A stretch of 64,000 nucleotides of DNA from Unio delphinus. Lineage: Eukaryota > Mollusca > Bivalvia > Unionida > Unionidae. The position numbers and the translations under genes were made by a program. The notes beneath the pieces were generated by a model, which made no database searches, had not been told where the DNA came from, and saw only the letters and a list, made by a program, of their open reading frames with translations. The stretch spans positions 3,695,001 to 3,759,000 of the forward strand of contig JAQISU010000097.1 of assembly GCA_029339505.1 (NCBI GenBank). The letters run 5' to 3'. Shown one piece after another: positions 1 through 64,000 of the stretch (positions within the stretch are counted from its first letter, which is position 1; the number at the start of each line of letters is the position of its first letter).

Positions 1-170
1 GTAAGGCTATTGATAGCTGCTTGAAAAACGGAGTCTTTTATGACAGATGGGTTTATTCATTGGTTTTTTAAACATATCTCTTGTTGTAGTTGTCTGTGAC
101 AGATTGGTGCCTTTTGAATAATGTATTTATCTTCTTAAAAAGAGTCTAAACTTTTCTGCATTGTTTGACT

Positions 171-540
171 TGAGAGGGAGGGTACAAGATTTGACTTTTG
201 TTTGACATTTAACATCTGTGTTACTTGAGAGGGAGGGTACAAGATTTGCCTTTTGTTTGACATTTGCCATCTGTCTTATTTGAGATGGAGGGTTCAAGAT
301 TTGCCTTTTGTTTGACATTTGCCATCTGTCTTATTTGAGAGGGAGGGTACAAGATTTGCCTTTTGTTTGACATTTGCCATCTGTCTTATTTGAGATGGAG
401 GGTTCAAGATTTGCCTTTTGTTTGACATTTGCCATCTGTCTTATTTGAGAGGGAGGGTACAAGATTTGCCTTTTGTTTGACATTTGCCATCTGTCTTATT
501 TGAGAGGGAGGGTACAAGATTTGCATTTTGCCTGACATGT
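171..540. repeat. 55-bp minisatellite, about 7 copies
   Basis: The motif TGAGAGGGAGGGTACAAGAT recurs at 171, 226, 281, 336, 391, 446 and 501, an exact 55-bp period. Units alternate between a GGGAGGGTAC and a TGGAGGGTTC variant. No gene is seen in 1-834. Confidence 0.9.
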
Positions 541-834
541 GAGAATGTAAGAATAGATTAGTGTGTACTTCATGTGAAGAATTATATCATAATAGGATAA
601 TCAATCGAATGCATCAGAAAAATCGTAAGCATAATGTAATTAGTAATTAGTCTTGTTTCGTAGTTAAACATTTACACAGCATACATAAATTCTTACGCAT
701 TTACAGAACATGTATAAATTCTGCTTTATTTTAGCATGTAAAATCATTTATGAATGAAATAATTTGACCCCAAATGACCTCTGTTATGTAGAGCTCTTTG
801 TTGTGTATAACAGTGGTGGAGTTATCATTTCAAG

Positions 835-1016
835 TACAGTAGAGCCGGTCTTGAAAGACAACACCTTCTGCCAAAACATTATGGTATCTCAAGACAGGTG
901 GTCTCCCATAACAGGTCATACCACTATATAATCAATAAATCTGTGCATTGAGAATATGGTCTTTAAAGACAGGTGGTCTCACATAGCAGTGGTCTTTCCA
1001 GACAGGTTTTACTGTA
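835..1016. mobile_element. Small Tc1/mariner-like MITE
   Basis: The ends are inverted copies of about 25 bp: CAGTAGAGCCGGTCTTGAAA at the left, and CAGTAAAACCTGTCTGGAAA when the right end is read on the minus strand. They are flanked by TA at 835-836 and 1015-1016, as expected for a TA target duplication. There is no coding capacity. Assignment to the Tc1/mariner group rests only on the TA duplication. Confidence 0.55.
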
Positions 1017-1328
1017 TTGTGTTAAAAACCTTTTGTGTTGTACAAAAATACAACCAATTTGTATTGTCTCATATGCATCAGTAAATGCCGATACAATGGC
1101 ATCCTTAATTGATTTCCTGCTTTGGGATTTTCAGGAGATGCAAATAAATATTTTTGGGATGTTCATATTGCTTTCTATAAATAAGTAAAAATTAAAGTGA
1201 AAAAGGTGTAGGGATTGTATCTCAAAAATCAATAAGTTAATTCATATACAAAACTGTGGAGTATAGGTTTGTTGAAATGTAGGAATTCAGGGTCCAAAAC
1301 TGGAAGTACTGGGAGCAGTGACTCTTAA

Positions 1329-1545
1329 GTGTTATACTGTAATACACAGAATACATGTATTGTTGTTATACTGCAGTACACAGAACACATGAAATACATT
1401 TAGTGTTGGACTGTGATACTTAGGACACATGATAACATTTTAGTGTTATACTCTAATACACAGAACACATCCATTTAGTGTTAAACTGTAATGCACAGAA
1501 CAAATTATGCATTGAGAGTTATTCTTTAATACACAAAACATATAT
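1329..1545. repeat. Degenerate tandem repeat, about 5 copies
   Basis: Divergent copies of TGTTATACTGTAATACACAG followed by AACACAT recur roughly every 40-60 bp. Confidence 0.6.
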
Positions 1546-2090
1546 ATATTTTATATACTAATTATACTTGATAATGCTCTGTTTGAATATATCAAAGTAT
1601 TCTACCATATTAAAAGGACACACAAATGTGGCAAGGTGGGTTACCTCTTTTCTCAGATTTCTTGGGGGCAGGGGCTATTCTTAAGTCTATTTGAATTTAT
1701 TAACATTTATTTATTTCACTCCATACTGGGATGCCTCTACTCACCACATTTTATGGGGGGAGGGGGGCAAGTGTACACATTTACTAAATCCTAAACTCAA
1801 CCCTGATATATGAGTACTCTTCAGTGGTTCTTCATGAGTTATTTCTCAACCAAGTATACTCGCAATCGTGTATATCCTATCATATGCTGAAAAATAGCTT
1901 TGAAACCTCACAAAACCAAAACCATTACCTAAACAAGACATTCTTAATTTTCATGGCATGTATAGAAGATCAGGAGTGATAGTACTCAAAATAAAAAATT
2001 TACTTTAGTTTCATGATTCAACATTAAAAATGGAAGTTAAAGTAAGTTCTGTTGAAGACCTGCAATCATTATTGATATTTGTTGGAAACT
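1546..2090. other. Intergenic, no feature seen
   Basis: AT-rich sequence with short stop-interrupted frames. A G-rich tract lies near 1755. No gene or repeat is supported here. Confidence 0.5.
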
Positions 2091-2325
2091 GATTGAATAG
2101 GGTTGACACTAAGTGAAAGTTTCTCTGTCTACAGACAGCATCAGTACCTTGATGACGTGATCCATAACTGATTGAATTGGGTTGACACTAAGTGAAAGTT
2201 TCTCAGTCTACAGCCAGCATCAGTACCTTGATGACATGAGCCATAACTGATTGAATTGGGTTGACACCAACTGAAAGTTTCTCTGTCTACAGCCAGCAGC
2301 AGTACCTTGATGACATGATCCATGG
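2091..2325. repeat. 79-bp tandem repeat, three copies
   Basis: GATTGAATWGGGTTGACAC starts at 2091, 2170 and 2249, a 79-bp period. Open frames across it are by-products of the repeat. Confidence 0.85.
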
Positions 2326-3338
2326 CTTGTTTGCCGTACATCATTGCATATTGTAGATCACTGGCAACTGTAATGGCACAATCTTATAGAACATTGGCAG
2401 GATTCCATTTTAAAGTTTTGTGTGAATGGGTTTTACAAGTTATTTAAAGTGGGTATACATCAAAATGTGGCAAGCAAACGTCAAACTGCCAAAACCCTTG
2501 TTAACAATTCTCATTGAAATATGGATTGTTAACAGAAACCACAAGAATCAATCCCACATTTGCATAAATGGGTTTAACGGTAGATAAACTTCAAGGGTAA
2601 AGTAAAATTTTAAAGCAGTTGACCTCATTTCTGGTTACAATTAAGGGCCCTTTTGACATTATAATAGATAAAAGAAACTTTTTAAGTTCAGACAGAGCAT
2701 GATATTTGAGTTATGCGGTGTATTTAGGTGATTGTTTTTTTGGTTTTTTTTATAAATTTTACAGTATATTTTACTCTTTTAAAAAAGTTTTCAGTATTTT
2801 GTTTACCATTACATACAATTAAATAAACACATGCTACAATAGAGAAAAACTTAGATTTGACAGTATCACAAAAAACTAGTACATTGTATAGCCCTAATTT
2901 GTAGTACAATTTAAATCCATTTTTACAAAACAATTCATTATTTTTTGTTTTTCAATATTTTTTTCAGAAAACATGCATGATATAAAAAAGGATGCAATAT
3001 TTTATCAAAGAATTATTGGAATAATGGCAGTATATTTCTGTAAAAGGCAAGACATGATATTGACATTTTTATGCTATGGTAAATGTACATCGGATAATTG
3101 GATCATAGTGATTTTGTTTTGTTTTCGACTTTATTTTTTTATTTACAAGGGATGCATTAACAAGAATTTTTGATCAAAATTACACCATTTTTATGATAAA
3201 TCATAAGTTTAATTTCTATTCTAATTTCGAAGGGATATTATCTCCAAGTAAATAAAGTTGTGGTACAATTATATATAGTTTGGTGGCATTACAAATAATA
3301 TAGTATTTGAGAAATAAATTTGCCTTTGTTTTCATACC
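2326..3338. other. Intergenic, no feature seen
   Basis: AT-rich DNA with no convincing open frame. It contains only short poly-T tracts and no recognisable mobile element. Confidence 0.5.
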
Positions 3339-3339
3339 A

Positions 3340-3518
3340 TATTGAAAGCCATGCTATCTCAGTTGGTTCAACCCTGTACTCTAAGGATCGTGGGTTTAGT
3401 ACCTGCCCCAGCCAGCCTGTGTCCCTGGGAAGGCACTGGGGTCCTGTTTCCTTGGCATAATGAAGCCTATAGTGTGCTGAAAGTGCCATTAAAAATCATC
3501 AACCAACTCGGCATGTTG
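3340..3518 (+). mobile_element. tRNA-derived SINE, family A
   Basis: The head resembles a tRNA. An A-box-like ATCTCAGTTGGTTCAA at about 3356 is followed by a B-box-like GTGGGTTTAGTACC about 20 nt later. A non-tRNA body follows, with a 3' end containing CATTAAAAATCATCAACC. The tail core TTAAAAATC is shared with the other SINE family in this window (6691-7024), consistent with a common LINE partner. No clear target duplication was found. Confidence 0.6.
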
Positions 3519-3638
3519 CACATATTCAGAATTGTAAATATGGCTTACTGTTTTTTTAATGAGATCAAATATTTGCTTAATTTGTATCATACATGTACTT
3601 GTGGGTGAAAATAATTTTCAGAGAAAAATAAAGAATAT

Positions 3639-3818
3639 TCGTCATATCGTATTGATGAATTTTTATTATTTATGCTAAATGCACAGAAATATCACAGAAT
3701 TTTACTAATTGTGTTCAACTGCACAGACCATTATATGTCATTGTATAGTGTACTGGCATATCTGGGTTCATGAATTCATGACTAATCAATTACATTATGC
3801 AATGGCAGATCTGGACTT
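3639..3818. other. Flank of element 1, no feature seen
   Basis: Single-copy-looking AT-rich DNA immediately left of element 1. Confidence 0.4.
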
Positions 3819-3825
3819 TACTTAA
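3819..3825. repeat. Left target-site duplication of element 1
   Basis: TACTTAA here is repeated at 20853-20859, directly outside the inverted repeats. Polintons duplicate 6 bp. The seventh base is ambiguous because the end base of the element may match the target. Confidence 0.85.
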
Positions 3826-4123
3826 GCAGCAGAGGGGGTGAATCGGACAACTTGAAATAGAGGCGTCCTTTTGCCAAATGGAGCCTTAACTATTTTAGAG
3901 CTCTATTTGTCAAATTAGGGGTTTCTCAAAACCAAAAGAAATGTAGGAAGAGGGTGAATCCGACGAGTTTACGGGCGTCTTTTGGTAATCCAAGGCTTCC
4001 TCATAAATGCGTAATAGAAGCGTCCATTTGGTAAAATCAGAATTAAAAAAAAAACGATGCCGACATCTTCGATGTTGTCGTTGTCACCATCTTCTCTGCT
4101 GCTTTGAAGCTAACCGAATTAGC
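3826..4123 (+). repeat. Left terminal inverted repeat of element 1
   Basis: 298 bp starting GCAGCAGAGGGGGTGAATCG and ending at GAATTAGC. It pairs with 20555-20852 with few mismatches. The inner edge covers the last codons and stop of the ATPase gene. The repeat contains three related AGGGTG boxes, and its two ends are inverted copies of each other. Confidence 0.93.
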
Positions 4124-4778
4124 TATAAATACGATCCAATCCAATTCGATATCGTGTCCGAGGATCGTGTATACTTATCGTTACAAATCCATGTGGGGTA
4201 GCTCTGGCGCCGCAAAAGAAATTTTGAAATCGATTATAATCCATGTCAGGACACCAGGTCTGGCAAATATTTCTGAGTGTATGAGTATCAACTCCGTTAA
4301 ATACACACAATAGATTACAATTATCTCTGATGACCTTCGGGATTTGTGTATAACATTGAGTTACATATATCACGTCGGAGTTTTTGTGACGTCCTCGGGA
4401 AAATATTCTAGCTGGATTCTTTTGTTGGTCCAACATCACATCGTCGTATACAACAAGATTATTAACGGATCCATCCAAATCTTCCACAGATGGCGCTTCA
4501 TCAATATCTGTAATAAATTCAATTATGCTTCCACCGTAATCTTCTGAAACGGTTTGGTCGTAATCTTTTAATACTTGATAGCAGTGTTGATCGTCTACGC
4601 TAGGAGCGATTAAATATAATTTATCCCAGGTGAGACACTTCATTATCATAGTTAACAGCAACTGGGTTTTACCACTCCCGGAAGGTCCAATGATTATCAT
4701 TCTGATCGAGTTTGGTAACATCGGATGATGTTTTACTGGTTGTTGTTTTTTCAACGCGGAGAAATCGATCACTTCCAT
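4119..4778 (-). CDS. Genome-packaging ATPase (A32/FtsK-HerA type), element 1
   Basis: A P-loop ATPase of the family that drives viral DNA into preformed capsids. Walker A is GPSGSGKT at residues 31-38. Walker B is LVVYDD near residue 110, followed by a VIYVTQ segment typical of A32-like packaging ATPases. The start chosen is the ATG at 4778 (MEVIDF). The open frame extends further upstream without stops but would run into the divergent zinc-ribbon gene that starts at 4804. At 219 residues the protein matches the usual size of this family. The stop codon lies inside the terminal inverted repeat, an unusual placement. The frame is intact, unlike most genes of this element. Element 2 carries a homologous gene at 35425-36156. 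Confidence 0.9.
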   Translation of the reverse strand: MEVIDFSALKKQQPVKHHPMLPNSIRMIIIGPSGSGKTQLLLTMIMKCLTWDKLYLIAPSVDDQHCYQVLKDYDQTVSEDYGGSIIEFITDIDEAPSVEDLDGSVNNLVVYDDVMLDQQKNPARIFSRGRHKNSDVIYVTQCYTQIPKVIRDNCNLLCVFNGVDTHTLRNICQTWCPDMDYNRFQNFFCGARATPHGFVTISIHDPRTRYRIGLDRIYS

Positions 4779-4803
4779 TTGTTGATATAACATAAATATA
4801 ATT

Positions 4804-5342
4804 ATGGATCTATATTGTGTGAAATGTAAGAAGCGTACACCAACTATTGACCCAACGACTGTTACCACAAAAAATAACAGAAGCGGTCACCGGCAAGTGT
4901 GAAATATGCGGTACAAAAAAATATCGATTTGTGAAAAATCCTCTGAAGGAGAATTCAAAACATTTTCAAAAAAAAAGGAGGAGATATTACAACCAAGTTA
5001 GCTAAACTCCCAGGGTTACCATGGAGGAAGTATCCAGGTGAAAAACACCTTCCAGGGTATAGTTATTGTGGACCGGGAACGCGATTAGATATAAGACTTG
5101 ATAGTCATGATAATCCTAATCCGGGAGAAAATCCGATAAATGCTATCGATGAAGCATGTCGGATACATGATACAGCGTACCGGAGCGGTGATTTACAACA
5201 GCGTCATATCGCAGATGTGAAATTAATTCATGCGTTGAATGCCATTCCCGAAAACACTAGTGTTTCGTTCAAAGAAAAATTGGCTTCATGGTTGATAAAA
5301 TCCGCCATGAAAGGTAAATTAATATTTGGTGCGGGTAATTAA
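4804..5342 (+). pseudogene. Broken gene: zinc-ribbon segment plus parvovirus-type phospholipase A2
   Basis: The first segment starts at the ATG at 4804 and shows two CxxC pairs, YCVKCKK and, after a frame change, CEICGTKK. It looks like a small zinc ribbon of the DUF5679 kind. A further frame change follows in the A-run near 4968. The 3' part (about 4947-5342) encodes a phospholipase A2 of the type found in parvovirus VP1 and some adintovirus/Polinton proteins. It has a calcium-loop YCGPGT near 5067 and a catalytic HDTAY with His at 5166-5168. Such domains act on membranes during virion entry. The stop is 8 bp before the integrase start. Whether this was one fused gene or two adjacent genes is not certain. 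The frameshifts fall at or near homopolymers, so sequencing error is possible. Confidence 0.72.
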
Positions 5343-5349
5343 TAACAAC

Positions 5350-6291
5350 ATGGAATCTATTTACTATTCTCCGAGAGGATACTGGAGAGGTAAGGCAGCA
5401 ATCAGTAAACTTGCTAGCGCTGCAAAAGTAAAAAAAACTACAGCGGCGGATTGGTTATCCAAACAGGCGATATGGCAAATTTATCTACCGCGGCCTAAAC
5501 AAATTAACTACTCGCATTTTGATGTGACAGTTCCTAATGAAGTTCATCAAGCTGATATATTATTTCTGCCGCATGATAAAGGTTACAAATACGCGTTAAC
5601 CGTAGTTGATATTGCGAGTCGATACAAACAAGCAGAGCCGCTAAGGACAAAATCATCAACTGAAGTGGCTTCTGCATTTGAAAGGATTTATCGAAGGGGT
5701 CCTCTGCACTGGCCAAATCTATTACAAGTTGATCCTGGCAAGGAATTTCAGGGCGTAGTGTTATCAACAATGAAACATCATAATGTCACCATACGACGAG
5801 GACATACTGCACTACATCGCGATCAGGCAATTGTTGAACGATTTAATCGGACACTTGCTGAGCGGTTATTTGGATATCAATACGCGAAAGAATTCATCCA
5901 GGATAAACGATCCCGTGAATGGGTTAAGAGATTACCAGGTGTAGTTACCGCAATCAATAATGAGATTACTAGAACAATCAACATGAAACCTAACAACGCT
6001 ATTAAAAAGAAGTATATACCCGTACAACCACAGAAAGATTCCAAAGAACAAATTCTTGGTAATGTCACTGTAAGGTACTTATACGAACCAGGAGAGCTTG
6101 AAGGTGGTAAAAAAAGAGCTACTGATCCTATTTGGAGTGTCACCGTACATAAAATATCTAGTATAACACGATCTACGGGTAGACCAGCAATCTATAGACT
6201 AGATTCAACTGCTCCTCAACGAGGGTTTACTCGACAACAACTACAGGTAATTCCCGAGGATACTCAATTACCACCGCGTGGTCTTAACTAG
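5350..6291 (+). CDS. Polinton DDE integrase, element 1
   Basis: A retroviral-like integrase that inserts the element and makes the 6-bp target duplication. From the ATG at 5350 the protein has 313 residues. The catalytic triad is visible as D69 (in HQADIL), D128 (in LQVDPGKEF) and E163 (in AIVERFNRTL), so the second D and the E have the classic 35 spacing. An N-terminal helical region precedes the core and a basic tail follows. No chromodomain is visible, in contrast to the integrase of element 2. The frame is intact. The longer open frame from 5326 begins with a non-ATG codon inside the upstream gene and is less likely. Confidence 0.92.
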   Translation: MESIYYSPRGYWRGKAAISKLASAAKVKKTTAADWLSKQAIWQIYLPRPKQINYSHFDVTVPNEVHQADILFLPHDKGYKYALTVVDIASRYKQAEPLRTKSSTEVASAFERIYRRGPLHWPNLLQVDPGKEFQGVVLSTMKHHNVTIRRGHTALHRDQAIVERFNRTLAERLFGYQYAKEFIQDKRSREWVKRLPGVVTAINNEITRTINMKPNNAIKKKYIPVQPQKDSKEQILGNVTVRYLYEPGELEGGKKRATDPIWSVTVHKISSITRSTGRPAIYRLDSTAPQRGFTRQQLQVIPEDTQLPPRGLN

Positions 6292-6473
6292 CACCTCTTC
6301 GTCTGTTTCACTCAAGACAAGTCAGCATAACGTTATCTCTGATATGACCAATGCTGCTATTCTTTCTGTCTACGGTGAATTGGCGAGGATCTTTATCCGA
6401 CCAACTCCAACGCATTATACAATTGCAACTCGCGCAGTGATTATTCTATTGTTGCTTCAGCGTAATTATTAAT
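6292..6473. other. Short intergenic stretch between convergent genes
   Basis: Lies between the integrase and the end of the helicase remnant. A 64-codon frame across it (6278-6472) has no recognisable features and is not called. Confidence 0.4.
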
Positions 6474-9400
6474 TTAGCATCAATGTCAAATTCTCTATTA
6501 TTTTTTTTATCCTGTTGTTTATAACCAGAGAGGTTTTTTTTCTGATATCCTTGACGTTGTCAGCGCTAATTGTAGTGTCATTATCGTCACCTGACTCTGT
6601 CATGACAACAATTCTTCGAAGTTGATTTATTCTCCGTACTCGAGACATTGCAAGATAAATTAAATTTGACCACTCAATGCGATTATCTACGCTCCGGTGG
6701 CCTAGTGGTTAGAGCGTCCGCCCCGGAAGCGGGAGGTCGTAGGTTCGATCCCCGGCCGAGTCATACCAAAGACTTACAAAATTGGTACTAACAGCTGCCT
6801 CGCTTGACGCTCAGCATTAAGAGGTTAGTGTTAGGACTGGTCGGCCTGGTGTCAGGATAATGTGACTGGGTGAGACATCATGCTACATGTCTGCGGCATG
6901 ATGTCTCAGTGCTAGACATCACTATAAACTGCCTCACTGCAGACATCGTAGCCATATGACTGAAAATTTTTTAAAGCTACGTTAAAAATCCTAATCAAAC
7001 AATCAAACATCAAACAAACAAGCAATTATCTACTATCCAAACAATTGTGTCTGTGATAGTTAATCCCTGTTAAGAGTGTATTGTCGCTGCGTAACCTAAC
7101 GTCCACGTGGATTTATCAGCACGCAATGCATCTTGACGACGCTGATATCAACCAGCACAATATCATTTAACACTAAATTCTGCTTTTCACGTTGTCTAGG
7201 AATGTCAACTTCGATATTCTGCTTTCGTGTATCCGAAGGTCTATAACAGAGTGGTACTAGAAGTGTTGCAAATTTACATTTATGCAATTCAAATAATTTC
7301 ATCTGAAGTTTATCTCTGACTATTTTTCTACTTGCTACTATCAAATCGTTTGGTCTCCATACCTCTCAAAAATCATTCATGGGAGTTTCTGAAATTATTT
7401 CACGAGCTATTTCACATTGGATTCTATCCGGTTGTAATCTGATTAGTTGTTTAAACTCGCGTAATTGTTCATCAAGTGATCTATGGTCGGTATTAATCTC
7501 TTCGTAATAGTCTACGTGTGATTTTAACCAATCATGTGGGGATAAACCAACAAATGGCGGTGGTTGACCATGATCGCCGCACATAATAATTTTTGTTGTT
7601 TTCGTTGATAACCATTCAAGGAATATTTGTAATATTTTCAACGATACCGTGCATATTTCATCCCAGATAATGACATCAGGATAAATTTTTCACCCATTCG
7701 ATCAGGAGTCCATGAGTCACCTTTCCATCGAAAGAAGCTGTGATAAGTACAAGCATTTACCCCACGCTGTATCATCTCTCTTGCAAGTCTATGAGTTGGT
7801 GTTAGCACAATCATATTTGATGCGTGAAAATCCGTAGGATTTTTCCTATGAAATAATTCAATCACACGAGTTGTCTTTCCTGACCCACCACAGCCGTTCA
7901 AATAAACGGTTTTATATCTGCATACAGGATCAAATATCGGTGGTGCATTAGAAAATTCTGATAATTGGTTGCTTTTCAAGTATTTATCGTCCATCGTAAC
8001 ATTAGCAGATTTGCAGTATTCATGTAGCGTCTCCTTTTTAAATCTCCAACATCCCCACGCTTCCTCCGGGGATGTGAATTCAGCCACTGCTGATCTGTAT
8101 TTGTTGTGTATATACATCGAATCAGTGGCTACTCTAACCGCGGTATTAGGAAATCTATTTATCATCGAAAATAGATTAATAGTAGAATAACTTTCCATAG
8201 ACGGTCTTAAGTGTGTATACTGGGAACTATATCCATCACAGTAGGTAACAATTGTACCCAACTTAGTCCCATTGGATAGAAACGCATCTTTACGAGTTAC
8301 AAGTTTTCCATTTTTCGTTAAATCTGCTATGATAAAATCGTATTCATCGCTGTCTATGATCAACCGCGAAGAATATTTTGCATTGTCATATCTTCCACCT
8401 TGAGTAAATTTACCGATTATTTTTCGTCCAAAATCTTTTGCTAGTCCATTTTCAATTTCAAATAACTGCCTAGACCAATCCATGATTTGTTGTTCATTGA
8501 AAATCTCCGATTTTCCATTCGAAGAATTTCCATTAGAAAAATGTCTTTGTTGTTCGCTAATTATGCTATCTAAATCTGGTTGTGGTAGCCAAACTTCTTT
8601 CTGAGCTCGATAGCATATAATTGCTTCGGAAATAATCAGCGATATCAGCATACCACAATCAATCATGTATCTCAATAGCACAATTGGCATCCAGTGTTTT
8701 TCAGACATATGTCTACCAATCCAAACATAACTACACGGATGTAATCCTGTAGCTAATTCAAATGATACCACACGAGCGAATCTAGTTAAATCAAAATCAG
8801 GTAATGGACCATTAACCGAAACACGAGTCATTTCATGTGTGGGGTGTCCAAATCGTTTAAAGTACTTAGCACATTCTCCATATCCTAGAAAACTCCCTGG
8901 ATAACACGCATATATATCAACTGAAATCATACCCTCGCTGTGGTATTTTGTATTCCACAGTGCTCCATGGCCGAATTTAAGACAGCTTGATTTAACATCC
9001 AATAAAAAATCACTTCGTGTTGGACGCCATGAGTTATTTTCTCGTGCAAAATGAGCTACCACTGATGGAATCGTAAAACTATCCGTGAGTAGTTTTTCAT
9101 GGAAATTATTCGAGTTTTCACCTGAGTATTTTACAGCGGTATTTTTCATCCTTGAGTGTAACTCTTCAGTGCGGTATAATTCTCCATTCGGTCTTACAAA
9201 CTGATCAAATCCTGATTCAGAATCTTCAGCGCTGCGAAGTAGCCACACTGACACAGGATCATCTTTACACAACGCATGAATAGCATCGAATAACTTCTCT
9301 TCGTGGAAAATATCCTTACAAAACTCCTCAGGGATATATCTTACGGTTCTATCTCGTGGAAATACATTTACTGCAGGTGTCCACGCGTGTGCGTTATGAT

Positions 9401-10122
9401 CAATAATTTCAATTGGGGCTCCTTTTGATTTATATTTAGATTCGTGTAATACTTCTCCGGTTATCGTCGCTACCGATATTGGAAATCTTAATGACGTTTC
9501 TAATTTGGTTATATCTTGAATTGTTGCCCCATGCTGTTTCACTGTCAGTCCCCATTCGGTTATTTTTTTTTCGTCGTTGTTCAGTTAATTTGTTTCCCCG
9601 GGATGCATTCGTGAAGTGTTCCATTACTCGTTCGTTCTGGCTTATCATTTAGCGGATATATTCCATAAACAACTGCTGTTACAGGATAAGATCTCTCGTA
9701 GTATGGTTTGTCAATTCTAGTTAGAGTTCCTGGTCTGGAATTTCGACTAACAATGATAATTTTTTTATCTTTGAGAATTGGTTCAAATTTATCTCTGATA
9801 ATCCAATCTCCATCATCTGCGATAATGAATTTCATTCTAAAAAAATACCTTTTTTTTCCCCAAGATGTGAGATTATCTCAGCTGCTCTTTCGTCGTTCAT
9901 GGTAGCATCGATTGTGGGTACATTTACATCATCATGTATAATTCGAAATGTCGACCACGTATGAGATGCTCCATCGCGCTTAAATTCATTAAAACAGTCG
10001 CTGATTTTACCTATCATGGTTCTATCACGCATTTTGCCCTTTGGTATATCAGAGATTCTATCGAGATTAAATCTAGCATTTTTCCAAGGCGTAATTTTCG
10101 ATAATCTCTCGAATCCCTTCAT
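6474..10122 (-). pseudogene. DNA polymerase (PolB-type palm) fused to SF1 helicase, disrupted
   Basis: Read on the minus strand this is one long replication gene of roughly 1050 codons, now in pieces. The N-terminal pieces lie at 10122-9832 and 9835-9581. The main piece (9542-7638) has polymerase-like motifs: VDIYACYPGS (motif A), RKIIGKFTQGG (motif B-like) and VATDSMY (motif C). These are followed in the same frame by a helicase Walker A, NGCGGSGKTT. The helicase continues with a GDHGQPPP motif III at about 7570 in the 7641-7366 piece and with 7344-7096. Motif V is at about 7080-7034, where an in-frame TAA interrupts it. After a SINE insertion comes motif VI, YLAMSRVRR, at about 6640. There are at least five frame changes, several in A/T runs. 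No clear exonuclease domain was identified. The fusion itself looks original, because both halves share the long frame. Confidence 0.78.
6691..7024 (+). mobile_element. tRNA-derived SINE (family B) inserted in the helicase gene
   Basis: The head, GCTCCGGTGGCCTAGTGGTT, contains a good A box, and AGGTTCGATCC is a B box. The putative anticodon loop reads CCCGGAA (CGG, proline-like). The body includes a GACATCATG..CATGATGTC inverted segment, and the tail contains GTTAAAAATCCTAATCAAAC. The target duplication is ATTATCTAC at 6682-6690 and 7025-7033. Removing the SINE and one duplication brings helicase motifs V and VI back together, so it inserted after element 1 was resident. Confidence 0.88.
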
Positions 10123-10166
10123 ATTATAATTAAAACAAGTATTTAAATAGAGAGTTTTTTTATATA

Positions 10167-10535
10167 ATGAATCATTGCAAATGGATCATGATTGGATCAG
10201 TAACCACGTGTAACAAATCATGTAGAAATGAGTTCTGTGGGTATCATATGCAAAGTTTTCGTCGGGGGAGCAATAGTCTTCTACCCTGCATACAATGTGG
10301 GGTAGGGGTTAGAGGAATATCACAGTTATGTCTCGGTTGTGGTGGTAAACGAAACAGAGAGTTGAAACGCTATTACGATAAGCGAGTTAAAAACGGAAAA
10401 TCTATAGGATTTTCAATCAATGAATCTGACAGCGTCCTTGACTCTGTCAAGGACAAGATCATAAGAACTCCCCACGATTATGTTCAGAGATTTTCAAATA
10501 ATATATCTCAACCAAATAATGATTTAGACAAATAA
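10167..10535 (+). CDS. Cys-rich zinc-binding protein, element 1
   Basis: 122 residues. The first half has C4, C15, C19, C24 and H27. These are followed by two CxxC pairs at C41/C44 and C55/C58 that look like a zinc ribbon. The second half is basic and polar. No family was recognised. It starts 44 bp from the divergent polymerase-helicase gene, and a TTTTTTATATA tract runs directly into its ATG. It is followed 16 bp later by the HNH gene. A perfect 9-bp inverted repeat, GTCCTTGAC/GTCAAGGAC, lies in its coding sequence near 10434-10454. A role in replication or transcription is a guess from position. Confidence 0.6.
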   Translation: MNHCKWIMIGSVTTCNKSCRNEFCGYHMQSFRRGSNSLLPCIQCGVGVRGISQLCLGCGGKRNRELKRYYDKRVKNGKSIGFSINESDSVLDSVKDKIIRTPHDYVQRFSNNISQPNNDLDK

Positions 10536-10551
10536 AATATTATGTATATAA

Positions 10552-11043
10552 ATGAACCAAGAATTTCAACCACATCCCGTGATCGTAAACTATGAGGCAT
10601 CCCGTGATGGTTTTGTCAGACATCGCAGACTAAAGAAGCCAATTGGGTGGGACAATGGTATGGGGTATTTGAGTTTTACTGCTGGGAAAAAAAGATATCT
10701 CAATCACCGATTCGTCTTCGAGGTTTTTAATGGATTGATCAAGGATGGTTTTGTTATTGATCACATTGACTCTAATCCTAAGAACAATTCTTTATCGAAT
10801 CTACAAGCTATCTCTCAGAGTGAAAACACCAAACGAGGTGGGACTGGGAAACACTCGAAAAATGCTAGACCTGTAAAGTCATTTAATATAGCAACTAACG
10901 AAAAAATAGTATTTCAGTCAATAACCGCAGCTGGTAGATATTTCGATATTTATCCGTATTCTATTCAATGCGTTGCAGAGAATATAACCAAGACGGCCTT
11001 TTCAAAGCGTTTTAAAAACAGGATTAGGTTTACTTATGTATAA
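10552..11043 (+). CDS. HNH endonuclease with NUMOD-like tail, element 1
   Basis: 163 residues. The HNH core includes NHRFVFEVFNG (H52) and VIDHIDSNPKNNSLSNL (D70-H71 and the following Asn). This is the phage-type HNH_3 arrangement. The C-terminal 55 residues resemble the small DNA-binding NUMOD modules of homing endonucleases, with an SITAAGRYFDI helix-turn-helix-like segment. The frame is intact. The sequence TATATAAATG contains the start codon. Free-standing HNH genes are typical of phages and large DNA viruses and are not part of the core Polinton set, so this may be a passenger or homing gene. Confidence 0.82.
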   Translation: MNQEFQPHPVIVNYEASRDGFVRHRRLKKPIGWDNGMGYLSFTAGKKRYLNHRFVFEVFNGLIKDGFVIDHIDSNPKNNSLSNLQAISQSENTKRGGTGKHSKNARPVKSFNIATNEKIVFQSITAAGRYFDIYPYSIQCVAENITKTAFSKRFKNRIRFTYV

Positions 11044-11420
11044 CTATGTAATCTTGCATTCATGAAGGGAAATAACTCCCTTAGGTATATTTCAGCCTAA
11101 CACAGTTACGGATCTTAAACACTGTCATTTAATTTCTGATTGGTTGGTTTCGCTATTATGAATCTCAACAGGATATAATCAATTTTCTCTTTTTGTAGAA
11201 AACTAATACAACTGTTTTATATACATTTCGTATTTGATTCGTTTTTTTTAGTGTCTTTTTCAAGTATTCTGTCTTACTTCAACGTTGTCAATGATCACTA
11301 TTAAACACAACAAAGAATAAAATCACCACACCGCTATGTGCTGTTAGTCGTGTATAAGCGGCTTATATACCATACTATAGCCCTATACTATTGGGGGTTT
11401 TCGCGTTCGAAAATCATGCA
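11044..11420. other. Non-coding region of element 1, left part
   Basis: AT-rich, with no open frame of note. It precedes the inverted repeat and tandem repeats at 11.4-12.1 kb. Together they form the largest non-coding interval of the element. Confidence 0.5.
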
Positions 11421-11421
11421 T

Positions 11422-11513
11422 GTGATCATTACACAACCTATACACTTCCCCGGTGTATGGGTACCTTTTGGTATTCATACAACCTAGGATTTTGTGTAGG
11501 TTGTAATGATCAC
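11422..11513. repeat. Inverted repeat (about 20-bp arms) in the central non-coding region
   Basis: The left arm, GTGATCATTACACAACCTAT at 11422-11441, is matched by the reverse complement of 11494-11513, which reads GTGATCATTACAACCTACAC. About 50 bp lie between the arms, including a smaller GGTACC-centred repeat. The region is a candidate origin or regulatory structure. Confidence 0.7.
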
Positions 11514-11534
11514 GTATGAATGTAGACCCACCCC

Positions 11535-12112
11535 CGTCATCCATTATCATTTCATTCATTGTATATATACCATCATCATCCTATAATCTATTGTTGTGCC
11601 GTCGTCATCCATTATCATTTCATTGCATTGTATATATACCATTATCATCCTATAATCTATTGTTGTGCCGTCGTCATCAATTGCATTGTATATATACCAT
11701 TATCATCCTATAATCTATTGTTGTGTGCCGTCCTATATGTATACAACCGCCATATACACTAGATCCTTGGGGTTGAATGTGTCGTCGTCATCCATTGCAT
11801 TGTATATATACCATCATCATCCTATAATCTATTTTTGTGTGCTGTCCGTGCGTCCACATTCGCCAAACGTATCCTCTTGTAGGTCAAACCCGTTATTTGA
11901 CGAGTTAGACTCTACTCCCAGGGGAATACGCTTCGTGATTATATGTAACCTATGAACGCCGCTTGATGTATAAATACACCAAGGGGGTTCAAATGGGTGA
12001 TGTGTAATGTGCTGTCCTATATGTATACAACCGCCATATACACTAGATCCTTGGGGTTGAATGTGCTGTCGTCATCCATTGTATATATACCATCATCATC
12101 CTATAATCGCAT
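11535..12112. repeat. Tandem and dispersed repeats in the non-coding region of element 1
   Basis: Copies of TTGTATATATACCATCATCATCCTATAATC-like units, about 50-65 bp each, occur at about 11555, 11625, 11685, 11795 and 12075. A longer unit containing CTATATGTATACAACCGCCA occurs at about 11730 and 12015. Open frames across the region are repeat by-products. Confidence 0.8.
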
Positions 12113-12246
12113 AAAGCTTCTGGACGTGCTAAGATGACCAACACCTTAGCACTCCAGAATTCATTTTGTGAAACTCTAAGAGTTTCTATCCTTTGGATTT
12201 TCACTCGAAGTAATTCACCAATTAAACAAACATATTTTTTATATAT

Positions 12247-12698
12247 ATGAATTCTGAAAATATCAGATGTATTATTTCTGAAATTAACAAACTTAAAAAT
12301 CAAAATATTCAACTATCATCGGGGTTAAATTGTGATCAAAAAATGACCGATTTTGAGGATATGGAATTTGCACAAAACAATGGAAAGTATGTACTCTCTA
12401 AGCAGTATTATCTAATCAAGCGCATTCAAAATCTATACGTGGGAGTTTCGTTTATCATGAAGACGTTAGTGTGTTTGTACCAGTATGTACGTTAGTAGAA
12501 GCTGTTAGAAAACAATTAGGGGATGAATATGAACAAAAGAAACTTATTAATTCCAAGGCGAAACAGATGAAAGCTCTAATCGAGCAAGCTGAGTCCCACG
12601 CGCAGAGAGCCTCCTTCTTGTATAACCTCGTGTACACAGGTAATGAATGTGCTGTTATAGCCGTCGTCTCCGATTACTCAACTAGAACAAGTTTGTAA
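12247..12698 (+). pseudogene. Small coiled-coil protein gene with one frameshift, element 1
   Basis: Starts at the ATG at 12247, directly after TTTTTTATATAT. The first frame (to 12495) encodes a polar helical region. The second frame, open from before 12471 to 12698, encodes a Glu/Lys/Gln-rich helix, EAVRKQLGDEYEQKK, and a Cys-containing tail. The frames overlap, and the best junction is the AAAA near 12428, suggesting one gene of about 150 codons with a single indel. No family was recognised. Confidence 0.45.
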
Positions 12699-12823
12699 AG
12701 ACAGGAAGTAAAATTGTATGACATGTGTGTATAATGCCTGTTGGTAGATTAACTACATACGCGGAAGTATAAAAGTTTATGCAGTGATTTTTTTTAGTGA
12801 TCTATTTTTTTTCATTGGAAATA

Positions 12824-13099
12824 CTATGGATTTCCATATAAAATCCTTCTAAGATCTTCCACGGATAAGCATGAATGAGTATACTGCATTATTTGATCAC
12901 GGGTTAATCTCACCACGGTTATAACGTTTTGCTGAAGATTTAACATTTGATGATCCGTCAATAAAAACCTCTCCGTGCCTAGGTTATCTATGACTATATC
13001 CACGTGGTATTCTCCTGTTGTTGCTCCACTAAATATCTCTCTGATAGCTTGTTCAAGAAGATCTTTGTCATGGATAGATACTCTCGTGTGCTGATACAT
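12824..13099 (-). CDS. Hypothetical protein, 91 aa, element 1
   Basis: A small acidic-to-neutral protein of unknown function, intact from the ATG at 13099. Its end, SVEDLRRILYGNP, resembles NEDLRRVLGGVP in the neighbouring penton-like gene (about 14600). This suggests a shared short interaction motif among virion genes. It lies downstream of that gene on the same strand. Confidence 0.5.
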   Translation of the reverse strand: MYQHTRVSIHDKDLLEQAIREIFSGATTGEYHVDIVIDNLGTERFLLTDHQMLNLQQNVITVVRLTRDQIMQYTHSCLSVEDLRRILYGNP

Positions 13100-13129
13100 T
13101 ATTGAAGTTCTTTTTAAAAATCTAAAAGT

Positions 13130-13148
13130 AAAAATCCAGAGGATTTTT
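13130..13148. terminator. AAAATCC/GGATTTT hairpin after the penton-like gene
   Basis: AAAAATCCAGAGGATTTTT is a 19-nt perfect inverted repeat, 23 nt after the likely stop at 13171-13173 of the minus-strand gene. A second small hairpin, AAATTGCTTTGCAATTT, lies between them. One of several similar hairpins at gene ends in element 1. A terminator role is inferred. Confidence 0.4.
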
Positions 13149-13170
13149 CAATCGTAAATTGCTTTGCAAT

Positions 13171-15264
13171 TTAAGATTTTTTCACATCTAGCGTTATTTG
13201 TAGTGTTTCCCCGCGAAGGTCAATCAGGTTAAATTCTTGGTCGGTTATTGAAAAATTCATCTTAGTTATGAACGGATTAATGGGCTCTAAGTTAAATTGG
13301 GTGGATTTTTCACTATGAGACTTCCTGGGGAAACGTCTGGAGAAAATGTATACATGATATATCCTTGATTGGCGTTGTTTGATTTTGAAGTATCAATTGA
13401 GAAACTTCCCAAGCTTGCATCACAAATAACGTGTATCGCAATGACAGATGATATATCAACGTTGCCGGGAGATCTGTGTTTGTTGTTTTTATACACTGAA
13501 TTCGTTGATGTTAAAATTGCTTCTGGAGGAATCAATTTAAACCATAACGCATGAATCTGTGGGAAGAATTCGTTGATGATTTTATTAAATGACGCTTTCA
13601 TCGCTGGTACATCATACCCTGGAAATTTCCAATCAAGTAGAGTTTTATCTGTTAGCGAAAACACTTTTTGAAACTCTTTATCGGATGCTACCACATCAAG
13701 TAATGTCTTATTTATCAAATTCATATCAGCGATAATTTGATTTAGTTGTTGTTGTTGTTGCTTGATTGAATCACGTGTAATTGTTACACCTGTAAAATTC
13801 AAATAGTTTCCGAGAGATCCTTGAATAAGATTTCGAAGTTGCTGTAAGTGAGTTTGATATAATTTTTTCATATTGTTGAATTTCGCAGATAAACTATTAT
13901 ACGTTACGGTGAAACTTTTTCCTGTAGACTGTGATGTAAATGTCCACGTGATTGGACCTTGTGTTATATACTCAGAACTCTGGTCGTTTGTTATTACACG
14001 ATAATGTTTTGTTGTATCTGCCGCTGATATCGTACGAAAAAAACCATCATCGGAGTAATCTAATTGTGAAACACTAGGTGTATCATCGATGAAGTCAGCA
14101 CGTTTAGGTTCTGGTAATCTTGGGTGAAACGCAGGAAGACTATCCAGCCATGTTTTGTGAATCCGTGGGAAGAATTCGTCGATGGTGTCACTAAGTTTTC
14201 CTCGCATCCATGGTACGTTATATCCTGGAAATTTAAACGTGGAGATATCTTTGATGAGGATTTTATATTTTGTTTCAAAATCTGTTAATAATTTAGGATC
14301 ACTAATGGGAATAATTCTAATCAATTCACTATGATAAAATTCCATATCAGCGATAATTTTATTACATACCTCTATATACTTGATGACATCATCGCGGCGT
14401 GGTGGGCTTTCACTTATTGCTGTTATCAAATAACCTCTAATTCTCTCAAATTCGCTATTCATGGTTGTAAACTGATTAGTAATATATATTTGATCTATTG
14501 TATTAACGTTTTGAACAGGAACAGGTGTAGCATGTCGAAATAGAATGATCGATTTCTTAATATTCTCATTATAAAAATCATATTTCAACTCAGGAACACC
14601 ACCTAATACACGACGAAGATCTTCATTAGTAATAATACCACGATCATAATTTTTTTTTACCATCAAACAAATGATAATCCTCCTTCGTGGAAACATAGTC
14701 GGATTTCAATGGTTCACTTGGTAGATCTTTTATGTCGACGGTTCCTGGAATAAATTCAGGATAACCCAATAAGGTTCTAATTGAGCTGTTGTATATATCC
14801 ACGGCGTAGTCAGGTGAATTTACTTCGATGACCGTTGAAAGTAATGGTTCATGTCCTTTTATTTCAATGGGGTATTTATCAGGTTCATCTTTGACTTCGA
14901 TGATATTTGGTCCTGTGATTGCCTGGATTGATTCTATGATTGCGTCATTGATATCTTCGATATCATATGCGCCCGTTGGTAGATGTATTGTATGTGTTTC
15001 TGGTTCTGTTTTTGTTCCATCCGGATTAGTTTTTCTATACGAAAATGTAAAACTGTTATTGGGAAGTTTACCATTGAACGGTTCTGATCTTACATTTGGC
15101 CAACTATAATAGCATCTTAATTGTGTTAGCGCTTTTTCAGATACTGCCAACGGAGGATTAAATTCAACGCTGAATTCTGGTGTTTTCGTTACCAGCGAGA
15201 TCAACTTTGTTTTTGTCATGGCGGTATTTGTTGCTATTCGTTGAAGGATTTCTTGTGACGATGA

Positions 15265-15267
<3 letters not shown>
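13171..15267 (-). pseudogene. Penton-like virion protein with an inserted duplicated domain
   Basis: The N-terminal part starts at the ATG at 15267 (MSSSQEILQ). It runs to about 14650 and contains HTIHLPTGAYDIEDIND and TLLGYPEFIPG, features of a Polinton minor-capsid/penton-like family. A frameshift in the A-run near 14650 leads into the large frame ending at 13287. That frame has two copies of a module marked FKFPGYNVPWM..EFFPRIH and WKFPGYDVPAM..EFFPQIH, at about 14230 and 13610. Its last 60 residues (HVICDASLGSF..YTFSPDVSPG) and a further piece to the stop at 13171 (EFNLIDLRGETLQITL) look like the C-terminal half of the same penton-like family. The gene therefore seems to be one capsid protein with a duplicated domain spliced into its middle, broken by two frameshifts. 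The family assignment is from recollection of the motif pattern and needs a profile search. Confidence 0.5.

Positions 15268-15342
<75 letters not shown>
15266..15342. repeat. (ATT)n microsatellite between two genes
   Basis: About 24 triplets with one interruption. On the minus strand it encodes poly-Asn in the frame of the upstream gene and poly-Ile in the frame of the downstream gene. It abuts the ATG at 15267. Confidence 0.95.
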
Positions 15343-15808
15343 CACGTTCCAATTTTGAAATCGTTGAATCATACAACCTTACCATCCTAGAGAATTCCTC
15401 GTCGGATATTATTTGATCGTCAATTGCCGACGAGATTAACATTGATAATTCCGAATAAGCGTTTGACACGGTGATAAGTTTAACAGTGTAATCGTGTAAC
15501 TTTTCTTGAGAACATGATGATAATTTTTTTGTTATCGTGGTGAATATTCCAGTGATTGTTTCCGCGGCGGATATTATAACAGGTACAACAATCGGAGCTA
15601 TCATAGTCACCGAAGATAGTATTATTCCAGCGCCGGTAATTACTCCTGATACCGAGTAAACAGTTATATCTAACGCGGTGATTCTACGCTGGTATTTTTT
15701 CTTTTTATTTTTGTATTCGGTAATTAATGCTTCAAGTTTATCTTGAAACTCTTTGACGGTATTATAACGATACTGAAACACTGTCACTAGTGATGACGTT
15801 GTTGACAT
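15268..15808 (-). CDS. Membrane-anchored coiled-coil virion protein candidate, element 1
   Basis: From the ATG at 15808 (MSTTSS). A basic helical N-terminus (KNKKKKYQRR) is followed by a 40-residue hydrophobic stretch (GVITGAGIILSSVTMIAPIV and on). A helical tail has a DEEFSRMVRLYDSTISKLE segment. The frame then enters the (AAT)n tract as poly-Asn and stays open to 15164, overlapping the next gene, so the natural stop may have been lost by repeat expansion. I end it at the microsatellite. The function is unknown. It has the look of a membrane-active minor structural protein. Confidence 0.5.
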
Positions 15809-15918
15809 TTTATCTATTAAAGTAGTCAACAATTCTCTGAAATCCTTTGTGAAATTCTTCGAATTTTCGATAGATTTTAGTTTAACTGTTTACTTAAATT
15901 AGCTACAAATTCAACATA

Positions 15919-16652
15919 TCATGACATTGAAACCCTAGCTAGATTATTATCAGTGGATGTAATCGTGAATTGTTCAATCGTATCCTTGTCGATAATTGTT
16001 GATATCGTATTATTAACTCCAGATGAACTCGATGATGATATATTAAACAACGTTGGTGTCACTAACGTTAATCGATAAATTCCCTTTACGGTTGCAGTAA
16101 CGTGTAAAATATTATTTGTAGGTGTCCACGTATATGATCCGTATTGAATCGTGTATACTACGTTGATAGTTCTATCATGAGGAATTTTTGTTTTTTCAAT
16201 TATTGCTATCATCCTTGTTGCATCCGCTATGATGGCATTTGTGGTCGTTTTGAGATCATCGATGGATTTCTTTATATTTGGAAGTTTCATGTCGAGTTTA
16301 TCAAGTGGACCTCCAAGAAATTTATCAACGATATTTCTACGAAACACCGAAACACTCTGGGGTCACCAAAAAACGCTGTCATGGGTTTATCAATGTTATC
16401 CACGAGGGAATTTTGTAAACCTGTACAAGTATTAAACGTTTTTATATGATCGTTGTATTGTTGCTGGAGTTTTTTTTACATCAGCGATATTGTCATTGAC
16501 GGATTTTATTAAATTTACTTGATCTGGTATATTTGTTATCGTTGATGTGGATTTTGTAAGATTTTCAATGGCTTTTCTGATCATTTTTTTACTTGTCCGA
16601 TAGTAACCGATTCAGAAACACGCGATATTGATCTTCCAAAAATATCTGACAT
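15919..16652 (-). pseudogene. Hypothetical virion-region gene with two homopolymer frameshifts
   Basis: Starts at the ATG at 16652 (MSDIFGRS). The frame shifts in A-runs near 16585 and 16470, then stays open from 16347 to the stop at 15919. The sequence is helical at first, then a beta-rich Ser/Thr segment such as SYTWTPTNN. No family was recognised. Both disruptions lie in runs of seven or more A/T, so assembly error is possible. It sits between the protease and the coiled-coil membrane gene on the same strand. Confidence 0.45.
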
Positions 16653-16712
16653 TGTTGTTATATTAGATCTATCTCTCAAATTCTGAAGAAATTTTCACTG
16701 TGAGTTTTTCGT

Positions 16713-17103
16713 TTACTTGTGGATGGCTTTATGAGGTAATTTAGGATTTACCGAGATAACCATTAACGCGTTAAGAGTTTCTCGACCACATATTGGAGGA
16801 TCTGTTAATATCTGCGTGGGTAACGTTGAATACCAAACCGGAATTGATTTCTTTGAAATCATCAACACGTATTTGACAAATTCAATCGGAGGTGGTAATC
16901 CATACGAGTCAAAATAAATAATCAATGTTGGATATATCGCGTAACAAACCCAATGAGTTCCAGGTCCAGTGTTATCATCAAGATTAATTATTCCAGTTTC
17001 TGGTATTTGTGGTTTTGCTGGTAATTGATCTTTCATGAATAGACCTCTGAAATGATTTATGGGGAGTTTTTTTTACTGCGTCGAGTAAATCAAAATTTGA
17101 CAT
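16713..17103 (-). pseudogene. Adenain-like cysteine protease, frameshifted, element 1
   Basis: The maturation protease of Polintons and adenoviruses (Ulp1-like fold), which trims capsid precursors. The start is the ATG at 17103 (MSNFDLLDA). An A-run near 17070 breaks the frame. The rest (17036 to 16713) has the catalytic His in GPGTHWV, the Asp in YFDSYG and the Cys in PICGRE. It is shorter at the C-terminus than the element 2 protease (43558-44115) but has the same order and spacing of catalytic residues. Confidence 0.8.
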
Positions 17104-17608
17104 GGGTGAAAATCCTACGGTGAAAATCTCCTTGAGATTTTCCATTTCCACTAACTGGTTTTGTAATATCTTGTGAATCGACTTCCTGGTAGTCTGAATC
17201 CCTTTCCCATTTTTTTCTTTTGGATTTTCCGTTTAGACCTTTACCAAGTACTTTATTGACAACATTAGAAGCAAGTGCTCCAGCTGCCCCAGTTCATAAC
17301 GCTCCAAGAATTGCCGGAGCCGCTGACGGAATCAATCCTGGAATTGCAGACAACAGCGGAAATATTCCACCGGTTTTAATCATATCTTTGATAGCCCCCG
17401 CAGATAGATTAATCTGAACTCCTTTCTTTTCTTTAAAAGCTTTATTGAAATGATTAATCTGTGTTTTCGTCAATGACAATCTATTTGATCCTCCGGTCAT
17501 CTGATTGTGTTTTAGCGTAATCGTAGTTCCGCATTGTTGGGCTGAACCCGATTGAAGTTTTTTTATCTGACCGGGTGTCAATGTAACATTAATATTGTTA
17601 TACGACAT
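17090..17608 (-). pseudogene. Minor virion protein with GG-hydrophobic segment; in-frame TGA
   Basis: From the ATG at 17608 (MSYNNINVTL), which directly follows TTATATAAA. The protein has a polar N-terminus, a LTKTQINHFNKAFK helix and then GGIFPLLSAIPGLIPSA, a hydrophobic segment after a Gly-Gly. An in-frame TGA at 17294-17296 stops it. The same frame then continues with TGAAGALASNVVNKVLGKGL and a basic tail to 17090, so the stop looks like a true nonsense mutation. The GG-hydrophobic segment matches GGFLPFLAPLLTGI in an element 2 protein (37559-37990), linking the two as minor core or membrane-active proteins like adenovirus pX/pVI. That role is inferred. Confidence 0.6.
17122..17142. terminator. 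GAAAATCTC/GAGATTTTC hairpin
   Basis: A perfect 9-bp stem with a CTT loop near the 3' end of the minor virion protein gene and just upstream of the protease start. Same family as the hairpins at 13130, 17645 and 19534. Confidence 0.4.
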
Positions 17609-17644
17609 TTTATATAACACCGATTGATTCAATTACATGTCTTT

Positions 17645-17663
17645 GAAAATCTTATAGATTTTC
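17645..17663. terminator. GAAAATCT/AGATTTTC hairpin at the capsid gene stop
   Basis: A perfect 8-bp stem with a 3-nt loop. On the minus strand the capsid stop codon TAA lies inside it. Terminator or processing function is inferred from its repeated position at gene ends. Confidence 0.45.
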
Positions 17664-19072
17664 CACTGGTGCATCAATAACTCTCATTTTACCACCACCA
17701 CCTTCAAATATCATAGATTTATCACTGAGAATAACAGCAATTGCTCTAAATCCTCCAAGAGCATCACCAATACGGGCTTGAAATTTTACATCAACGGTTG
17801 AATGCTTAGACAAATCAAGATGTTGCAGCGAAAAGTAATAAATCGGATACAATTCCCTAAAATCAACCTGTGATCTTTGATGTCCAGTATCGACATTTTG
17901 ATCACGACCTATAAACGACCATATTTGATGATAAACTCGTCCTATTTGATTGTTTTCGTAATCGATAATAAGATTTTCCGCGGGTTCTTGTTGATTACTT
18001 ATTCGTAATGATACTTCACTGACATCACAATGATCAAATATCATATGAGATCTTAATTGTAGACTATCATTTGCAACACCAGCTATTTTTGAGTTCTATT
18101 TAAATTTTGTAATATAACAAAGACTTGTCTAGGTGTGGAAATATTCTTCGTCAATGCAAGTTGCCAAGTAAAAATTCCAGTACCTGTACTAGATGTAGTT
18201 GCTGTTGTGACATCATACCAACTCAGCAATGATTTTCCTCCTTGGTCCATAAACGATAACAATTGTGTCTCAACAGTCAATGATGGAGTCATAATTGGCA
18301 TCCACAACGCTAACTTTGTTAATGTTACAGTACCATCTCGTACAGGATCAGGACCATGCCAAAGAGCATAATCGTCAGTTGATCTTCGTGTAAGAATTAC
18401 AGTATGACTAGCACCAAATATAACTCTTCGGACATCTCGGCAAAATCCAAATATGTACGATAATGGAATCGTACATGAAAATCTACCATTAGCGTCGATG
18501 TTTTTTTTTCATGATGCAAATCCCGCGTTGTAATTAGGATTAGTGTTTACCACTACAGCTTCAACATCAGCATCGTCATTAGCCGCTGTATGCTTTTTTG
18601 GTCGTCTAACTATATATGGATGATGATCAGCGTAAATGGAAGTATCCTTCGCAAACATCATCGAATGCCCCCCAGATCTAGTAAAATCATCAGAATATCT
18701 AGTTAAACCTAAAACTGTAGTTGCAATATCAACATCGTTATCGATGGATTCAATTCTAGTAGAATTAATCATGTATTGGGCGTTGTTAAATAGCGCCATT
18801 ATACCGTTGTTGACAAACCCAATCGGGATATCTTTAAGATTATCGCCGGCTGCAAATAGAGTACCAATATGTTTTCTTAATTGTCCTTCTACTTCGATGA
18901 ATGCTTCAGACGGTAGGAAGTATTTAGATGTATCATCAAATCTAAGTTCAATTCTTGATCTTACATTTGGATCCTGTGCTTGATATGAAAAAAATTGATA
19001 ATCACGTACAGAATTATTTCTTAATACGGGATCATTTGCTTTAAAAGCATCATCAATCTCATCCCTGAACAT
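17652..19072 (-). pseudogene. Double jelly-roll major capsid protein, frameshifted, element 1
   Basis: Starts at the ATG at 19072 after AATATAAA. The first piece (to 18509) carries DYQFFSYQAQDPNVRSRIEL, FLPSEAFIEVEGQL and FVNNGIMALFNNAQYMINS. This is the N-terminal jelly-roll pattern of a capsid family common in Polinton-like elements of invertebrates. A T9 run at about 18505 shifts the frame to a second piece (about 18500-18083), containing VIFGASHTVILTRRSTDDYA. A third piece (18044-17652) ends with the C-terminal sheet. The total is about 470 codons, the usual size. It is clearly diverged from the element 2 capsid protein. Confidence 0.7.
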
Positions 19073-19092
19073 TTTATATTAACATAGTTGAT

Positions 19093-19500
19093 CTAAATGT
19101 TTGACCGTTTCAAACCGGAGCCAGCAATTAATCTCAACCTTGCCTTTGCAATTTTATTAATTGCACTGCCTATCTTAGGTGGCATTTGTTCTGTGGACTG
19201 TAGTTGTAAATTTCTTAGATTTTTCTTTTTACCTCTCGCCAACGACATAAGTTTTTCTTTTGCATCACCTAACATATCAAATGCTTTATTACCAATAACT
19301 GTACCAGCTCTATCACCGAAAACCCCAATAGCTTTTGACGCTATTTCCTTACCAACAGGTAAAATCTTTGGAGCAATTCTAGTAAATAATCCAGTGACAA
19401 TATCACCAAGTCCATTTCCATACGTGAGCTTGTAAACTGGTAGGCGTGAGTTTACAACGTAAACAGGTCTTGCTCTATTCATACTACGATGTACTATCAT
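19093..19500 (-). CDS. Minor capsid/core-associated protein, element 1
   Basis: 135 residues, intact. It has the pattern PVYKLTYGNGLGDIVTGLFTRIAPK followed by Ala/Gly-rich helices and a basic C-terminus. The element 2 protein at 41208-41648 starts similarly (PVYQGVTRQRGHGLGDMFK..FRSVVP), and both lie next to the major capsid gene. I therefore regard them as counterparts, probably an adenovirus pVI-like internal protein. The start could also be the Met at 19482. Confidence 0.62.
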   Translation of the reverse strand: MIVHRSMNRARPVYVVNSRLPVYKLTYGNGLGDIVTGLFTRIAPKILPVGKEIASKAIGVFGDRAGTVIGNKAFDMLGDAKEKLMSLARGKKKNLRNLQLQSTEQMPPKIGSAINKIAKARLRLIAGSGLKRSNI

Positions 19501-19533
19501 TTTATTTAAATGCTATATATCTAATCAGTGATC

Positions 19534-19553
19534 GAAAAATCCAAAAGATTTTC
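19534..19553. terminator. GAAAAATC/GATTTTC hairpin at a gene end
   Basis: An imperfect 7-bp stem overlapping the TGA of the 323-residue gene on the minus strand. One of the set of similar hairpins in element 1. Confidence 0.4.
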
Positions 19554-20523
19554 AGTCGCTATAATAATCATCGGTAAGTTCATCGATGAAACTGCGATAT
19601 AGTCCGATATCCATTATATGTCCTTGAAATAACCGCTGACAGATTTCAGTAGCTTCATTAATTATTTCCGGAGAATTATTTCCAGCTCGTTTTCCTCCAA
19701 TAAGAACTTCTAACCGTGATATATCATCGAAGACACTTATTGAACAGGGTATATTACCACCGCGATATCCCTCGCCGGATTTTTCTTCTTCAGGTTCTTC
19801 TCGTTGAGGATCTTCCATAACAGGTTCTTCTTGTTTTCGTGGTCGTCCTCGTTTTTGTGGAGTTGATTTAATACGTTTTCGTTCTTCTGCTCGTTCTTGT
19901 TTTTCTAGTTGTTTTAGTTGTTGCTGTTCTGTTGCTAGTCGTTGTTGTTCAGTTTCTAATAAACCTCGCTGTTGTTGATATTGAAAATCTTTTGTGCCAA
20001 TGGCAGTTTTATACGCGTGATATGAAGGATCATTATTATTAATTTTTGGTAGTTGATTTTTAATTTTAAAAACCGCATCAGAAAACTCTTTTACATTTGA
20101 AATAGAACCTACATGTTTAGGATTTAAATACCTATCTTTTTGATAATATCCTAGCGCGGCAAAGTCTGTTAATTTCTCTAATTTAGTTTCATCGATATAT
20201 GCTAAAGTTTTTTCGGTAAATCTATTTCGGAGTTCTTGAACTCTATTACCACCGATTTGTTTAGGTTTAACCGCAGGTTCAACCTCAGGTTCAACCACAG
20301 GTGAAACCGCTGGTTTAGATTCTTTTATCGCGGTTACAACTTCACCAGTTGCCGTAGTTATAGGCTTAAATAATTGTTCAGTGTCGGTGGTAAAATCCAT
20401 CTTTGCTTGTTGACGCGCTTGAAGATTATCTCTAAAAGAATCTCTCACCGGGAGATATTTCTTAATCGCAGCCAACCATTCTCTAGTTAATCTAGTTATT
20501 TGTGCTTCTCCAATGTTTGTCAT
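19552..20523 (-). CDS. Coiled-coil virion-region protein, 323 aa, element 1
   Basis: Intact from the ATG at 20523, which follows TTTATATAA. The N-terminal 100 residues are helical and Pro/Glu/Val-repeat rich (PVVEPEVEPAVKP). A central domain contains ELRNRFTEKTLAYIDE and GYYQKDRYLNP. A long Gln/Glu/Lys/Arg coiled coil follows at about residues 180-215, with an AT-hook-like KRGRPRK. The C-terminal domain is acidic. No family name was recognised. The position at the outer end of the structural cluster suggests a virion or scaffold role. Confidence 0.55.
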   Translation of the reverse strand: MTNIGEAQITRLTREWLAAIKKYLPVRDSFRDNLQARQQAKMDFTTDTEQLFKPITTATGEVVTAIKESKPAVSPVVEPEVEPAVKPKQIGGNRVQELRNRFTEKTLAYIDETKLEKLTDFAALGYYQKDRYLNPKHVGSISNVKEFSDAVFKIKNQLPKINNNDPSYHAYKTAIGTKDFQYQQQRGLLETEQQRLATEQQQLKQLEKQERAEERKRIKSTPQKRGRPRKQEEPVMEDPQREEPEEEKSGEGYRGGNIPCSISVFDDISRLEVLIGGKRAGNNSPEIINEATEICQRLFQGHIMDIGLYRSFIDELTDDYYSD

Positions 20524-20533
20524 TTATATAAAT

Positions 20534-20549
20534 AAAAATCGAAGATTTT
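20534..20549. repeat. AAAATC/GATTTT hairpin beside the right inverted repeat
   Basis: A 6-bp stem with a 3-nt loop, immediately inside the right terminal repeat and upstream of the 323-residue gene. Confidence 0.35.
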
Positions 20550-20554
20550 CAATT

Positions 20555-20852
20555 GCTAATTCGGTTAGCTTCATAGCAGCAGAGAGGGTGGTGACAACGA
20601 CAACATCGAAGATGTCGGCGTCGTTTTTTTTAATTCTGATTTTACCAAATGGACGCTTCTATTACGCATTTATGAGGAAGCCTTGGATTACCGAAAGACG
20701 CCCGTAAACTCTTGTCAGATTCACCCTCTTCCTACATTTCTTTTGGTTTTGAGAAACCCCTAATTTGACAAATAGAGCTCTAAAATAGTTAAGGCTCCAT
20801 TTGGCAAAAGGACGCCTCTATTTCAAGTTGTCCGATTCACCCTCTCTGCTGC
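20555..20852 (-). repeat. Right terminal inverted repeat of element 1
   Basis: 298 bp, the inverted partner of 3826-4123, ending CCTCTCTGCTGC. It differs by scattered substitutions and small indels, consistent with an old insertion. Confidence 0.93.
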
Positions 20853-20859
20853 TACTTAA
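20853..20859. repeat. Right target-site duplication of element 1
   Basis: TACTTAA, identical to 3819-3825. Confidence 0.85.
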
Positions 20860-21434
20860 TAGCAAATATACTGATATTTTTAATCTATGCCTGAGACAAT
20901 TGAGAAACATTTTTTGATCCATCAGAATAAACATGGATTCAAACTCCACCCCACTCCCATGTTCTTGCTTTTTTTGTGCAGTGAATGAAGATATCACACA
21001 TTGAAGAAAATAAATATAGAGTTCTGGAAACAAAACTAACGAACATGTCTTTTTTGTCACATTTTTAAAAAATTCCTCAATTGCAATCAATTATGAAAAA
21101 TATTTTGCATTGTGTGCTGGAGTTTTAAAGAATGGTGCATTTAATAATGAAATTTTGATTCTGGCCATAACTATATGCACTTGAGATTATCTGTATATCA
21201 GCATTTATGACATAATTCCCATATAATCATGGCATTCCAAAGAATTGCATTTGGAACATCCCTATACTCAGGCGCTGAGGATACACAGAATCTGCTCTGA
21301 CCATGAAACATTCCAAAAAACGATCTGAAGTTATTTGATCAACTGAGGCTATGACAAAGGATAGCAGAGGCAACTCAGAGGGCTAAGCAAACGAACCATA
21401 ATGACCTACTAAATTATAGAGGAAGAATAGGTGT
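20860..21434. other. Intergenic, no feature seen
   Basis: AT-rich flank of element 1 with no supported gene. Confidence 0.45.
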
Positions 21435-21640
21435 ATTGTGTACCATTTATCCTGACTTACCATCCAGACAACCCTAATGTAGGTACAATCATTTATCCTG
21501 ACTTACCGTCCAGACAACCCCTAATGTAGGTACAATCATTTATCCTGACTTACCATCCAGACAAATTTAATGTAGGTACAATCATTTATCCTTACTTACC
21601 ATCCAGACACCCCTAATGTAGGTACAATCATTTGTCTGGA
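21435..21640. repeat. 46-bp tandem repeat, about 4 copies
   Basis: ATCATTTATCCTGACTTACC with TCCAGACAACCCCTAATG recurs at a spacing of about 46-47 bp. Confidence 0.85.
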
Positions 21641-21905
21641 AACACTGGTGAATTGTGTGACAGACTAAAAGTCAATCCTCCCAAACAAACCAGTAATAGC
21701 TCTCTGAAGACCAAAACCCATTAAAGACATCCTAGTCTGTGCAAAGCTAACGCCAATCACTAACCATGTCCACCATAGTAAATGTGGCCACTGTGGAAAG
21801 AAAAATCTGTCAACATATGATAGAGACCAACACATTTTATAGCACAACATCTAACAAAAAAACTAAACACCCATGGTCCAAACAAGACATGCAAAACAAA
21901 TAATA

Positions 21906-22165
21906 AGGTCGTTGGTTCGATCCCCGTCCAAGTCACACAAAAGACTTACCAAAATGGTTCTAACAGCTGCCTCACTTGGTGCTCAGCATTAAGAGGTTAG
22001 TGTTAAGACTGGTTGGCCTAGTGACTGGGTGGGACATCATGCTACATGGCTGTGGCATGATGCCCTAGTGCTAGACATAATAAACTGCCTCACTGCAGAC
22101 ATCGTAGCAATATGACTGAAAAATTGTTAAAGCTACATTAAAAATCCTAATCATACACACAAAAC
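21906..22165 (+). mobile_element. 5'-truncated SINE, family B
   Basis: Begins at the B box (GGTTCGATCC). It is then collinear with the SINE at 6691-7024, including AACAGCTGCCTCACTTG, the CATGATG inverted segment and the tail TTAAAAATCCTAATCA. The tRNA-like A-box half is missing. Confidence 0.85.
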
Positions 22166-22819
22166 AAAGAATGTGATTGATCTCATAACATGTAAGATCT
22201 GTGACGATTCAGTATGTTGGAGAAACTGAAAAGTTGTACAAAAGGAACAATAGTCATGATTTGATTGGATGACAAAGAAGTTGTACAGATGTCCAGTTAC
22301 AGAACTCATCTATTCCGGTGGCCACACATTCAGTGATGTAACATTTATTGCAATTGCTCAAACCCCAGCTGCAGTTCTGAAACCAGGAAATAAAAGGAAT
22401 CTTACTGGATTTGACAACTTAAACTGTCATGCACAAATAAAATAATCATATTTTTGGAAGAACTAGATGGCTGCCATGTATGGATGGTTCTTACACAGCA
22501 CCACTCAATATTTGGTGTAAAAACGGGTGTTTAATATGTTATTACCTATTGCCATAATTTAAACTGTGGTTTTAAGTTGGTGTACATGAAATTTAATGTG
22601 CATGTTTCCATTTATTCAAGTGAATTTGGAAACCTGTTAAAAACAAAGGATTTTAGGTTATCCAAGATGGCTCCCAAAGTGGATTAATTTAAAATTGAAC
22701 TACATCTACCATATCTCAACTTGAGATGATACCAACTCAAATACACTATGCAAGTTTCTTTTTCAAAAGTCTATGGATATGTGCTAGTCTTATACATGTG
22801 TAAGGATTTCATATACTTT
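22166..22819. other. Intergenic, no feature seen
   Basis: No open frame, repeat or mobile element is recognised. Confidence 0.4.
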
Positions 22820-23465
22820 CTATATAATAATAATAAGAAGAAGAAGAAGAAGAAAAAGAAGAAGAAGAAGAAGAAGCTCTAAGCGCTTTACAACATCTAT
22901 AATGATATGAATACAAAAAACAAAAACAAAAAGCCATGAAATTGGATGAAAAAAATGCTTAAAATATTTAAGGTAGGAAACATTTTTAGGTCTATAAGTT
23001 TGTTCTTGCAGTTGAAAAAGGTGAGTTTTAAGAGCACTCTTGAAAGGGATCACTGTGTCTTTGTGTCTAATTTCAATAGACAATTCATTCCACGTTGATG
23101 GGCCCTGGTATGCAAAAGAGCTTTGTCCATATGTCTTCATTTTCATAGTTGGAATAATGAGTATACAAATGTCAGAAGAGGAGCGTAAGTATCTTGCTAG
23201 TGTGTACACATGAGTGATGCCGGATAGGTATGCTGGACTGGAGTAGCACAGAGAACAAATTTTGTGTTTGATTCTGGATCGAATGGATAGCCAGTGTAGG
23301 GTACAGAGCACCGGGGAGGTGTGCTCTGATCGTGGTACTCTAAAGATGATCCGAGCAGCTGTGTTTTCAACTTTTGAAGTAACTGACATAGATATTGAGA
23401 CTGTTACTGTTATCACTGTTATGAAGAAGCTGAATCATGGAATTTAACTTTGTTGGGTCCTTACT
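22820..23465 (-). mobile_element. 3' end of a CR1-like LINE (reverse transcriptase C-terminus)
   Basis: A minus-strand frame encodes NTAARIIFRVPRSEHTSPVL, LHWLSIRSRIKHKICSL, SSSDICILIIP and FAYQGPSTWNELS. This is the characteristic C-terminal region after the catalytic domain of CR1/Jockey-group reverse transcriptases. The element is truncated upstream. It ends in an (AAG)n/(AAT)n microsatellite at 22826-22876, typical of LINE 3' tails. Confidence 0.8.
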
Positions 23466-24477
23466 CATTACATTTAGCTCAACCTTTTCTGCATCATTCT
23501 CAGGCTTTAGAATGTCTGATATATCTGAAGATCAGAGACATATAGAATCCCATCTTTGAATGTCTTGTACAGAGTGAAAATGAAAACATTGGTACAGATC
23601 ATGATTTGGGGTTATCCAATATGCCTGACATTTGTCCAGAATTCCTGAGGGTCAAACATAATCAGTACAATGTCACTGTGCATATAGATTCACAAAAGTT
23701 TGAGTTTGTAAAACAGATATCGGTTTCTTGCATGACTTCATGCAGTTCAAGTGTTCAAAATAGTACTTACAGAACACAAGAGAAAAACACTGTGACAGCT
23801 ATATTGTATAAAACAACGTGCCCTGTACTTACCGGGGCTGAACTATATCAAATGGTTAGATCATATTATCTGTAAATGTAGACAGAATGAGAATGCCCAT
23901 GCTAAAGGCAGTTATATGTTGACATCTACGATAGTAACTAGATGTAGTACCAAACATGAAACAGCTCCTAAAGTTTTGAACAAGATGACTTGGCAAAAAA
24001 GTTAACAGCCCCGTCAGAGTGTCAGGCATACATACTCCATAAATCATGACCATTACAGTGATGGTTTAAACCATACTGATTTCTCAATGTATGTACATAA
24101 AAAAACAATTGGTAACTTTTGAAATTGAATAATTAAAACTACAGTTACATGCTATTAGGTCAACACAGGGAATGATTAATGAGCAAGTAAACTCGTGAAA
24201 TAGCAATTGAGACAGACTCCCAATTAGTAACAATGTCCAATGCTCAGACACAGACAATCCCAATACCAGCCAAACGAAAATGTAAAATAACCATGCAAGT
24301 AACAACTGATACCCAAAGTAATCCTGTATTGCAAACAACAGTACCCCACTTTCAATCATGTGTCACACCTGTAACAACAATAAGTGTACACCCATGAACT
24401 TAAGCTCAGACAAGTCTGTTGCCTGTACCAACAACTGCATTTCCCAGTGCTCAGATAATGTGTCAACATCAGCTTGA
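23466..24477. other. Intergenic; weak LINE-like traces only
   Basis: An 89-codon frame at 23606-23875 shows no recognisable feature. A Cys-rich plus-strand stretch near 24360-24460 (CHTCNNNKC..CTNNCISQC) may be a decayed zinc finger of a LINE ORF1, but this is weak. Confidence 0.35.
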
Positions 24478-25003
24478 TTAGCTCCCATAACTGAGATATT
24501 AGCTCCCATAACTGAGACATTAGCTCCCATAACTGAGACATTAGCTCCCATAACTGAGATATTAGCTCCCATAACTGAGACATTAGCTCCCATAACTGAG
24601 ACACTAACTCCCATAACTGAGACATTAGCTCACATAACTGAGACATTAACTCCCATAACTGAGACATTAGCTCACATAACTGAGACCTTAGCTCACATAA
24701 CTGAGACACTAACTCCCATAACTGAGATATTAGCTCCCATAACTGAGACATTAGCTCCCATAACTGAGACATTAGCTCCCATAACTGGGACATTAGCTCA
24801 CATAACTGAGACATTAGCTCCCATAACTGAGACACTAGCTCACATAACTGAGACATTAGCTCACATAACTGAGACATTAGCTCACATAACTGGGACATTA
24901 GCTCACATAACTGGGACATTAGCTCCCATAACTGAGACACTAGCTCACATAACTGAGACATTAGCTCACATAACTGAGACATTAGCTCACATAACTGAGA
25001 CAC
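24478..25003. repeat. 21-bp minisatellite, about 25 copies
   Basis: AGCTCCCATAACTGAGACAT recurs every 21 bp with T/C, C/A and A/G variants. Because 21 is divisible by 3, it stays open and would encode MSQLCEL/MSQLWEL heptads on the minus strand. There is no evidence that it is a gene. Confidence 0.95.
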
Positions 25004-25079
25004 CAATTCTTCCAAGAGATGTGTATGTAATACAAACTGTCCAATACATGAAATCTCAAGCCAACAAATATAGGACTCT

Positions 25080-25545
25080 AATCATTGGTGCCTGAATATT
25101 AAAAACTATTATACCAAGTAGACTTTTTACAACAGATGTACAGACTCTAAGAGGAGCGAAAATCGACAACATCATGGATAAAATAACGAAAAATGACCAA
25201 ACTAAATACAACCAAATTATTATTTTAGTAGGTGGAAATGATGCCGGTTAGGGATGGTCACTAAATCAAATCAGAACAGATTTTGAAAGTCTACTCAACG
25301 CTGCGAGGTTCTGCAGCCTAAATACATGTAAAATACTGATATCAGGATTACCGGTACCTCCTGCTGTGGACACCAGGGTAAAAGAAATCAATAATCTGAT
25401 AATTGACCTATGTGAAGACTGATCTAGAGTACATTCCACAAGACACGTTTTTCTTTCTTTAGAACCAGGATGTCAACCTAAGCCTCTATCACAGAGACAA
25501 AATTTGATTAAGTTAAAAAGGAAACTCTGAACTAATAAGAACTAA
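25080..25545 (+). mobile_element. Decayed LINE ORF1 fragment with SGNH-hydrolase-like region
   Basis: The plus-strand frame reads IIILVGGNDAG and then ILISGLPVPPAV..KEINNLIIDLCED, interrupted by stops. This pattern of a GGND block followed by a conserved SGLPV-like block resembles the esterase (SGNH) domain found in CR1-group LINE ORF1 proteins. It is a remnant only. Confidence 0.5.
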
Positions 25546-25734
25546 TAACATTTATGCCTCCATTTTCAGGCACAATAATAAAGAGTACTGTATCTACTGT
25601 TTTGCAGCAACATAATATTTAAGGATGTATATTTTTCTATCCCACCAGCGTCAAGAAGACTTCATTAACTTCAAAGCTACAGGACTGGGTCAGATGAACT
25701 AAAACTTTCTTTACAGTGTGCCTTTAACAAACTG

Positions 25735-25855
25735 GACAACTGCACATGAAATGGTATGATGGGATATACTGGACAACTGGTGCACATGAAATGGTATGAT
25801 GAGATATACTGGACAACTGGTGCACATGCAATGGTATAATGGGATATACTGGTAA
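25735..25855. repeat. Tandem repeat of about 40-44 bp, three copies
   Basis: GGACAACTGGTGCACATGAA followed by TGGTATGATGGGATATACT recurs at about 25732, 25772 and 25812. Confidence 0.85.
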
Positions 25856-26440
25856 AACTAAAATATTACTTATCACAAAATGGCCAAAACTGACAAATCT
25901 TGTTTGTGATGAACTATGTCTAGAAGGATAAAACTTTACAAATGGTCTGTCATGATATACCACTTAGTGTTTTGGTAGATAATAACCTGACTGAACATAC
26001 CAAACATATCAGTAATAAAGTCAATTAAAGTTTATGGCTTTGTTTGAATTTAAATGATAAGAAAAAATAGCAAAGCTGGCACATCTTCAAAAAAGAGCAT
26101 TGGGGCTATGATCAGTCCAGAAAGAAAGCAAGGAAAATTTATTGTAATCAAAATTATTACAGATAAAAGACCGAATCCGTGCGAGAAAAGCCAAATCAAC
26201 GTACTGGATATCCAAAAATAGTTCTCCTGAATATTTAAAATCACTTTTCCTGCAAAAGCTATCTGGTAATACTCCCCACCCGTTATCTATGTCTTCCATT
26301 AGCAATATTAAGTTCCTAAACCAAATAAGAATGTAGTTTTTAAAAGTTTCCAATACTCTGGAACTTTGCTCTGTAATAGTATTCCAGTTGAGATTAGAAA
26401 TGCTCACTATATTTCCTTCTTCCAAACACAATATATCCAG
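25850..26440 (+). mobile_element. Decayed LINE reverse transcriptase C-terminal remnant
   Basis: Interrupted plus-strand fragments such as GKTKILLITKWPKLT, VDNNLTEHTKHISNKVN, KRALGL and SPEYLKSLFL occur in the order seen after the catalytic domain of CR1/Jockey-type reverse transcriptases. It may belong with the ORF1 remnant just upstream as one deleted LINE. Confidence 0.55.
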
Positions 26441-26820
26441 TGGCTTCAGATATGCGGCTAAAATAAATAAATTCTTTTGTATGAGGGACTTAAGGTACGT
26501 TAGTTTATAGCTAATTTTGCTACCTCTTTAAATAAAGTCATTATACTTTTGCAGCCGGTGCATTTTCATTAAAATAATGCTTTGAATTTGCTTAATAACT
26601 GCACAATAAAACAATTAAATTATCCAGGATATATGTTGTGTTTATGCAAATTTACATTAAAAGAACAACATGCAATATGGCTCATTAATTGCACGGTCAA
26701 TATAAAATATTTTTCAGCATCAGCATCAAGTTGAAACCGATTAGTTCAGACTTTCAAGCTTTCATTCCTGTAGAAATAGTCATGTCAATTTTTTTTAACC
26801 GCAACTCCTTTTAGTTTTCT
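26441..26820. other. Intergenic, no feature seen
   Basis: AT-rich sequence without a supported gene or repeat. Confidence 0.4.
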
Positions 26821-26829
26821 GTCCTGTCT

Positions 26830-27004
26830 GTGTTTTGTATTTGCCTCATCGTCATCATCATTATCATCATCATCATCAGTCTCTTGACCTAGTGTGGACG
26901 TTGAGGCACTGTGCTGCTGAACATCTGACCAGTTCCCTCCACTTGTCTCGATCATATGCCAATGCCTCTGTCTCAGCAAAACTTTTCCTGGTCCATTCTG
27001 TTAT
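26830..27004 (-). mobile_element. RTE-like LINE 3' fragment, left half split by element 2
   Basis: The minus strand reads TEWTRKSFAETEALAYDRDKW..ELVRCSAA, the usual C-terminal end of a common invertebrate RTE-type reverse transcriptase. A (GAT)n tract follows at 26850-26880. It continues in frame from the fragment at 47578-47850 if element 2 and one target copy are removed. Confidence 0.82.
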
Positions 27005-27010
27005 GTTGTC
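27005..27010. repeat. Left target-site duplication of element 2
   Basis: GTTGTC, identical to 47578-47583. The 6-bp length is that expected of Polintons. Confidence 0.95.
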
Positions 27011-27399
27011 AGTAGTAATATGGGGCACTCTAGCGTCAAGGGAAAATCCAGTCAAAAACAGCTTGGGCTAATCTAGCGTCAAGGGGAATTTAACATGGTG
27101 GGCCTATCTAGCGTCAAGGGAAATTTAACATGGGAACTATTTGGGCCTATCTAGCGTCAAGGGAAATTGAACATGGTGGGCCTATCTAGCGTCAAGGGAA
27201 ATTGAACATGGTGGGCCTATCTAGCGTCAAGGGGAATTGAACATGGGAACTATTTGGGCCTATTTAGCCTCAAGGGACATGAAACATGGGGAATATGATT
27301 TGTATGGGTATAGGGAAACTGTCTAGGGACAAGGGAAAAAAAGGGTGGCAATGAAAGCTACTATCTTTTCGAGACTTATGAGTGGCCCTGAAAAGGGCC
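27011..27399 (+). repeat. Left terminal inverted repeat of element 2
   Basis: 389 bp, the inverted partner of 47189-47577. It is made largely of six units beginning CTAGCGTCAAGGGRAAWT, plus one diverged TTAGCCTCAAGGG unit, spaced about 35-45 bp apart. The inner end contains a histone-type stem-loop on the minus strand (27384-27399) with its purine element at 27363-27370. Confidence 0.96.
27384..27399 (-). terminator. Histone-type 3' stem-loop no. 1 (left inverted repeat)
   Basis: On the minus strand it reads GGCCCT-TTTC-AGGGCC followed by ACTCA, then a CTCGAAAAGAT purine element about 14 nt on. It lies 27 nt after the stop of the minus-strand basic gene. This is the metazoan replication-dependent histone mRNA 3' end consensus: 6-bp stem, 4-nt loop, ACYCA flank and a U7-type downstream element. 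Confidence 0.85.
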
Positions 27400-27426
27400 G
27401 TTATGTGTAATGTTAACGTTGTCTTG

Positions 27427-27660
27427 TTAACACAGAGGACATCTCACAGATCTTCTTCTCTTCCTTAAACTTCTCCTTACTGTGGGTCCATAGAAGAGAA
27501 CTCTCTTCAAGCAACCTTGTCTTTCCACATAGACTCTTCTCTTCCAATAGGCTGTCTCCGTCCTATGAATGACACTCCATGATGATCTGACATACATGGG
27601 TATGTCAGTCCTAAACAGCATACTTGACACAAGGGTTGACGATTCAACATTAGTCCACAT
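27427..27660 (-). CDS. Small Arg-rich protein, left-end gene of element 2
   Basis: 77 residues from the ATG at 27660. The C-terminal half is strongly basic (YWKRRVYVERQG, RRSLRKRRRSVRCPLC), suggesting nucleic-acid binding. A TATAAATA box lies at 27703-27710, about 45 nt upstream. A histone-type stem-loop follows the stop by 27 nt, so the mRNA would be very short and possibly non-polyadenylated. No family was recognised. It is divergent from the gene at 27879, with which it shares a promoter region. Confidence 0.6.
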   Translation of the reverse strand: MWTNVESSTLVSSMLFRTDIPMYVRSSWSVIHRTETAYWKRRVYVERQGCLKRVLFYGPTVRRSLRKRRRSVRCPLC

Positions 27661-27699
27661 CTTCTGATGAGAACAGGTGAATCGAATGCCGTGTACTGC

Positions 27700-27830
27700 G
27701 GTTATTTATAGGGGAAGAGCGGATTGAAACGGATTGAGTGTATCCACCAATCCAAACGTGCGCTACAAAAGTCAGACACAGCCATCCAATCGGAAGAGAG
27801 CAGTCTGTGACGTCACCTTTTCTATATAGA
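27700..27830. promoter_or_regulatory. Divergent promoter with CCAAT boxes, CRE and two TATA boxes
   Basis: Between the divergent left-end genes lie TATAAATA on the minus strand (27703-27710), CCAAT-like boxes at about 27747 and 27786, a perfect CRE/ATF palindrome TGACGTCA at 27808-27815, and TCTATATAGA at about 27820 on the plus strand. CCAAT plus TATA is also a common histone-gene promoter arrangement. Confidence 0.65.
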
Positions 27831-27878
27831 GGTACTAGCGCCTGTGCGCAGTCAATCGATTCAAGAGAGTTGTCAATC

Positions 27879-28517
27879 ATGGCGGACCCTAAGAAGACAA
27901 TGAATTGGAGTGAGACAGGAGTAGAGACAGCAAGTCATGGACCAACAGTGACTACTAAAGCCATGACAAATCTACATCCAGAAGAAGTTGATTTTAACTG
28001 GGATATTGTGGATTTTTTAACATCGCAAGAATTTATTCCGGAACCTTCGTTGCCTTCTGTATCTTCTTATGGACACGTCGATGATTTTAAGCAGAGACAA
28101 AAAGAAGCATTGGAGCGATTTTTACAACAACAGAAAGTAGAAGAACAAGCTTTTCTTATGCAACAGCAGGAAGAAGAAGAAGCAAGAAGAAAACACCAGG
28201 AAGAAACAGTAGCAGCAACGGAGAAGAATGAAGACCAAGGACAGAAAGAAAATAGTGAAAATCAAACGGTTACGACGGTACTTTTAGATATTTTAGCTGA
28301 GTTAAAGAGTCTGAAACAAATGTATCAGACTTCTTTATCACGACCGAAGAGAAAAAGACCTTCTCGAGCGAAACAACCCGATCTCTCTGTGACTACGTCT
28401 ACCTTACCACCGTTAGTGATTTCTACCAAATCATTGACAGGAACCACCAGTCCCGAAGTAGGCCTTGGCCGTGGCAAAGGCTTAAGACAGCTCAAGAGGA
28501 TTTCATCCCGTTTCTGA
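27879..28517 (+). CDS. Coiled-coil accessory protein with basic tail, left end of element 2
   Basis: 212 residues from the ATG at 27879 (MADPKKTMNW). An acidic N-terminal region (HPEEVDFNWDIVDFLTSQEF) could act as a short interaction motif. A Gln/Glu-rich coiled coil spans about residues 65-130. A Leu-rich helix (VLLDILAELKSLKQMYQ) follows, then a Lys/Arg-rich patch (RPKRKRPSRAK) and a Gly/Arg tail. No family was recognised. A TATA box lies about 55 nt upstream, and a histone-type stem-loop lies 33 nt after the stop. The open frame upstream of 27879 covers the promoter and is not used. Confidence 0.65.
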   Translation: MADPKKTMNWSETGVETASHGPTVTTKAMTNLHPEEVDFNWDIVDFLTSQEFIPEPSLPSVSSYGHVDDFKQRQKEALERFLQQQKVEEQAFLMQQQEEEEARRKHQEETVAATEKNEDQGQKENSENQTVTTVLLDILAELKSLKQMYQTSLSRPKRKRPSRAKQPDLSVTTSTLPPLVISTKSLTGTTSPEVGLGRGKGLRQLKRISSRF

Positions 28518-28550
28518 GTTTGTTTTGTTTTAAATACACAAAACACCAAC

Positions 28551-28566
28551 GGTCCTTTTCAGGACC
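28551..28566 (+). terminator. Histone-type 3' stem-loop no. 2
   Basis: GGTCCT-TTTC-AGGACC with CCAAC before it and ACTCC after it. A GAAAAGAA purine element lies at 28581-28588. The third stem pair is T-A here instead of C-G in copies 1 and 5, a compensatory change that supports RNA pairing. Confidence 0.88.
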
Positions 28567-28590
28567 ACTCCAATTATTTCGAAAAGAAAT

Positions 28591-28827
28591 ACTATGTCAA
28601 TTGCCTATTTCAATGAAAACTCAAAAGTCCTTTATGTTTTTAAAAACCCATGATGTACGTGTGAGTGAATGAATGTGTGAGTGTAGGTAATTATACTATC
28701 AAATCAAAACCAAGAGACACTTACGTTTTTTCTCTTTAGTTTATTCTAGTACAAACGTCACAATTCAATATCACAACATAACATAACACAAGACCACTTT
28801 AAAAAAGTTCATAGGTTTTCTTCTGTT
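28591..28827. other. Intergenic region between convergent genes of element 2
   Basis: Contains an AATAAA signal on the minus strand (28740-28745) for the zinc-knuckle gene and a GTGAGTGAATGAATGTG repeat-like tract. Confidence 0.5.
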
Positions 28828-29310
28828 TTACTCTTTCTGTTTTTTCATTTTCTTTACTGTCACAGCTTTTTTTTCTTCCTCTTCACTTTCGTTTCGTCTT
28901 CTTTTCTTGTTTTTGTGAACGTGACGGGGTTCTTCCTTGGAGGAGGGTACCTCTTTCTCCTCCTGTTCAGAATTTCTTTCCTCCTCCTCCTCCTCTTCCT
29001 CCGCCTCCTCCTCCTCCTCCTGCTCCTGTTGTTTCTTAGGGCAGTTTGGAGACCAATGTCCTTTCTCTTTACAATAATAACAGGTATCTTGACTTTTGTC
29101 TCTATTGTAGCCTTTTTTATTTTTGTTACGATCTGAACATTCTGTAGCCCAATGTCCTTTCTTCTTACAGATATAGCAAGTATCTTGACTTTTATCTCGA
29201 TAGGAGGGAGAGTAGGCTGTCGGCTGGTCTGACGAAAACTTTCGTATGACCCCACGTAAAGCTCTAATGAGAAGTTCCACTTGTGTAGGTTCTTCCATCG
29301 TTCTGGTCAA
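28828..29310 (-). CDS. Gag-like double CCHC zinc-knuckle protein, element 2
   Basis: 160 residues. Two zinc knuckles, CYICKKKGHWATEC and CYYCKEKGHWSPNC (CX2CX4HX4C), are joined by a basic linker. A long Glu-rich tract and a Lys/Arg-rich tail follow. This is the layout of retroviral nucleocapsid or CNBP-type single-stranded nucleic-acid binding proteins. The two knuckle units are near copies of each other (RDKSQDTCY occurs in both), so they arose by internal duplication. A TATATATAAAGG box lies about 40 nt upstream on the minus strand, back to back with the polymerase gene. Its start may be Met1 or Met5. A conventional AATAAA lies about 85 nt downstream. Confidence 0.82.
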   Translation of the reverse strand: MTRTMEEPTQVELLIRALRGVIRKFSSDQPTAYSPSYRDKSQDTCYICKKKGHWATECSDRNKNKKGYNRDKSQDTCYYCKEKGHWSPNCPKKQQEQEEEEEAEEEEEEEERNSEQEEKEVPSSKEEPRHVHKNKKRRRNESEEEEKKAVTVKKMKKQKE

Positions 29311-29433
29311 TGTGAGAGTGAAAGGAATACTGAACCGTTAGACACTAACCCTTTATATATATGCACGGATCGAACATGAATATATAGGGGTTATGGTCTT
29401 TAAAAGGTAGTCATTTGACTTTTTGCAGACAAG
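29311..29433. promoter_or_regulatory. Divergent promoter of the zinc-knuckle and polymerase genes
   Basis: Minus-strand TATATATAAAGG at about 29350-29361. On the plus strand there are TATA-like GAATATATAGGGG at about 29378 and CTTTAAAAGG at about 29398, 28 nt before the polymerase ATG. Confidence 0.5.
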
Positions 29434-32400
29434 ATGAAAAGGCCACATCATGCTGTGGAGAAAGGAAAAGATAGTAAGAGACAGAAACGTAATGTATCGC
29501 CTAGCACAGTAGCTGAAGTCTTGGCTCAAATTCATGCCAGTGATTTTGAAGATGACATGAGTGAGCCCGAATCCACACCCAGACAATCCACGTCCAAGCA
29601 AAGTGCACCACCCTTAGTAAACCCTGAAAATTACTATCACATTCGAGAGACAGAAAAGCGTTCCTCTCGAAAATTTAGAACAACGGCTTACACGTATGCC
29701 GTAAAGTTTAAAGATTTCAAGGCCAATGTACCTTTGGAGAATACAGAAGGGTTCATTACTGAGGTGTGGGATTCTGTGTTAACTGCACTGAAACAGCAAT
29801 GTCAAGCCAAAGAAGACGATCGCTTGAGACTTTCTATTCATCACGATAATTTGAAGTCTCCCGTTTGGATCGAGTTTACTAGCCCATCAGAATTAACACC
29901 TTCCAAAGTCATCGACAAAATTCAACATGTGCAACAATCCAACGACAAGTTTCACATTGACGATGGAAAAGCCACACTGTTTATGACCCACGTGTCTCTT
30001 CCCCAGGGGACAGGACGCAAAAAAGTATTATTGGTCGACAACCTTCGCAACACCAAACTAAGCCTCGTCCGAATTAACAATCCTCAAGACCAGATGTGTT
30101 TAGCCCGTGCTGTCGTCGTGGGACGAACGTATGCCAACAAGAACGACACGGCAGAATGGAAAAGAGCCTGGAAAACTATTCAACAATCGGACCGAGCCAA
30201 ACAAAGAAGTGAAGCAGAACTCCTGTTACAGCAAGCGGGGATATCCAAAGACACTCCTTGTGGCATTCCAGAAATGCAAAAGTTGCAAGACGTCTTGGCT
30301 CCACGTTACACCTTGAAAGTACACCCTCAAGAAGTGCGTGGACCTCTTTTGTTTCGAGGCCACGATTTCAAAGACCGAAAATACATTCACGTCTATCATC
30401 ACGATGGTCATTTTGATACCATTACCAGTATCACTGGATTCCTGGGATACAGTTACTACTGTGAAAAATGTGACTATGGTTATAACAATCGAGAACAACA
30501 CAAGCATTGTGGATCAAAATGTGAGGGATGTTTGGCCTCACAACCTTGTCTGGACCAAGGACAAGAAAGAGTTCATTGTCCTGTGTGTCAGCGCACTTTT
30601 GTCAGTCCTACCTGTTACCAACAACATTTGAAGATGCAAGGTTCACAGCAGAAAAGTGCTTGTCAACTGCTGAGATTGTGCCCTACTTGTGGACAAGGCA
30701 TACGTACTAGTAATGCCAAGTTTCACGTTTGTCGAGGGAAGAAACGATGTCACATTTGTTGCCAAATCGTGGACTTGGAGCACGAATGCTTCATTCAAAA
30801 ATATCAACCCCAACCAAAAGATACCCAGAAGAAAGGGAATTTTATCTTTTTTGATTTCGAATGCATGCAAGAAACTGGTATTCACATTCCTAATTTCTGC
30901 GTAGCTCACCGTGCGTGCGAGCAGTGCATCCAAGAACCTATCTTTAGTCATTGCCCTTACTGCAGCAAGATTCCTGGAGGACGTGAAAAAATCTTTCGAG
31001 GGTCAAACACGCTAGCCGATTTTGCCCAATGGATCCTAAACCCCATCGACGAAACGTGGAGTCCAGAAGACATCGAACGTTACGGCAATTGTCATTGCCA
31101 TGCCACGGTCATGGCTCACAATTTCTCGGGATACGATGGGCAATTTCTGCTTAGATACTATGCGGAACAAAGTACCGAACGGCCTCAAGTGACTTTGAAC
31201 GGAGTCAAAATCATTTCTATGCAAGTAGGACAAGTACAGTTTAAAGATTCGATGTGTTACTTGGCCATGCCATTAAGTCGCATGCCTAAAACGTTTGGAA
31301 TGACAGAAATGGCTAAAGGTTATTTTCCACACTTTTTTAATACCAAAGCCAATCAACATACCGTTCTACCCCATTTGCCTGAGGCTGACGACTACGACCC
31401 CGACAACATGCGCACCGAACAACGAGAAGCTTTCTATGCTTGGTACCAGACTCACGCCTCGGACCCCTTTGACTTTCAAGAAGAAATGTTAAAGTACTGT
31501 CGATCTGACGTGGACATTTTACGACGTTGCTGTGGAAAATTTCGAGAATTGTTCATGGAATACGGAGGGATCGATCCTTTGAAAGAAGCTTGTACCATCG
31601 CCAAAGCGTGTTCTTTAGTGTACCGAAAACGCTTTATGCCTGAAAATACTCTAGCGGTCATCAGTCCTCAAACGACAAATTTTGTCAAACGTCAATACTC
31701 GGTCAAAGCCCTACGCTGGCTCCATTACTTGTGCGACAAGGAAGACAAATGGATCCAACACGCTCGCAACGGAGGAGGCGAAAAGACCATCGGAACGTAT
31801 TCGGTAGATGGTTGGGACTTAGAAAACCCTCAGATTGTGTACGAGTTTAACGGATGTTTATTTCACGGATGTCCCCTATGCTACCCTCAACGAGACACCA
31901 AAAATCAGTTTTTACAACGAACCATGGAAGACTTGTACCAGACTACGTGTCAGCGACGTTTGAAGTTAGAACAGCAAGGATACCAGGTGGTGGAAATGTG
32001 GGAACACGAGTACGATCAGCGTTTGAAAACCGATCCCGAGTTTAAACGCATCGTAGAAAGTTACAAGTGGGTGGACCCCCTGAACCCTCGGGATAGTTTG
32101 TACGGAGGACGAACGAATGCTACCTGTTTACTGTACCAAGCGGACGAGGAGAAGGGAGAAGAAATCAAATACTTGGACGTGTGTTCGTTGTATCCTTACG
32201 TGTGCAAATATTGTCACTTTCCCGTAGGGCATCCAGAATTGATGACAGAACACATTGATTTGGACCACATTCGACAGTACGAAGGATTGATCAAGTGTAA
32301 AGTCTTACCACCCACAGACTTGTACCATCCCGTTTTACCTCACCATTGCCAAGGAAAACTGATGTTTCCTTTGTGTCGCACATGTGCCGAAACGTGCAAC

Positions 32401-33504
32401 CAAGACCAACCTTGTCATCACACTCAGGAAGAACGTGCCTTGACAGGAACGTGGGTGAGCGCGGAATTGCTTAAAGCTCTAGACCTGGGATATCAACTGT
32501 TAGAAGTGTACGAAATTTACCACTTTCCCAAAACACAACAATACTGCAAGGGCGACGAGACACAGAAAGGTATTTTTGCAGACTACGTGGATGCCTTTTT
32601 AAAACTAAAACAAGAAGCTAGTGGCTATCCTTCCTGGTGTCACACTCCCGAAGACCAAAAGATATTCAAAGAAAAATATCGGGAGCAGGAAGGTATCACT
32701 TTAGACCACATCGAGAAAAACGAAGGAAGGCGGTCGTTTGCCAAAGTGATGCTCAATTGTTTGTGGGGTAAAATGGCACAACGTCCGTCTTTACCCAAGA
32801 CGGAGTATTTGTCCGAACCGTCTCGCTACTTCCAGATGATTCACGACCCAACCAAAGTCATCAAACACGTGGACGTCATTCGTGAGGACTTGATCTTAGT
32901 GAATTACGAAGAAGAACTAGACTTTGTAGAAGCCGACAAATTTGGAAATGTCATCATTGCGGCTTACGTGACAGCCCACGCTCGCTTAAAATTGTACGAA
33001 GTGTTAGAACTGTTAGGAGATCGCGTGTTGTATTTTGACACGGACAGTTGCATTTACATTCACCGACCGAACCAGTGTAACCCTGTCATCGAAGGAGACC
33101 GTTTAGGAGCCTGGACCGATGAACATCCCGACGACAAGATTCTATGTTTTGCAAGTGGCGGTCCTAAAAATTACGGCTACGAATACCGAGACCCCCAAGG
33201 AAAAATGCACACCGAATGTAAAGTAAAGGGATTGACTCTTAATTATCGCACCAGTCAAGTGGTGAACTTTGACGTACTACAAGAAGCCTTGCAGTCGGGA
33301 CAGGATGAAACGTTTCAAGTGACTACCCACGAACCGCACAAGATTGTCCGTTTACCCACACACCAAATTGTTAGCCGACCTTTGGAAAAAGTCTATCAAA
33401 TCGTGTACCAAAAGAGAGTACGACTTCCCAATCACTTCACTCTACCGTACGGTCACGTCAAAATTGGGCAGCATATAAAAAGGGATATCGTCCAAGACCA
33501 ATAG
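29434..33504 (+). CDS. Protein-primed family B DNA polymerase, element 2
   Basis: 1356 residues, the replicative polymerase of Polintons. Exonuclease motifs are FFDFEC (about residue 472), MAHNFSGYDGQF (about 560) and YCRSDVDIL (about 688). Polymerase motif A is LDVCSLYPYV (about 914). Motif B is KVMLNCLWGK (about 1104). Motif C is YFDTDS (about 1200). Insertions between A and B fit the protein-primed subgroup. A Cys/His-rich stretch at about residues 340-452, with many CxxC pairs, lies before the exonuclease domain and probably binds zinc. The first 300 residues carry no recognised motif and may hold the terminal-protein region. The frame is fully open with no decay. Confidence 0.96.
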   Translation: MKRPHHAVEKGKDSKRQKRNVSPSTVAEVLAQIHASDFEDDMSEPESTPRQSTSKQSAPPLVNPENYYHIRETEKRSSRKFRTTAYTYAVKFKDFKANVPLENTEGFITEVWDSVLTALKQQCQAKEDDRLRLSIHHDNLKSPVWIEFTSPSELTPSKVIDKIQHVQQSNDKFHIDDGKATLFMTHVSLPQGTGRKKVLLVDNLRNTKLSLVRINNPQDQMCLARAVVVGRTYANKNDTAEWKRAWKTIQQSDRAKQRSEAELLLQQAGISKDTPCGIPEMQKLQDVLAPRYTLKVHPQEVRGPLLFRGHDFKDRKYIHVYHHDGHFDTITSITGFLGYSYYCEKCDYGYNNREQHKHCGSKCEGCLASQPCLDQGQERVHCPVCQRTFVSPTCYQQHLKMQGSQQKSACQLLRLCPTCGQGIRTSNAKFHVCRGKKRCHICCQIVDLEHECFIQKYQPQPKDTQKKGNFIFFDFECMQETGIHIPNFCVAHRACEQCIQEPIFSHCPYCSKIPGGREKIFRGSNTLADFAQWILNPIDETWSPEDIERYGNCHCHATVMAHNFSGYDGQFLLRYYAEQSTERPQVTLNGVKIISMQVGQVQFKDSMCYLAMPLSRMPKTFGMTEMAKGYFPHFFNTKANQHTVLPHLPEADDYDPDNMRTEQREAFYAWYQTHASDPFDFQEEMLKYCRSDVDILRRCCGKFRELFMEYGGIDPLKEACTIAKACSLVYRKRFMPENTLAVISPQTTNFVKRQYSVKALRWLHYLCDKEDKWIQHARNGGGEKTIGTYSVDGWDLENPQIVYEFNGCLFHGCPLCYPQRDTKNQFLQRTMEDLYQTTCQRRLKLEQQGYQVVEMWEHEYDQRLKTDPEFKRIVESYKWVDPLNPRDSLYGGRTNATCLLYQADEEKGEEIKYLDVCSLYPYVCKYCHFPVGHPELMTEHIDLDHIRQYEGLIKCKVLPPTDLYHPVLPHHCQGKLMFPLCRTCAETCNQDQPCHHTQEERALTGTWVSAELLKALDLGYQLLEVYEIYHFPKTQQYCKGDETQKGIFADYVDAFLKLKQEASGYPSWCHTPEDQKIFKEKYREQEGITLDHIEKNEGRRSFAKVMLNCLWGKMAQRPSLPKTEYLSEPSRYFQMIHDPTKVIKHVDVIREDLILVNYEEELDFVEADKFGNVIIAAYVTAHARLKLYEVLELLGDRVLYFDTDSCIYIHRPNQCNPVIEGDRLGAWTDEHPDDKILCFASGGPKNYGYEYRDPQGKMHTECKVKGLTLNYRTSQVVNFDVLQEALQSGQDETFQVTTHEPHKIVRLPTHQIVSRPLEKVYQIVYQKRVRLPNHFTLPYGHVKIGQHIKRDIVQDQ
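33473..33485 (+). promoter_or_regulatory. TATA box for the BIR gene inside the polymerase 3' end
   Basis: CATATAAAAAGGG lies about 60 nt before the ATG at 33540, within the last codons of the polymerase gene. Confidence 0.5.
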
Positions 33505-33539
33505 TTCATTTATCACTACAACGACCCAGCGAAAAGAAG

Positions 33540-34088
33540 ATGAATCCATTTAAACAGACATCATTCAAATTTGGGAATTCTCAAGTGGAGTGCGATGCTA
33601 AACCTTGCGATTGTAGTGATGCCAGGCTCTGTGACGTTAGCGATTCAGCAGGATATCGTGGGAACTTTGCTATGACTACTACCCCTATATCTACCCTGGA
33701 AAGTGATGCTGTGCGTGTCAAACCTGAGGGATGCGAAAGCGGTGCGTCACGTTATCGTGGACTCCTAGGAATTTCACCGTACCTACATCGAACTGAAGTG
33801 AGGAGAGTCGAATATTCGTTCCCGACGAGTTTGCCTGAATACTGCCACTTTAAAAGTCGATTCCAAACCTTCAAAGATAAATGGCCAAAATATCTGCCTG
33901 GACCAACTCCTGAAGAATTAGCCAGAGCTGGATTTTTCTACTTGGGCGAAGGAGATAAAGTCAAGTGTTTCAGTTGTGGTGTATCCATTTACGAGTGGGA
34001 ACATAAAGATTCCGCTTACCTGGAACATGCTCGATGGTCTCCGAATTGTCAATACCTACCTTTAGTGGGACCTAGTGATTGGAAGTGA
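33540..34088 (+). CDS. BIR-domain protein (viral IAP homologue), element 2
   Basis: 182 residues. The C-terminal 80 residues form one baculovirus IAP repeat. Zinc ligands follow the exact CX2CX16HX6C spacing, beginning at CFSCGVSIYEW (about residue 142) and ending at ARWSPNC. The GFFYLGEGDKVKCF lead-in is typical. There is no RING domain. The first 100 residues include a Cys-rich patch without known homology. BIR proteins inhibit caspases or bind apoptosis regulators, so a role in delaying death of the infected cell is likely by family, not shown here. It was probably captured from an animal host. It sits between the polymerase and a set of small unknown genes. Confidence 0.9.
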   Translation: MNPFKQTSFKFGNSQVECDAKPCDCSDARLCDVSDSAGYRGNFAMTTTPISTLESDAVRVKPEGCESGASRYRGLLGISPYLHRTEVRRVEYSFPTSLPEYCHFKSRFQTFKDKWPKYLPGPTPEELARAGFFYLGEGDKVKCFSCGVSIYEWEHKDSAYLEHARWSPNCQYLPLVGPSDWK

Positions 34089-34100
34089 CACTACTACTCC

Positions 34101-34481
34101 ATGTCGTGTAACACGCCTAGACCAGTATATAATATAAAACATTATATTCAAGGATTACCCTACGAATTGCAAGAGAAGATCTACAAGGACGTTTGGCAGG
34201 GTCTTGCTAAAGAAAAATCGCAATGGGTGACTGTAGAACTTTTGTGTCGTGAAATTCACAAGAGGAAAGTGACAAAAATTAACCGACGTGTTAGATTTCT
34301 CTGGATCAAGGGTATTTTTTTGCTCTGTTACCAATTTACTACGTTTACCTCTGAAGATGCTTTGATCCTTCTTAACCGTTACCCTGAATGGCAGTGGGAC
34401 GAAATTACACGTTATATTAATCACTTTCGCTTTTTGAGCAAATTTAATTCTGTGTTTAATTCTGGGTTGAATCTACACTGA
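34101..34481 (+). CDS. Hypothetical protein, 126 aa, element 2
   Basis: Starts 12 bp after the BIR gene stop. The N-terminus, YIQGLPYELQEKIYKDVW, resembles an F-box start (LPxEL..KI) but is too short for certainty. The rest is helical and basic with aromatic residues. Co-transcription with the BIR gene is likely from the spacing. Confidence 0.55.
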   Translation: MSCNTPRPVYNIKHYIQGLPYELQEKIYKDVWQGLAKEKSQWVTVELLCREIHKRKVTKINRRVRFLWIKGIFLLCYQFTTFTSEDALILLNRYPEWQWDEITRYINHFRFLSKFNSVFNSGLNLH

Positions 34482-34518
34482 TGATCTTCGACCTAAAGAA
34501 GTATAAAAGAGAACGACC

Positions 34519-34737
34519 ATGCCACAACCTTTATCATTGGTGATCCAACAGATTCCGTGGAAGGATATCAATGAGAAGATTCACACGGTGAAAGATTACG
34601 AACACTTATTGCAAGAACTATACCCTATGAATTGGGGTCGACGTGTCGTGTGTGTTTTAGTGACTTGCTTTCTGGGATTTCGTTTACCTGCCGATTCCTT
34701 GTGGACACTTTACGAACACTACCTATCAAAAAAATAA
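34519..34737 (+). CDS. Small hypothetical protein, 72 aa, element 2
   Basis: The ATG at 34519 follows a GTATAAAAGAGA box by about 15 nt. One hydrophobic helix, VVCVLVTCFLGF, might be a membrane segment. The family is unknown. It is separated from the next gene by 6 bp. Confidence 0.5.
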   Translation: MPQPLSLVIQQIPWKDINEKIHTVKDYEHLLQELYPMNWGRRVVCVLVTCFLGFRLPADSLWTLYEHYLSKK

Positions 34738-34743
34738 GACAGT

Positions 34744-34992
34744 ATGGTGGTTCCTTTAAATGTCCACGAGAGACTTATTCTGTTCAAAGCCTTACGCTTT
34801 CATCTGGATACATCTCGACCTTTCCAAGAAAAAAAGATTCGTCAACTTTTACGTACGGAAGCAGTGTACGAAGATGTGTGTGTAGCTTGTGATTTACACC
34901 CTCATTGGACAGATGTACGTGACTGGAAAAGTTGGGATTTTGAGGCTTGGACAAACGAAGTATCCCATTATGCCCAAGCGTTGTGTTCCTAA
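34744..34992 (+). CDS. Small hypothetical protein, 82 aa, element 2
   Basis: Intact frame from the ATG at 34744. Helical, with a CVACDLHPHW segment that could bind metal. No family was recognised. It overlaps or abuts the next gene, depending on which start that gene uses. Confidence 0.45.
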   Translation: MVVPLNVHERLILFKALRFHLDTSRPFQEKKIRQLLRTEAVYEDVCVACDLHPHWTDVRDWKSWDFEAWTNEVSHYAQALCS

Positions 34993-34993
34993 A

Positions 34994-35332
34994 ATGTATC
35001 GTCGTGTGAAAAAAGTCACTTTTAATCCTGTGTTAGTAACAGTACCAGAAGAAGAAAAAGAAAAAGAATCTATCACCCAAGACAATCCTTCTGTTCAAGA
35101 CAAAACTGTCATGGACATTTCCCCACAAAGACCCTTTCGAGAAGACACCTATGTGACTGTACCCCCTGTAGAGGAGACTATAAGAACATTACATACTACC
35201 TCTAGGACACCTTCGTTACCCAAACCACGTTGTACAGTGACTTGTTTATATTCCACTTTGATCGTTTGCCTAGGTATTTTATTCCTGTATTTATCCATTT
35301 GGCTTTTATGTTTTCGTGTTGTTCAAATTTAA
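34994..35332 (+). CDS. C-terminally anchored membrane protein, element 2
   Basis: From the ATG at 34994 (MYRRVKKVTF), or the in-frame ATG at 34970, which would overlap the preceding gene. A basic N-terminus and a Pro/Thr/Glu-rich middle are followed by a C-terminal hydrophobic helix (LYSTLIVCLGILFLYLSIWL) and a short tail. This is a single-pass membrane protein of unknown function. An AATAAA lies 12 nt after the stop (35344-35349), a conventional polyadenylation signal. Confidence 0.55.
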   Translation: MYRRVKKVTFNPVLVTVPEEEKEKESITQDNPSVQDKTVMDISPQRPFREDTYVTVPPVEETIRTLHTTSRTPSLPKPRCTVTCLYSTLIVCLGILFLYLSIWLLCFRVVQI

Positions 35333-35359
35333 ACATGCATTCAAATAAACGTGTCTTGA

Positions 35360-35372
35360 AAAAAGTATAAAA
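35360..35372 (+). promoter_or_regulatory. TATA box for the packaging ATPase
   Basis: AAAAGTATAAAAACC lies about 55 nt before the ATG at 35425. It shows that the upstream part of the open frame (from 35383) is leader rather than protein. Confidence 0.5.
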
Positions 35373-35424
35373 ACCTCTTGTCTTGTCTGTTTTTGTGTCA
35401 ATACTGACATACCACTACACGACT

Positions 35425-36156
35425 ATGGCTCACTCTACTCTTTCTACTACTCCTTCCTCCTCCACATTCAAAGTCATTGACGAACACTTAGATCAGGCTA
35501 GTTGGAAAGCCTTGTATCTTCGTCATCCTTTTAACATGTTAATTGCTGGACCGAGCGGTTCAGGCAAAACCGAATTTGTCAAACGTTTGATCGAACATAA
35601 ACATCATTTGATCGATCGTCCACCTCAACGCATCGTGTGGTGTTACAAAGAGTGGCAATCGGCATACAGCCTCTTGCAAGAAAGTCAAGGTGATTCCATT
35701 GTGTTTGTAGCAGGCATTCCTAAAGAAGACGAGGGGATCGTGTCTGACCCTAGTCAAACTCATTGGGTTATTTTTGATGACATGTTAGGAGAAGACGAAG
35801 AAGAAATTAAACTGTGGTTTACACGTAAAGGGCATCATCGTAATGCCAGTGTCATTTACATTACACAAAATTTATTTCAACAAAGTAAAGCCCATCGTAC
35901 CATTAGTCTCAATGCTCATTACGTGGTCTTGTTTAAAAGTCCTCGAGATAAATCACAAGTGCAAGTTTTAGCCAAACAGTTAGGAACACCTTGGCTAACT
36001 CATGCGTACGATGATGCCACTCAAACGCCACACGCCTATTTACTCGTGGATTTAAAACCCACTACCCCTGATTATTTGCGATTTCGTACCGATTTGTTTC
36101 ACGACTGGTGTCAAGACGGAGGACTTGTCGTGTACACGTCCTCCTCGTCGACATAA
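35425..36156 (+). CDS. Genome-packaging ATPase (A32/FtsK-HerA type), element 2
   Basis: 243 residues from the ATG at 35425 (MAHSTLS). Walker A is GPSGSGKT at residues 42-49. Walker B is WVIFDDM at about 116, followed by an acidic loop. A VIYITQNLFQQ sensor-like segment follows. It is homologous to the element 1 ATPase (4119-4778) in motif order. It drives DNA packaging into capsids in this virus class. Confidence 0.93.
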   Translation: MAHSTLSTTPSSSTFKVIDEHLDQASWKALYLRHPFNMLIAGPSGSGKTEFVKRLIEHKHHLIDRPPQRIVWCYKEWQSAYSLLQESQGDSIVFVAGIPKEDEGIVSDPSQTHWVIFDDMLGEDEEEIKLWFTRKGHHRNASVIYITQNLFQQSKAHRTISLNAHYVVLFKSPRDKSQVQVLAKQLGTPWLTHAYDDATQTPHAYLLVDLKPTTPDYLRFRTDLFHDWCQDGGLVVYTSSSST

Positions 36157-36225
36157 CACTATGAAGCACTAAAAAAATCTATAAAAACCTTGGGTTACTT
36201 TGACCTGGTCTCATACATCGTCAAC

Positions 36226-37125
36226 ATGACGTCCCTTCAGTCTCATCTTCCGATCAAATTGATTCGTGCCTTGTACGGCATCAGTCGCGAAAAAAATCCA
36301 CAAAGACGTGCTCACGTCTTAGAAGCCAGTCTCAAAGAAGTCTTACGATGGTTTACGGTGACAGCACGTCAAATACTGCAAGGCATCATTCACCTTCCAC
36401 ATCAAACCAAACGCTTTTTTGACAGAAACAAAGTAGCCTTGACGCAACTGGCCAATCCTCGCATTGACACTCACACCAAAAAGCAAATCATATTGAAACC
36501 TGGAGGTAGTGGTTCTCTAGGAGGTGTCATCATTCGTTCCCTTTTAAAATGGGATCCCAATACTCCCAAAGTTCACCCCAAGAAGAAAACAAAAAAAGCC
36601 AAACAATCCCCTAAGAAAAAGAACAAGGGTACCAAGACCAAAGCACAGAAAAAGAAAAGTCCACAGAAAAAAGCGGTCACCCGCAAAAGAGGCACTTCGG
36701 CCAGGACACAACCTTACCTTCGTCAACCACGACCTGTAAGAAAAGATCTACAAGGACGTTTGGCAGGGACTACGTTGCCAGTAGCCTCAGGGGCTGCCAC
36801 TTCTCCGTTGCGGGTGATGCCAGCCAAACCCAATTTGACACCCGTTTTTCCTAATTTGATGAAACATTGGAAATCTGTGTCTCACAAAACGTCTCCTCCA
36901 CCGGAGACACCCTCGTCCACCTTAGCGTCAGTAGCAGCTGCTCATAAAGTACCTGCCCCCAAAGTCAAAGTCCAAGAAAGATCTGGCATGTTAAAGAGTT
37001 TACTAGATTTGTCCAAACAAGAACTGTCCCGATTGAGTCCATTGCGAACTCCTTCACAACGTGTGTTACCTGCCATGAAGTTGATACGACGCAAAGATAA
37101 TCAGTGGCGACGCATTCCAGTATAA
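36226..37125 (+). CDS. Lys-rich core-type protein with GG motif, element 2
   Basis: 299 residues from the ATG at 36226 (MTSLQSHLP). It follows a TCTATAAAAACC box about 45 nt upstream. An N-terminal helical part leads to KRFFDRNKVALTQLANPRID and then ILKPGGSGSLGG. A very basic Lys/Pro-rich region (KKKTKKAKQSPKKKNKG) and a Pro/Ser-rich tail follow. The block around the GG aligns with the block around QRGGFLPFL in the gene at 37559, so the two share a module. DNA-condensing core protein is the likely role, by composition. Confidence 0.62.
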   Translation: MTSLQSHLPIKLIRALYGISREKNPQRRAHVLEASLKEVLRWFTVTARQILQGIIHLPHQTKRFFDRNKVALTQLANPRIDTHTKKQIILKPGGSGSLGGVIIRSLLKWDPNTPKVHPKKKTKKAKQSPKKKNKGTKTKAQKKKSPQKKAVTRKRGTSARTQPYLRQPRPVRKDLQGRLAGTTLPVASGAATSPLRVMPAKPNLTPVFPNLMKHWKSVSHKTSPPPETPSSTLASVAAAHKVPAPKVKVQERSGMLKSLLDLSKQELSRLSPLRTPSQRVLPAMKLIRRKDNQWRRIPV

Positions 37126-37190
37126 AAATATGACTTGAAAACCACGACGTCAATCAGTATTTTTTCTGTACCACTGATGAACACTCAAGG

Positions 37191-37487
37191 ATGCCTCCTC
37201 TAAAACGTGCACACCATCACCCTCGACGTTCTACCGTCCAAAAAGGAAAAGGAAAAAGACAATCTCGTCATCCTACCAAACGCTCAAAAGCCAAACAACG
37301 ACGTCCTCACGTAAAAAGACACAGTCATCCAAAGAAAAAGAGAAGTCATCAAAGGGGAGGCATATTTATTGGTCTTATTAAAGGTATGCAGAAACTAGAC
37401 AAAGCAGCTAATAACCGAACTGGTATCTTTAGCCCTGCTTTTGAGGATTTAGCGAAGCATGCCGCTACTTTTTGGAGAAGCCAATAG
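37191..37487 (+). CDS. His/Lys/Arg-rich small core-like protein, element 2
   Basis: 98 residues. The first 55 are almost entirely basic (KGKGKRQSRHPTKRSKAKQR). They are followed by QRGGIFIGLIKGMQKLDKAA, a GG then hydrophobic/amphipathic segment, and a short C-terminus. This resembles the layout of adenovirus core peptides, which the viral protease trims. A TATAAAAAT box lies about 60 nt upstream. Confidence 0.6.
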   Translation: MPPLKRAHHHPRRSTVQKGKGKRQSRHPTKRSKAKQRRPHVKRHSHPKKKRSHQRGGIFIGLIKGMQKLDKAANNRTGIFSPAFEDLAKHAATFWRSQ

Positions 37488-37558
37488 AAAAAAGAAGATA
37501 AAAGAGGGTGTGTACCAAGTCTTTGACATCAGTGTATTTCTGGAACGAACAAGCAAAG

Positions 37559-37990
37559 ATGTCACCTCGCAAAAAACATTCTTATTCACCCCACAAAGGA
37601 AAGAAAAGGAAAGGACTACCTCCTCGTTTAGCCAAACACGGAGACGTGTTGTCCGTCCTGTCCAAAGCCTCTCCACCCATGCGAAAACAAATCATTAAAA
37701 CAGCCTCCAAAGATGTCATCGATACCGTGTGTGAATGTTGTTTGAATGTTTTGAAAGGCACGATACCTTTGTCTCCACACAAGAAAAAATGCTTCGCCAA
37801 ACATCGACACGTTCTTCGTCAAATGGTTCAAAAGAAAATATCCGTCCGTCAAAAGAAAAAGATGTTGGTGCAACGCGGAGGATTTTTACCCTTTCTTGCT
37901 CCTTTGTTGACAGGCATAATACCAGGTTTGCTACAAGGGGTGACCCAAGGGATATCCCAAGGGTTTAACCAAGGGATGGGTAGAAGATAA
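37559..37990 (+). CDS. Basic minor virion protein with GG-hydrophobic segment, element 2
   Basis: 143 residues from the ATG at 37559 (MSPRKKHSYS). A basic N-terminus is followed by a helical domain with CECCLNVLKGTIPLS and then KHRHVLRQMVQKKISVRQKK. Next comes GGFLPFLAPLLTGIIPGLLQ, a hydrophobic helix, and a Gln/Gly-repeat tail (GVTQGISQGFNQGMG). The same GG-hydrophobic segment occurs in element 1 (17090-17608). By analogy with adenovirus pX/pVI it may be a membrane-active or DNA-condensing virion peptide. Confidence 0.62.
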   Translation: MSPRKKHSYSPHKGKKRKGLPPRLAKHGDVLSVLSKASPPMRKQIIKTASKDVIDTVCECCLNVLKGTIPLSPHKKKCFAKHRHVLRQMVQKKISVRQKKKMLVQRGGFLPFLAPLLTGIIPGLLQGVTQGISQGFNQGMGRR

Positions 37991-38038
37991 AAGGACACTA
38001 TGGAGCACCACAATCTCAGACATAACCTTTGAAAGCCC

Positions 38039-38728
38039 ATGGAAGGACGAAAACTAACTTTGGTTCCTTACAAACGATGGATGGAATACCATCATTGGCA
38101 AGAACAACGATCCCCCCATTTACCACCCAATCCCAATTTGGCTGAGATGTCGCAATTACAACACGAATTGCAATCCTTGATCCATCGCCACGATTTATCC
38201 GAAACCGAAAAATCACAAAAGTACGGTCAACTCTTGAAACGGCTACAACTCTTTCATCAGAAAGCTGTGGAACAAACAGCTCAACCCACTTTGTCCGATT
38301 TTAAGGCTCTAATGAATAACCCGTCACCCTCACCCTCACCCTCTACAGCAGTTAAAACAGACGTTACCCCACCATTACCCAAGGAAGAAGAACCCCATGA
38401 TCTCTTTCAAACACCTACTGCTACTCCCATTCCGAGTAAGATTGCCACTTCCTTGTTAACCCCTTCCCCCACTCCCCCACGAGAAGAACTCAAAACTTGG
38501 GTTAAAAAGATGATGGCTACTCCTTCTTCGACAGATGTGAAAAAGAAAGAAAGGAAACCAGAAGTGAGAAAAGAAAAGAAGGCCAAAGAAGCTATCCCAT
38601 TACCTCCGCCACCACCATTACCCTCGACGTCAACTCCTGTGTCACATCGGACACGTAAAACCGTTTCCAAACAACCCGCATTTCGTCCCACCCAAAGCAA
38701 TATCCTCGAAGAGTGGGTCCCTTATTAA
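38039..38728 (+). CDS. Helical Pro-rich hypothetical protein, element 2
   Basis: 229 residues from the ATG at 38039. The N-terminal 90 residues are helical (QLQHELQSLIHRHDLSETEK..KYGQLLKRLQ). The rest is a low-complexity Pro/Ser/Thr/Lys region with PSPSPSPS and PLPPPPPLP tracts and a basic end. Positioned just before the integrase, whose ATG at 38737 is 8 bp after its stop. No family name is given. Confidence 0.55.
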   Translation: MEGRKLTLVPYKRWMEYHHWQEQRSPHLPPNPNLAEMSQLQHELQSLIHRHDLSETEKSQKYGQLLKRLQLFHQKAVEQTAQPTLSDFKALMNNPSPSPSPSTAVKTDVTPPLPKEEEPHDLFQTPTATPIPSKIATSLLTPSPTPPREELKTWVKKMMATPSSTDVKKKERKPEVRKEKKAKEAIPLPPPPPLPSTSTPVSHRTRKTVSKQPAFRPTQSNILEEWVPY

Positions 38729-38736
38729 CAAAAACC

Positions 38737-39849
38737 ATGGAGAAGGTATTAGCCAGCATTTACTACGATCCAGCTCACCCTGCAGGTTACGGAGGCATTC
38801 AGAAATTGTATCGTGCTGCCAAAACTCGCCTGAAAAAGCTCCGTTTACCAGCAGTACAACGATGGTTACAAGAACAAGCGACGTACACTTTACACAAACC
38901 CATTCGACGAAAATTTCACAGAAGTCGCACTCAAGTGGAAGGCATCGATCATCAATGGCAAGCCGATTTAGCTGATGTCTCTCATTTAGCCACCTACAAT
39001 CGTGGCTACAAATATTTGTTTTGTGTCATCGACGTCTTTTCTAAATTTGCCTGGGTCGTACCATTGACATCCAAATCGAGCGGAGAGTTAGTACGAGCTT
39101 TGCAACTGGTGTTGAAACAAAGCGCTCGTCACCCTCTTCGATGGCAAACCGACAAAGGCACCGAATTTCTGAACCAAGCTTTTCAACGAGAATTAAAAAA
39201 ACGTGACATTCATTTTTTCACCACCGAAAATCCTGAAACCAAAGCCAGTATCGTGGAACGTTTTCAACGTACCTTGAAAGAACGCATGTGGAAATATTTT
39301 ACACATCAACACACTCTCAAGTACATCGACGTCTTACCACACTTAGTCCAAGCCTACAATCAATCTTACCATAGAAGCATTGGACGTGCCCCACAAGAGG
39401 TGACACCTGACAACGAAGTCACTGTTTTTGAGCGTCTGTTTGGTACGTCCCGGACGAGGGCTGTCCCCAAGAAAGGTAGAGAAGTGTTAACCCCGGGAGA
39501 TTGGGTACGCATTGGCAAAACCAAACGCACTTTCGACAAAGGTTACTTACCCAACTGGACCACCGAATTGTTTCGTGTTACTGGACGAGTGCGCGATCGT
39601 CATCCTACCGTCTATAAATTGGAAGACATGAACGGAGAAGTATTAAAAGGAACATTTTACTTGCCTGAGTTACAACGTGTTACCAAAAAAGAAGACGACG
39701 TGTACGACATTGAAAGCATTCTCGAACGAAGAACCCGTAAAGTAGGAAAACGTCGTGTCAAAGAAGTCAAAGTACGTTGGAAAGGATATCCTCCTAGTTT
39801 TGATTCTTGGATTGACGCTTCGCAAGTCATCGACTATAAAAAGAAGTGA
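38737..39849 (+). CDS. Polinton DDE integrase with C-terminal chromodomain, element 2
   Basis: 370 residues from the ATG at 38737 (MEKVLASIYY). The catalytic triad is D77 (WQADLADV), D139 (WQTDKGTEF) and E174 (ASIVERFQRTL), with 35 spacing between the last two. A DNA-binding barrel-like region precedes a chromodomain at about residues 320-369 (YDIESILERR..VKVRWKGYPPSFDSW). Chromodomains read histone methyl-lysine and can steer integration, as in chromovirus retrotransposons. The element 1 integrase lacks this domain. The frame is intact. Confidence 0.95.
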   Translation: MEKVLASIYYDPAHPAGYGGIQKLYRAAKTRLKKLRLPAVQRWLQEQATYTLHKPIRRKFHRSRTQVEGIDHQWQADLADVSHLATYNRGYKYLFCVIDVFSKFAWVVPLTSKSSGELVRALQLVLKQSARHPLRWQTDKGTEFLNQAFQRELKKRDIHFFTTENPETKASIVERFQRTLKERMWKYFTHQHTLKYIDVLPHLVQAYNQSYHRSIGRAPQEVTPDNEVTVFERLFGTSRTRAVPKKGREVLTPGDWVRIGKTKRTFDKGYLPNWTTELFRVTGRVRDRHPTVYKLEDMNGEVLKGTFYLPELQRVTKKEDDVYDIESILERRTRKVGKRRVKEVKVRWKGYPPSFDSWIDASQVIDYKKK

Positions 39850-39854
39850 CCATC

Positions 39855-40301
39855 ATGCCCTTCAATACAGCTTCAGCAACCACAGTGACTACTCCTTCAC
39901 CCACGTCATCTCTGCAAGATTTACAAAAGCAACCCTTGTGGGTGTGGTGTGGAGAACGTGTCCCTAAAACGCAAATCGTTTTTTTCTGTCAAATCTTTGT
40001 GGTATATTGTGTCATTGGTGCAGCCATTGCTAATTTGAGTTTGCAACAAGGAGACAAACAATTGTGGACCATTTTACTCAGCAGTTGCATCGGGTATCTT
40101 CTTCCCAATCCTTCCCTGAAATACTCTTACAACGGGAACAACAGTAACAATATTGGGAGTCTGTCGGCCAACGTTAGTCCTTCTCCTGACAGTCACCCTT
40201 CCAATCACAATCCTCTTTTAGATACTCCTTTAACCTCGAGTGACTCCTCGGACAGAAGAACATTGGAAATATCAACAACACTATTAACCAATTTTACTTA
40301 A
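39855..40301 (+). CDS. Two-helix membrane protein, element 2
   Basis: 149 residues from the ATG at 39855. An N-terminal Ser/Thr-rich region is followed by two hydrophobic helices (IVFFCQIFVVYCVIGAAI and LWTILLSSCIGYLLP) and a Ser/Asn/Pro-rich tail. The pattern of a TQIVFFCQ helix and a GYLLPNP turn is common among proteins next to the penton gene in Polintons. The function is unknown. Confidence 0.58.
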   Translation: MPFNTASATTVTTPSPTSSLQDLQKQPLWVWCGERVPKTQIVFFCQIFVVYCVIGAAIANLSLQQGDKQLWTILLSSCIGYLLPNPSLKYSYNGNNSNNIGSLSANVSPSPDSHPSNHNPLLDTPLTSSDSSDRRTLEISTTLLTNFT

Positions 40302-40321
40302 CGTTACCCAGTGACAGTTCC

Positions 40322-41200
40322 ATGGAGGTGTTTCCTAACAACACATTGTGTTGTTACACGTCTAAATTACCTCAAGCCATGCATTTGGATCAAGATGATC
40401 ACTGGGAAGCAGCTTTAGTGGAAATAATACACCCGACACAAATCAAAAACATCGTCGAAAATCAAAACTTTTTCACAGTTGAAGTGTACGACAAGCAATT
40501 GCAACAAGCCTTAGATGAACGAGGCATCACTGGCATTGACAACAAGAAATCAGATGGACCCGCAACTAAACAACTGTCCACTCATGTGTTGACCATTCCT
40601 GCAGGCTACTATTTTAGCGGTCAACATTTAGTGACTACGATTGCAAGCAGGTTCAATGTTGTGTTTGGTAAACCCCTGGACAAAATCAGAGAAAGTGTTA
40701 CCTTTGAGTACATTAAAGCGGCTCGCCGCTTCATGATCAAATTTTCAGAGAAGAAAATAATAGCCATTACCTTTTGTCCTGAATTGTTTGATATCTTAGG
40801 TGGAGACCTCAAGATGCTCCCGAACAAAAAAGAAATACCAGGCATAGCCAGTAACTTGGATTTTACCAAATATTTTCGATCCCCTGTAGAAATGAACCAA
40901 GGACTCAATTTGATGTTTGTGTACTCCGATGTGGTGGAGTACAACGTGGTAGGACACACCTCTGTACCGTTACTGCGTGTCATTCCTTTCAAAGTGGATA
41001 CCACTACCGCTGAAGAAGAAGGTGGAAATACCTATCACGTTCACCGTGAATTTGTACATCCTCATTATTTACCCGTCAGTAAGTCGTATTTCGACAGTGT
41101 CAACATTACTATAAAAGGAGAACTAGGTCAAAATATTCCATTTACCAAAGGGAAAGTCACAGTGAAACTCCATTTTCAAAAACGATTCTCCAACAACTGA
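40322..41200 (+). CDS. Penton-like minor capsid protein, element 2
   Basis: 292 residues from the ATG at 40322. The N-terminus, NNTLCCYTSKLPQAMHL, and the beta-rich body with WEAALVEIIHP, VLTIPAGYYFSGQHL and the C-terminal SYFDSVNITIKGELG..IPFTKGKVTVKL match the single jelly-roll penton family of Polintons. It would form the capsid vertices with the major capsid protein at 41677. The frame is intact. Confidence 0.85.
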   Translation: MEVFPNNTLCCYTSKLPQAMHLDQDDHWEAALVEIIHPTQIKNIVENQNFFTVEVYDKQLQQALDERGITGIDNKKSDGPATKQLSTHVLTIPAGYYFSGQHLVTTIASRFNVVFGKPLDKIRESVTFEYIKAARRFMIKFSEKKIIAITFCPELFDILGGDLKMLPNKKEIPGIASNLDFTKYFRSPVEMNQGLNLMFVYSDVVEYNVVGHTSVPLLRVIPFKVDTTTAEEEGGNTYHVHREFVHPHYLPVSKSYFDSVNITIKGELGQNIPFTKGKVTVKLHFQKRFSNN

Positions 41201-41207
41201 AAAAGTG

Positions 41208-41648
41208 ATGTATCCTGTGTACCAAGGAGTCACTCGACAACGAGGACATGGTTTAGGAGATATGTTTAAATCAGCCTTTCGTTCCGTAGTCCCTGTTTTA
41301 AAACCAATGGTGACACGAGGATTGCACACCTTAAAAGATGCCGCATTGACTCACGGCAAAGATTTTCTTTACAATGTTCTCATTGACAAACAAAACCCAA
41401 AAGAAGCTTTTTTGAGAGCAGGCAAAAATACCTTGCTTCAAACGGGTAAAGAGCTTTTGGGTCGACGAGAAAGTCCTATAAATGCTCTGAACGGTACCAC
41501 GTCTGACATTCCTACTTCCCTGACGACACAGCAAGGACAAGGTAGAAAGCGTCGACGAAGACACCCTTTCAAAAGTCTCCGTACCTCAAAAGTTCGAAAG
41601 ACAAAGAAAAAAAGAACCGCTCGAGACTTAGACATTTTTGATTATTAA
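41208..41648 (+). CDS. Minor capsid/core protein, element 2
   Basis: 146 residues from the ATG at 41208. The N-terminus is PVYQGVTRQRGHGLGDMFK. Helical segments follow, then a strongly basic tail (GRKRRRRHPFKS, VRKTKKKRTAR). Its position between penton and major capsid genes and the GLGD motif match the element 1 protein at 19093-19500. Probably an internal capsid protein of the adenovirus pVI/pX type (inferred). Confidence 0.62.
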   Translation: MYPVYQGVTRQRGHGLGDMFKSAFRSVVPVLKPMVTRGLHTLKDAALTHGKDFLYNVLIDKQNPKEAFLRAGKNTLLQTGKELLGRRESPINALNGTTSDIPTSLTTQQGQGRKRRRRHPFKSLRTSKVRKTKKKRTARDLDIFDY

Positions 41649-41676
41649 AAGTGAAGAAAAAAAACCTAAAGAAAAA

Positions 41677-43017
41677 ATGATGCACCAAGAATCTTGTGCC
41701 TGTTCCAAGTCGGAACTGGATCTCTTTGCCATGCCACCCACGATGATGACCATGCAAGAAGCTCAATGGGTCGAATTTCATCCCGTCTCCTCTTTGACGG
41801 ATTCAGCTCCCATCGAGTTTGAAATCAAAGGACAACCCGAAGATTACATCGATCTCAACAACAGTTACTTGTATTTGAAACTGAAAGTAAGCAAAACAGA
41901 CAACACCAATCCAGGAGCCAATGATAGAGTAGCTCCTGTCAACAATTTCATGCATTCCTTGTTCAGCGATGTGGATTTGTACATGAATAACAAACTGATC
42001 AGCAGTAGCATGGATACTTACCCTTACCGAGCGTACCTCGAAAATCTCTTGACGTACGGAAAAGAAGCCAAGAACACTCATCTAGATGCTTGCGTGGTAT
42101 GGAAACCTGACACTGCAGATAAGTTTAACGACACAGCCTTGCCCGTAGCAGCAGCTGCTGATGGCAGCGCTCCTGCCGATCCTCACAATGAAGGTTTTAA
42201 CGAGCGTCGAAAGAAAATTTTGCAAGGACGTAGTTTAGAACTGTTCGATCGTTTGCATTTGGACATGTGGTTTCAAGAGAAGTATTTGCTGAACGGAGTA
42301 GATATTCGCTTGAGACTGAATCGAAGTAGTACTGCTTTCCATTTGATGGCTCATGCCAACGAATACAAAACCATTATCCAAGAAGCCAGGTTATACGTAC
42401 GTCGCGTGGAAGTGTTACCTAAAGTGGGAAATGATATCAGTCACACTTTGAGCAGAACGACAGCCAAGTATCCGATACGACGCGTGGAAGTCAAAACTTT
42501 CACCATTGCCGCTGGACTCCGATCTAAGATCGAAGATCATCTGTTCCAAGGACAGTTACCCAAACGTTTATTCATTGGTATCGTCAGCAATGCAGCCCTC
42601 AATGGTGCCCACGATGAAAATCCTTTCCAGTTTAAGCACTGCAGAGTATCCAAAATTGAAGTCAGTCGCGATGGCAAAACTTTGTGTACCAGACCCTTCG
42701 AACCCGACTTTGGCGAACAGAAAAATTACTTGAGGTCGTACTTGTCACTGTACGAAGCCACAGGACAGTTAGGAACCAACACCAGTCACGGTATTTCCTA
42801 CGACGACTATGCAAGAGGTTACACGTTGTGGGCTTTTGATTTCACTCCAGACCAAGGCAGCGACGAGGGACATTTCCACCCTATAAAATCTGGGCAACTG
42901 CGTGTGGAACTTCAGTTTGCAGCACCTCTTCCCGAAACGGTGAATATCATTCTGTATGCTGAATTCGATAATACCATAGAAATTAACAGTTTTAGAGAAG
43001 TCATTCTAGACTATTAG
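41677..43017 (+). CDS. Double jelly-roll major capsid protein, element 2
   Basis: 446 residues from the first of two tandem ATG codons at 41677/41680. N-terminal SSLTDSAPIEFEIKGQPEDY and DLNNSYLYLKLKV are the classic Polinton hexon opening. FMHSLFSDVDLYMNNKLIS, RLHLDMWFQEKYLLNGVDIR and the C-terminal GQLRVELQFAAPLPETVNI follow in the expected order. It forms the trimeric hexons of the icosahedral shell. The frame is intact. The open frame upstream of 41677 overlaps the previous gene and has no earlier ATG. Confidence 0.93.
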   Translation: MMHQESCACSKSELDLFAMPPTMMTMQEAQWVEFHPVSSLTDSAPIEFEIKGQPEDYIDLNNSYLYLKLKVSKTDNTNPGANDRVAPVNNFMHSLFSDVDLYMNNKLISSSMDTYPYRAYLENLLTYGKEAKNTHLDACVVWKPDTADKFNDTALPVAAAADGSAPADPHNEGFNERRKKILQGRSLELFDRLHLDMWFQEKYLLNGVDIRLRLNRSSTAFHLMAHANEYKTIIQEARLYVRRVEVLPKVGNDISHTLSRTTAKYPIRRVEVKTFTIAAGLRSKIEDHLFQGQLPKRLFIGIVSNAALNGAHDENPFQFKHCRVSKIEVSRDGKTLCTRPFEPDFGEQKNYLRSYLSLYEATGQLGTNTSHGISYDDYARGYTLWAFDFTPDQGSDEGHFHPIKSGQLRVELQFAAPLPETVNIILYAEFDNTIEINSFREVILDY

Positions 43018-43022
43018 ACATT

Positions 43023-43520
43023 ATGGAAGACCCTTGTCCTTCTTTGAATAGTGGAGAATCCATGGAATGGGAGGTTACAGAAAAAGCAGAACCCCAAGAC
43101 CAAAAAGAAGAAGTAGTGATCATGCAATCCAGACGGCCAGAACAGGAACAACAGTTAGTGGCTTGTTTTGCACAACACTTGGAAGATAAAATGAGGGACC
43201 TGATTAAAAAAGATTGTTATGGATGTCAAATCGATCATCCCAGTCAAATTCAACACGATAAATGTATGATGATGAGTCAAGAAGAAAAATTGGATGATTA
43301 TCTGAACGAAGCTTGGAGTCTCATCTCCGAAGAAGACGTGTTACTTCAGTGGTATAAAGGCTTACGTGATCATTCCTCTCCTCCATTGTTTGCTCGAGAA
43401 ATCGATCGCATCGAAGCTCTCTTGGCCAAAAGTAAAGAGACGAAGCAAACCATCAGTTACTTGTCAGACCGTTTCAAACAAAAAGTCTGGATTGAATTGA
43501 TGACTTATCATCACCTGTGA
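43023..43520 (+). CDS. Cys/His-motif protein conserved in Polintons, element 2
   Basis: 165 residues. An acidic N-terminus leads to LIKKDCYGCQIDHPSQIQHD and a following Cys, a compact C-x-x-C/H-type cluster that probably binds zinc. A helical C-terminal half follows. The CYGC..HPSQ..H pattern recurs in Polinton and adintovirus open frames, to my recollection, but no function is known. It starts 5 bp after the capsid gene. Confidence 0.65.
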   Translation: MEDPCPSLNSGESMEWEVTEKAEPQDQKEEVVIMQSRRPEQEQQLVACFAQHLEDKMRDLIKKDCYGCQIDHPSQIQHDKCMMMSQEEKLDDYLNEAWSLISEEDVLLQWYKGLRDHSSPPLFAREIDRIEALLAKSKETKQTISYLSDRFKQKVWIELMTYHHL

Positions 43521-43557
43521 AGAAAGGAGATAAAAACACAAGGCTACACAACAAAAA

Positions 43558-44115
43558 ATGGATACCTGGGAACTTTATTATCTTTTGAACCGTAGTTCGT
43601 ACACTGCTTCTTGGAATCCTGTCGTGTGTGCTAAAGATGAACTACCTCATCGCAAACCTCAAGAGAATCAAGCTTATGTCATCAACACAGATGACAGTCA
43701 TCTTCCAGGAACTCACTGGGTAGCTGTCTACTTTCCTCAAGAGGGTTGTGCGGAGTATTTTGATTCGTATGGATTGCCTCCTTTCGAAGATGATATCATT
43801 GACTTTATGAGAAGAAATGCTCAGACGACACGATTCAATAATGTGAAATTACAAAGCACAGATTCTATGGTGTGTGGACAATATTGTATCTATTATCTGC
43901 ATCATCGCAGTCTTGGATATTCTTTAGAACATTTAGTGACTTATTTTGATCGTCATTCGTCTCGAAACGATGACAAAGTAGATCGATGGTTTTGTGACCA
44001 TTATGGTTATCTGTTGTCTTTAGCTAGGAAACGTAGTGTACATCAATCGCCCAATGATTTCCAACAGTGGAAATCTCAATTTAATTCACAACGTTGTCAA
44101 CCATGTCAAAGATAA
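43558..44115 (+). CDS. Adenain-like cysteine protease, element 2
   Basis: 185 residues. Catalytic His53 (GTHWVAVYF), Asp69 (EYFDSYGLPP) and Cys106 (MVCGQYCIYY) are in the order and spacing of adenovirus-type Ulp1-fold proteases, which mature capsid precursors. The frame is intact. A GATAAAAAC TATA-like box lies about 30 nt upstream. The stop is followed by a triplicated ATGTTTGTTCTTTGAAATA unit and AATAAA at 44193-44198. Confidence 0.93.
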   Translation: MDTWELYYLLNRSSYTASWNPVVCAKDELPHRKPQENQAYVINTDDSHLPGTHWVAVYFPQEGCAEYFDSYGLPPFEDDIIDFMRRNAQTTRFNNVKLQSTDSMVCGQYCIYYLHHRSLGYSLEHLVTYFDRHSSRNDDKVDRWFCDHYGYLLSLARKRSVHQSPNDFQQWKSQFNSQRCQPCQR

Positions 44116-44326
44116 TGTATTGGTGTTATGGAAGAAAAAAATGTTTGTTCTTTGAAATAATGTTTGTTCTTTGAAATAATGTTTGTTATTTGAATAAAAA
44201 TGTTGTGTTTTGAAAACCAATGCGTCTGTCGTTTGTTTTACATTTGTATTCATATAAATGCTCTTTGACTTTTCTTTCTATCCCTCACATCAAACTATCT
44301 AAACGTTTCAAAACCCTAAACCGCAG
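44116..44326. other. 3' region of the late cluster with polyadenylation signal
   Basis: Three direct copies of TGTTTGTTCTTTGAAATAA-like units lie at about 44142-44198, the last including AATAAA at 44193. This is a conventional poly(A) end for the rightward core cluster. The open frame starting at 44220 lies upstream of the next gene's promoter and is not its start. Confidence 0.55.
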
Positions 44327-44367
44327 AGGGGTGTTTTCTATCACGTCCGCGCTTGAACCATATAAAG
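44327..44367 (+). promoter_or_regulatory. Right-end promoter box, copy 1, with TATA
   Basis: GGGGTGTTTTCTATCACGTC continues as CGCGCTTGAACC and runs into ATATAAAG (44360-44367). The same box lies before the next two genes. Confidence 0.75.
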
Positions 44368-44420
44368 CAGGGGTAGTCTCCAGTCTGGCCATCCATTGTT
44401 TGACTCATCCTCCTACGAAG

Positions 44421-44774
44421 ATGTGCTCAAGACTAGCTAAGCTGAACGAAGCTTATGTCACTCTGCATCGTATCAGACACAATCTGATGCCAAAGCCTGA
44501 AGAGATTGAGAATGTAAGAATGCTACAAGTAACGGAAGACCTCATAGAAGAACTCTTCAGAGAGGAAATTCAAAAAGAGAAAGAAGAATGGACTGAGAAG
44601 TATCGACTTCAAAAGCAGCAGAGAGAGCAGAGAGAACAGCATCAGCAACAACATCAGCAGGAACCAGACAGAAGTTTTGTCGACTGTCGTGTGGACACAA
44701 AAGAGTTCTCTTTCTCTTTCCGAAGAAGCAGACCCTATCGTGTAGCCAAACGAGGACGCAATCTTAGACGATAA
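44421..44774 (+). CDS. Right-end accessory gene A, coiled-coil basic protein, element 2
   Basis: 117 residues from the ATG at 44421 (MCSRLAKLNEAYV), chosen because it lies 55 nt after the TATA box. It is helical, with a Glu/Lys/Gln coiled coil (EEIQKEKEEWTEKYRLQ), a Gln/His run, and a basic C-terminus (RRSRPYRVAKRGRNLRR). The N-terminus resembles the next gene (MSRVQKLRELQMHL), so the two are probably duplicates. A histone-type stem-loop lies 41 nt after the stop. The function is unknown. Confidence 0.62.
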   Translation: MCSRLAKLNEAYVTLHRIRHNLMPKPEEIENVRMLQVTEDLIEELFREEIQKEKEEWTEKYRLQKQQREQREQHQQQHQQEPDRSFVDCRVDTKEFSFSFRRSRPYRVAKRGRNLRR

Positions 44775-44815
44775 AAGATTGTCATCCTTCCTCGTACACA
44801 CAAACACAAAAAAAC

Positions 44816-44831
44816 AGCCCTTTTCAGGGCT
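44816..44831 (+). terminator. Histone-type 3' stem-loop no. 3
   Basis: AGCCCT-TTTC-AGGGCT followed by exactly ACCCA, then GAAAAGAA at 44845-44852. The outer pair is A-T here and G-C in copies 1, 2 and 5, another paired change. Confidence 0.88.
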
Positions 44832-44852
44832 ACCCAATATTCTCGAAAAGAA

Positions 44853-45100
44853 TTAATTATTCAATTTGCTTATGGTATGTGAGGAAGTTAGAAAAAAATA
44901 GAAGTGAGTCTATAATCACTGTCTCTTTTAACTTTTGTTTTGAAGTGCGTCTATAAGCACAACGTATTTTTTCAAAATAACTTGTTCAATGTATAATTAA
45001 TAGGAGTCAAGTATAAAAGTGAGTGAGTGTTTTATTTTAAAAGTCAGCTTGTTTTGTTTTTTTTTGGTAATGATAGGGATAATGTAAGTTTCTTGGATCT
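44853..45100. other. Non-coding spacer between right-end genes
   Basis: AT-rich, with two near copies of a GTCTATAATCACTG/GTCTATAAGCACAA phrase. No gene is seen. Confidence 0.45.
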
Positions 45101-45210
45101 AGGGGGTGTTTTCCATCACGTCCGCGTGTTTTGGTAATGATAAGGATACTGTAAGATTTTGGAACGTAAAGGGGTGTTTTCCATCACGTCCGCGCTTGAA
45201 CTATATATAA
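45101..45210 (+). promoter_or_regulatory. Right-end promoter box, copies 2a and 2b, with TATA
   Basis: The GGTGTTTTCCATCACGTCCG box occurs twice, at 45105-45124 and 45173-45192, within a duplicated unit of about 66 bp (GGTAATGATARGGATA precedes each). Only the second leads into a TATA box (CTATATATAA, 45201-45210). Confidence 0.75.
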
Positions 45211-45260
45211 AAAAGCACTCGTCAGTCTGGCTACCTATCGTTGACGCATCAACACAAAAG

Positions 45261-45749
45261 ATGAGTAGAGTTCAAAAGCTAAGAGAGCTTCAGATGCACT
45301 TGGAGAATGCGAGGCGTCTCCTGGACGAACTGGCAATGGAGGCCTTAGAAGAACAGACTAGGATTGAAAAAGAAGAGGAGGAAAGAAAAAGGAAAGAAGA
45401 GGAGGAGAAGAGAAGACCTATCTTGCCTCACCGTATGATGAGACAAACAAGTCAAGTTACTCCTATGGTGAGGACGCCTTCACCACCAGAACCAGTTCGT
45501 CCACTACAGACACAAGCCCCACCGCAACAAACACAACCTCAACCGCAACAACCACAGCCTCAGCCGCAACAACGACAGTTGCGGAATAGGCGAAGATATG
45601 AAGAGGCTTTCACTATCCCTCAAACAGAAGACTGGGATAGTGAAGCCACTCATTCTCCCTCTGCACTCCCAATCACAAGAGTGAATTGGGAGAATGATTG
45701 GAGTAGGAGATGTGTGTGTGGGGCTAGACCTGGGAGATGCCAGCATTAA
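45261..45749 (+). CDS. Right-end accessory gene B, coiled-coil Pro/Gln-rich protein, element 2
   Basis: 162 residues from the ATG at 45261, about 50 nt after the TATA box. A helical N-terminus and a charged Glu/Lys/Arg coiled coil (KEEEERKRKEEEEKRR) are followed by a Pro/Gln repeat (QPQPQQPQPQPQQ). The C-terminus ends with RRCVCGARPGRCQH, three Cys and one His that could bind metal. It is related to gene A at the N-terminus. A histone-type stem-loop lies 27 nt after the stop. Confidence 0.62.
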   Translation: MSRVQKLRELQMHLENARRLLDELAMEALEEQTRIEKEEEERKRKEEEEKRRPILPHRMMRQTSQVTPMVRTPSPPEPVRPLQTQAPPQQTQPQPQQPQPQPQQRQLRNRRRYEEAFTIPQTEDWDSEATHSPSALPITRVNWENDWSRRCVCGARPGRCQH

Positions 45750-45776
45750 CCAGGTGCAATTTGAAGTTTTAAAAAC

Positions 45777-45792
45777 AGCCCTTCTCAGGGCT
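45777..45792 (+). terminator. Histone-type 3' stem-loop no. 4
   Basis: AGCCCT-TCTC-AGGGCT followed by ACCCA, then GAAAAGAA at 45806-45813. The downstream phrase ATACTATGTCAATTGCC is shared with stem-loop no. 2. Confidence 0.88.
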
Positions 45793-45884
45793 ACCCAAAT
45801 AACTAGAAAAGAATACTATGTCAATTGCCAATGAGTATGAGAGAGGAGTAGTGTGATTATAAACACTGACTCTGTTTAGATGGT

Positions 45885-46470
45885 ATATGTTGTGATTTTG
45901 GATAGTATATGATAGGGTGTGTTTTGGCTGCTTCCCCGTGTGTGTGGTTAGTATAGGGTGTGATTTTGGATAGTATATGATAGGGTGTGTTTTGGCTGCT
46001 TCCCCGTGTGTGTGTGGTTAGTATAGGGTGTGATTTTGGATAGTATATAGTAAGGTTTGTTTTGGCTGCTTCCCCGTGTGTGTGGTTAGTATAGGGTGTG
46101 ATTTTGGATAGTATATAGTAGGGTGTGTTTTGGCTGCTTCCCCGTGTGTGTGTGGTTAGTATAGGGTGTGATTTTGGATAGTATATAGTAGGGTTTGTTT
46201 TGGCTGCTTCCCCGTGTGTGTGTGGTTAGTATAGGGTGTGATTTTGGATAGTATATAGTAGGGTTTGTTTTGGCTGCTTCCCCGTGTGTGTGGTTAGTAT
46301 AGGGTGTGATTTTGGATAGTATATAGTAGAGTTTGTTTTGGCTGCTTCCCCGTGTGTGTGGTTAGTATAGGGTGTGATTTTGGATAGTATATAGTAGGGT
46401 TTGTTTTGGCTGCTTCCCCGTGTGTGTGGTTAGTATAGGGTGTGATTTTGGATAGTAAATGATAGGGTTT
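45885..46470. repeat. 68-72 bp tandem repeat, about 8 copies, upstream of gene C
   Basis: Each unit contains GTGATTTTGGATAGTATAT and TTTTGGCTGCTTCCCCGTG. The array ends just before promoter box copy 3. It may act as an enhancer-like or origin-like array. Confidence 0.92.
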
Positions 46471-46502
46471 GTGGATAGTATCTAATATGACAAGTGAATG
46501 TA

Positions 46503-46542
46503 GGGGGTGTTTACTTTCACGTCCGTGCTTAAGATATATATA
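46503..46542 (+). promoter_or_regulatory. Right-end promoter box, copy 3, with TATA
   Basis: GGGGGTGTTTACTTTCACGT then CCGTGCTTAAG and a TATATATA box at about 46534-46541. Confidence 0.7.
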
Positions 46543-46589
46543 CTCAAAGTGACTGACATTAGAACCATTCCACGGAATAACCATAGAAG

Positions 46590-47168
46590 ATGGCAAAAGC
46601 ATCAAGTTTATTCAACAATTTAAGACACAGCTATTTCTGGATATTAGACGGGGAATATGAAGTGGAAAAACTACATCATAAATGGAAGATTGCGAAGAGT
46701 TTGGACTTTGCAAAAAGACTGAAAATAGCCAGGGAGCTCTTAGGAGGAATGCTAGAAGAAGAAGCCAAAAAGTTACGAGGCTGCATTAATCCACCCTATG
46801 TTAGAGTGGGGACATTGAAGCAAGTAATAGATATTGTCGAAAACGTCAAGTGTTTTTTGGATAATATCTTGACAGAGTACCCCCATGTCCAAAAGGGTTT
46901 GGACCCGCTCAAGAAAGCTGAAGAACTGATGAGAAAGGAACTATTAGAAGAAGTGAAGAAGATAAAAGATAACTGGAGTAAGGAGAGAAAGGAAAGAAAG
47001 GACAATGAAAACCAAAAAAAGAAAGAGGACTTTGAAAGATTAAATAACAATTGGATAAAGATACAAGAGAAGTTTAGAGCTATGGGGCATCCTGACTGGA
47101 TTCCCGACGAAAAGAAGAAGGGAATTTTTGGTAAAATCAAAAGGTGGTGGAACAAAGGCAGAAAATAA
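46590..47168 (+). CDS. Right-end accessory gene C, Lys-rich helical protein, element 2
   Basis: 192 residues from the ATG at 46590, about 50 nt after the TATA box. Predominantly helical and basic: KLHHKWKIAKSLDFAKRLK, then ELLEEVKKIKDNWSKERKER. The end is amphipathic and basic (KKKGIFGKIKRWWNKGRK), reminiscent of membrane-active peptides. No family was recognised. A histone-type stem-loop, inside the right inverted repeat, begins 21 nt after the stop. Confidence 0.62.
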   Translation: MAKASSLFNNLRHSYFWILDGEYEVEKLHHKWKIAKSLDFAKRLKIARELLGGMLEEEAKKLRGCINPPYVRVGTLKQVIDIVENVKCFLDNILTEYPHVQKGLDPLKKAEELMRKELLEEVKKIKDNWSKERKERKDNENQKKKEDFERLNNNWIKIQEKFRAMGHPDWIPDEKKKGIFGKIKRWWNKGRK

Positions 47169-47188
47169 AAGAAGAAGAAATATCCAAA

Positions 47189-47204
47189 GGCCCTTTTCAG
47201 GGCC
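47189..47204 (+). terminator. Histone-type 3' stem-loop no. 5 (right inverted repeat)
   Basis: CCAAA then GGCCCT-TTTC-AGGGCC then ACTCA, followed by a GAAAAGAT element at 47218-47225. The 5' flank CCAAA also matches the histone consensus. Confidence 0.9.
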
Positions 47205-47577
47205 ACTCATAAGTCTCGAAAAGATAGTAGCTTTCATTGCCACCCTTTTTTTCCCTTGTCCCTAGACAGTTTCCCTATACCCATACAAATCATATTCCCC
47301 ATGTTCCATGTCCCTTGAGGCTAAATAGGCCCAAATAGTTCCCATGTTCAATTCCCCTTGACGCTAGATAGGCCCACCATGTTCAATTTCCCTTGACGCT
47401 AGATAGGCCCACCATGTTCAATTTCCCTTGACGCTAGATAGGCCCAAATAGTTCCCATGTTAAATTTCCCTTGACGCTAGATAGGCCCACCATGTTAAAT
47501 TCCCCTTGACGCTAGATTAGCCCAAGCTGTTTTTGACTGGATTTTCCCTTGACGCTAGAGTGCCCCATATTACTACT
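47189..47577 (-). repeat. Right terminal inverted repeat of element 2
   Basis: 389 bp, the inverted partner of 27011-27399, almost identical to it. This supports a young insertion. Confidence 0.96.
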
Positions 47578-47583
47578 GTTGTC
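47578..47583. repeat. Right target-site duplication of element 2
   Basis: GTTGTC, identical to 27005-27010. Confidence 0.95.
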
Positions 47584-47850
47584 AGTCCACTTTTTTCTGT
47601 CTACCTCTCCTTCTGCATTCAGGACGCTGCCTGCAGTACTGCTTTGGATAGACTGTTGGCTCTATTGAAATGGCCATATCATGTCAGCGTTCTCTTTTTG
47701 ACAGTGGTGAGGAGGTCTTCATATTGGCCTACTTTGTGCCTGATGGTATTATGCACTTCTTCATTTGTGATGTGACCCATGTAAGAGATGCCAAGGATGG
47801 TTCAGTAGCATCTCATTTCATGTGCTTGGATTCTTCATTATATTTTAGAA
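47578..47850 (-). mobile_element. RTE-like LINE 3' fragment, right half split by element 2
   Basis: The minus strand reads ILGISYMGHITNEEV, HKVGQYEDLLTTVKKRTL and TWYGHFNRANSLSKAVLQA, with a frame slip, leading to KKWTDN at the junction. These are typical of the C-terminal end of RTE-group reverse transcriptases in invertebrates. It joins in frame to 27004-26830. Confidence 0.82.
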
Positions 47851-48689
47851 TCATCTTATCTAATATATACTATTATGTATTTGGTTTAATTTTAATTATT
47901 TGTTTCTTAAATTTTTTAATTTCGTTCCATTCTGACTGATTTTGATGTAAACAACTAATAATATAAACTTGGTATCTAATACTGACCTAGTTCCTGACCT
48001 AAATTCAGGACCAGTAAGAGTTGAAGTATACAACTTCTTTTTACTTTCTCAGAGTAAGATTCATAAAGTGAGATCGATGCCATATTTGGAGTACAGGACA
48101 AATAACATGTATCAGTTTGGTTTTTTAAAAGAGGTTTGACACACATCCAGGTATCTGTTTTGCATCATAGCTAGATTTATACAGACTGCCCAGCTCAATG
48201 TATCTATTTTAGAGCATCTCAAATAAGTATATAGAGAGCACAAACGAGCAACCGTAACTATAATTTTAATGCTTGATTTTATTTTTAAAAACTGCCTCCT
48301 TCCAAAAAGCAAAATTTCAATGTTGTGCTAGTCAAGTAATTTTCAATAATCAACCCAACAAATATTTACAGAGATCCAACGAACCATAATTGATTTTATT
48401 TTGGAATCAAGCCCTGACTTTGTATACTGTGTTGACATTTTGGACCTATGGAATGAATCAGGTATTCACATGGAAACCCAAAAGGCAGGTTTAAACTAAT
48501 TCGTAAAGTTCAAGAAAAGTAAGAAAAGAAATCTTGTGAATATTTGTGAATGATAAGGATATAAATGAAGACGAAAAAAATGAAAGTTTTTAATGATTTC
48601 TTTTGTGCGCAGTCAACTTTACAAACTGAAACTTCACCACAAATTCAAAAGTTAGCTTTATGAAACCTGCCATATCCCCGACATGATCA
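47851..48689. other. Intergenic, no feature seen
   Basis: AT-rich sequence, no supported gene. Confidence 0.45.
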
Positions 48690-49255
48690 GATTAAATTAA
48701 AATTAAAATTAAAATTAAATTAAAATTAAATTAAAACTAAATTAAAATTAAATTAAAATTAAAATTAAATTAAAATTAAAATTAAATTAAAATTAAAATT
48801 AAAATTAAATTAAAATTAAATTAAAATTAAAATTAAAATTAAATTAAAATTAAAATTAAAATAAAATTAAAATTAAAATTAAATTAAATTAAATTAAAAT
48901 TAAATTAAAATTAAATTAAAATAATTAAATTAAAATTAAATTAAATTAAAATTAAATTAAAATTAAAATTGAAAATTAAAATTAAATTAAAATTAAATTA
49001 AAATTAAAATAAAATTAAAATAAATTAAAATAAAATTAAAATTAAAATTAAAATTAAATTAAAATTAAATTAAAATTAAATTAAAATTAAAATAAAATTA
49101 AAATAAAATTAAAATTAAAATAAATTAAAATTAAATTAAACTTAAAATAAAATTAAATTAAAATTAAATTAAAATTAAAATAAAATTAAATTAAAATTAA
49201 ATTAAAATTAAAATTAAATTAAATTAAAATTAAATTAAAATTAAATTAAAATAAT
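48690..49255. repeat. TTAAAA/TTAAA simple repeat, 570 bp
   Basis: Irregular alternation of ATTAAA and AATTAAA units with rare substitutions. Confidence 0.97.
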
Positions 49256-49379
49256 TGAGAACGATGTTTATACTATTTTACTAGGTTTAATTCTATCAAA
49301 AGCATGTTCACTTATTACTGCACCCTAATTAGCTACAAAAATTGCAGTCAATTAAATATCCGCTTTGCTGCTTATTCTA

Positions 49380-49525
49380 TATCTCCTTGCAAACTTCAGT
49401 GTTTCCAGATTACTGGAAACTAGCAAACATAATTCCTGTGTATAAACAAGGTTAAAAAACTTGTGTCAAACCACTGTCCTATATCTTTACTATGTACTCT
49501 ATCTAAAGTTGTAGTGTGTGTATTG
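49380..49525 (+). mobile_element. Short LINE reverse transcriptase remnant
   Basis: The frame reads FPDYWKLANIIPVYKQG and, after interruptions, CPISLLCTLSK-like residues. This is the conserved block before the catalytic domain of CR1/Jockey reverse transcriptases. Confidence 0.6.
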
Positions 49526-50700
49526 TTACATATATCTGAAATATATTTGTTTTAATTTAATATTGTCTGTTTTAAATTCTTTTTTTCTCCATTACATGCT
49601 ATTGTGATGTAAATTTATTCACTAGAGATGATGTTTTTTTCTTCAGAAAATTGGTTGACCAAATTATTCTTTGGTAAACAAGTAATGTTGACCATGATCC
49701 TGACCTTGATTCAAGGTTAGTTGAAATCACTTAAACAAGTGATGTTTTTCATCTTTTGGATGTATATTATATCCACACAATTAAATATTTGAAAGGTCTG
49801 CATTTTTAATAACAGTGTTTAAATGCAATTATGTTGTGTCCAGTTTAAGCTAATTATTTTCTTTTCTTCAAATTATTGGATTTCAAGTTCTTAGTTTTCC
49901 TGGAGATACAGTGCTCTAAATTCTCAGATAAGGACATTTATTCCAAATTTATACAGAATTAAAAAATTGGAATATTTTTTATGAGTCTACAACAAACTGT
50001 AGACATTACAGCACTTCACAGACTAATAATGACATCATTGTCTTCCATATTGGATTTCATTTTTATTTTACAAGGACATCAATGTTTTTTTAAATTTCTG
50101 GATTTGGTTTGTAAATCTACCAGTTCTTTCATCTCATTTTTTTCACTTTATTTTAGGGACATATTTTTGTTGAATCAAAATCAGAAGTTTAATAATGAAA
50201 ATTATCAGTGCTTTTGATTAATTAAGTTGTTAGCAACCATTTTGTATTATACTGAATTATGATATTATTTTACATTTGGAATTATTTTTGAAAAAAAGTT
50301 TTCTGTAGATTCAGGATTAAGTACTAAATTGCTTAAGCACTATAAAGGAGACAGTTTCTCAGTACAAGAAAATCAATATATATATATAGAACAATAACCA
50401 TGTGATTAGACTTAAAAAATTGCAGCAGTTATAATTTGCAATTAGGAAAACTATGTTATTGTTTGTTTTGTTTTTCTGGCCAATAATGTAGCTGGATTTT
50501 AAAGTTCTGGAATTGTCATGGATGCCTAATTTATTGTCACTGGACCTTACTGGTTGTTAAAGATATATGTAGGCTTATAGAAATACTGTTAACAACTGCA
50601 TTGTCCCTGCCATTACTCGGGATAAAATTGCTAATGGGTGGACATTTCTTAGTAAGGATCAAAAGTTTGATCATTTAATTGGTTAAATAATGACGCTCTT
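49526..50700. other. Intergenic, no feature seen
   Basis: AT-rich sequence. A 78-codon frame at 49981-50217 has no recognisable content. Confidence 0.4.
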
Positions 50701-50717
50701 TGAGTATGGGCAAGATA

Positions 50718-51145
50718 TGTGGTGAACTCGTAAGCAAGATGATATCGTGGTGAACTTGTACACAAGATGATACTGAGGTGAACTTGTACACAAGATGATA
50801 TTGAGGCGAACTTGTACACAAGATGATATTGAGGTGAACTCGTAAGCAAGATGATATTGAGGTGAACTCGTAAGCAAGATGATACTGAGGTGAACTTGTA
50901 CACAAGATGATATTGAGGTGAACTTGTACACCAGATGATATTGAGGTGAACTTGTACACAAGATGATATTGAGGTCAACTTGTACACCAGATGATATTGA
51001 GGTGAACTTGTACACAAGATGATATTGAGGTGAACTCATAAGCAAGATGATATTGTGGTGAACTCGTAAGCAAGATGATATTGTCATAAACTTGTACATG
51101 AGAATATATTGTCATAAACTTGTACACAAGATGATATTGTTGTGA
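50718..51145. repeat. 28-bp minisatellite, about 15 copies
   Basis: GATGATATTGAGGTGAACTT plus GTACACAA recurs every 28 bp, with GTAAGCAA and GTGGTGAAC variants. Open frames in all three phases on the minus strand are repeat by-products. Confidence 0.95.
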
Positions 51146-51266
51146 ATGCATATAGAAGTTAATGATGCTTTCCTCGATGTTCATTTAATTATTTGTAGAA
51201 ATTTCATCCTATATTTGTTGGATTTGTAGAGCTTGCTTCATATTTGTTTTTCCTTTTTCTTTCCAG

Positions 51267-54200
51267 AAACTTGTTACAGAATGACTGATGTGGCTCCAAA
51301 TCCAGAGGTAAGGTCCCATTTTACTCAGATTTTCCCAAAAAATATATTCAGAGCATATTTGACTATTTATATTATGGTAATGGCTACTAAGGGGACTACA
51401 TTCTAAATCTTAAAGTCACCCTCCATAGATCCGAAATAAAATGTCTTTACTGTAACTTTTTCCTATCAAATGATCAGGGATATAGTGATGTCTAACCAAT
51501 CCATCCATTCTTTCACATCTCTGCCAACATGAAAATTATATTTTAAAGTTATTTGGGGTCTTTTGTTAATATTTTTAAAACATTAATTTGATTCAAAGGT
51601 GAGTAGGATATTCCATTTAATTTGCTCTAAATATTCAAAGGAGATATGTGTGAGTATGTATTGTTAAAGTTGAAATAGTAAAAAAAATTGTAGAAATTAT
51701 ATGGCATCCCTGCTATCACAGATATTGACAGGAAGGAAAAATATGTTCTCTTTTGTTTCTTTCAGGTAATTGTTTTCACTTGATTTTTTTCACTTATTAA
51801 TTTTCAACCATTATATATCTGAAATTTATTTTGATAGTTTTGATTTAATATTATGTTTTAATTTCCTTTAATAACTTATGTGATGTGATTTACATTTTCA
51901 GATGAGGAAGATATATGCCCAGATATTAATTGATTGCTTGAAGTTCGAGTCTACAGCGGACAAAGATTATAGTCGTAGGGTGCCCGAGGTAAGCATTGCT
52001 AAATATGTGTCTGTCGCATTTGATTCTTTGAAAAATTTATATAGTTATATAGATTATTATTATATAAGTTATCCTATGTAATCCATTTCAATGCCAGATT
52101 TACCTCAGATTTAATCTTGTGAAGTAATGTTTAAAAAAAATCAATGGATAGATTGATTGCCTTCATGTTTTTATAATTATTTAAAAGGTCTATTGAATCC
52201 GGTCTCACAAGACCATGTTGATACACTATGACTGTATAACTATATTTTTTTTCACAGGATAAATTAATACACATATTAACTGGGATGTTTCATTACTTTC
52301 CAGAGTTTCTTTGTGAGTATTACTATGAATTTATTGGTGCAGTGTCATCATATTCCATCCAGATGTGCAACATAATCTCATGTGCCTTTCAACGCAATAT
52401 GCAAGTGCCAGATCCATTGACACCGGGCCTGAAGGTTGATATGCTACCAGAAATCCAGCAACATCCACTGATTAGTCCCATTTATGTAAAAGTGATAGAG
52501 TCAATGCCTTTCAAACAGGTAAGATATATTCATTCACAGCGTTTTATGATTTATAGATACCTGATCAATTCTCGATTTTGTGTATTGTACAAAAAATGGT
52601 ACTTGTGTGTACATTTATGAAGGCTAATGAGGCAAGTCTATCTCTTTACATATTATAACCTTTTTACAATCTATGCAGTTTTTACCTGTAATTTTACCTG
52701 TGTGTAATTTTACCTGTGTGTAATTTTACCTGTGTGTAATTGAGAATTATGTTGTTTTACTCAGCTTATAACATGTTGAGGAACTTTGAAAAACATATTA
52801 ATTATTTGTTTCCAACTTCTGTAAATTCTCCTTTTAGATGTAACAGTTATCTAATTGTTTCCTTAAAACATAGATCTAATTTATGATAACAATTGTAAAA
52901 CAGGTAAAAATGGTAAAGTAGTGGCATAAATTAACAGAATAAAACTTCATGCTTTTCTTGTTGACAGGATTTGGATTCTTACCTGGAAATAGGAACACCA
53001 GTAACCATCTTTCCTAATGTCCTGAGTTCCATTTCGGTAAGCATTAATATTATTATCCACTAATTACAAAATTAATGTGTATTTATGTGTTTTATCATTG
53101 CATTACTCACAGAATGAAACCCATTGTAAAATGATTTTTTTTTAAATCCAGAATTCTGGGATCAAAATGTAGTTCTATAACTTTATTAACAACGAAAGAC
53201 AGAAAAGCAGGCCTTGATAATGTTTTGTAATTTTGTATGAACATGCATCAATATTGTTTTTATTTGATGTGTGAACACTTTGTGTAATATTAGTCATGTC
53301 ATATGAAATACTTTACATGATAATTAAGTTTCGATTAGCAAACTACAGGGATTTTTTAAAAGTAGATTTTTCCTTTGACTTAGTGATATTATACTTGGCA
53401 ATGGTCAGCACAATTGCCATGTCCAGTCAATTTAGAGTTACAGCCAATGTATAAATTGAAATGTTGCTTGGTAAATGTAATGTCATGTGTAATGCATGTG
53501 ATGTATGAAATCTGTTATTTTCTTCATATTTTGAAAGTTATGTTGTCCTGTAGGTAGCATAGTGCCCTCACCTATGGCACACCTGTAATTAGCAAGGATG
53601 AAGTGTAGCACAATAGTTCCTGGTGCAGTTTTACTATTTCTTTCACAAAACATTGAAAATGCTATTTGTTGTTTCAGTCAAGGGACAGCTGTTTCAATGT
53701 CCCTCTGATCAATGCAGTTGTGTTTTATGTGGGAACTCATGCCATTGATTACATCAACAGCAAAGATCTGACACCCAACGTGAGCATTATAGCTAAATCC
53801 AGTCATGGCAGATTCTTGTCTAATCTTCTACTTGGATTAGATGACATGGGTATGTAATTCTTGGCTATATACGTGTTGTGTTTGTAATGCCTATGCTAGC
53901 ATTTACTATTACTAGCAGTGGCATAATGTTCCTTGTCATTGTTTAGTTATAGGTGTAACATATTTTCAAAGGTTGTACATAGTTCAGTTCAAAAAATAAT
54001 TTTATATCTGTTCCTAATTCATGTTTTGATTTTGAAAGAAAGCAACAAAAAGCATCCAACTGACTTAAGACTTCTTGGAAAGCAACAAAAGGCATCCAAC
54101 TGACTTAGACTTCATGGAAAGCAACAAAAAGCATCCAACTGACTTAGACTTCTTGGAAAGCAACAAACAGTATCTTACTGACTGACTTCTTCACCAATTG

Positions 54201-57002
54201 CTCATGCATTTGGCTTTTAAGCATGTCAGATGAGTCATGTCAGGCCCATATGGGGCTCTTGTTTCTTGCTCTTCATTCATGGCAGTATGTCTGTTTGTAC
54301 TAGTCATAGCACACTGGTTTCAAAGATTTGTACTTCTCATTGATGACTTACGAAATTTTCCAGGTTGGACCAGTATGCTTAAAATTAAAGATTTCCTGAT
54401 GATTTCATTCATGCAAAGAGTAAATTCCTGGACAAAAGATATTGAAATTTGTTATTGTCATTGTAAATTTCACATGATTTTTGAGTTTTACTCAGCTATA
54501 AGTAAGAATATTGTTAAGGAAGACTAGTTAAAAAAATGGGTGACCACTTTTTTTTCATTCTTTGCTTTCAGTTATAGTTATAGTTGTAAAATTTACTTTC
54601 AATCTGAATTTTTTCCCCAGGTCGTCAATTGATCCTCACGGCCATGTGTAACCAGCTTACATACCCAAATAGTCACACACACTACTTTAGCTGCCTGCTG
54701 CAGTACTTATTTTCATCTGTCTTTGGATTCAAAGCCCATAAAGAAATTGCAAGGCAAGTTAAATCCTACAGCTATTGTCATTTTTATTATATCAGTGATT
54801 CTAAATGCAATCTTTATTATCAGAGGTTTTCAGGAAGAAGATGATATATTTTTTAGACAGAATTATTGGAAGATAAACAAGTCAGACATGCTTTTTATGG
54901 CCGTCATTGAAGATGAAGAAAATGTTATTATTATTTATAAAGCACAACTTCTGGCCAGCTTTCCTGTAGTTTTCATCACTGAAGTATATCAATGTGGGGT
55001 CATTTATTTTCATCATGTTTACTTCTTTTTTTTAAAACAAATTTACCAAAATATAATGGCATTAGATTTGTATATGCACCTCTTTAGAGAAATAATATTT
55101 ATGGCAGACTTTAAGCTCAAAGGATATTATTGTGTGACCTTGAATTCACTGTATGTAATGTGTGCATCATCAACAATTTGTTGTTGGAGTCTGTTTCTGA
55201 TCTAATTGAAATGAAATGTGGAATATGGGTTGAATTCAGTAATGACCATTATCTATGCACATCATTGAGGTGATTTTATCTGATTGGCTAATGATTTATG
55301 CATATCATTGAGGTTTGCTACACTTATTATAAATCATGAAGTAATCTTTGTCTTTGCTACACTTATTATAAATCATGAAGTAATCTTTGTCTTTGCTACA
55401 CTTATGATAAATCATGAAGTAATCTTTGTCTTTGCTATAGTTATGATAAATCATGAAGTAATCTTTGTCTTTGCTACACTTATTATAAATCATGAAGTAA
55501 TCTTTGTCTTTGCTACAGTTATGATAAATCATGAAGTAATCTTTGTCTTTGTTACACTTATAATAAATCATGAAGTAATCTTTGTCTTTGCTACAGTTAT
55601 GATAAATCATGAAGTAATCTTTGTCTTTGCTACACTTATGATAAATCATGAAGTACTCTTTGTCTTTGCTAGTTGTGATAAATCATGAAGTAATCTTTGT
55701 CTTTGCTACACTTATTATAAATCATGAAGTAATCTTTGTCTTTGCTACACTTATTATAAATCATGAAGTAATCTTTGTCTTTGTTACACTTATAATAAAT
55801 CATGAAGTAATCTTTGTCTTTGCTACAGTTATGATAAATCATGAAGTACTCTTTGTCTTTGCTAGTTGTGATAAATCATGAAGTAATCTTTGTTACATAA
55901 TATGTCATGGAATACATGTTTGGCTCATTAAGAGATGTTTGTCCTCACTACAGTACTGTTACATTTCTGATTGGATTTCTGTTTCCATTTGAAATACTTA
56001 GTAGTGCATGTATTCAAAAGTTTCTACCTTGAAATGTTCATTAGAGTGCTACCTTGTTGGTACTCACATGGTTTTTATATCTTCTTTTTTATACAGATTT
56101 GAAGTTCCTATTATATAAAGTTATGCTTAAATGAAAGTAGTTCCAATCTGTTCTCACAAAAGTTATTGTATGCTTTTGACTAAATTATCATAACATTAGG
56201 ACAATGTAACTGGTCCTGAATAAAAATTATTTGATTATCTGAAAAACAAATTCTCTACTCTCAAAGCCATTGAGTGTTCACAAGTTTTCTATGTACATGT
56301 ATTAAATTCCATGACATTAATTTGAAGAAATAAATTGATTAAATTGAAGAAAAAGTTTCGTTACCAGATTTACTATGCTGGAATTTCTCAAGAATATCTT
56401 AGATGGTTTTAGTAGTTGGCAATTAAAAAAAATTAAAGGAGTTTAGAAATACATTGTAGAATCTAAAAAATTGTAGATTCAGACAGATTCTTGCTGACTA
56501 GAGATTTTGACAGTTTCTTGTTGACTGATTGTAGATTCTGACTGATTATTTTTTGACAGATTGATTGTGGATTCTGACACATTCTTTCAGACTCTAGATT
56601 CTAACAGATTATTTTTTGACAGATTCATTGTAGATTCTGACAGATTCCTGTTGACAGATTGATTGTATATTCTGACAGATTTGTTTTGCCTAGTAGAGCA
56701 TCAGTCACTTTCATGCTATTATTATTAAAAATCAGGTTTATCAGACAAGCTCTATACAATTAGAATTGGTCTAACATTTTTAGAAGCAAATGCATTGGTG
56801 GGTTTTTTTAAGGCTAAATTACATTTGTATCATTTGTCATATGTACATGTGTGTATGGCATGTAATGTTCAACATTTCCTATTTCTGTTGCAGAGCACTC
56901 AAGCCTATGGTCCAAGAATACGAGATGTTCAAAATAACTCCTGACATGTACAAAGTAAAGCCTGATGCGTCCAAATCAAAAGCAACCTCAGATGAACCAT
57001 AG
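51267..57002 (+). CDS. CNOT1-like: CNOT1-like gene, 3' part, seven exons
   Basis: The C-terminal (NOT1) region of a CCR4-NOT scaffold protein, which recruits NOT2/NOT3 in mRNA deadenylation. Exons are 51267-51307, 51902-51988, 52258-52518, 52968-53036, 53678-53849, 54621-54753 and 56894-57002. All junction phases agree. Recognised blocks are [76 protein letters not shown] and [15 protein letters not shown]. The intron after 54753 has a GC donor (GCAAGT). After the [10 protein letters not shown] block the protein ends within about 60 residues with a different, Lys-rich tail, so it is shorter than usual CNOT1. Upstream exons were not found in this window. It is diverged from canonical CNOT1, so a paralogue or ageing copy is likely. 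Confidence 0.85.
54034..54180. repeat. About 40-bp tandem repeat in an intron, 3-4 copies
   Basis: GAAAGCAACAAAAAGCATCC followed by AACTGACTTAGACTTCTTG recurs every 38-42 bp. Confidence 0.85.
55312..55895. repeat. 39-bp minisatellite in the last intron, about 15 copies
   Basis: TTATAAATCATGAAGTAATC then TTTGTCTTTGCTACACTTA recurs every 39 bp, a multiple of 3, leaving long frames on both strands ([12 protein letters not shown] and [13 protein letters not shown] heptad-like repeats). It lies within the GC-AG intron of the CNOT1-like gene. Confidence 0.95.
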
Positions 57003-57400
57003 AAACCTGAGTAATAGCCCAAATAAAAGTATCGCAGATGAACCAGATGTGGCCAAGAAAAGCCCAAATAAATTGATCAAAATGAACCAGATGTGACTCA
57101 GAAACATTAAGAAAGACAGAAGTGAATCAGAGATACTAAAATATGTCAAATAACACTATTCTACATTTAACATAACATGCATAAGCTGCATGGCTTTTAA
57201 AACTTCCTGATGTTGAAGGAAAGTCAACACCTTTGTATTATAAACAATTGGATGGGTAGTGCAACACCATACTGACTTTTGTTCAGATGTATATACATAC
57301 CAATTTTTATTGTAAATTTTTTAAACTGCAAATTCTTCCAAGGAAACATAAAATAGTTTGTACTATTTATAAACATCAACGAAATAAAACTACTGTTTGA
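57003..57400 (+). other. 3' untranslated region of the CNOT1-like gene
   Basis: The stop at 57000-57002 is followed by AATAAA at about 57021 and, more plausibly, at 57383-57388 (GAAATAAAAC). Confidence 0.55.
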
Positions 57401-57582
57401 CTTTGTACCTGTTGGTCTACTTTCTAAATTTCTAGAAATCTAAGATAATACCATTTCTTCTATTTCACTGCTGCTTGCTGAAACTATTTGGCTATTTAGG
57501 GATTAAGTACCAAATTGTTGGAATAAAGTGTCTTGCTCAATTTTGGCACTGATTTGGGAGAAAGGAAATTTTAACTGATGCT

Positions 57583-57645
<63 letters not shown>
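57583..57645. repeat. (GT)n microsatellite
   Basis: About 30 GT units with one GA interruption. Confidence 0.98.
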
Positions 57646-57646
<1 letters not shown>

Positions 57647-58261
57647 CACTTATATAACAGCTTGGTGTGAGGAGGTGCCCATTGATGAATTAAATATTGC
57701 ATGAGATTACCCTTTGTAAAATGTATATCTTCAAAATGGGGCCAAACATTCCTGTTTAGTTTCTGACAAATAAAATATATAATACTTTTGTTGTAAAAAA
57801 TAAAATTTTCTTGCAGCCTTTCCAAAGTTTACATTAAAACCCAATCATATAATTGTATTTCCTCATAACGCTGGACTAATAAGAGTTATTCTTCCAGATA
57901 TATATACTGCACAGCATGAGCCGACAAGTACTATTAAGTACTGCTTTAAAATGTGACCTTCACCCTGAATCAATGAGCAAGGATGTCACATGATGAATTG
58001 GATTATCTTCATAATGATTAGGCGATTATATAAACAAAACCATAAAGATGTTTAGGAAATATAAACAAATGAAGAAACTTGAACCAAAATCCTAACACCT
58101 ATTAAAAAGACCTTGACACTAAAATCAAAATGAAAGGTTTTAGTCCATCAATGGGCTTAGCGAATAAAAGCAAATGAAAAACAAACAAGAAATGTTAACC
58201 AATACCTTATTGCAAATTTTGTATGATCCTGACCTCAAACATCCCTTAGTTATTTGTCTTT
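57646..58261. other. Intergenic, no feature seen
   Basis: AT-rich sequence leading into the satellite array. Confidence 0.45.
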
Positions 58262-61200
58262 AACACTGACCCAGACACTTTATTGAATGATTATGACCCT
58301 GACCAGACCCTTAATTGCATGATTATGACCCTGACCAGACCCTTCATTGCATGATTATGACCCTGACCAGACCCTTAATTGCATGATTATGACCCTGACC
58401 AAACCCTTAATTGCATGAATATGACCCTGACCAGACCCTTAATTGCATGATTATGACCCTGACCATACCCTTAATTGCATGATTATGACCATGACCAGAC
58501 CCATAATTGCATGATTATGACCATGACCAGACCCTTAATTGCATGATTATGACCCTGACCAGACCCTTAATTGCATGATTATGACCCTGACCATACCCTA
58601 AATTGCATGATTATGACCCTGACCAGACCCTTAATTGCATGATTATGACCCTGACCATACCTTTAATTGCATGATTATGACCATGACCAGACCCTTAATT
58701 GCATGATTATGACCCTGACCAGACCCTTCATTGCATGATTATGACCCTGACCATACCCTTCATTGCATGATTATGACCCTGACCAGACCCTTCATTGCAT
58801 GATTATGACCCTGACAAGACCCTTAATTGCATGATTATGACCCTGACCAGACAATTGCATGAATATGGCCCTGACCAGACCCTTAATTGCATGATTATGA
58901 CCATGACCATACCCTTAATTGCATGATTATGACCCTGACCAGACCCTTAATTGCATGATTATGACCCTGACCAGACCCTTACTTGCATGATTATGACCCT
59001 GACCAGACCCTTAATTGCATGATTATGACCCTGACCAGACCCTTAATTGCATGATTATGACCCTGACCATACCCTTAATTGCATGATTATGACCCTGGCC
59101 AGACCCTTAATTGCATGATTATGACCCTGACCAGACCCTTTAATTGCATGATTATGACCCTGACCAGACCCTTCATTGCATGATTATGACCCTGACCAGA
59201 CCCTTCATTGCATGATTATGACCCTGACCAGACCCTTCATTGCATGATTATGACCCTGACCAGACCCTTAATTGCATGATTACGACCCTGACCAGACCCT
59301 TAATTGCATGATTATGACCCTGACCATACCCTTAATTGCATGATTATGACCCTGACCAGACCCTTAATTGCATGATTATGACCCTGACCAGACCCTTAAT
59401 TGCATGATTACGACCCTGATCAGACCCTTAACTGCATGATTATGACCCTGACCAGACCCTTTAATTGCATGATTATGACCCTGACCAGAGCCTTAATTGC
59501 ATGATTATGACCCTGACCAGACCCTTAATTGCATGATTATGACCCTGACCAGACCCTTAATTGCATGATTATGACCCTGACCAGACCCTTAATTGCATGA
59601 TTATGACCCTGACCAGACCCTTTAATTGCATGATTATGACCCTGACCAGACCCTTAATTGCATGATTACGACCCTGATCAGACCCTTAATTGCATGATTA
59701 TGACCCTGACCAGACCCTTAATTGCATGATTATGACCCTGACCAGACCCTTAATTGAATGATTATGACCCTGACCAGACCCTTAATTGCATGATTATGAC
59801 CTTGACCAGACCCTTCATTGCATGATTATGACCCTGACCAGACCCTTTAATTGCATGATTATGACCCTGACCAGACCCTTAATTGCATGATTATGACCCT
59901 GACTAGACCCTTAATTGCATGATTATGACCCTGACCAGACCCTTAATTGCATGATTATGACCCTGACCAGACCCTTAATTGCATGATTATGACCCTGACC
60001 AGACCCTTAATTGCATGATTATGACCCTGACCAGACCCTTTAATTGAATGATTATGACCCTGACCAGACCCTTAATTGCATGATTATGACACTGACCCAG
60101 ACACTTAATTGCATGATTATGACCCTGACCAGACCCTTTAATTGCATGATTATGACCCTGACCAGACCCTTAATTGCATGATTATGACCCTGACCAGACC
60201 CTTTAATTGCATGATTATGACCCTGACCAGACCCTTAATTGCATGATTATGACCTTGACCAGACCCTTCATTGCATGATTATGACCCTGACCAGACCCTT
60301 TAATTGCATGATTATGACCCTGACCAGACCCTTAATTGCATGATTATGACCCTGACTAGACCCTTAATTGCATGATTATGACCCTGACCAGACCCTTAAT
60401 TGCATGATTATGACCCTGACCAGACCCTTAATTGCATGATTATGACCCTGACCAGACCCTTAATTGCATGATTATGACCCTGACCAGACCCTTTAATTGA
60501 ATGATTATGACCCTGACCAGACCCTTAATTGCATGATTATGACACTGACCCAGACACTTAATTGCATGATTATGACCCTGACCAGACCCTTTAATTGCAT
60601 GATTATGACCCTGACCAGACCCTTAATTGCATGATTATGACCCTGACCAGACCCTTTAATTGCATGATTATGACCCTGACCAGACCCTTCAGTGCATGAT
60701 TATGACCCTGACCAGACGCTTCATTGCATGATTGAGACCCTGACCATACCCTTAATTGCATGATTACGACCCTGACCATACCCTTAATTGCATGATTATG
60801 ACCCTGACCATACCCTTAATTGCATGATTATGACCCTGACCAGACCCTTCATTGCATGATTATGACCCTGACCAGACCCTTTAATTGCATGATTATGACC
60901 CTGACCAGACCCTTAATTGCATGATTATGACCCTGACCAGACCCTTCATTGCATGATTATGACCCTGACCAGACCCTTCATTGCATGATTATGACCCTGA
61001 CCATACCCTTAATTGCATGATTATGACCCTGACCAGACCCTTCATTGCATGATTATGACCCTGACCAGACCCTTCATTGCATGATTATCACCCTGACCAG
61101 ACCCTTCATTGCATGATTATGACCCTGACCAGACCCTTCATTGCATGATTATGACCCTGACCAGACCCTTCATTGCATGATTATGACCCTGACCAGACCC

Positions 61201-64000
61201 TTTAATTGCATGATTATGACCATGACCATACCCTTAATTGCATGATTATGACCCTGATCAGACCCTTAATTGCATGATTATGACCCTGACTATACCCTTA
61301 ATTGCATGATTATGACCCTAACCATACCCTTCATTGCATGATTATGACCCTGACCAGACCCTTAATTGCATGATTATGACCCTGACCAGACCCTTCATTG
61401 CATGATTATGACCCTGACCATACCCTTCATTGCATGATTATGACCCTGACCATACCCTTCATTGCATGATTATGACCCTGACCATACCCTTAATTGCATG
61501 ATTATGACCCTGACCAGACCCTTCATTGCATGATTATGACCCTGACCAGACCCTTTAATTGCATGATTATGACCCTGACCAGACCCTTAATTGCATGATT
61601 ATGACCCTGACCAGACCCTTCATTGCATGATTATGACCCTGACCAGACCCTTAATTGCATGATTATGACCCTGACCATACCCTAAATTGCATGATTATGA
61701 CCCTGACCAGACCCTTAATTGCATGATTATGACTTTGACCATACCCTTAATTGCATGATTATGACCATGACCAGACCCTTAATTGCATGATTATGACCCT
61801 GACCAGATCCTTCATTGCATGATTATGACCCTGACCATACCCGTCATTGCATGATTATGACCCTGACCAGACCCTTCATTGCATGATTATGACCCTGACC
61901 AGACCCTTGATTGCATGATTATGACCCTGACCAGACCCTTAATTGCATGAATATGGCCCTGACCAGACCCTTAATTGCATGATTATGACCCTGACCATAC
62001 CCTTCATTGCATGATTATGACCCTGACCAGACCCTTCATTGCATGATTATGACCCTGACCAGACCCTTAATTGCATGATTACGACCCTGACCAGACCCTT
62101 AATTGCATGATTATGATCCTGACCAGAGCCTTAATTGCATGATTATGACCCTGACCAGACCCTTAATTGCATGATTATGACCCTGACCAGACCCTTAATT
62201 GCATGATTATGACCCTGACCAGACTCTTAATTGCATGATTATGACCCTGACCAGACCCTTTTATTGCATGATTATGACCCTGACCAGACCCTTAATTGCA
62301 TGATTACGACCCTGATCAGACCCTTAATTGCATGATTATGACCCTGACCAGACCCTTAATTGCATGATTATGACCCTGACCAGACCCTTAATTGCATGAT
62401 TATGACCCTGACCAGACCCTTAATTGCATGATTATGACCTTGACCAGACCCTTCATTGCATGATTATGACCCTGACCAGACCCTTTAATTGCATGATTAT
62501 GACCCTGACCAGACCCTTAATTGCATAATTATGACCCTGACTAGACCCTTAATTGCATGATTATGACCCTGACCAGACCATTAATTGCATGATTATGACC
62601 CTGACCAGACCCTTAATTGCATGATTATGACCCTGACCAGACCCTTAATTGCATGATTATGACCCTGATCAGACCCTTTAATTGAATGATTATGACCCTG
62701 ACCAGACCCTTAATTGCATGATTATGACACTGACCAGACCCTTTCATGGCATGATTATGACCCTGACCAGACCCTTAATTGCATGATTATGACCCTGACC
62801 AGACCCTTCATTGCATGATTATGACCCTGACCATACCCTTAATTGCATGATTACGACCCTGACCATACCCTTAATTGCATGATTATGACCCTGACCATAC
62901 CCTTAATTGCATGATTATGACCCTGACCTGACCCTTCATTGCATGATTATGACCCTGACCAGACCCTTTAATTGCATGATTATGACTCTGGCCAGACCCT
63001 TCATTGCATGGTTATGACCCTGACCATACCCTTAATTGCATGATTACGACCCTGACCATACCCTTACTTGCATGATTATGACCCTGACCATACCCTTAAT
63101 TGCATGATTATGACCCTGACCAGACCCTTCATTGCATGATTATGACCCTGACCAGACCCTATAATTGCATGATTATGACCCTGACCAGACCCTTAATTGC
63201 ATGATTATGACCCTGACCAGACCCTTCATTGCATGATTATGACCCTGACCAGACCCTTAATTGCATGATTATGACCCTGACCATACCCTAAATTGCATGA
63301 TTATGACCCTGACCAGACCCTTAATTGCATGATTATGACCCTGACCAGACCCTTAATTGCATGATTATGACCCTGACCAGACCCTTAATTGCATGATTAT
63401 GACTTTGACCAAACCCTTAATTGCATGATTATGACCATGACCAGGCCCTTAATTGCATGATTATGACCCTGACCAGACCCTTCATTGCATGATTATGACC
63501 CTGACCATACCCTTCATTGCATGATTATGACCCTGACCAGACCCTTCATTGCATGATTATGACCCTGACCAGACCCTTAATTGCATAATTATGACCCTGA
63601 CCAGACCCTTAATTGCATGAATATGGCCCTGACCAGACCCTTAATTGCATGATTATGACCATGATCATACCCTTAATTGCATGATTATGACCCTGACCAG
63701 ACCCTTAATTGCATGATTATGACCCTGACCAGACCCTTAATTGCATGATTATGACCCTGACCAGACCCTTAATTGCATGATTATGACCCTGACCAGACCC
63801 TTAATTGCATGATTATGACCCTGACCAGACCCTTAATTGCATGATTATGACCCTGACCATACCCTTAATTGCATGATTATGACCCTGACCAGACCCTTAA
63901 TTGCATGATTATGACCCTGACCATACCCTTAATTGCATGATTACGACCCTGATCAGACCCTTAACTGCATGATTATGACCCTGACCAGACCCTTTAATTG
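58262..64000. repeat. 32-bp satellite array, about 180 copies, continuing past the window
   Basis: The unit is CCCTTAATTGCATGATTATG followed by ACCCTGACCAGA (32 bp), with a 33-bp CCCTTTAATT variant. Diagnostic variants (GACTAGACCC, GACACTGACCCAGACAC, CTTGACCAGACCCTTCATT) recur as ordered blocks at about 59.8, 60.25 and 62.44 kb. This shows a higher-order repeat of about 450 bp and segmental duplication within the array. Confidence 0.98.

What the first reader, a model, noticed from the sequence alone, without database searches (positions are those of the whole stretch)
27384..47225. Five terminal genes of a Polinton end in canonical histone-mRNA stem-loops
Each of the five small genes at the two ends of element 2 is followed, 21-42 nt after its stop, by a 16-nt stem-loop matching the replication-dependent histone mRNA 3' end. 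Positions are 27399-27384 (minus), 28551, 44816, 45777 and 47189. Stems are GGCCCT/AGGGCC, GGTCCT/AGGACC and AGCCCT/AGGGCT with TTTC or TCTC loops. The 3' flank is ACTCA, ACTCC or ACCCA, and a GAAAAGA purine element follows 14-15 nt later, where U7 snRNA pairs. Two stem positions vary as base-paired covariations, so RNA pairing is under selection. By established knowledge such ends bind SLBP, are cut by the U7 snRNP, are not polyadenylated and are translated mainly in S phase. At least three inner genes have AATAAA instead (near 28740, 35344, 44193). I infer a two-class expression programme: terminal accessory genes tied to S phase or to SLBP supply, core genes polyadenylated. I know of no description of this in Polintons.
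Basis: partly seen in the sequence, partly recalled or inferred. Interest (0 to 1): 0.93.

Follow-up and report, generated by a model that had tools for sequence, protein, structure and literature searches.

The report
Histone-style mRNA ends in a Polinton
A virus-like transposon in what looks like a clam genome ends its five outermost genes with the same RNA signals that the host uses to end its own histone messages, which suggests that these genes borrow the histone machinery instead of getting a poly(A) tail.

Summary
The Rfam histone 3'-end model hits all five stem-loops (32.8-37.0 bits; four of five above the cut-off of 34) and nothing else in the 64 kb at cut-off. They sit 20-41 nt after the stops of the five terminal genes of an intact-looking Polinton. 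In the host genome, 64 of 68 loci read around RF00032 matches were copies or pieces of this element family and 3 had histone matches. The host's tandem histone repeat shows the same loops, spacing and GAAAAGA element. A candidate host U7 snRNA was found; its 5' region, outside the searched core, pairs with sequence downstream of host histone and element genes alike (0 of 200 shuffles as good). Stems covary among g2-g4 copies on some measures. Caveats: the g1 and g5 loops are one TIR sequence (four independent sites, not five); g5 also has AATAAA at its stop; the U7 candidate is unproven. I infer histone-type, non-polyadenylated ends. S-phase timing is untested, and strong U7 pairing at g1/g5 could relax SLBP dependence. 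My literature searches found no earlier description.

The parts
27005..27010 (.). left target-site duplication GTTGTC
47578..47583 (.). right target-site duplication GTTGTC
27011..27399 (+). left TIR, ending inward at the g1 stem-loop
   Evidence: one mismatch (position 272) in the first 389 nt
47189..47577 (-). right TIR, ending inward at the g5 stem-loop
27427..27660 (-). g1, 77 aa, no known domain
   Evidence: copies in the genome
27384..27399 (-). g1 histone-type stem-loop GGCCCT/TTTC/AGGGCC
   Evidence: 34.6 bits
27364..27370 (-). g1 histone downstream element GAAAAGA
27661..27878 (.). divergent g1/g2 promoter region: TATA-like boxes, GTGACGTCAC palindrome, CCAAT-type boxes
   Evidence: shared words; CCAAT and TATA by eye
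27879..28517 (+). g2, 212 aa, no known domain; 19 homologues
28551..28566 (+). g2 stem-loop GGTCCT/TTTC/AGGACC, same 16 nt as the host H1-like gene
   Evidence: 35.3 bits
28581..28587 (+). g2 histone downstream element
44328..44358 (+). promoter box of g3
   Evidence: 1 mismatch of 31 to the g4 box
44421..44774 (+). g3, 117 aa (longer ORF from 44220), no known domain
44816..44831 (+). g3 stem-loop AGCCCT/TTTC/AGGGCT
   Evidence: 34.9 bits
44845..44851 (+). g3 histone downstream element
45171..45201 (+). promoter box of g4 (partial second copy at 45103)
45261..45749 (+). g4, 162 aa, no known domain
45777..45792 (+). g4 stem-loop AGCCCT/TCTC/AGGGCT
   Evidence: 32.8 bits, below the gathering score of 34
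45806..45812 (+). g4 histone downstream element
46504..46534 (+). promoter box of g5
   Evidence: 7 mismatches of 31
46590..47168 (+). g5, 192 aa, all-helical model (pLDDT 80), no confident structural relative
47189..47204 (+). g5 stem-loop GGCCCT/TTTC/AGGGCC
   Evidence: 37.0 bits
47218..47224 (+). g5 histone downstream element
47164..47169 (+). AATAAA overlapping the g5 stop codon
28740..28745 (-). AATAAA about 83 nt after the CCHC gene
35344..35349 (+). AATAAA 12 nt after o34913
44193..44198 (+). AATAAA 78 nt after the protease gene
29434..33504 (+). family B DNA polymerase
   Evidence: PF03175 E 4.2e-42
38737..39849 (+). rve integrase with chromodomain
35425..36156 (+). A32-like packaging ATPase
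   Evidence: PF04665 E 5.3e-7
41677..43017 (+). double jelly-roll major capsid protein
   Evidence: Foldseek matches to iridovirus, Sputnik, PBCV-1 and mavirus capsids, E 1.8e-16 to 1e-12 in the 50 listed

Best explanation
The five terminal genes of this Polinton family carry complete copies of the host's replication-dependent histone 3'-end signal: a SLBP-type stem-loop, then a GAAAAGA downstream element that can base-pair with the host U7 snRNA. The most likely mechanism is that host SLBP and the U7 snRNP recognise the pre-mRNA, CPSF73 cuts it 4-5 nt after the stem, and the message leaves without a poly(A) tail. The core genes end at AATAAA. Shown here: the signals, their likeness to host histone ends, pairing with a candidate host U7, stem pairing across copies, and linkage to the terminal genes in many genomic copies. 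Inferred: that they are cleaved and not polyadenylated. Inferred more weakly: that terminal gene expression is thereby tied to DNA replication or to SLBP supply.
For: Rfam hits at the five sites, four above cut-off. Host histone repeat L049 with H2A, H1-like, H3, H4 and H2B genes: same kind of 16-nt loop, same 13-14 nt spacing, GAAAAGA or GAAAAAGA; 4 of these 5 host ends are reported at gathering score, at 37.4-41.5 bits, and H4 is not, so the element's 32.8-37.0 bits are not out of line. 64 of 68 loci read around RF00032 matches are element-derived. Candidate U7 L054: the 30 nt 5' of the searched core pair with the ten downstream regions (mean -15.3 kcal/mol, 0/200 shuffles as low; the 7 other candidates read lie at 30-161/200; g1 and g5 are the same sequence). 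For each of the ten sites at most 1 of 15 control GAAAAGA sites in the window pairs as well. Pairs on the window loops plus 18 g2/g3/g4 copies: 92.4% of cells paired, 8 cells changed on both sides, covariation score 0.265, each reached by 1/500 shuffles. Terminal genes: 8 comparisons with near-full-length copies (1 for g1, 1 for g2, 4 for g4, 2 for g5, none for g3) give dN/dS 0.27-0.46.
Against: No RNA data. Loci were found through RF00032, so conservation of the g1/g5 loop is biased by ascertainment. In one search the number of pairs with changes on both sides (3 of 6) was reached by 88/500 shuffles and further pair types by 349/500; its shuffles ignore relatedness; and 5 copies without a usable loop were left out of that alignment (g2 in L010, L015, L016, L019; g3 in L028). 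Of 7 g2 copies 3 have unrelated sequence after the stop and 1 a broken stem; of 3 g3 copies 1 lacks the loop; of 13 g4 copies 5 have one to three broken pairs. The U7 candidate scores only 18.2 bits with RF00066 (cut-off 34) and its copy number could not be checked. g5 has AATAAA at its stop. Two more distant relatives, both partial, showed no RF00032 hit up to E 10. The promoter box of g3-g5 is found in only part of the copies.
Confidence: 0.83

Rival explanations
1. Relics: the element captured or copied histone gene 3' ends, and they no longer act; terminal genes use other, unrecognised poly(A) signals.
For: Many copies are decayed; 3 of 7 g2 copies have unrelated sequence there; weak poly(A) signals other than AATAAA/ATTAAA were not tested.
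Against: Four sequence-distinct 3' regions at the same place after different genes; paired changes; U7 pairing beyond the core; no AATAAA or ATTAAA from 10 nt before to 400 nt after the stops of g1-g4; GAAAAG kept in 12 of 13 g4 copies.
Confidence: 0.08
2. Dual-end genes: the loops work, but some terminal genes (g5 first) also make polyadenylated messages, as some histone genes do, so that expression outlasts S phase. This can be true together with the best explanation.
For: AATAAA overlaps the g5 stop; human H2AC18 has overlapping elements and two kinds of message (PMC9756948, abstract read).
Against: The g5 AATAAA lies in the Lys and stop codons, so it may be fortuitous; g1-g4 have none.
Confidence: 0.3
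3. DNA-level function: the inverted repeats serve integrase or replication at the element ends rather than RNA processing.
For: The g1/g5 loop forms the inner edge of the TIR.
Against: The g2, g3 and g4 loops lie outside the TIRs, on the coding strand after a stop, with a matching downstream element; host histone genes have the same unit.
Confidence: 0.03
4. Decoy: the loops mainly soak up host SLBP or U7 during infection and slow histone supply.
For: g1/g5 pair with the U7 candidate, over the whole region, better than the host genes read.
Against: In this element each loop sits as the 3' end of a coding gene and none is found elsewhere.
Confidence: 0.04

Closest known systems
Replication-dependent histone mRNA 3' end (Rfam RF00032, SLBP and U7 snRNP)
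   Same: 16-nt stem-loop, flanks, spacing, purine downstream element, pairing with a U7 candidate, short distance after the stop
   Different: follows five non-histone genes of a mobile element; g3/g4 stems have an outer A-U pair not seen in the five host histone genes read; core genes of the same element carry AATAAA
Polinton/Maverick and adintovirus elements
   Same: 6-bp target duplication, TIRs, PolB, rve integrase with chromodomain, A32-like ATPase, double jelly-roll capsid
   Different: histone-type 3' ends on the terminal genes; five terminal genes without known domains
Histoid genes of xeno-class adomaviruses (PMC11071296, passages read)
   Same: another link between small animal DNA viruses and histones
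   Different: that is a protein resemblance; here the RNA 3' end is histone-like and the proteins matched no histone family
Human H2AC18 with overlapping histone and poly(A) elements (PMC9756948, abstract read)
   Same: model for g5, where AATAAA and a histone end are neighbours
   Different: there AATAAA overlaps the downstream element; here it overlaps the stop codon before the loop

Membership tests
Histone 3' UTR stem-loop RF00032 | score above curated cut-off | tested here: met
   4 of 5 sites at 34.6-37.0 bits; g4 at 32.8 is below; the host H4 end is also not reported at cut-off
Histone 3' UTR stem-loop RF00032 | base pairing kept through paired changes | tested here: met
   22 distinct rows: percent paired, cells changed on both sides and covariation score 1/500; two other measures not significant (88/500, 349/500)
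Histone 3' UTR stem-loop RF00032 | downstream element pairs with host U7 snRNA | tested here: inconclusive
   pairs strongly with candidate L054; candidate itself unproven (18.2 bits; family search silent)
Histone 3' UTR stem-loop RF00032 | mature mRNA without poly(A) | not testable with these tools
   no transcript data
Histone 3' UTR stem-loop RF00032 | SLBP binding | not testable with these tools
   needs CLIP or gel shift
Polinton/Maverick | TIRs and 6-bp target duplication | tested here: met
Polinton/Maverick | protein-primed family B DNA polymerase | tested here: met
   PF03175 E 4.2e-42; protein priming itself not tested
Polinton/Maverick | rve integrase | tested here: met
   PF00665 E 4.9e-12
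Polinton/Maverick | packaging ATPase | tested here: met
   PF04665 E 5.3e-7
Polinton/Maverick | adenovirus-type protease | tested here: inconclusive
   PF00770 E 0.021, below cut-off
Polinton/Maverick | double jelly-roll capsid | tested here: met
   fold match to Sputnik and mavirus capsids; no sequence match in PDB or Pfam

The most novel reading that the evidence does not exclude
A family of self-synthesising transposons/viruses runs a two-class expression programme by 3'-end type. The terminal genes are processed by the host histone machinery (SLBP, U7 snRNP, no poly(A)) and are thereby coupled to host DNA replication, or freed from poly(A) control, while core genes are polyadenylated. The downstream elements track the host U7 sequence, with the outermost genes pairing over the whole region more strongly than the host histone genes read.
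Probability: 0.5. Interest if true: 0.92.

Novelty: new variant of a known kind. Interest (0 to 1): 0.85.

Why it matters
By general knowledge (recalled, not from a call) histone-type 3' ends in animals are regarded as specific to replication-dependent histone genes. A mobile element that places them on its own genes would be a clear case of other genes using that pathway. It would give a natural set of test substrates for U7-mRNA coevolution, and it makes the timing of Polinton expression relative to S phase directly testable.

Tried and rejected
Chance: rejected (E 1.7e-7 to 6.2e-6 per site in 30 kb against all Rfam families, each after the stop of a terminal gene). Depletion of AATAAA on the coding strand as extra support: looked striking (3 against about 16 expected by base composition) but not significant under a second-order model (mean 5.8; 55 of 300 as low); dropped. 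DNA hairpin function of TIRs: rejected for g2-g4. U7 by Rfam family in the host genome: no match, and the control rang in none of 14 genomes. U7 by pattern: 167 places against 218 for the reversed control, i.e. chance. Only the first places were listed; from those I read 8, chosen for likeness to the vertebrate Sm site or to a sea-urchin Sm site that I recall; 7 of 8 were at chance in the pairing test. That the candidate is a decayed Polinton end was considered because its reverse complement resembles one; in 4 kb around it (L082) BLAST against the fetched loci and the window matched its core to nothing but itself, though repeats about 600 nt away are shared with many loci. Relatives in viral contigs: none; a pattern scan of viral contigs gave 3 loci without tblastn matches to the element; genome contigs gave 2 partial, distant loci without RF00032 hits. 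g5 fold: all-helical, no match at E 0.001 or better. Promoter box of g3-g5: within 1 mismatch of its 9-nt core in 1 of 4 g3, 4 of 7 g4 and 10 of 30 g5 copies examined, so not universal. Novelty searches (listings and starts of abstracts only) found no report of histone-type ends in Polintons or other viruses; most subscription papers are not held. Of papers, passages of PMC11071296, PMC7026596 and PMC10294476 and the abstract of PMC9756948 were read.
Full report
What is there. The window holds an intact-looking Polinton at 27011-47577 with a 6-bp target duplication GTTGTC on both sides and TIRs that match over 389 nt with one mismatch. It encodes a family B DNA polymerase, rve integrase with chromodomain, A32-like ATPase, a weak adenovirus-type protease match, and a capsid whose predicted fold matches iridovirus, Sputnik and mavirus capsids. 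Capsid homologues: 1246 at E 0.001, of which the best 120 were listed. The animal names given there are bivalves (Mercenaria, Ostrea, Crassostrea, Saccostrea), so the host is probably a bivalve (inference). The host genome is held as G000 (2.5 Gb, 1246 contigs).

The stem-loops. Four reach the curated cut-off and g4 is 1.2 bits under it. The genes are g1 27427-27660(-), g2 27879-28517, g3 44421-44774, g4 45261-45749 and g5 46590-47168, none with a convincing known domain. The gap from stop to stem is 20-41 nt and GAAAAGA follows 13-14 nt after the stem. The g1 and g5 loops are the innermost bases of the TIR, so both outward-reading genes end in the same TIR-borne signal; they count once as evidence.

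The host's own histone genes. The first 8 kb of contig C15 (L049) is a tandem histone repeat with H2A, H3, H4 and H2B and an H1-like gene. Each of the five genes is followed by GGYCCT-loop-AGGRCC, then GAAAAGA or GAAAAAGA after 13-14 nt. The loop of the H1-like gene is letter for letter that of g2. At gathering score 4 of these 5 host ends are reported (37.4-41.5 bits) and H4 is not.

Copies. The genome-wide RF00032 search scored only 75 of 434796 candidates and gave 74 matches, so it is no census. I read 68 loci: 60 have g5 or g1 protein matches, 1 another element protein, 3 only TIR sequence, 3 histone matches (one of them, L012, weak and on the other strand), 1 nothing recognised. Most g2-g4 loops in these loci were not the reason for fetching them. 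Of 13 g4 copies, 12 keep GAAAAG; 8 have a fully paired stem, wobble pairs included, and 5 have one to three broken pairs. Of 7 g2 copies, 3 keep a recognisable loop (in one of them GAAAAG is changed), 1 has a broken stem and 3 have unrelated sequence. Of 3 g3 copies, 2 keep a loop (one with a broken pair and a changed GAAAAG) and 1 does not (counted by eye). On the window loops plus 18 g2-g4 copies (5 copies without a usable loop left out), 92.4% of cells pair, 8 cells are changed on both sides and the covariation score is 0.265, each reached by 1 of 500 shuffles; the count of pairs with changes on both sides (3 of 6) was reached by 88 of 500 and further pair types by 349 of 500. The shuffles do not allow for relatedness. 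Eight comparisons with copies whose ORF is near full length give dN/dS 0.27-0.46 (none for g3).

U7. The Rfam U7 search of the genome was silent, as it was in its controls. A pattern of TCTTTTC followed by an Sm-like site gave 167 places, no more than the reversed control (218), so the pattern alone means nothing. I read 8 of the places listed. One, L054 (C112:2240620-2240780), has a hairpin just after the Sm-like site and aligns to RF00066 over its whole length at 18.2 bits, below the cut-off. The test that matters used only the 30 nt 5' of the searched core. In L054 they pair with the 30 nt after GAAAAGA of all five host histone genes and g1-g5 (mean -15.3 kcal/mol, 0 of 200 shuffles as low), while the other 7 candidates lie within their shuffles (30-161 of 200). 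Against 15 GAAAAGA sites in the window that follow no loop, each of the ten real sites is matched or beaten by at most 1. Over the whole region g1/g5 pair at -27.1, g2-g4 at -17.2 to -20.8, and host genes at -15.2 to -20.3 kcal/mol; in the 30-nt test host H4 (-20.9) is as strong as g1/g5 (-20.4). The core of L054 matches neither the window nor the other loci by BLAST. I could not check its copy number or promoter because the search service was busy.

Reading. The element's terminal genes carry the signals that a host histone gene has for U7-dependent 3' processing, in host dialect. The likeliest mechanism is host SLBP plus U7 snRNP cleavage by CPSF73 4-5 nt after the stem (PMC7026596, passages read), leaving no poly(A) tail. 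Core genes fit ordinary polyadenylation: the only plus-strand AATAAA outside g5 are 12 nt after o34913 and 78 nt after the protease gene. In the window, terminal genes also have promoters of their own: g3-g5 share a box directly upstream of a TATA, and g1/g2 share a divergent promoter with TATA-like boxes and a GTGACGTCAC palindrome; the box is found in only a part of the copies. That the programme follows S phase is an inference. Two facts cut against a simple S-phase lock: g1/g5 may pair with U7 strongly enough that SLBP is dispensable, as with strong duplexes in mammalian extracts, and g5 has AATAAA at its stop.

Novelty. Six literature searches gave no description of histone-type 3' ends in Polintons or other viruses in the held library. 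Both ingredients are known, so I file it as a new variant of a known kind. I could not learn how widely it is spread: g5 has 11 and g2 19 homologues in unnamed data. One g2 homologue, P0147, continues beyond the usual stop into residues compatible with a kept GAAAAG (by eye).

Noticed in passing
3825-20853: A second, different TIR element with rve integrase, A32-like ATPase, an AAA-domain ORF and an HNH-NUMOD1 ORF, without any RF00032 hit.
   Followed up: partly
28581-28612 and 45806-45836: g2 and g4 of this copy share ATACTATGTCAATTGCC after the downstream element, unlike the g4 copies read, which suggests exchange between 3' ends within the element.
   Followed up: no
L022:3985-4164: An H4-like fragment (41% identity) near a Polinton end and a g4 loop in the host genome.
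   Followed up: no
33540-34088: Inhibitor-of-apoptosis BIR domain gene in the core of the element (PF00653 E 1e-23).
   Followed up: no
58116 onward; 24372-25126; 55204-55942: Long tandem arrays with periods of 32, 21 and 39 bp outside the element.
   Followed up: no
45910-46480: A tandem repeat of about 60 bp upstream of g5, read by eye.
   Followed up: no
L052, L053: Polinton-type contigs inside bacterial MAGs (Escarpia endosymbiont, Breoghania), apparently eukaryotic contamination.
   Followed up: partly
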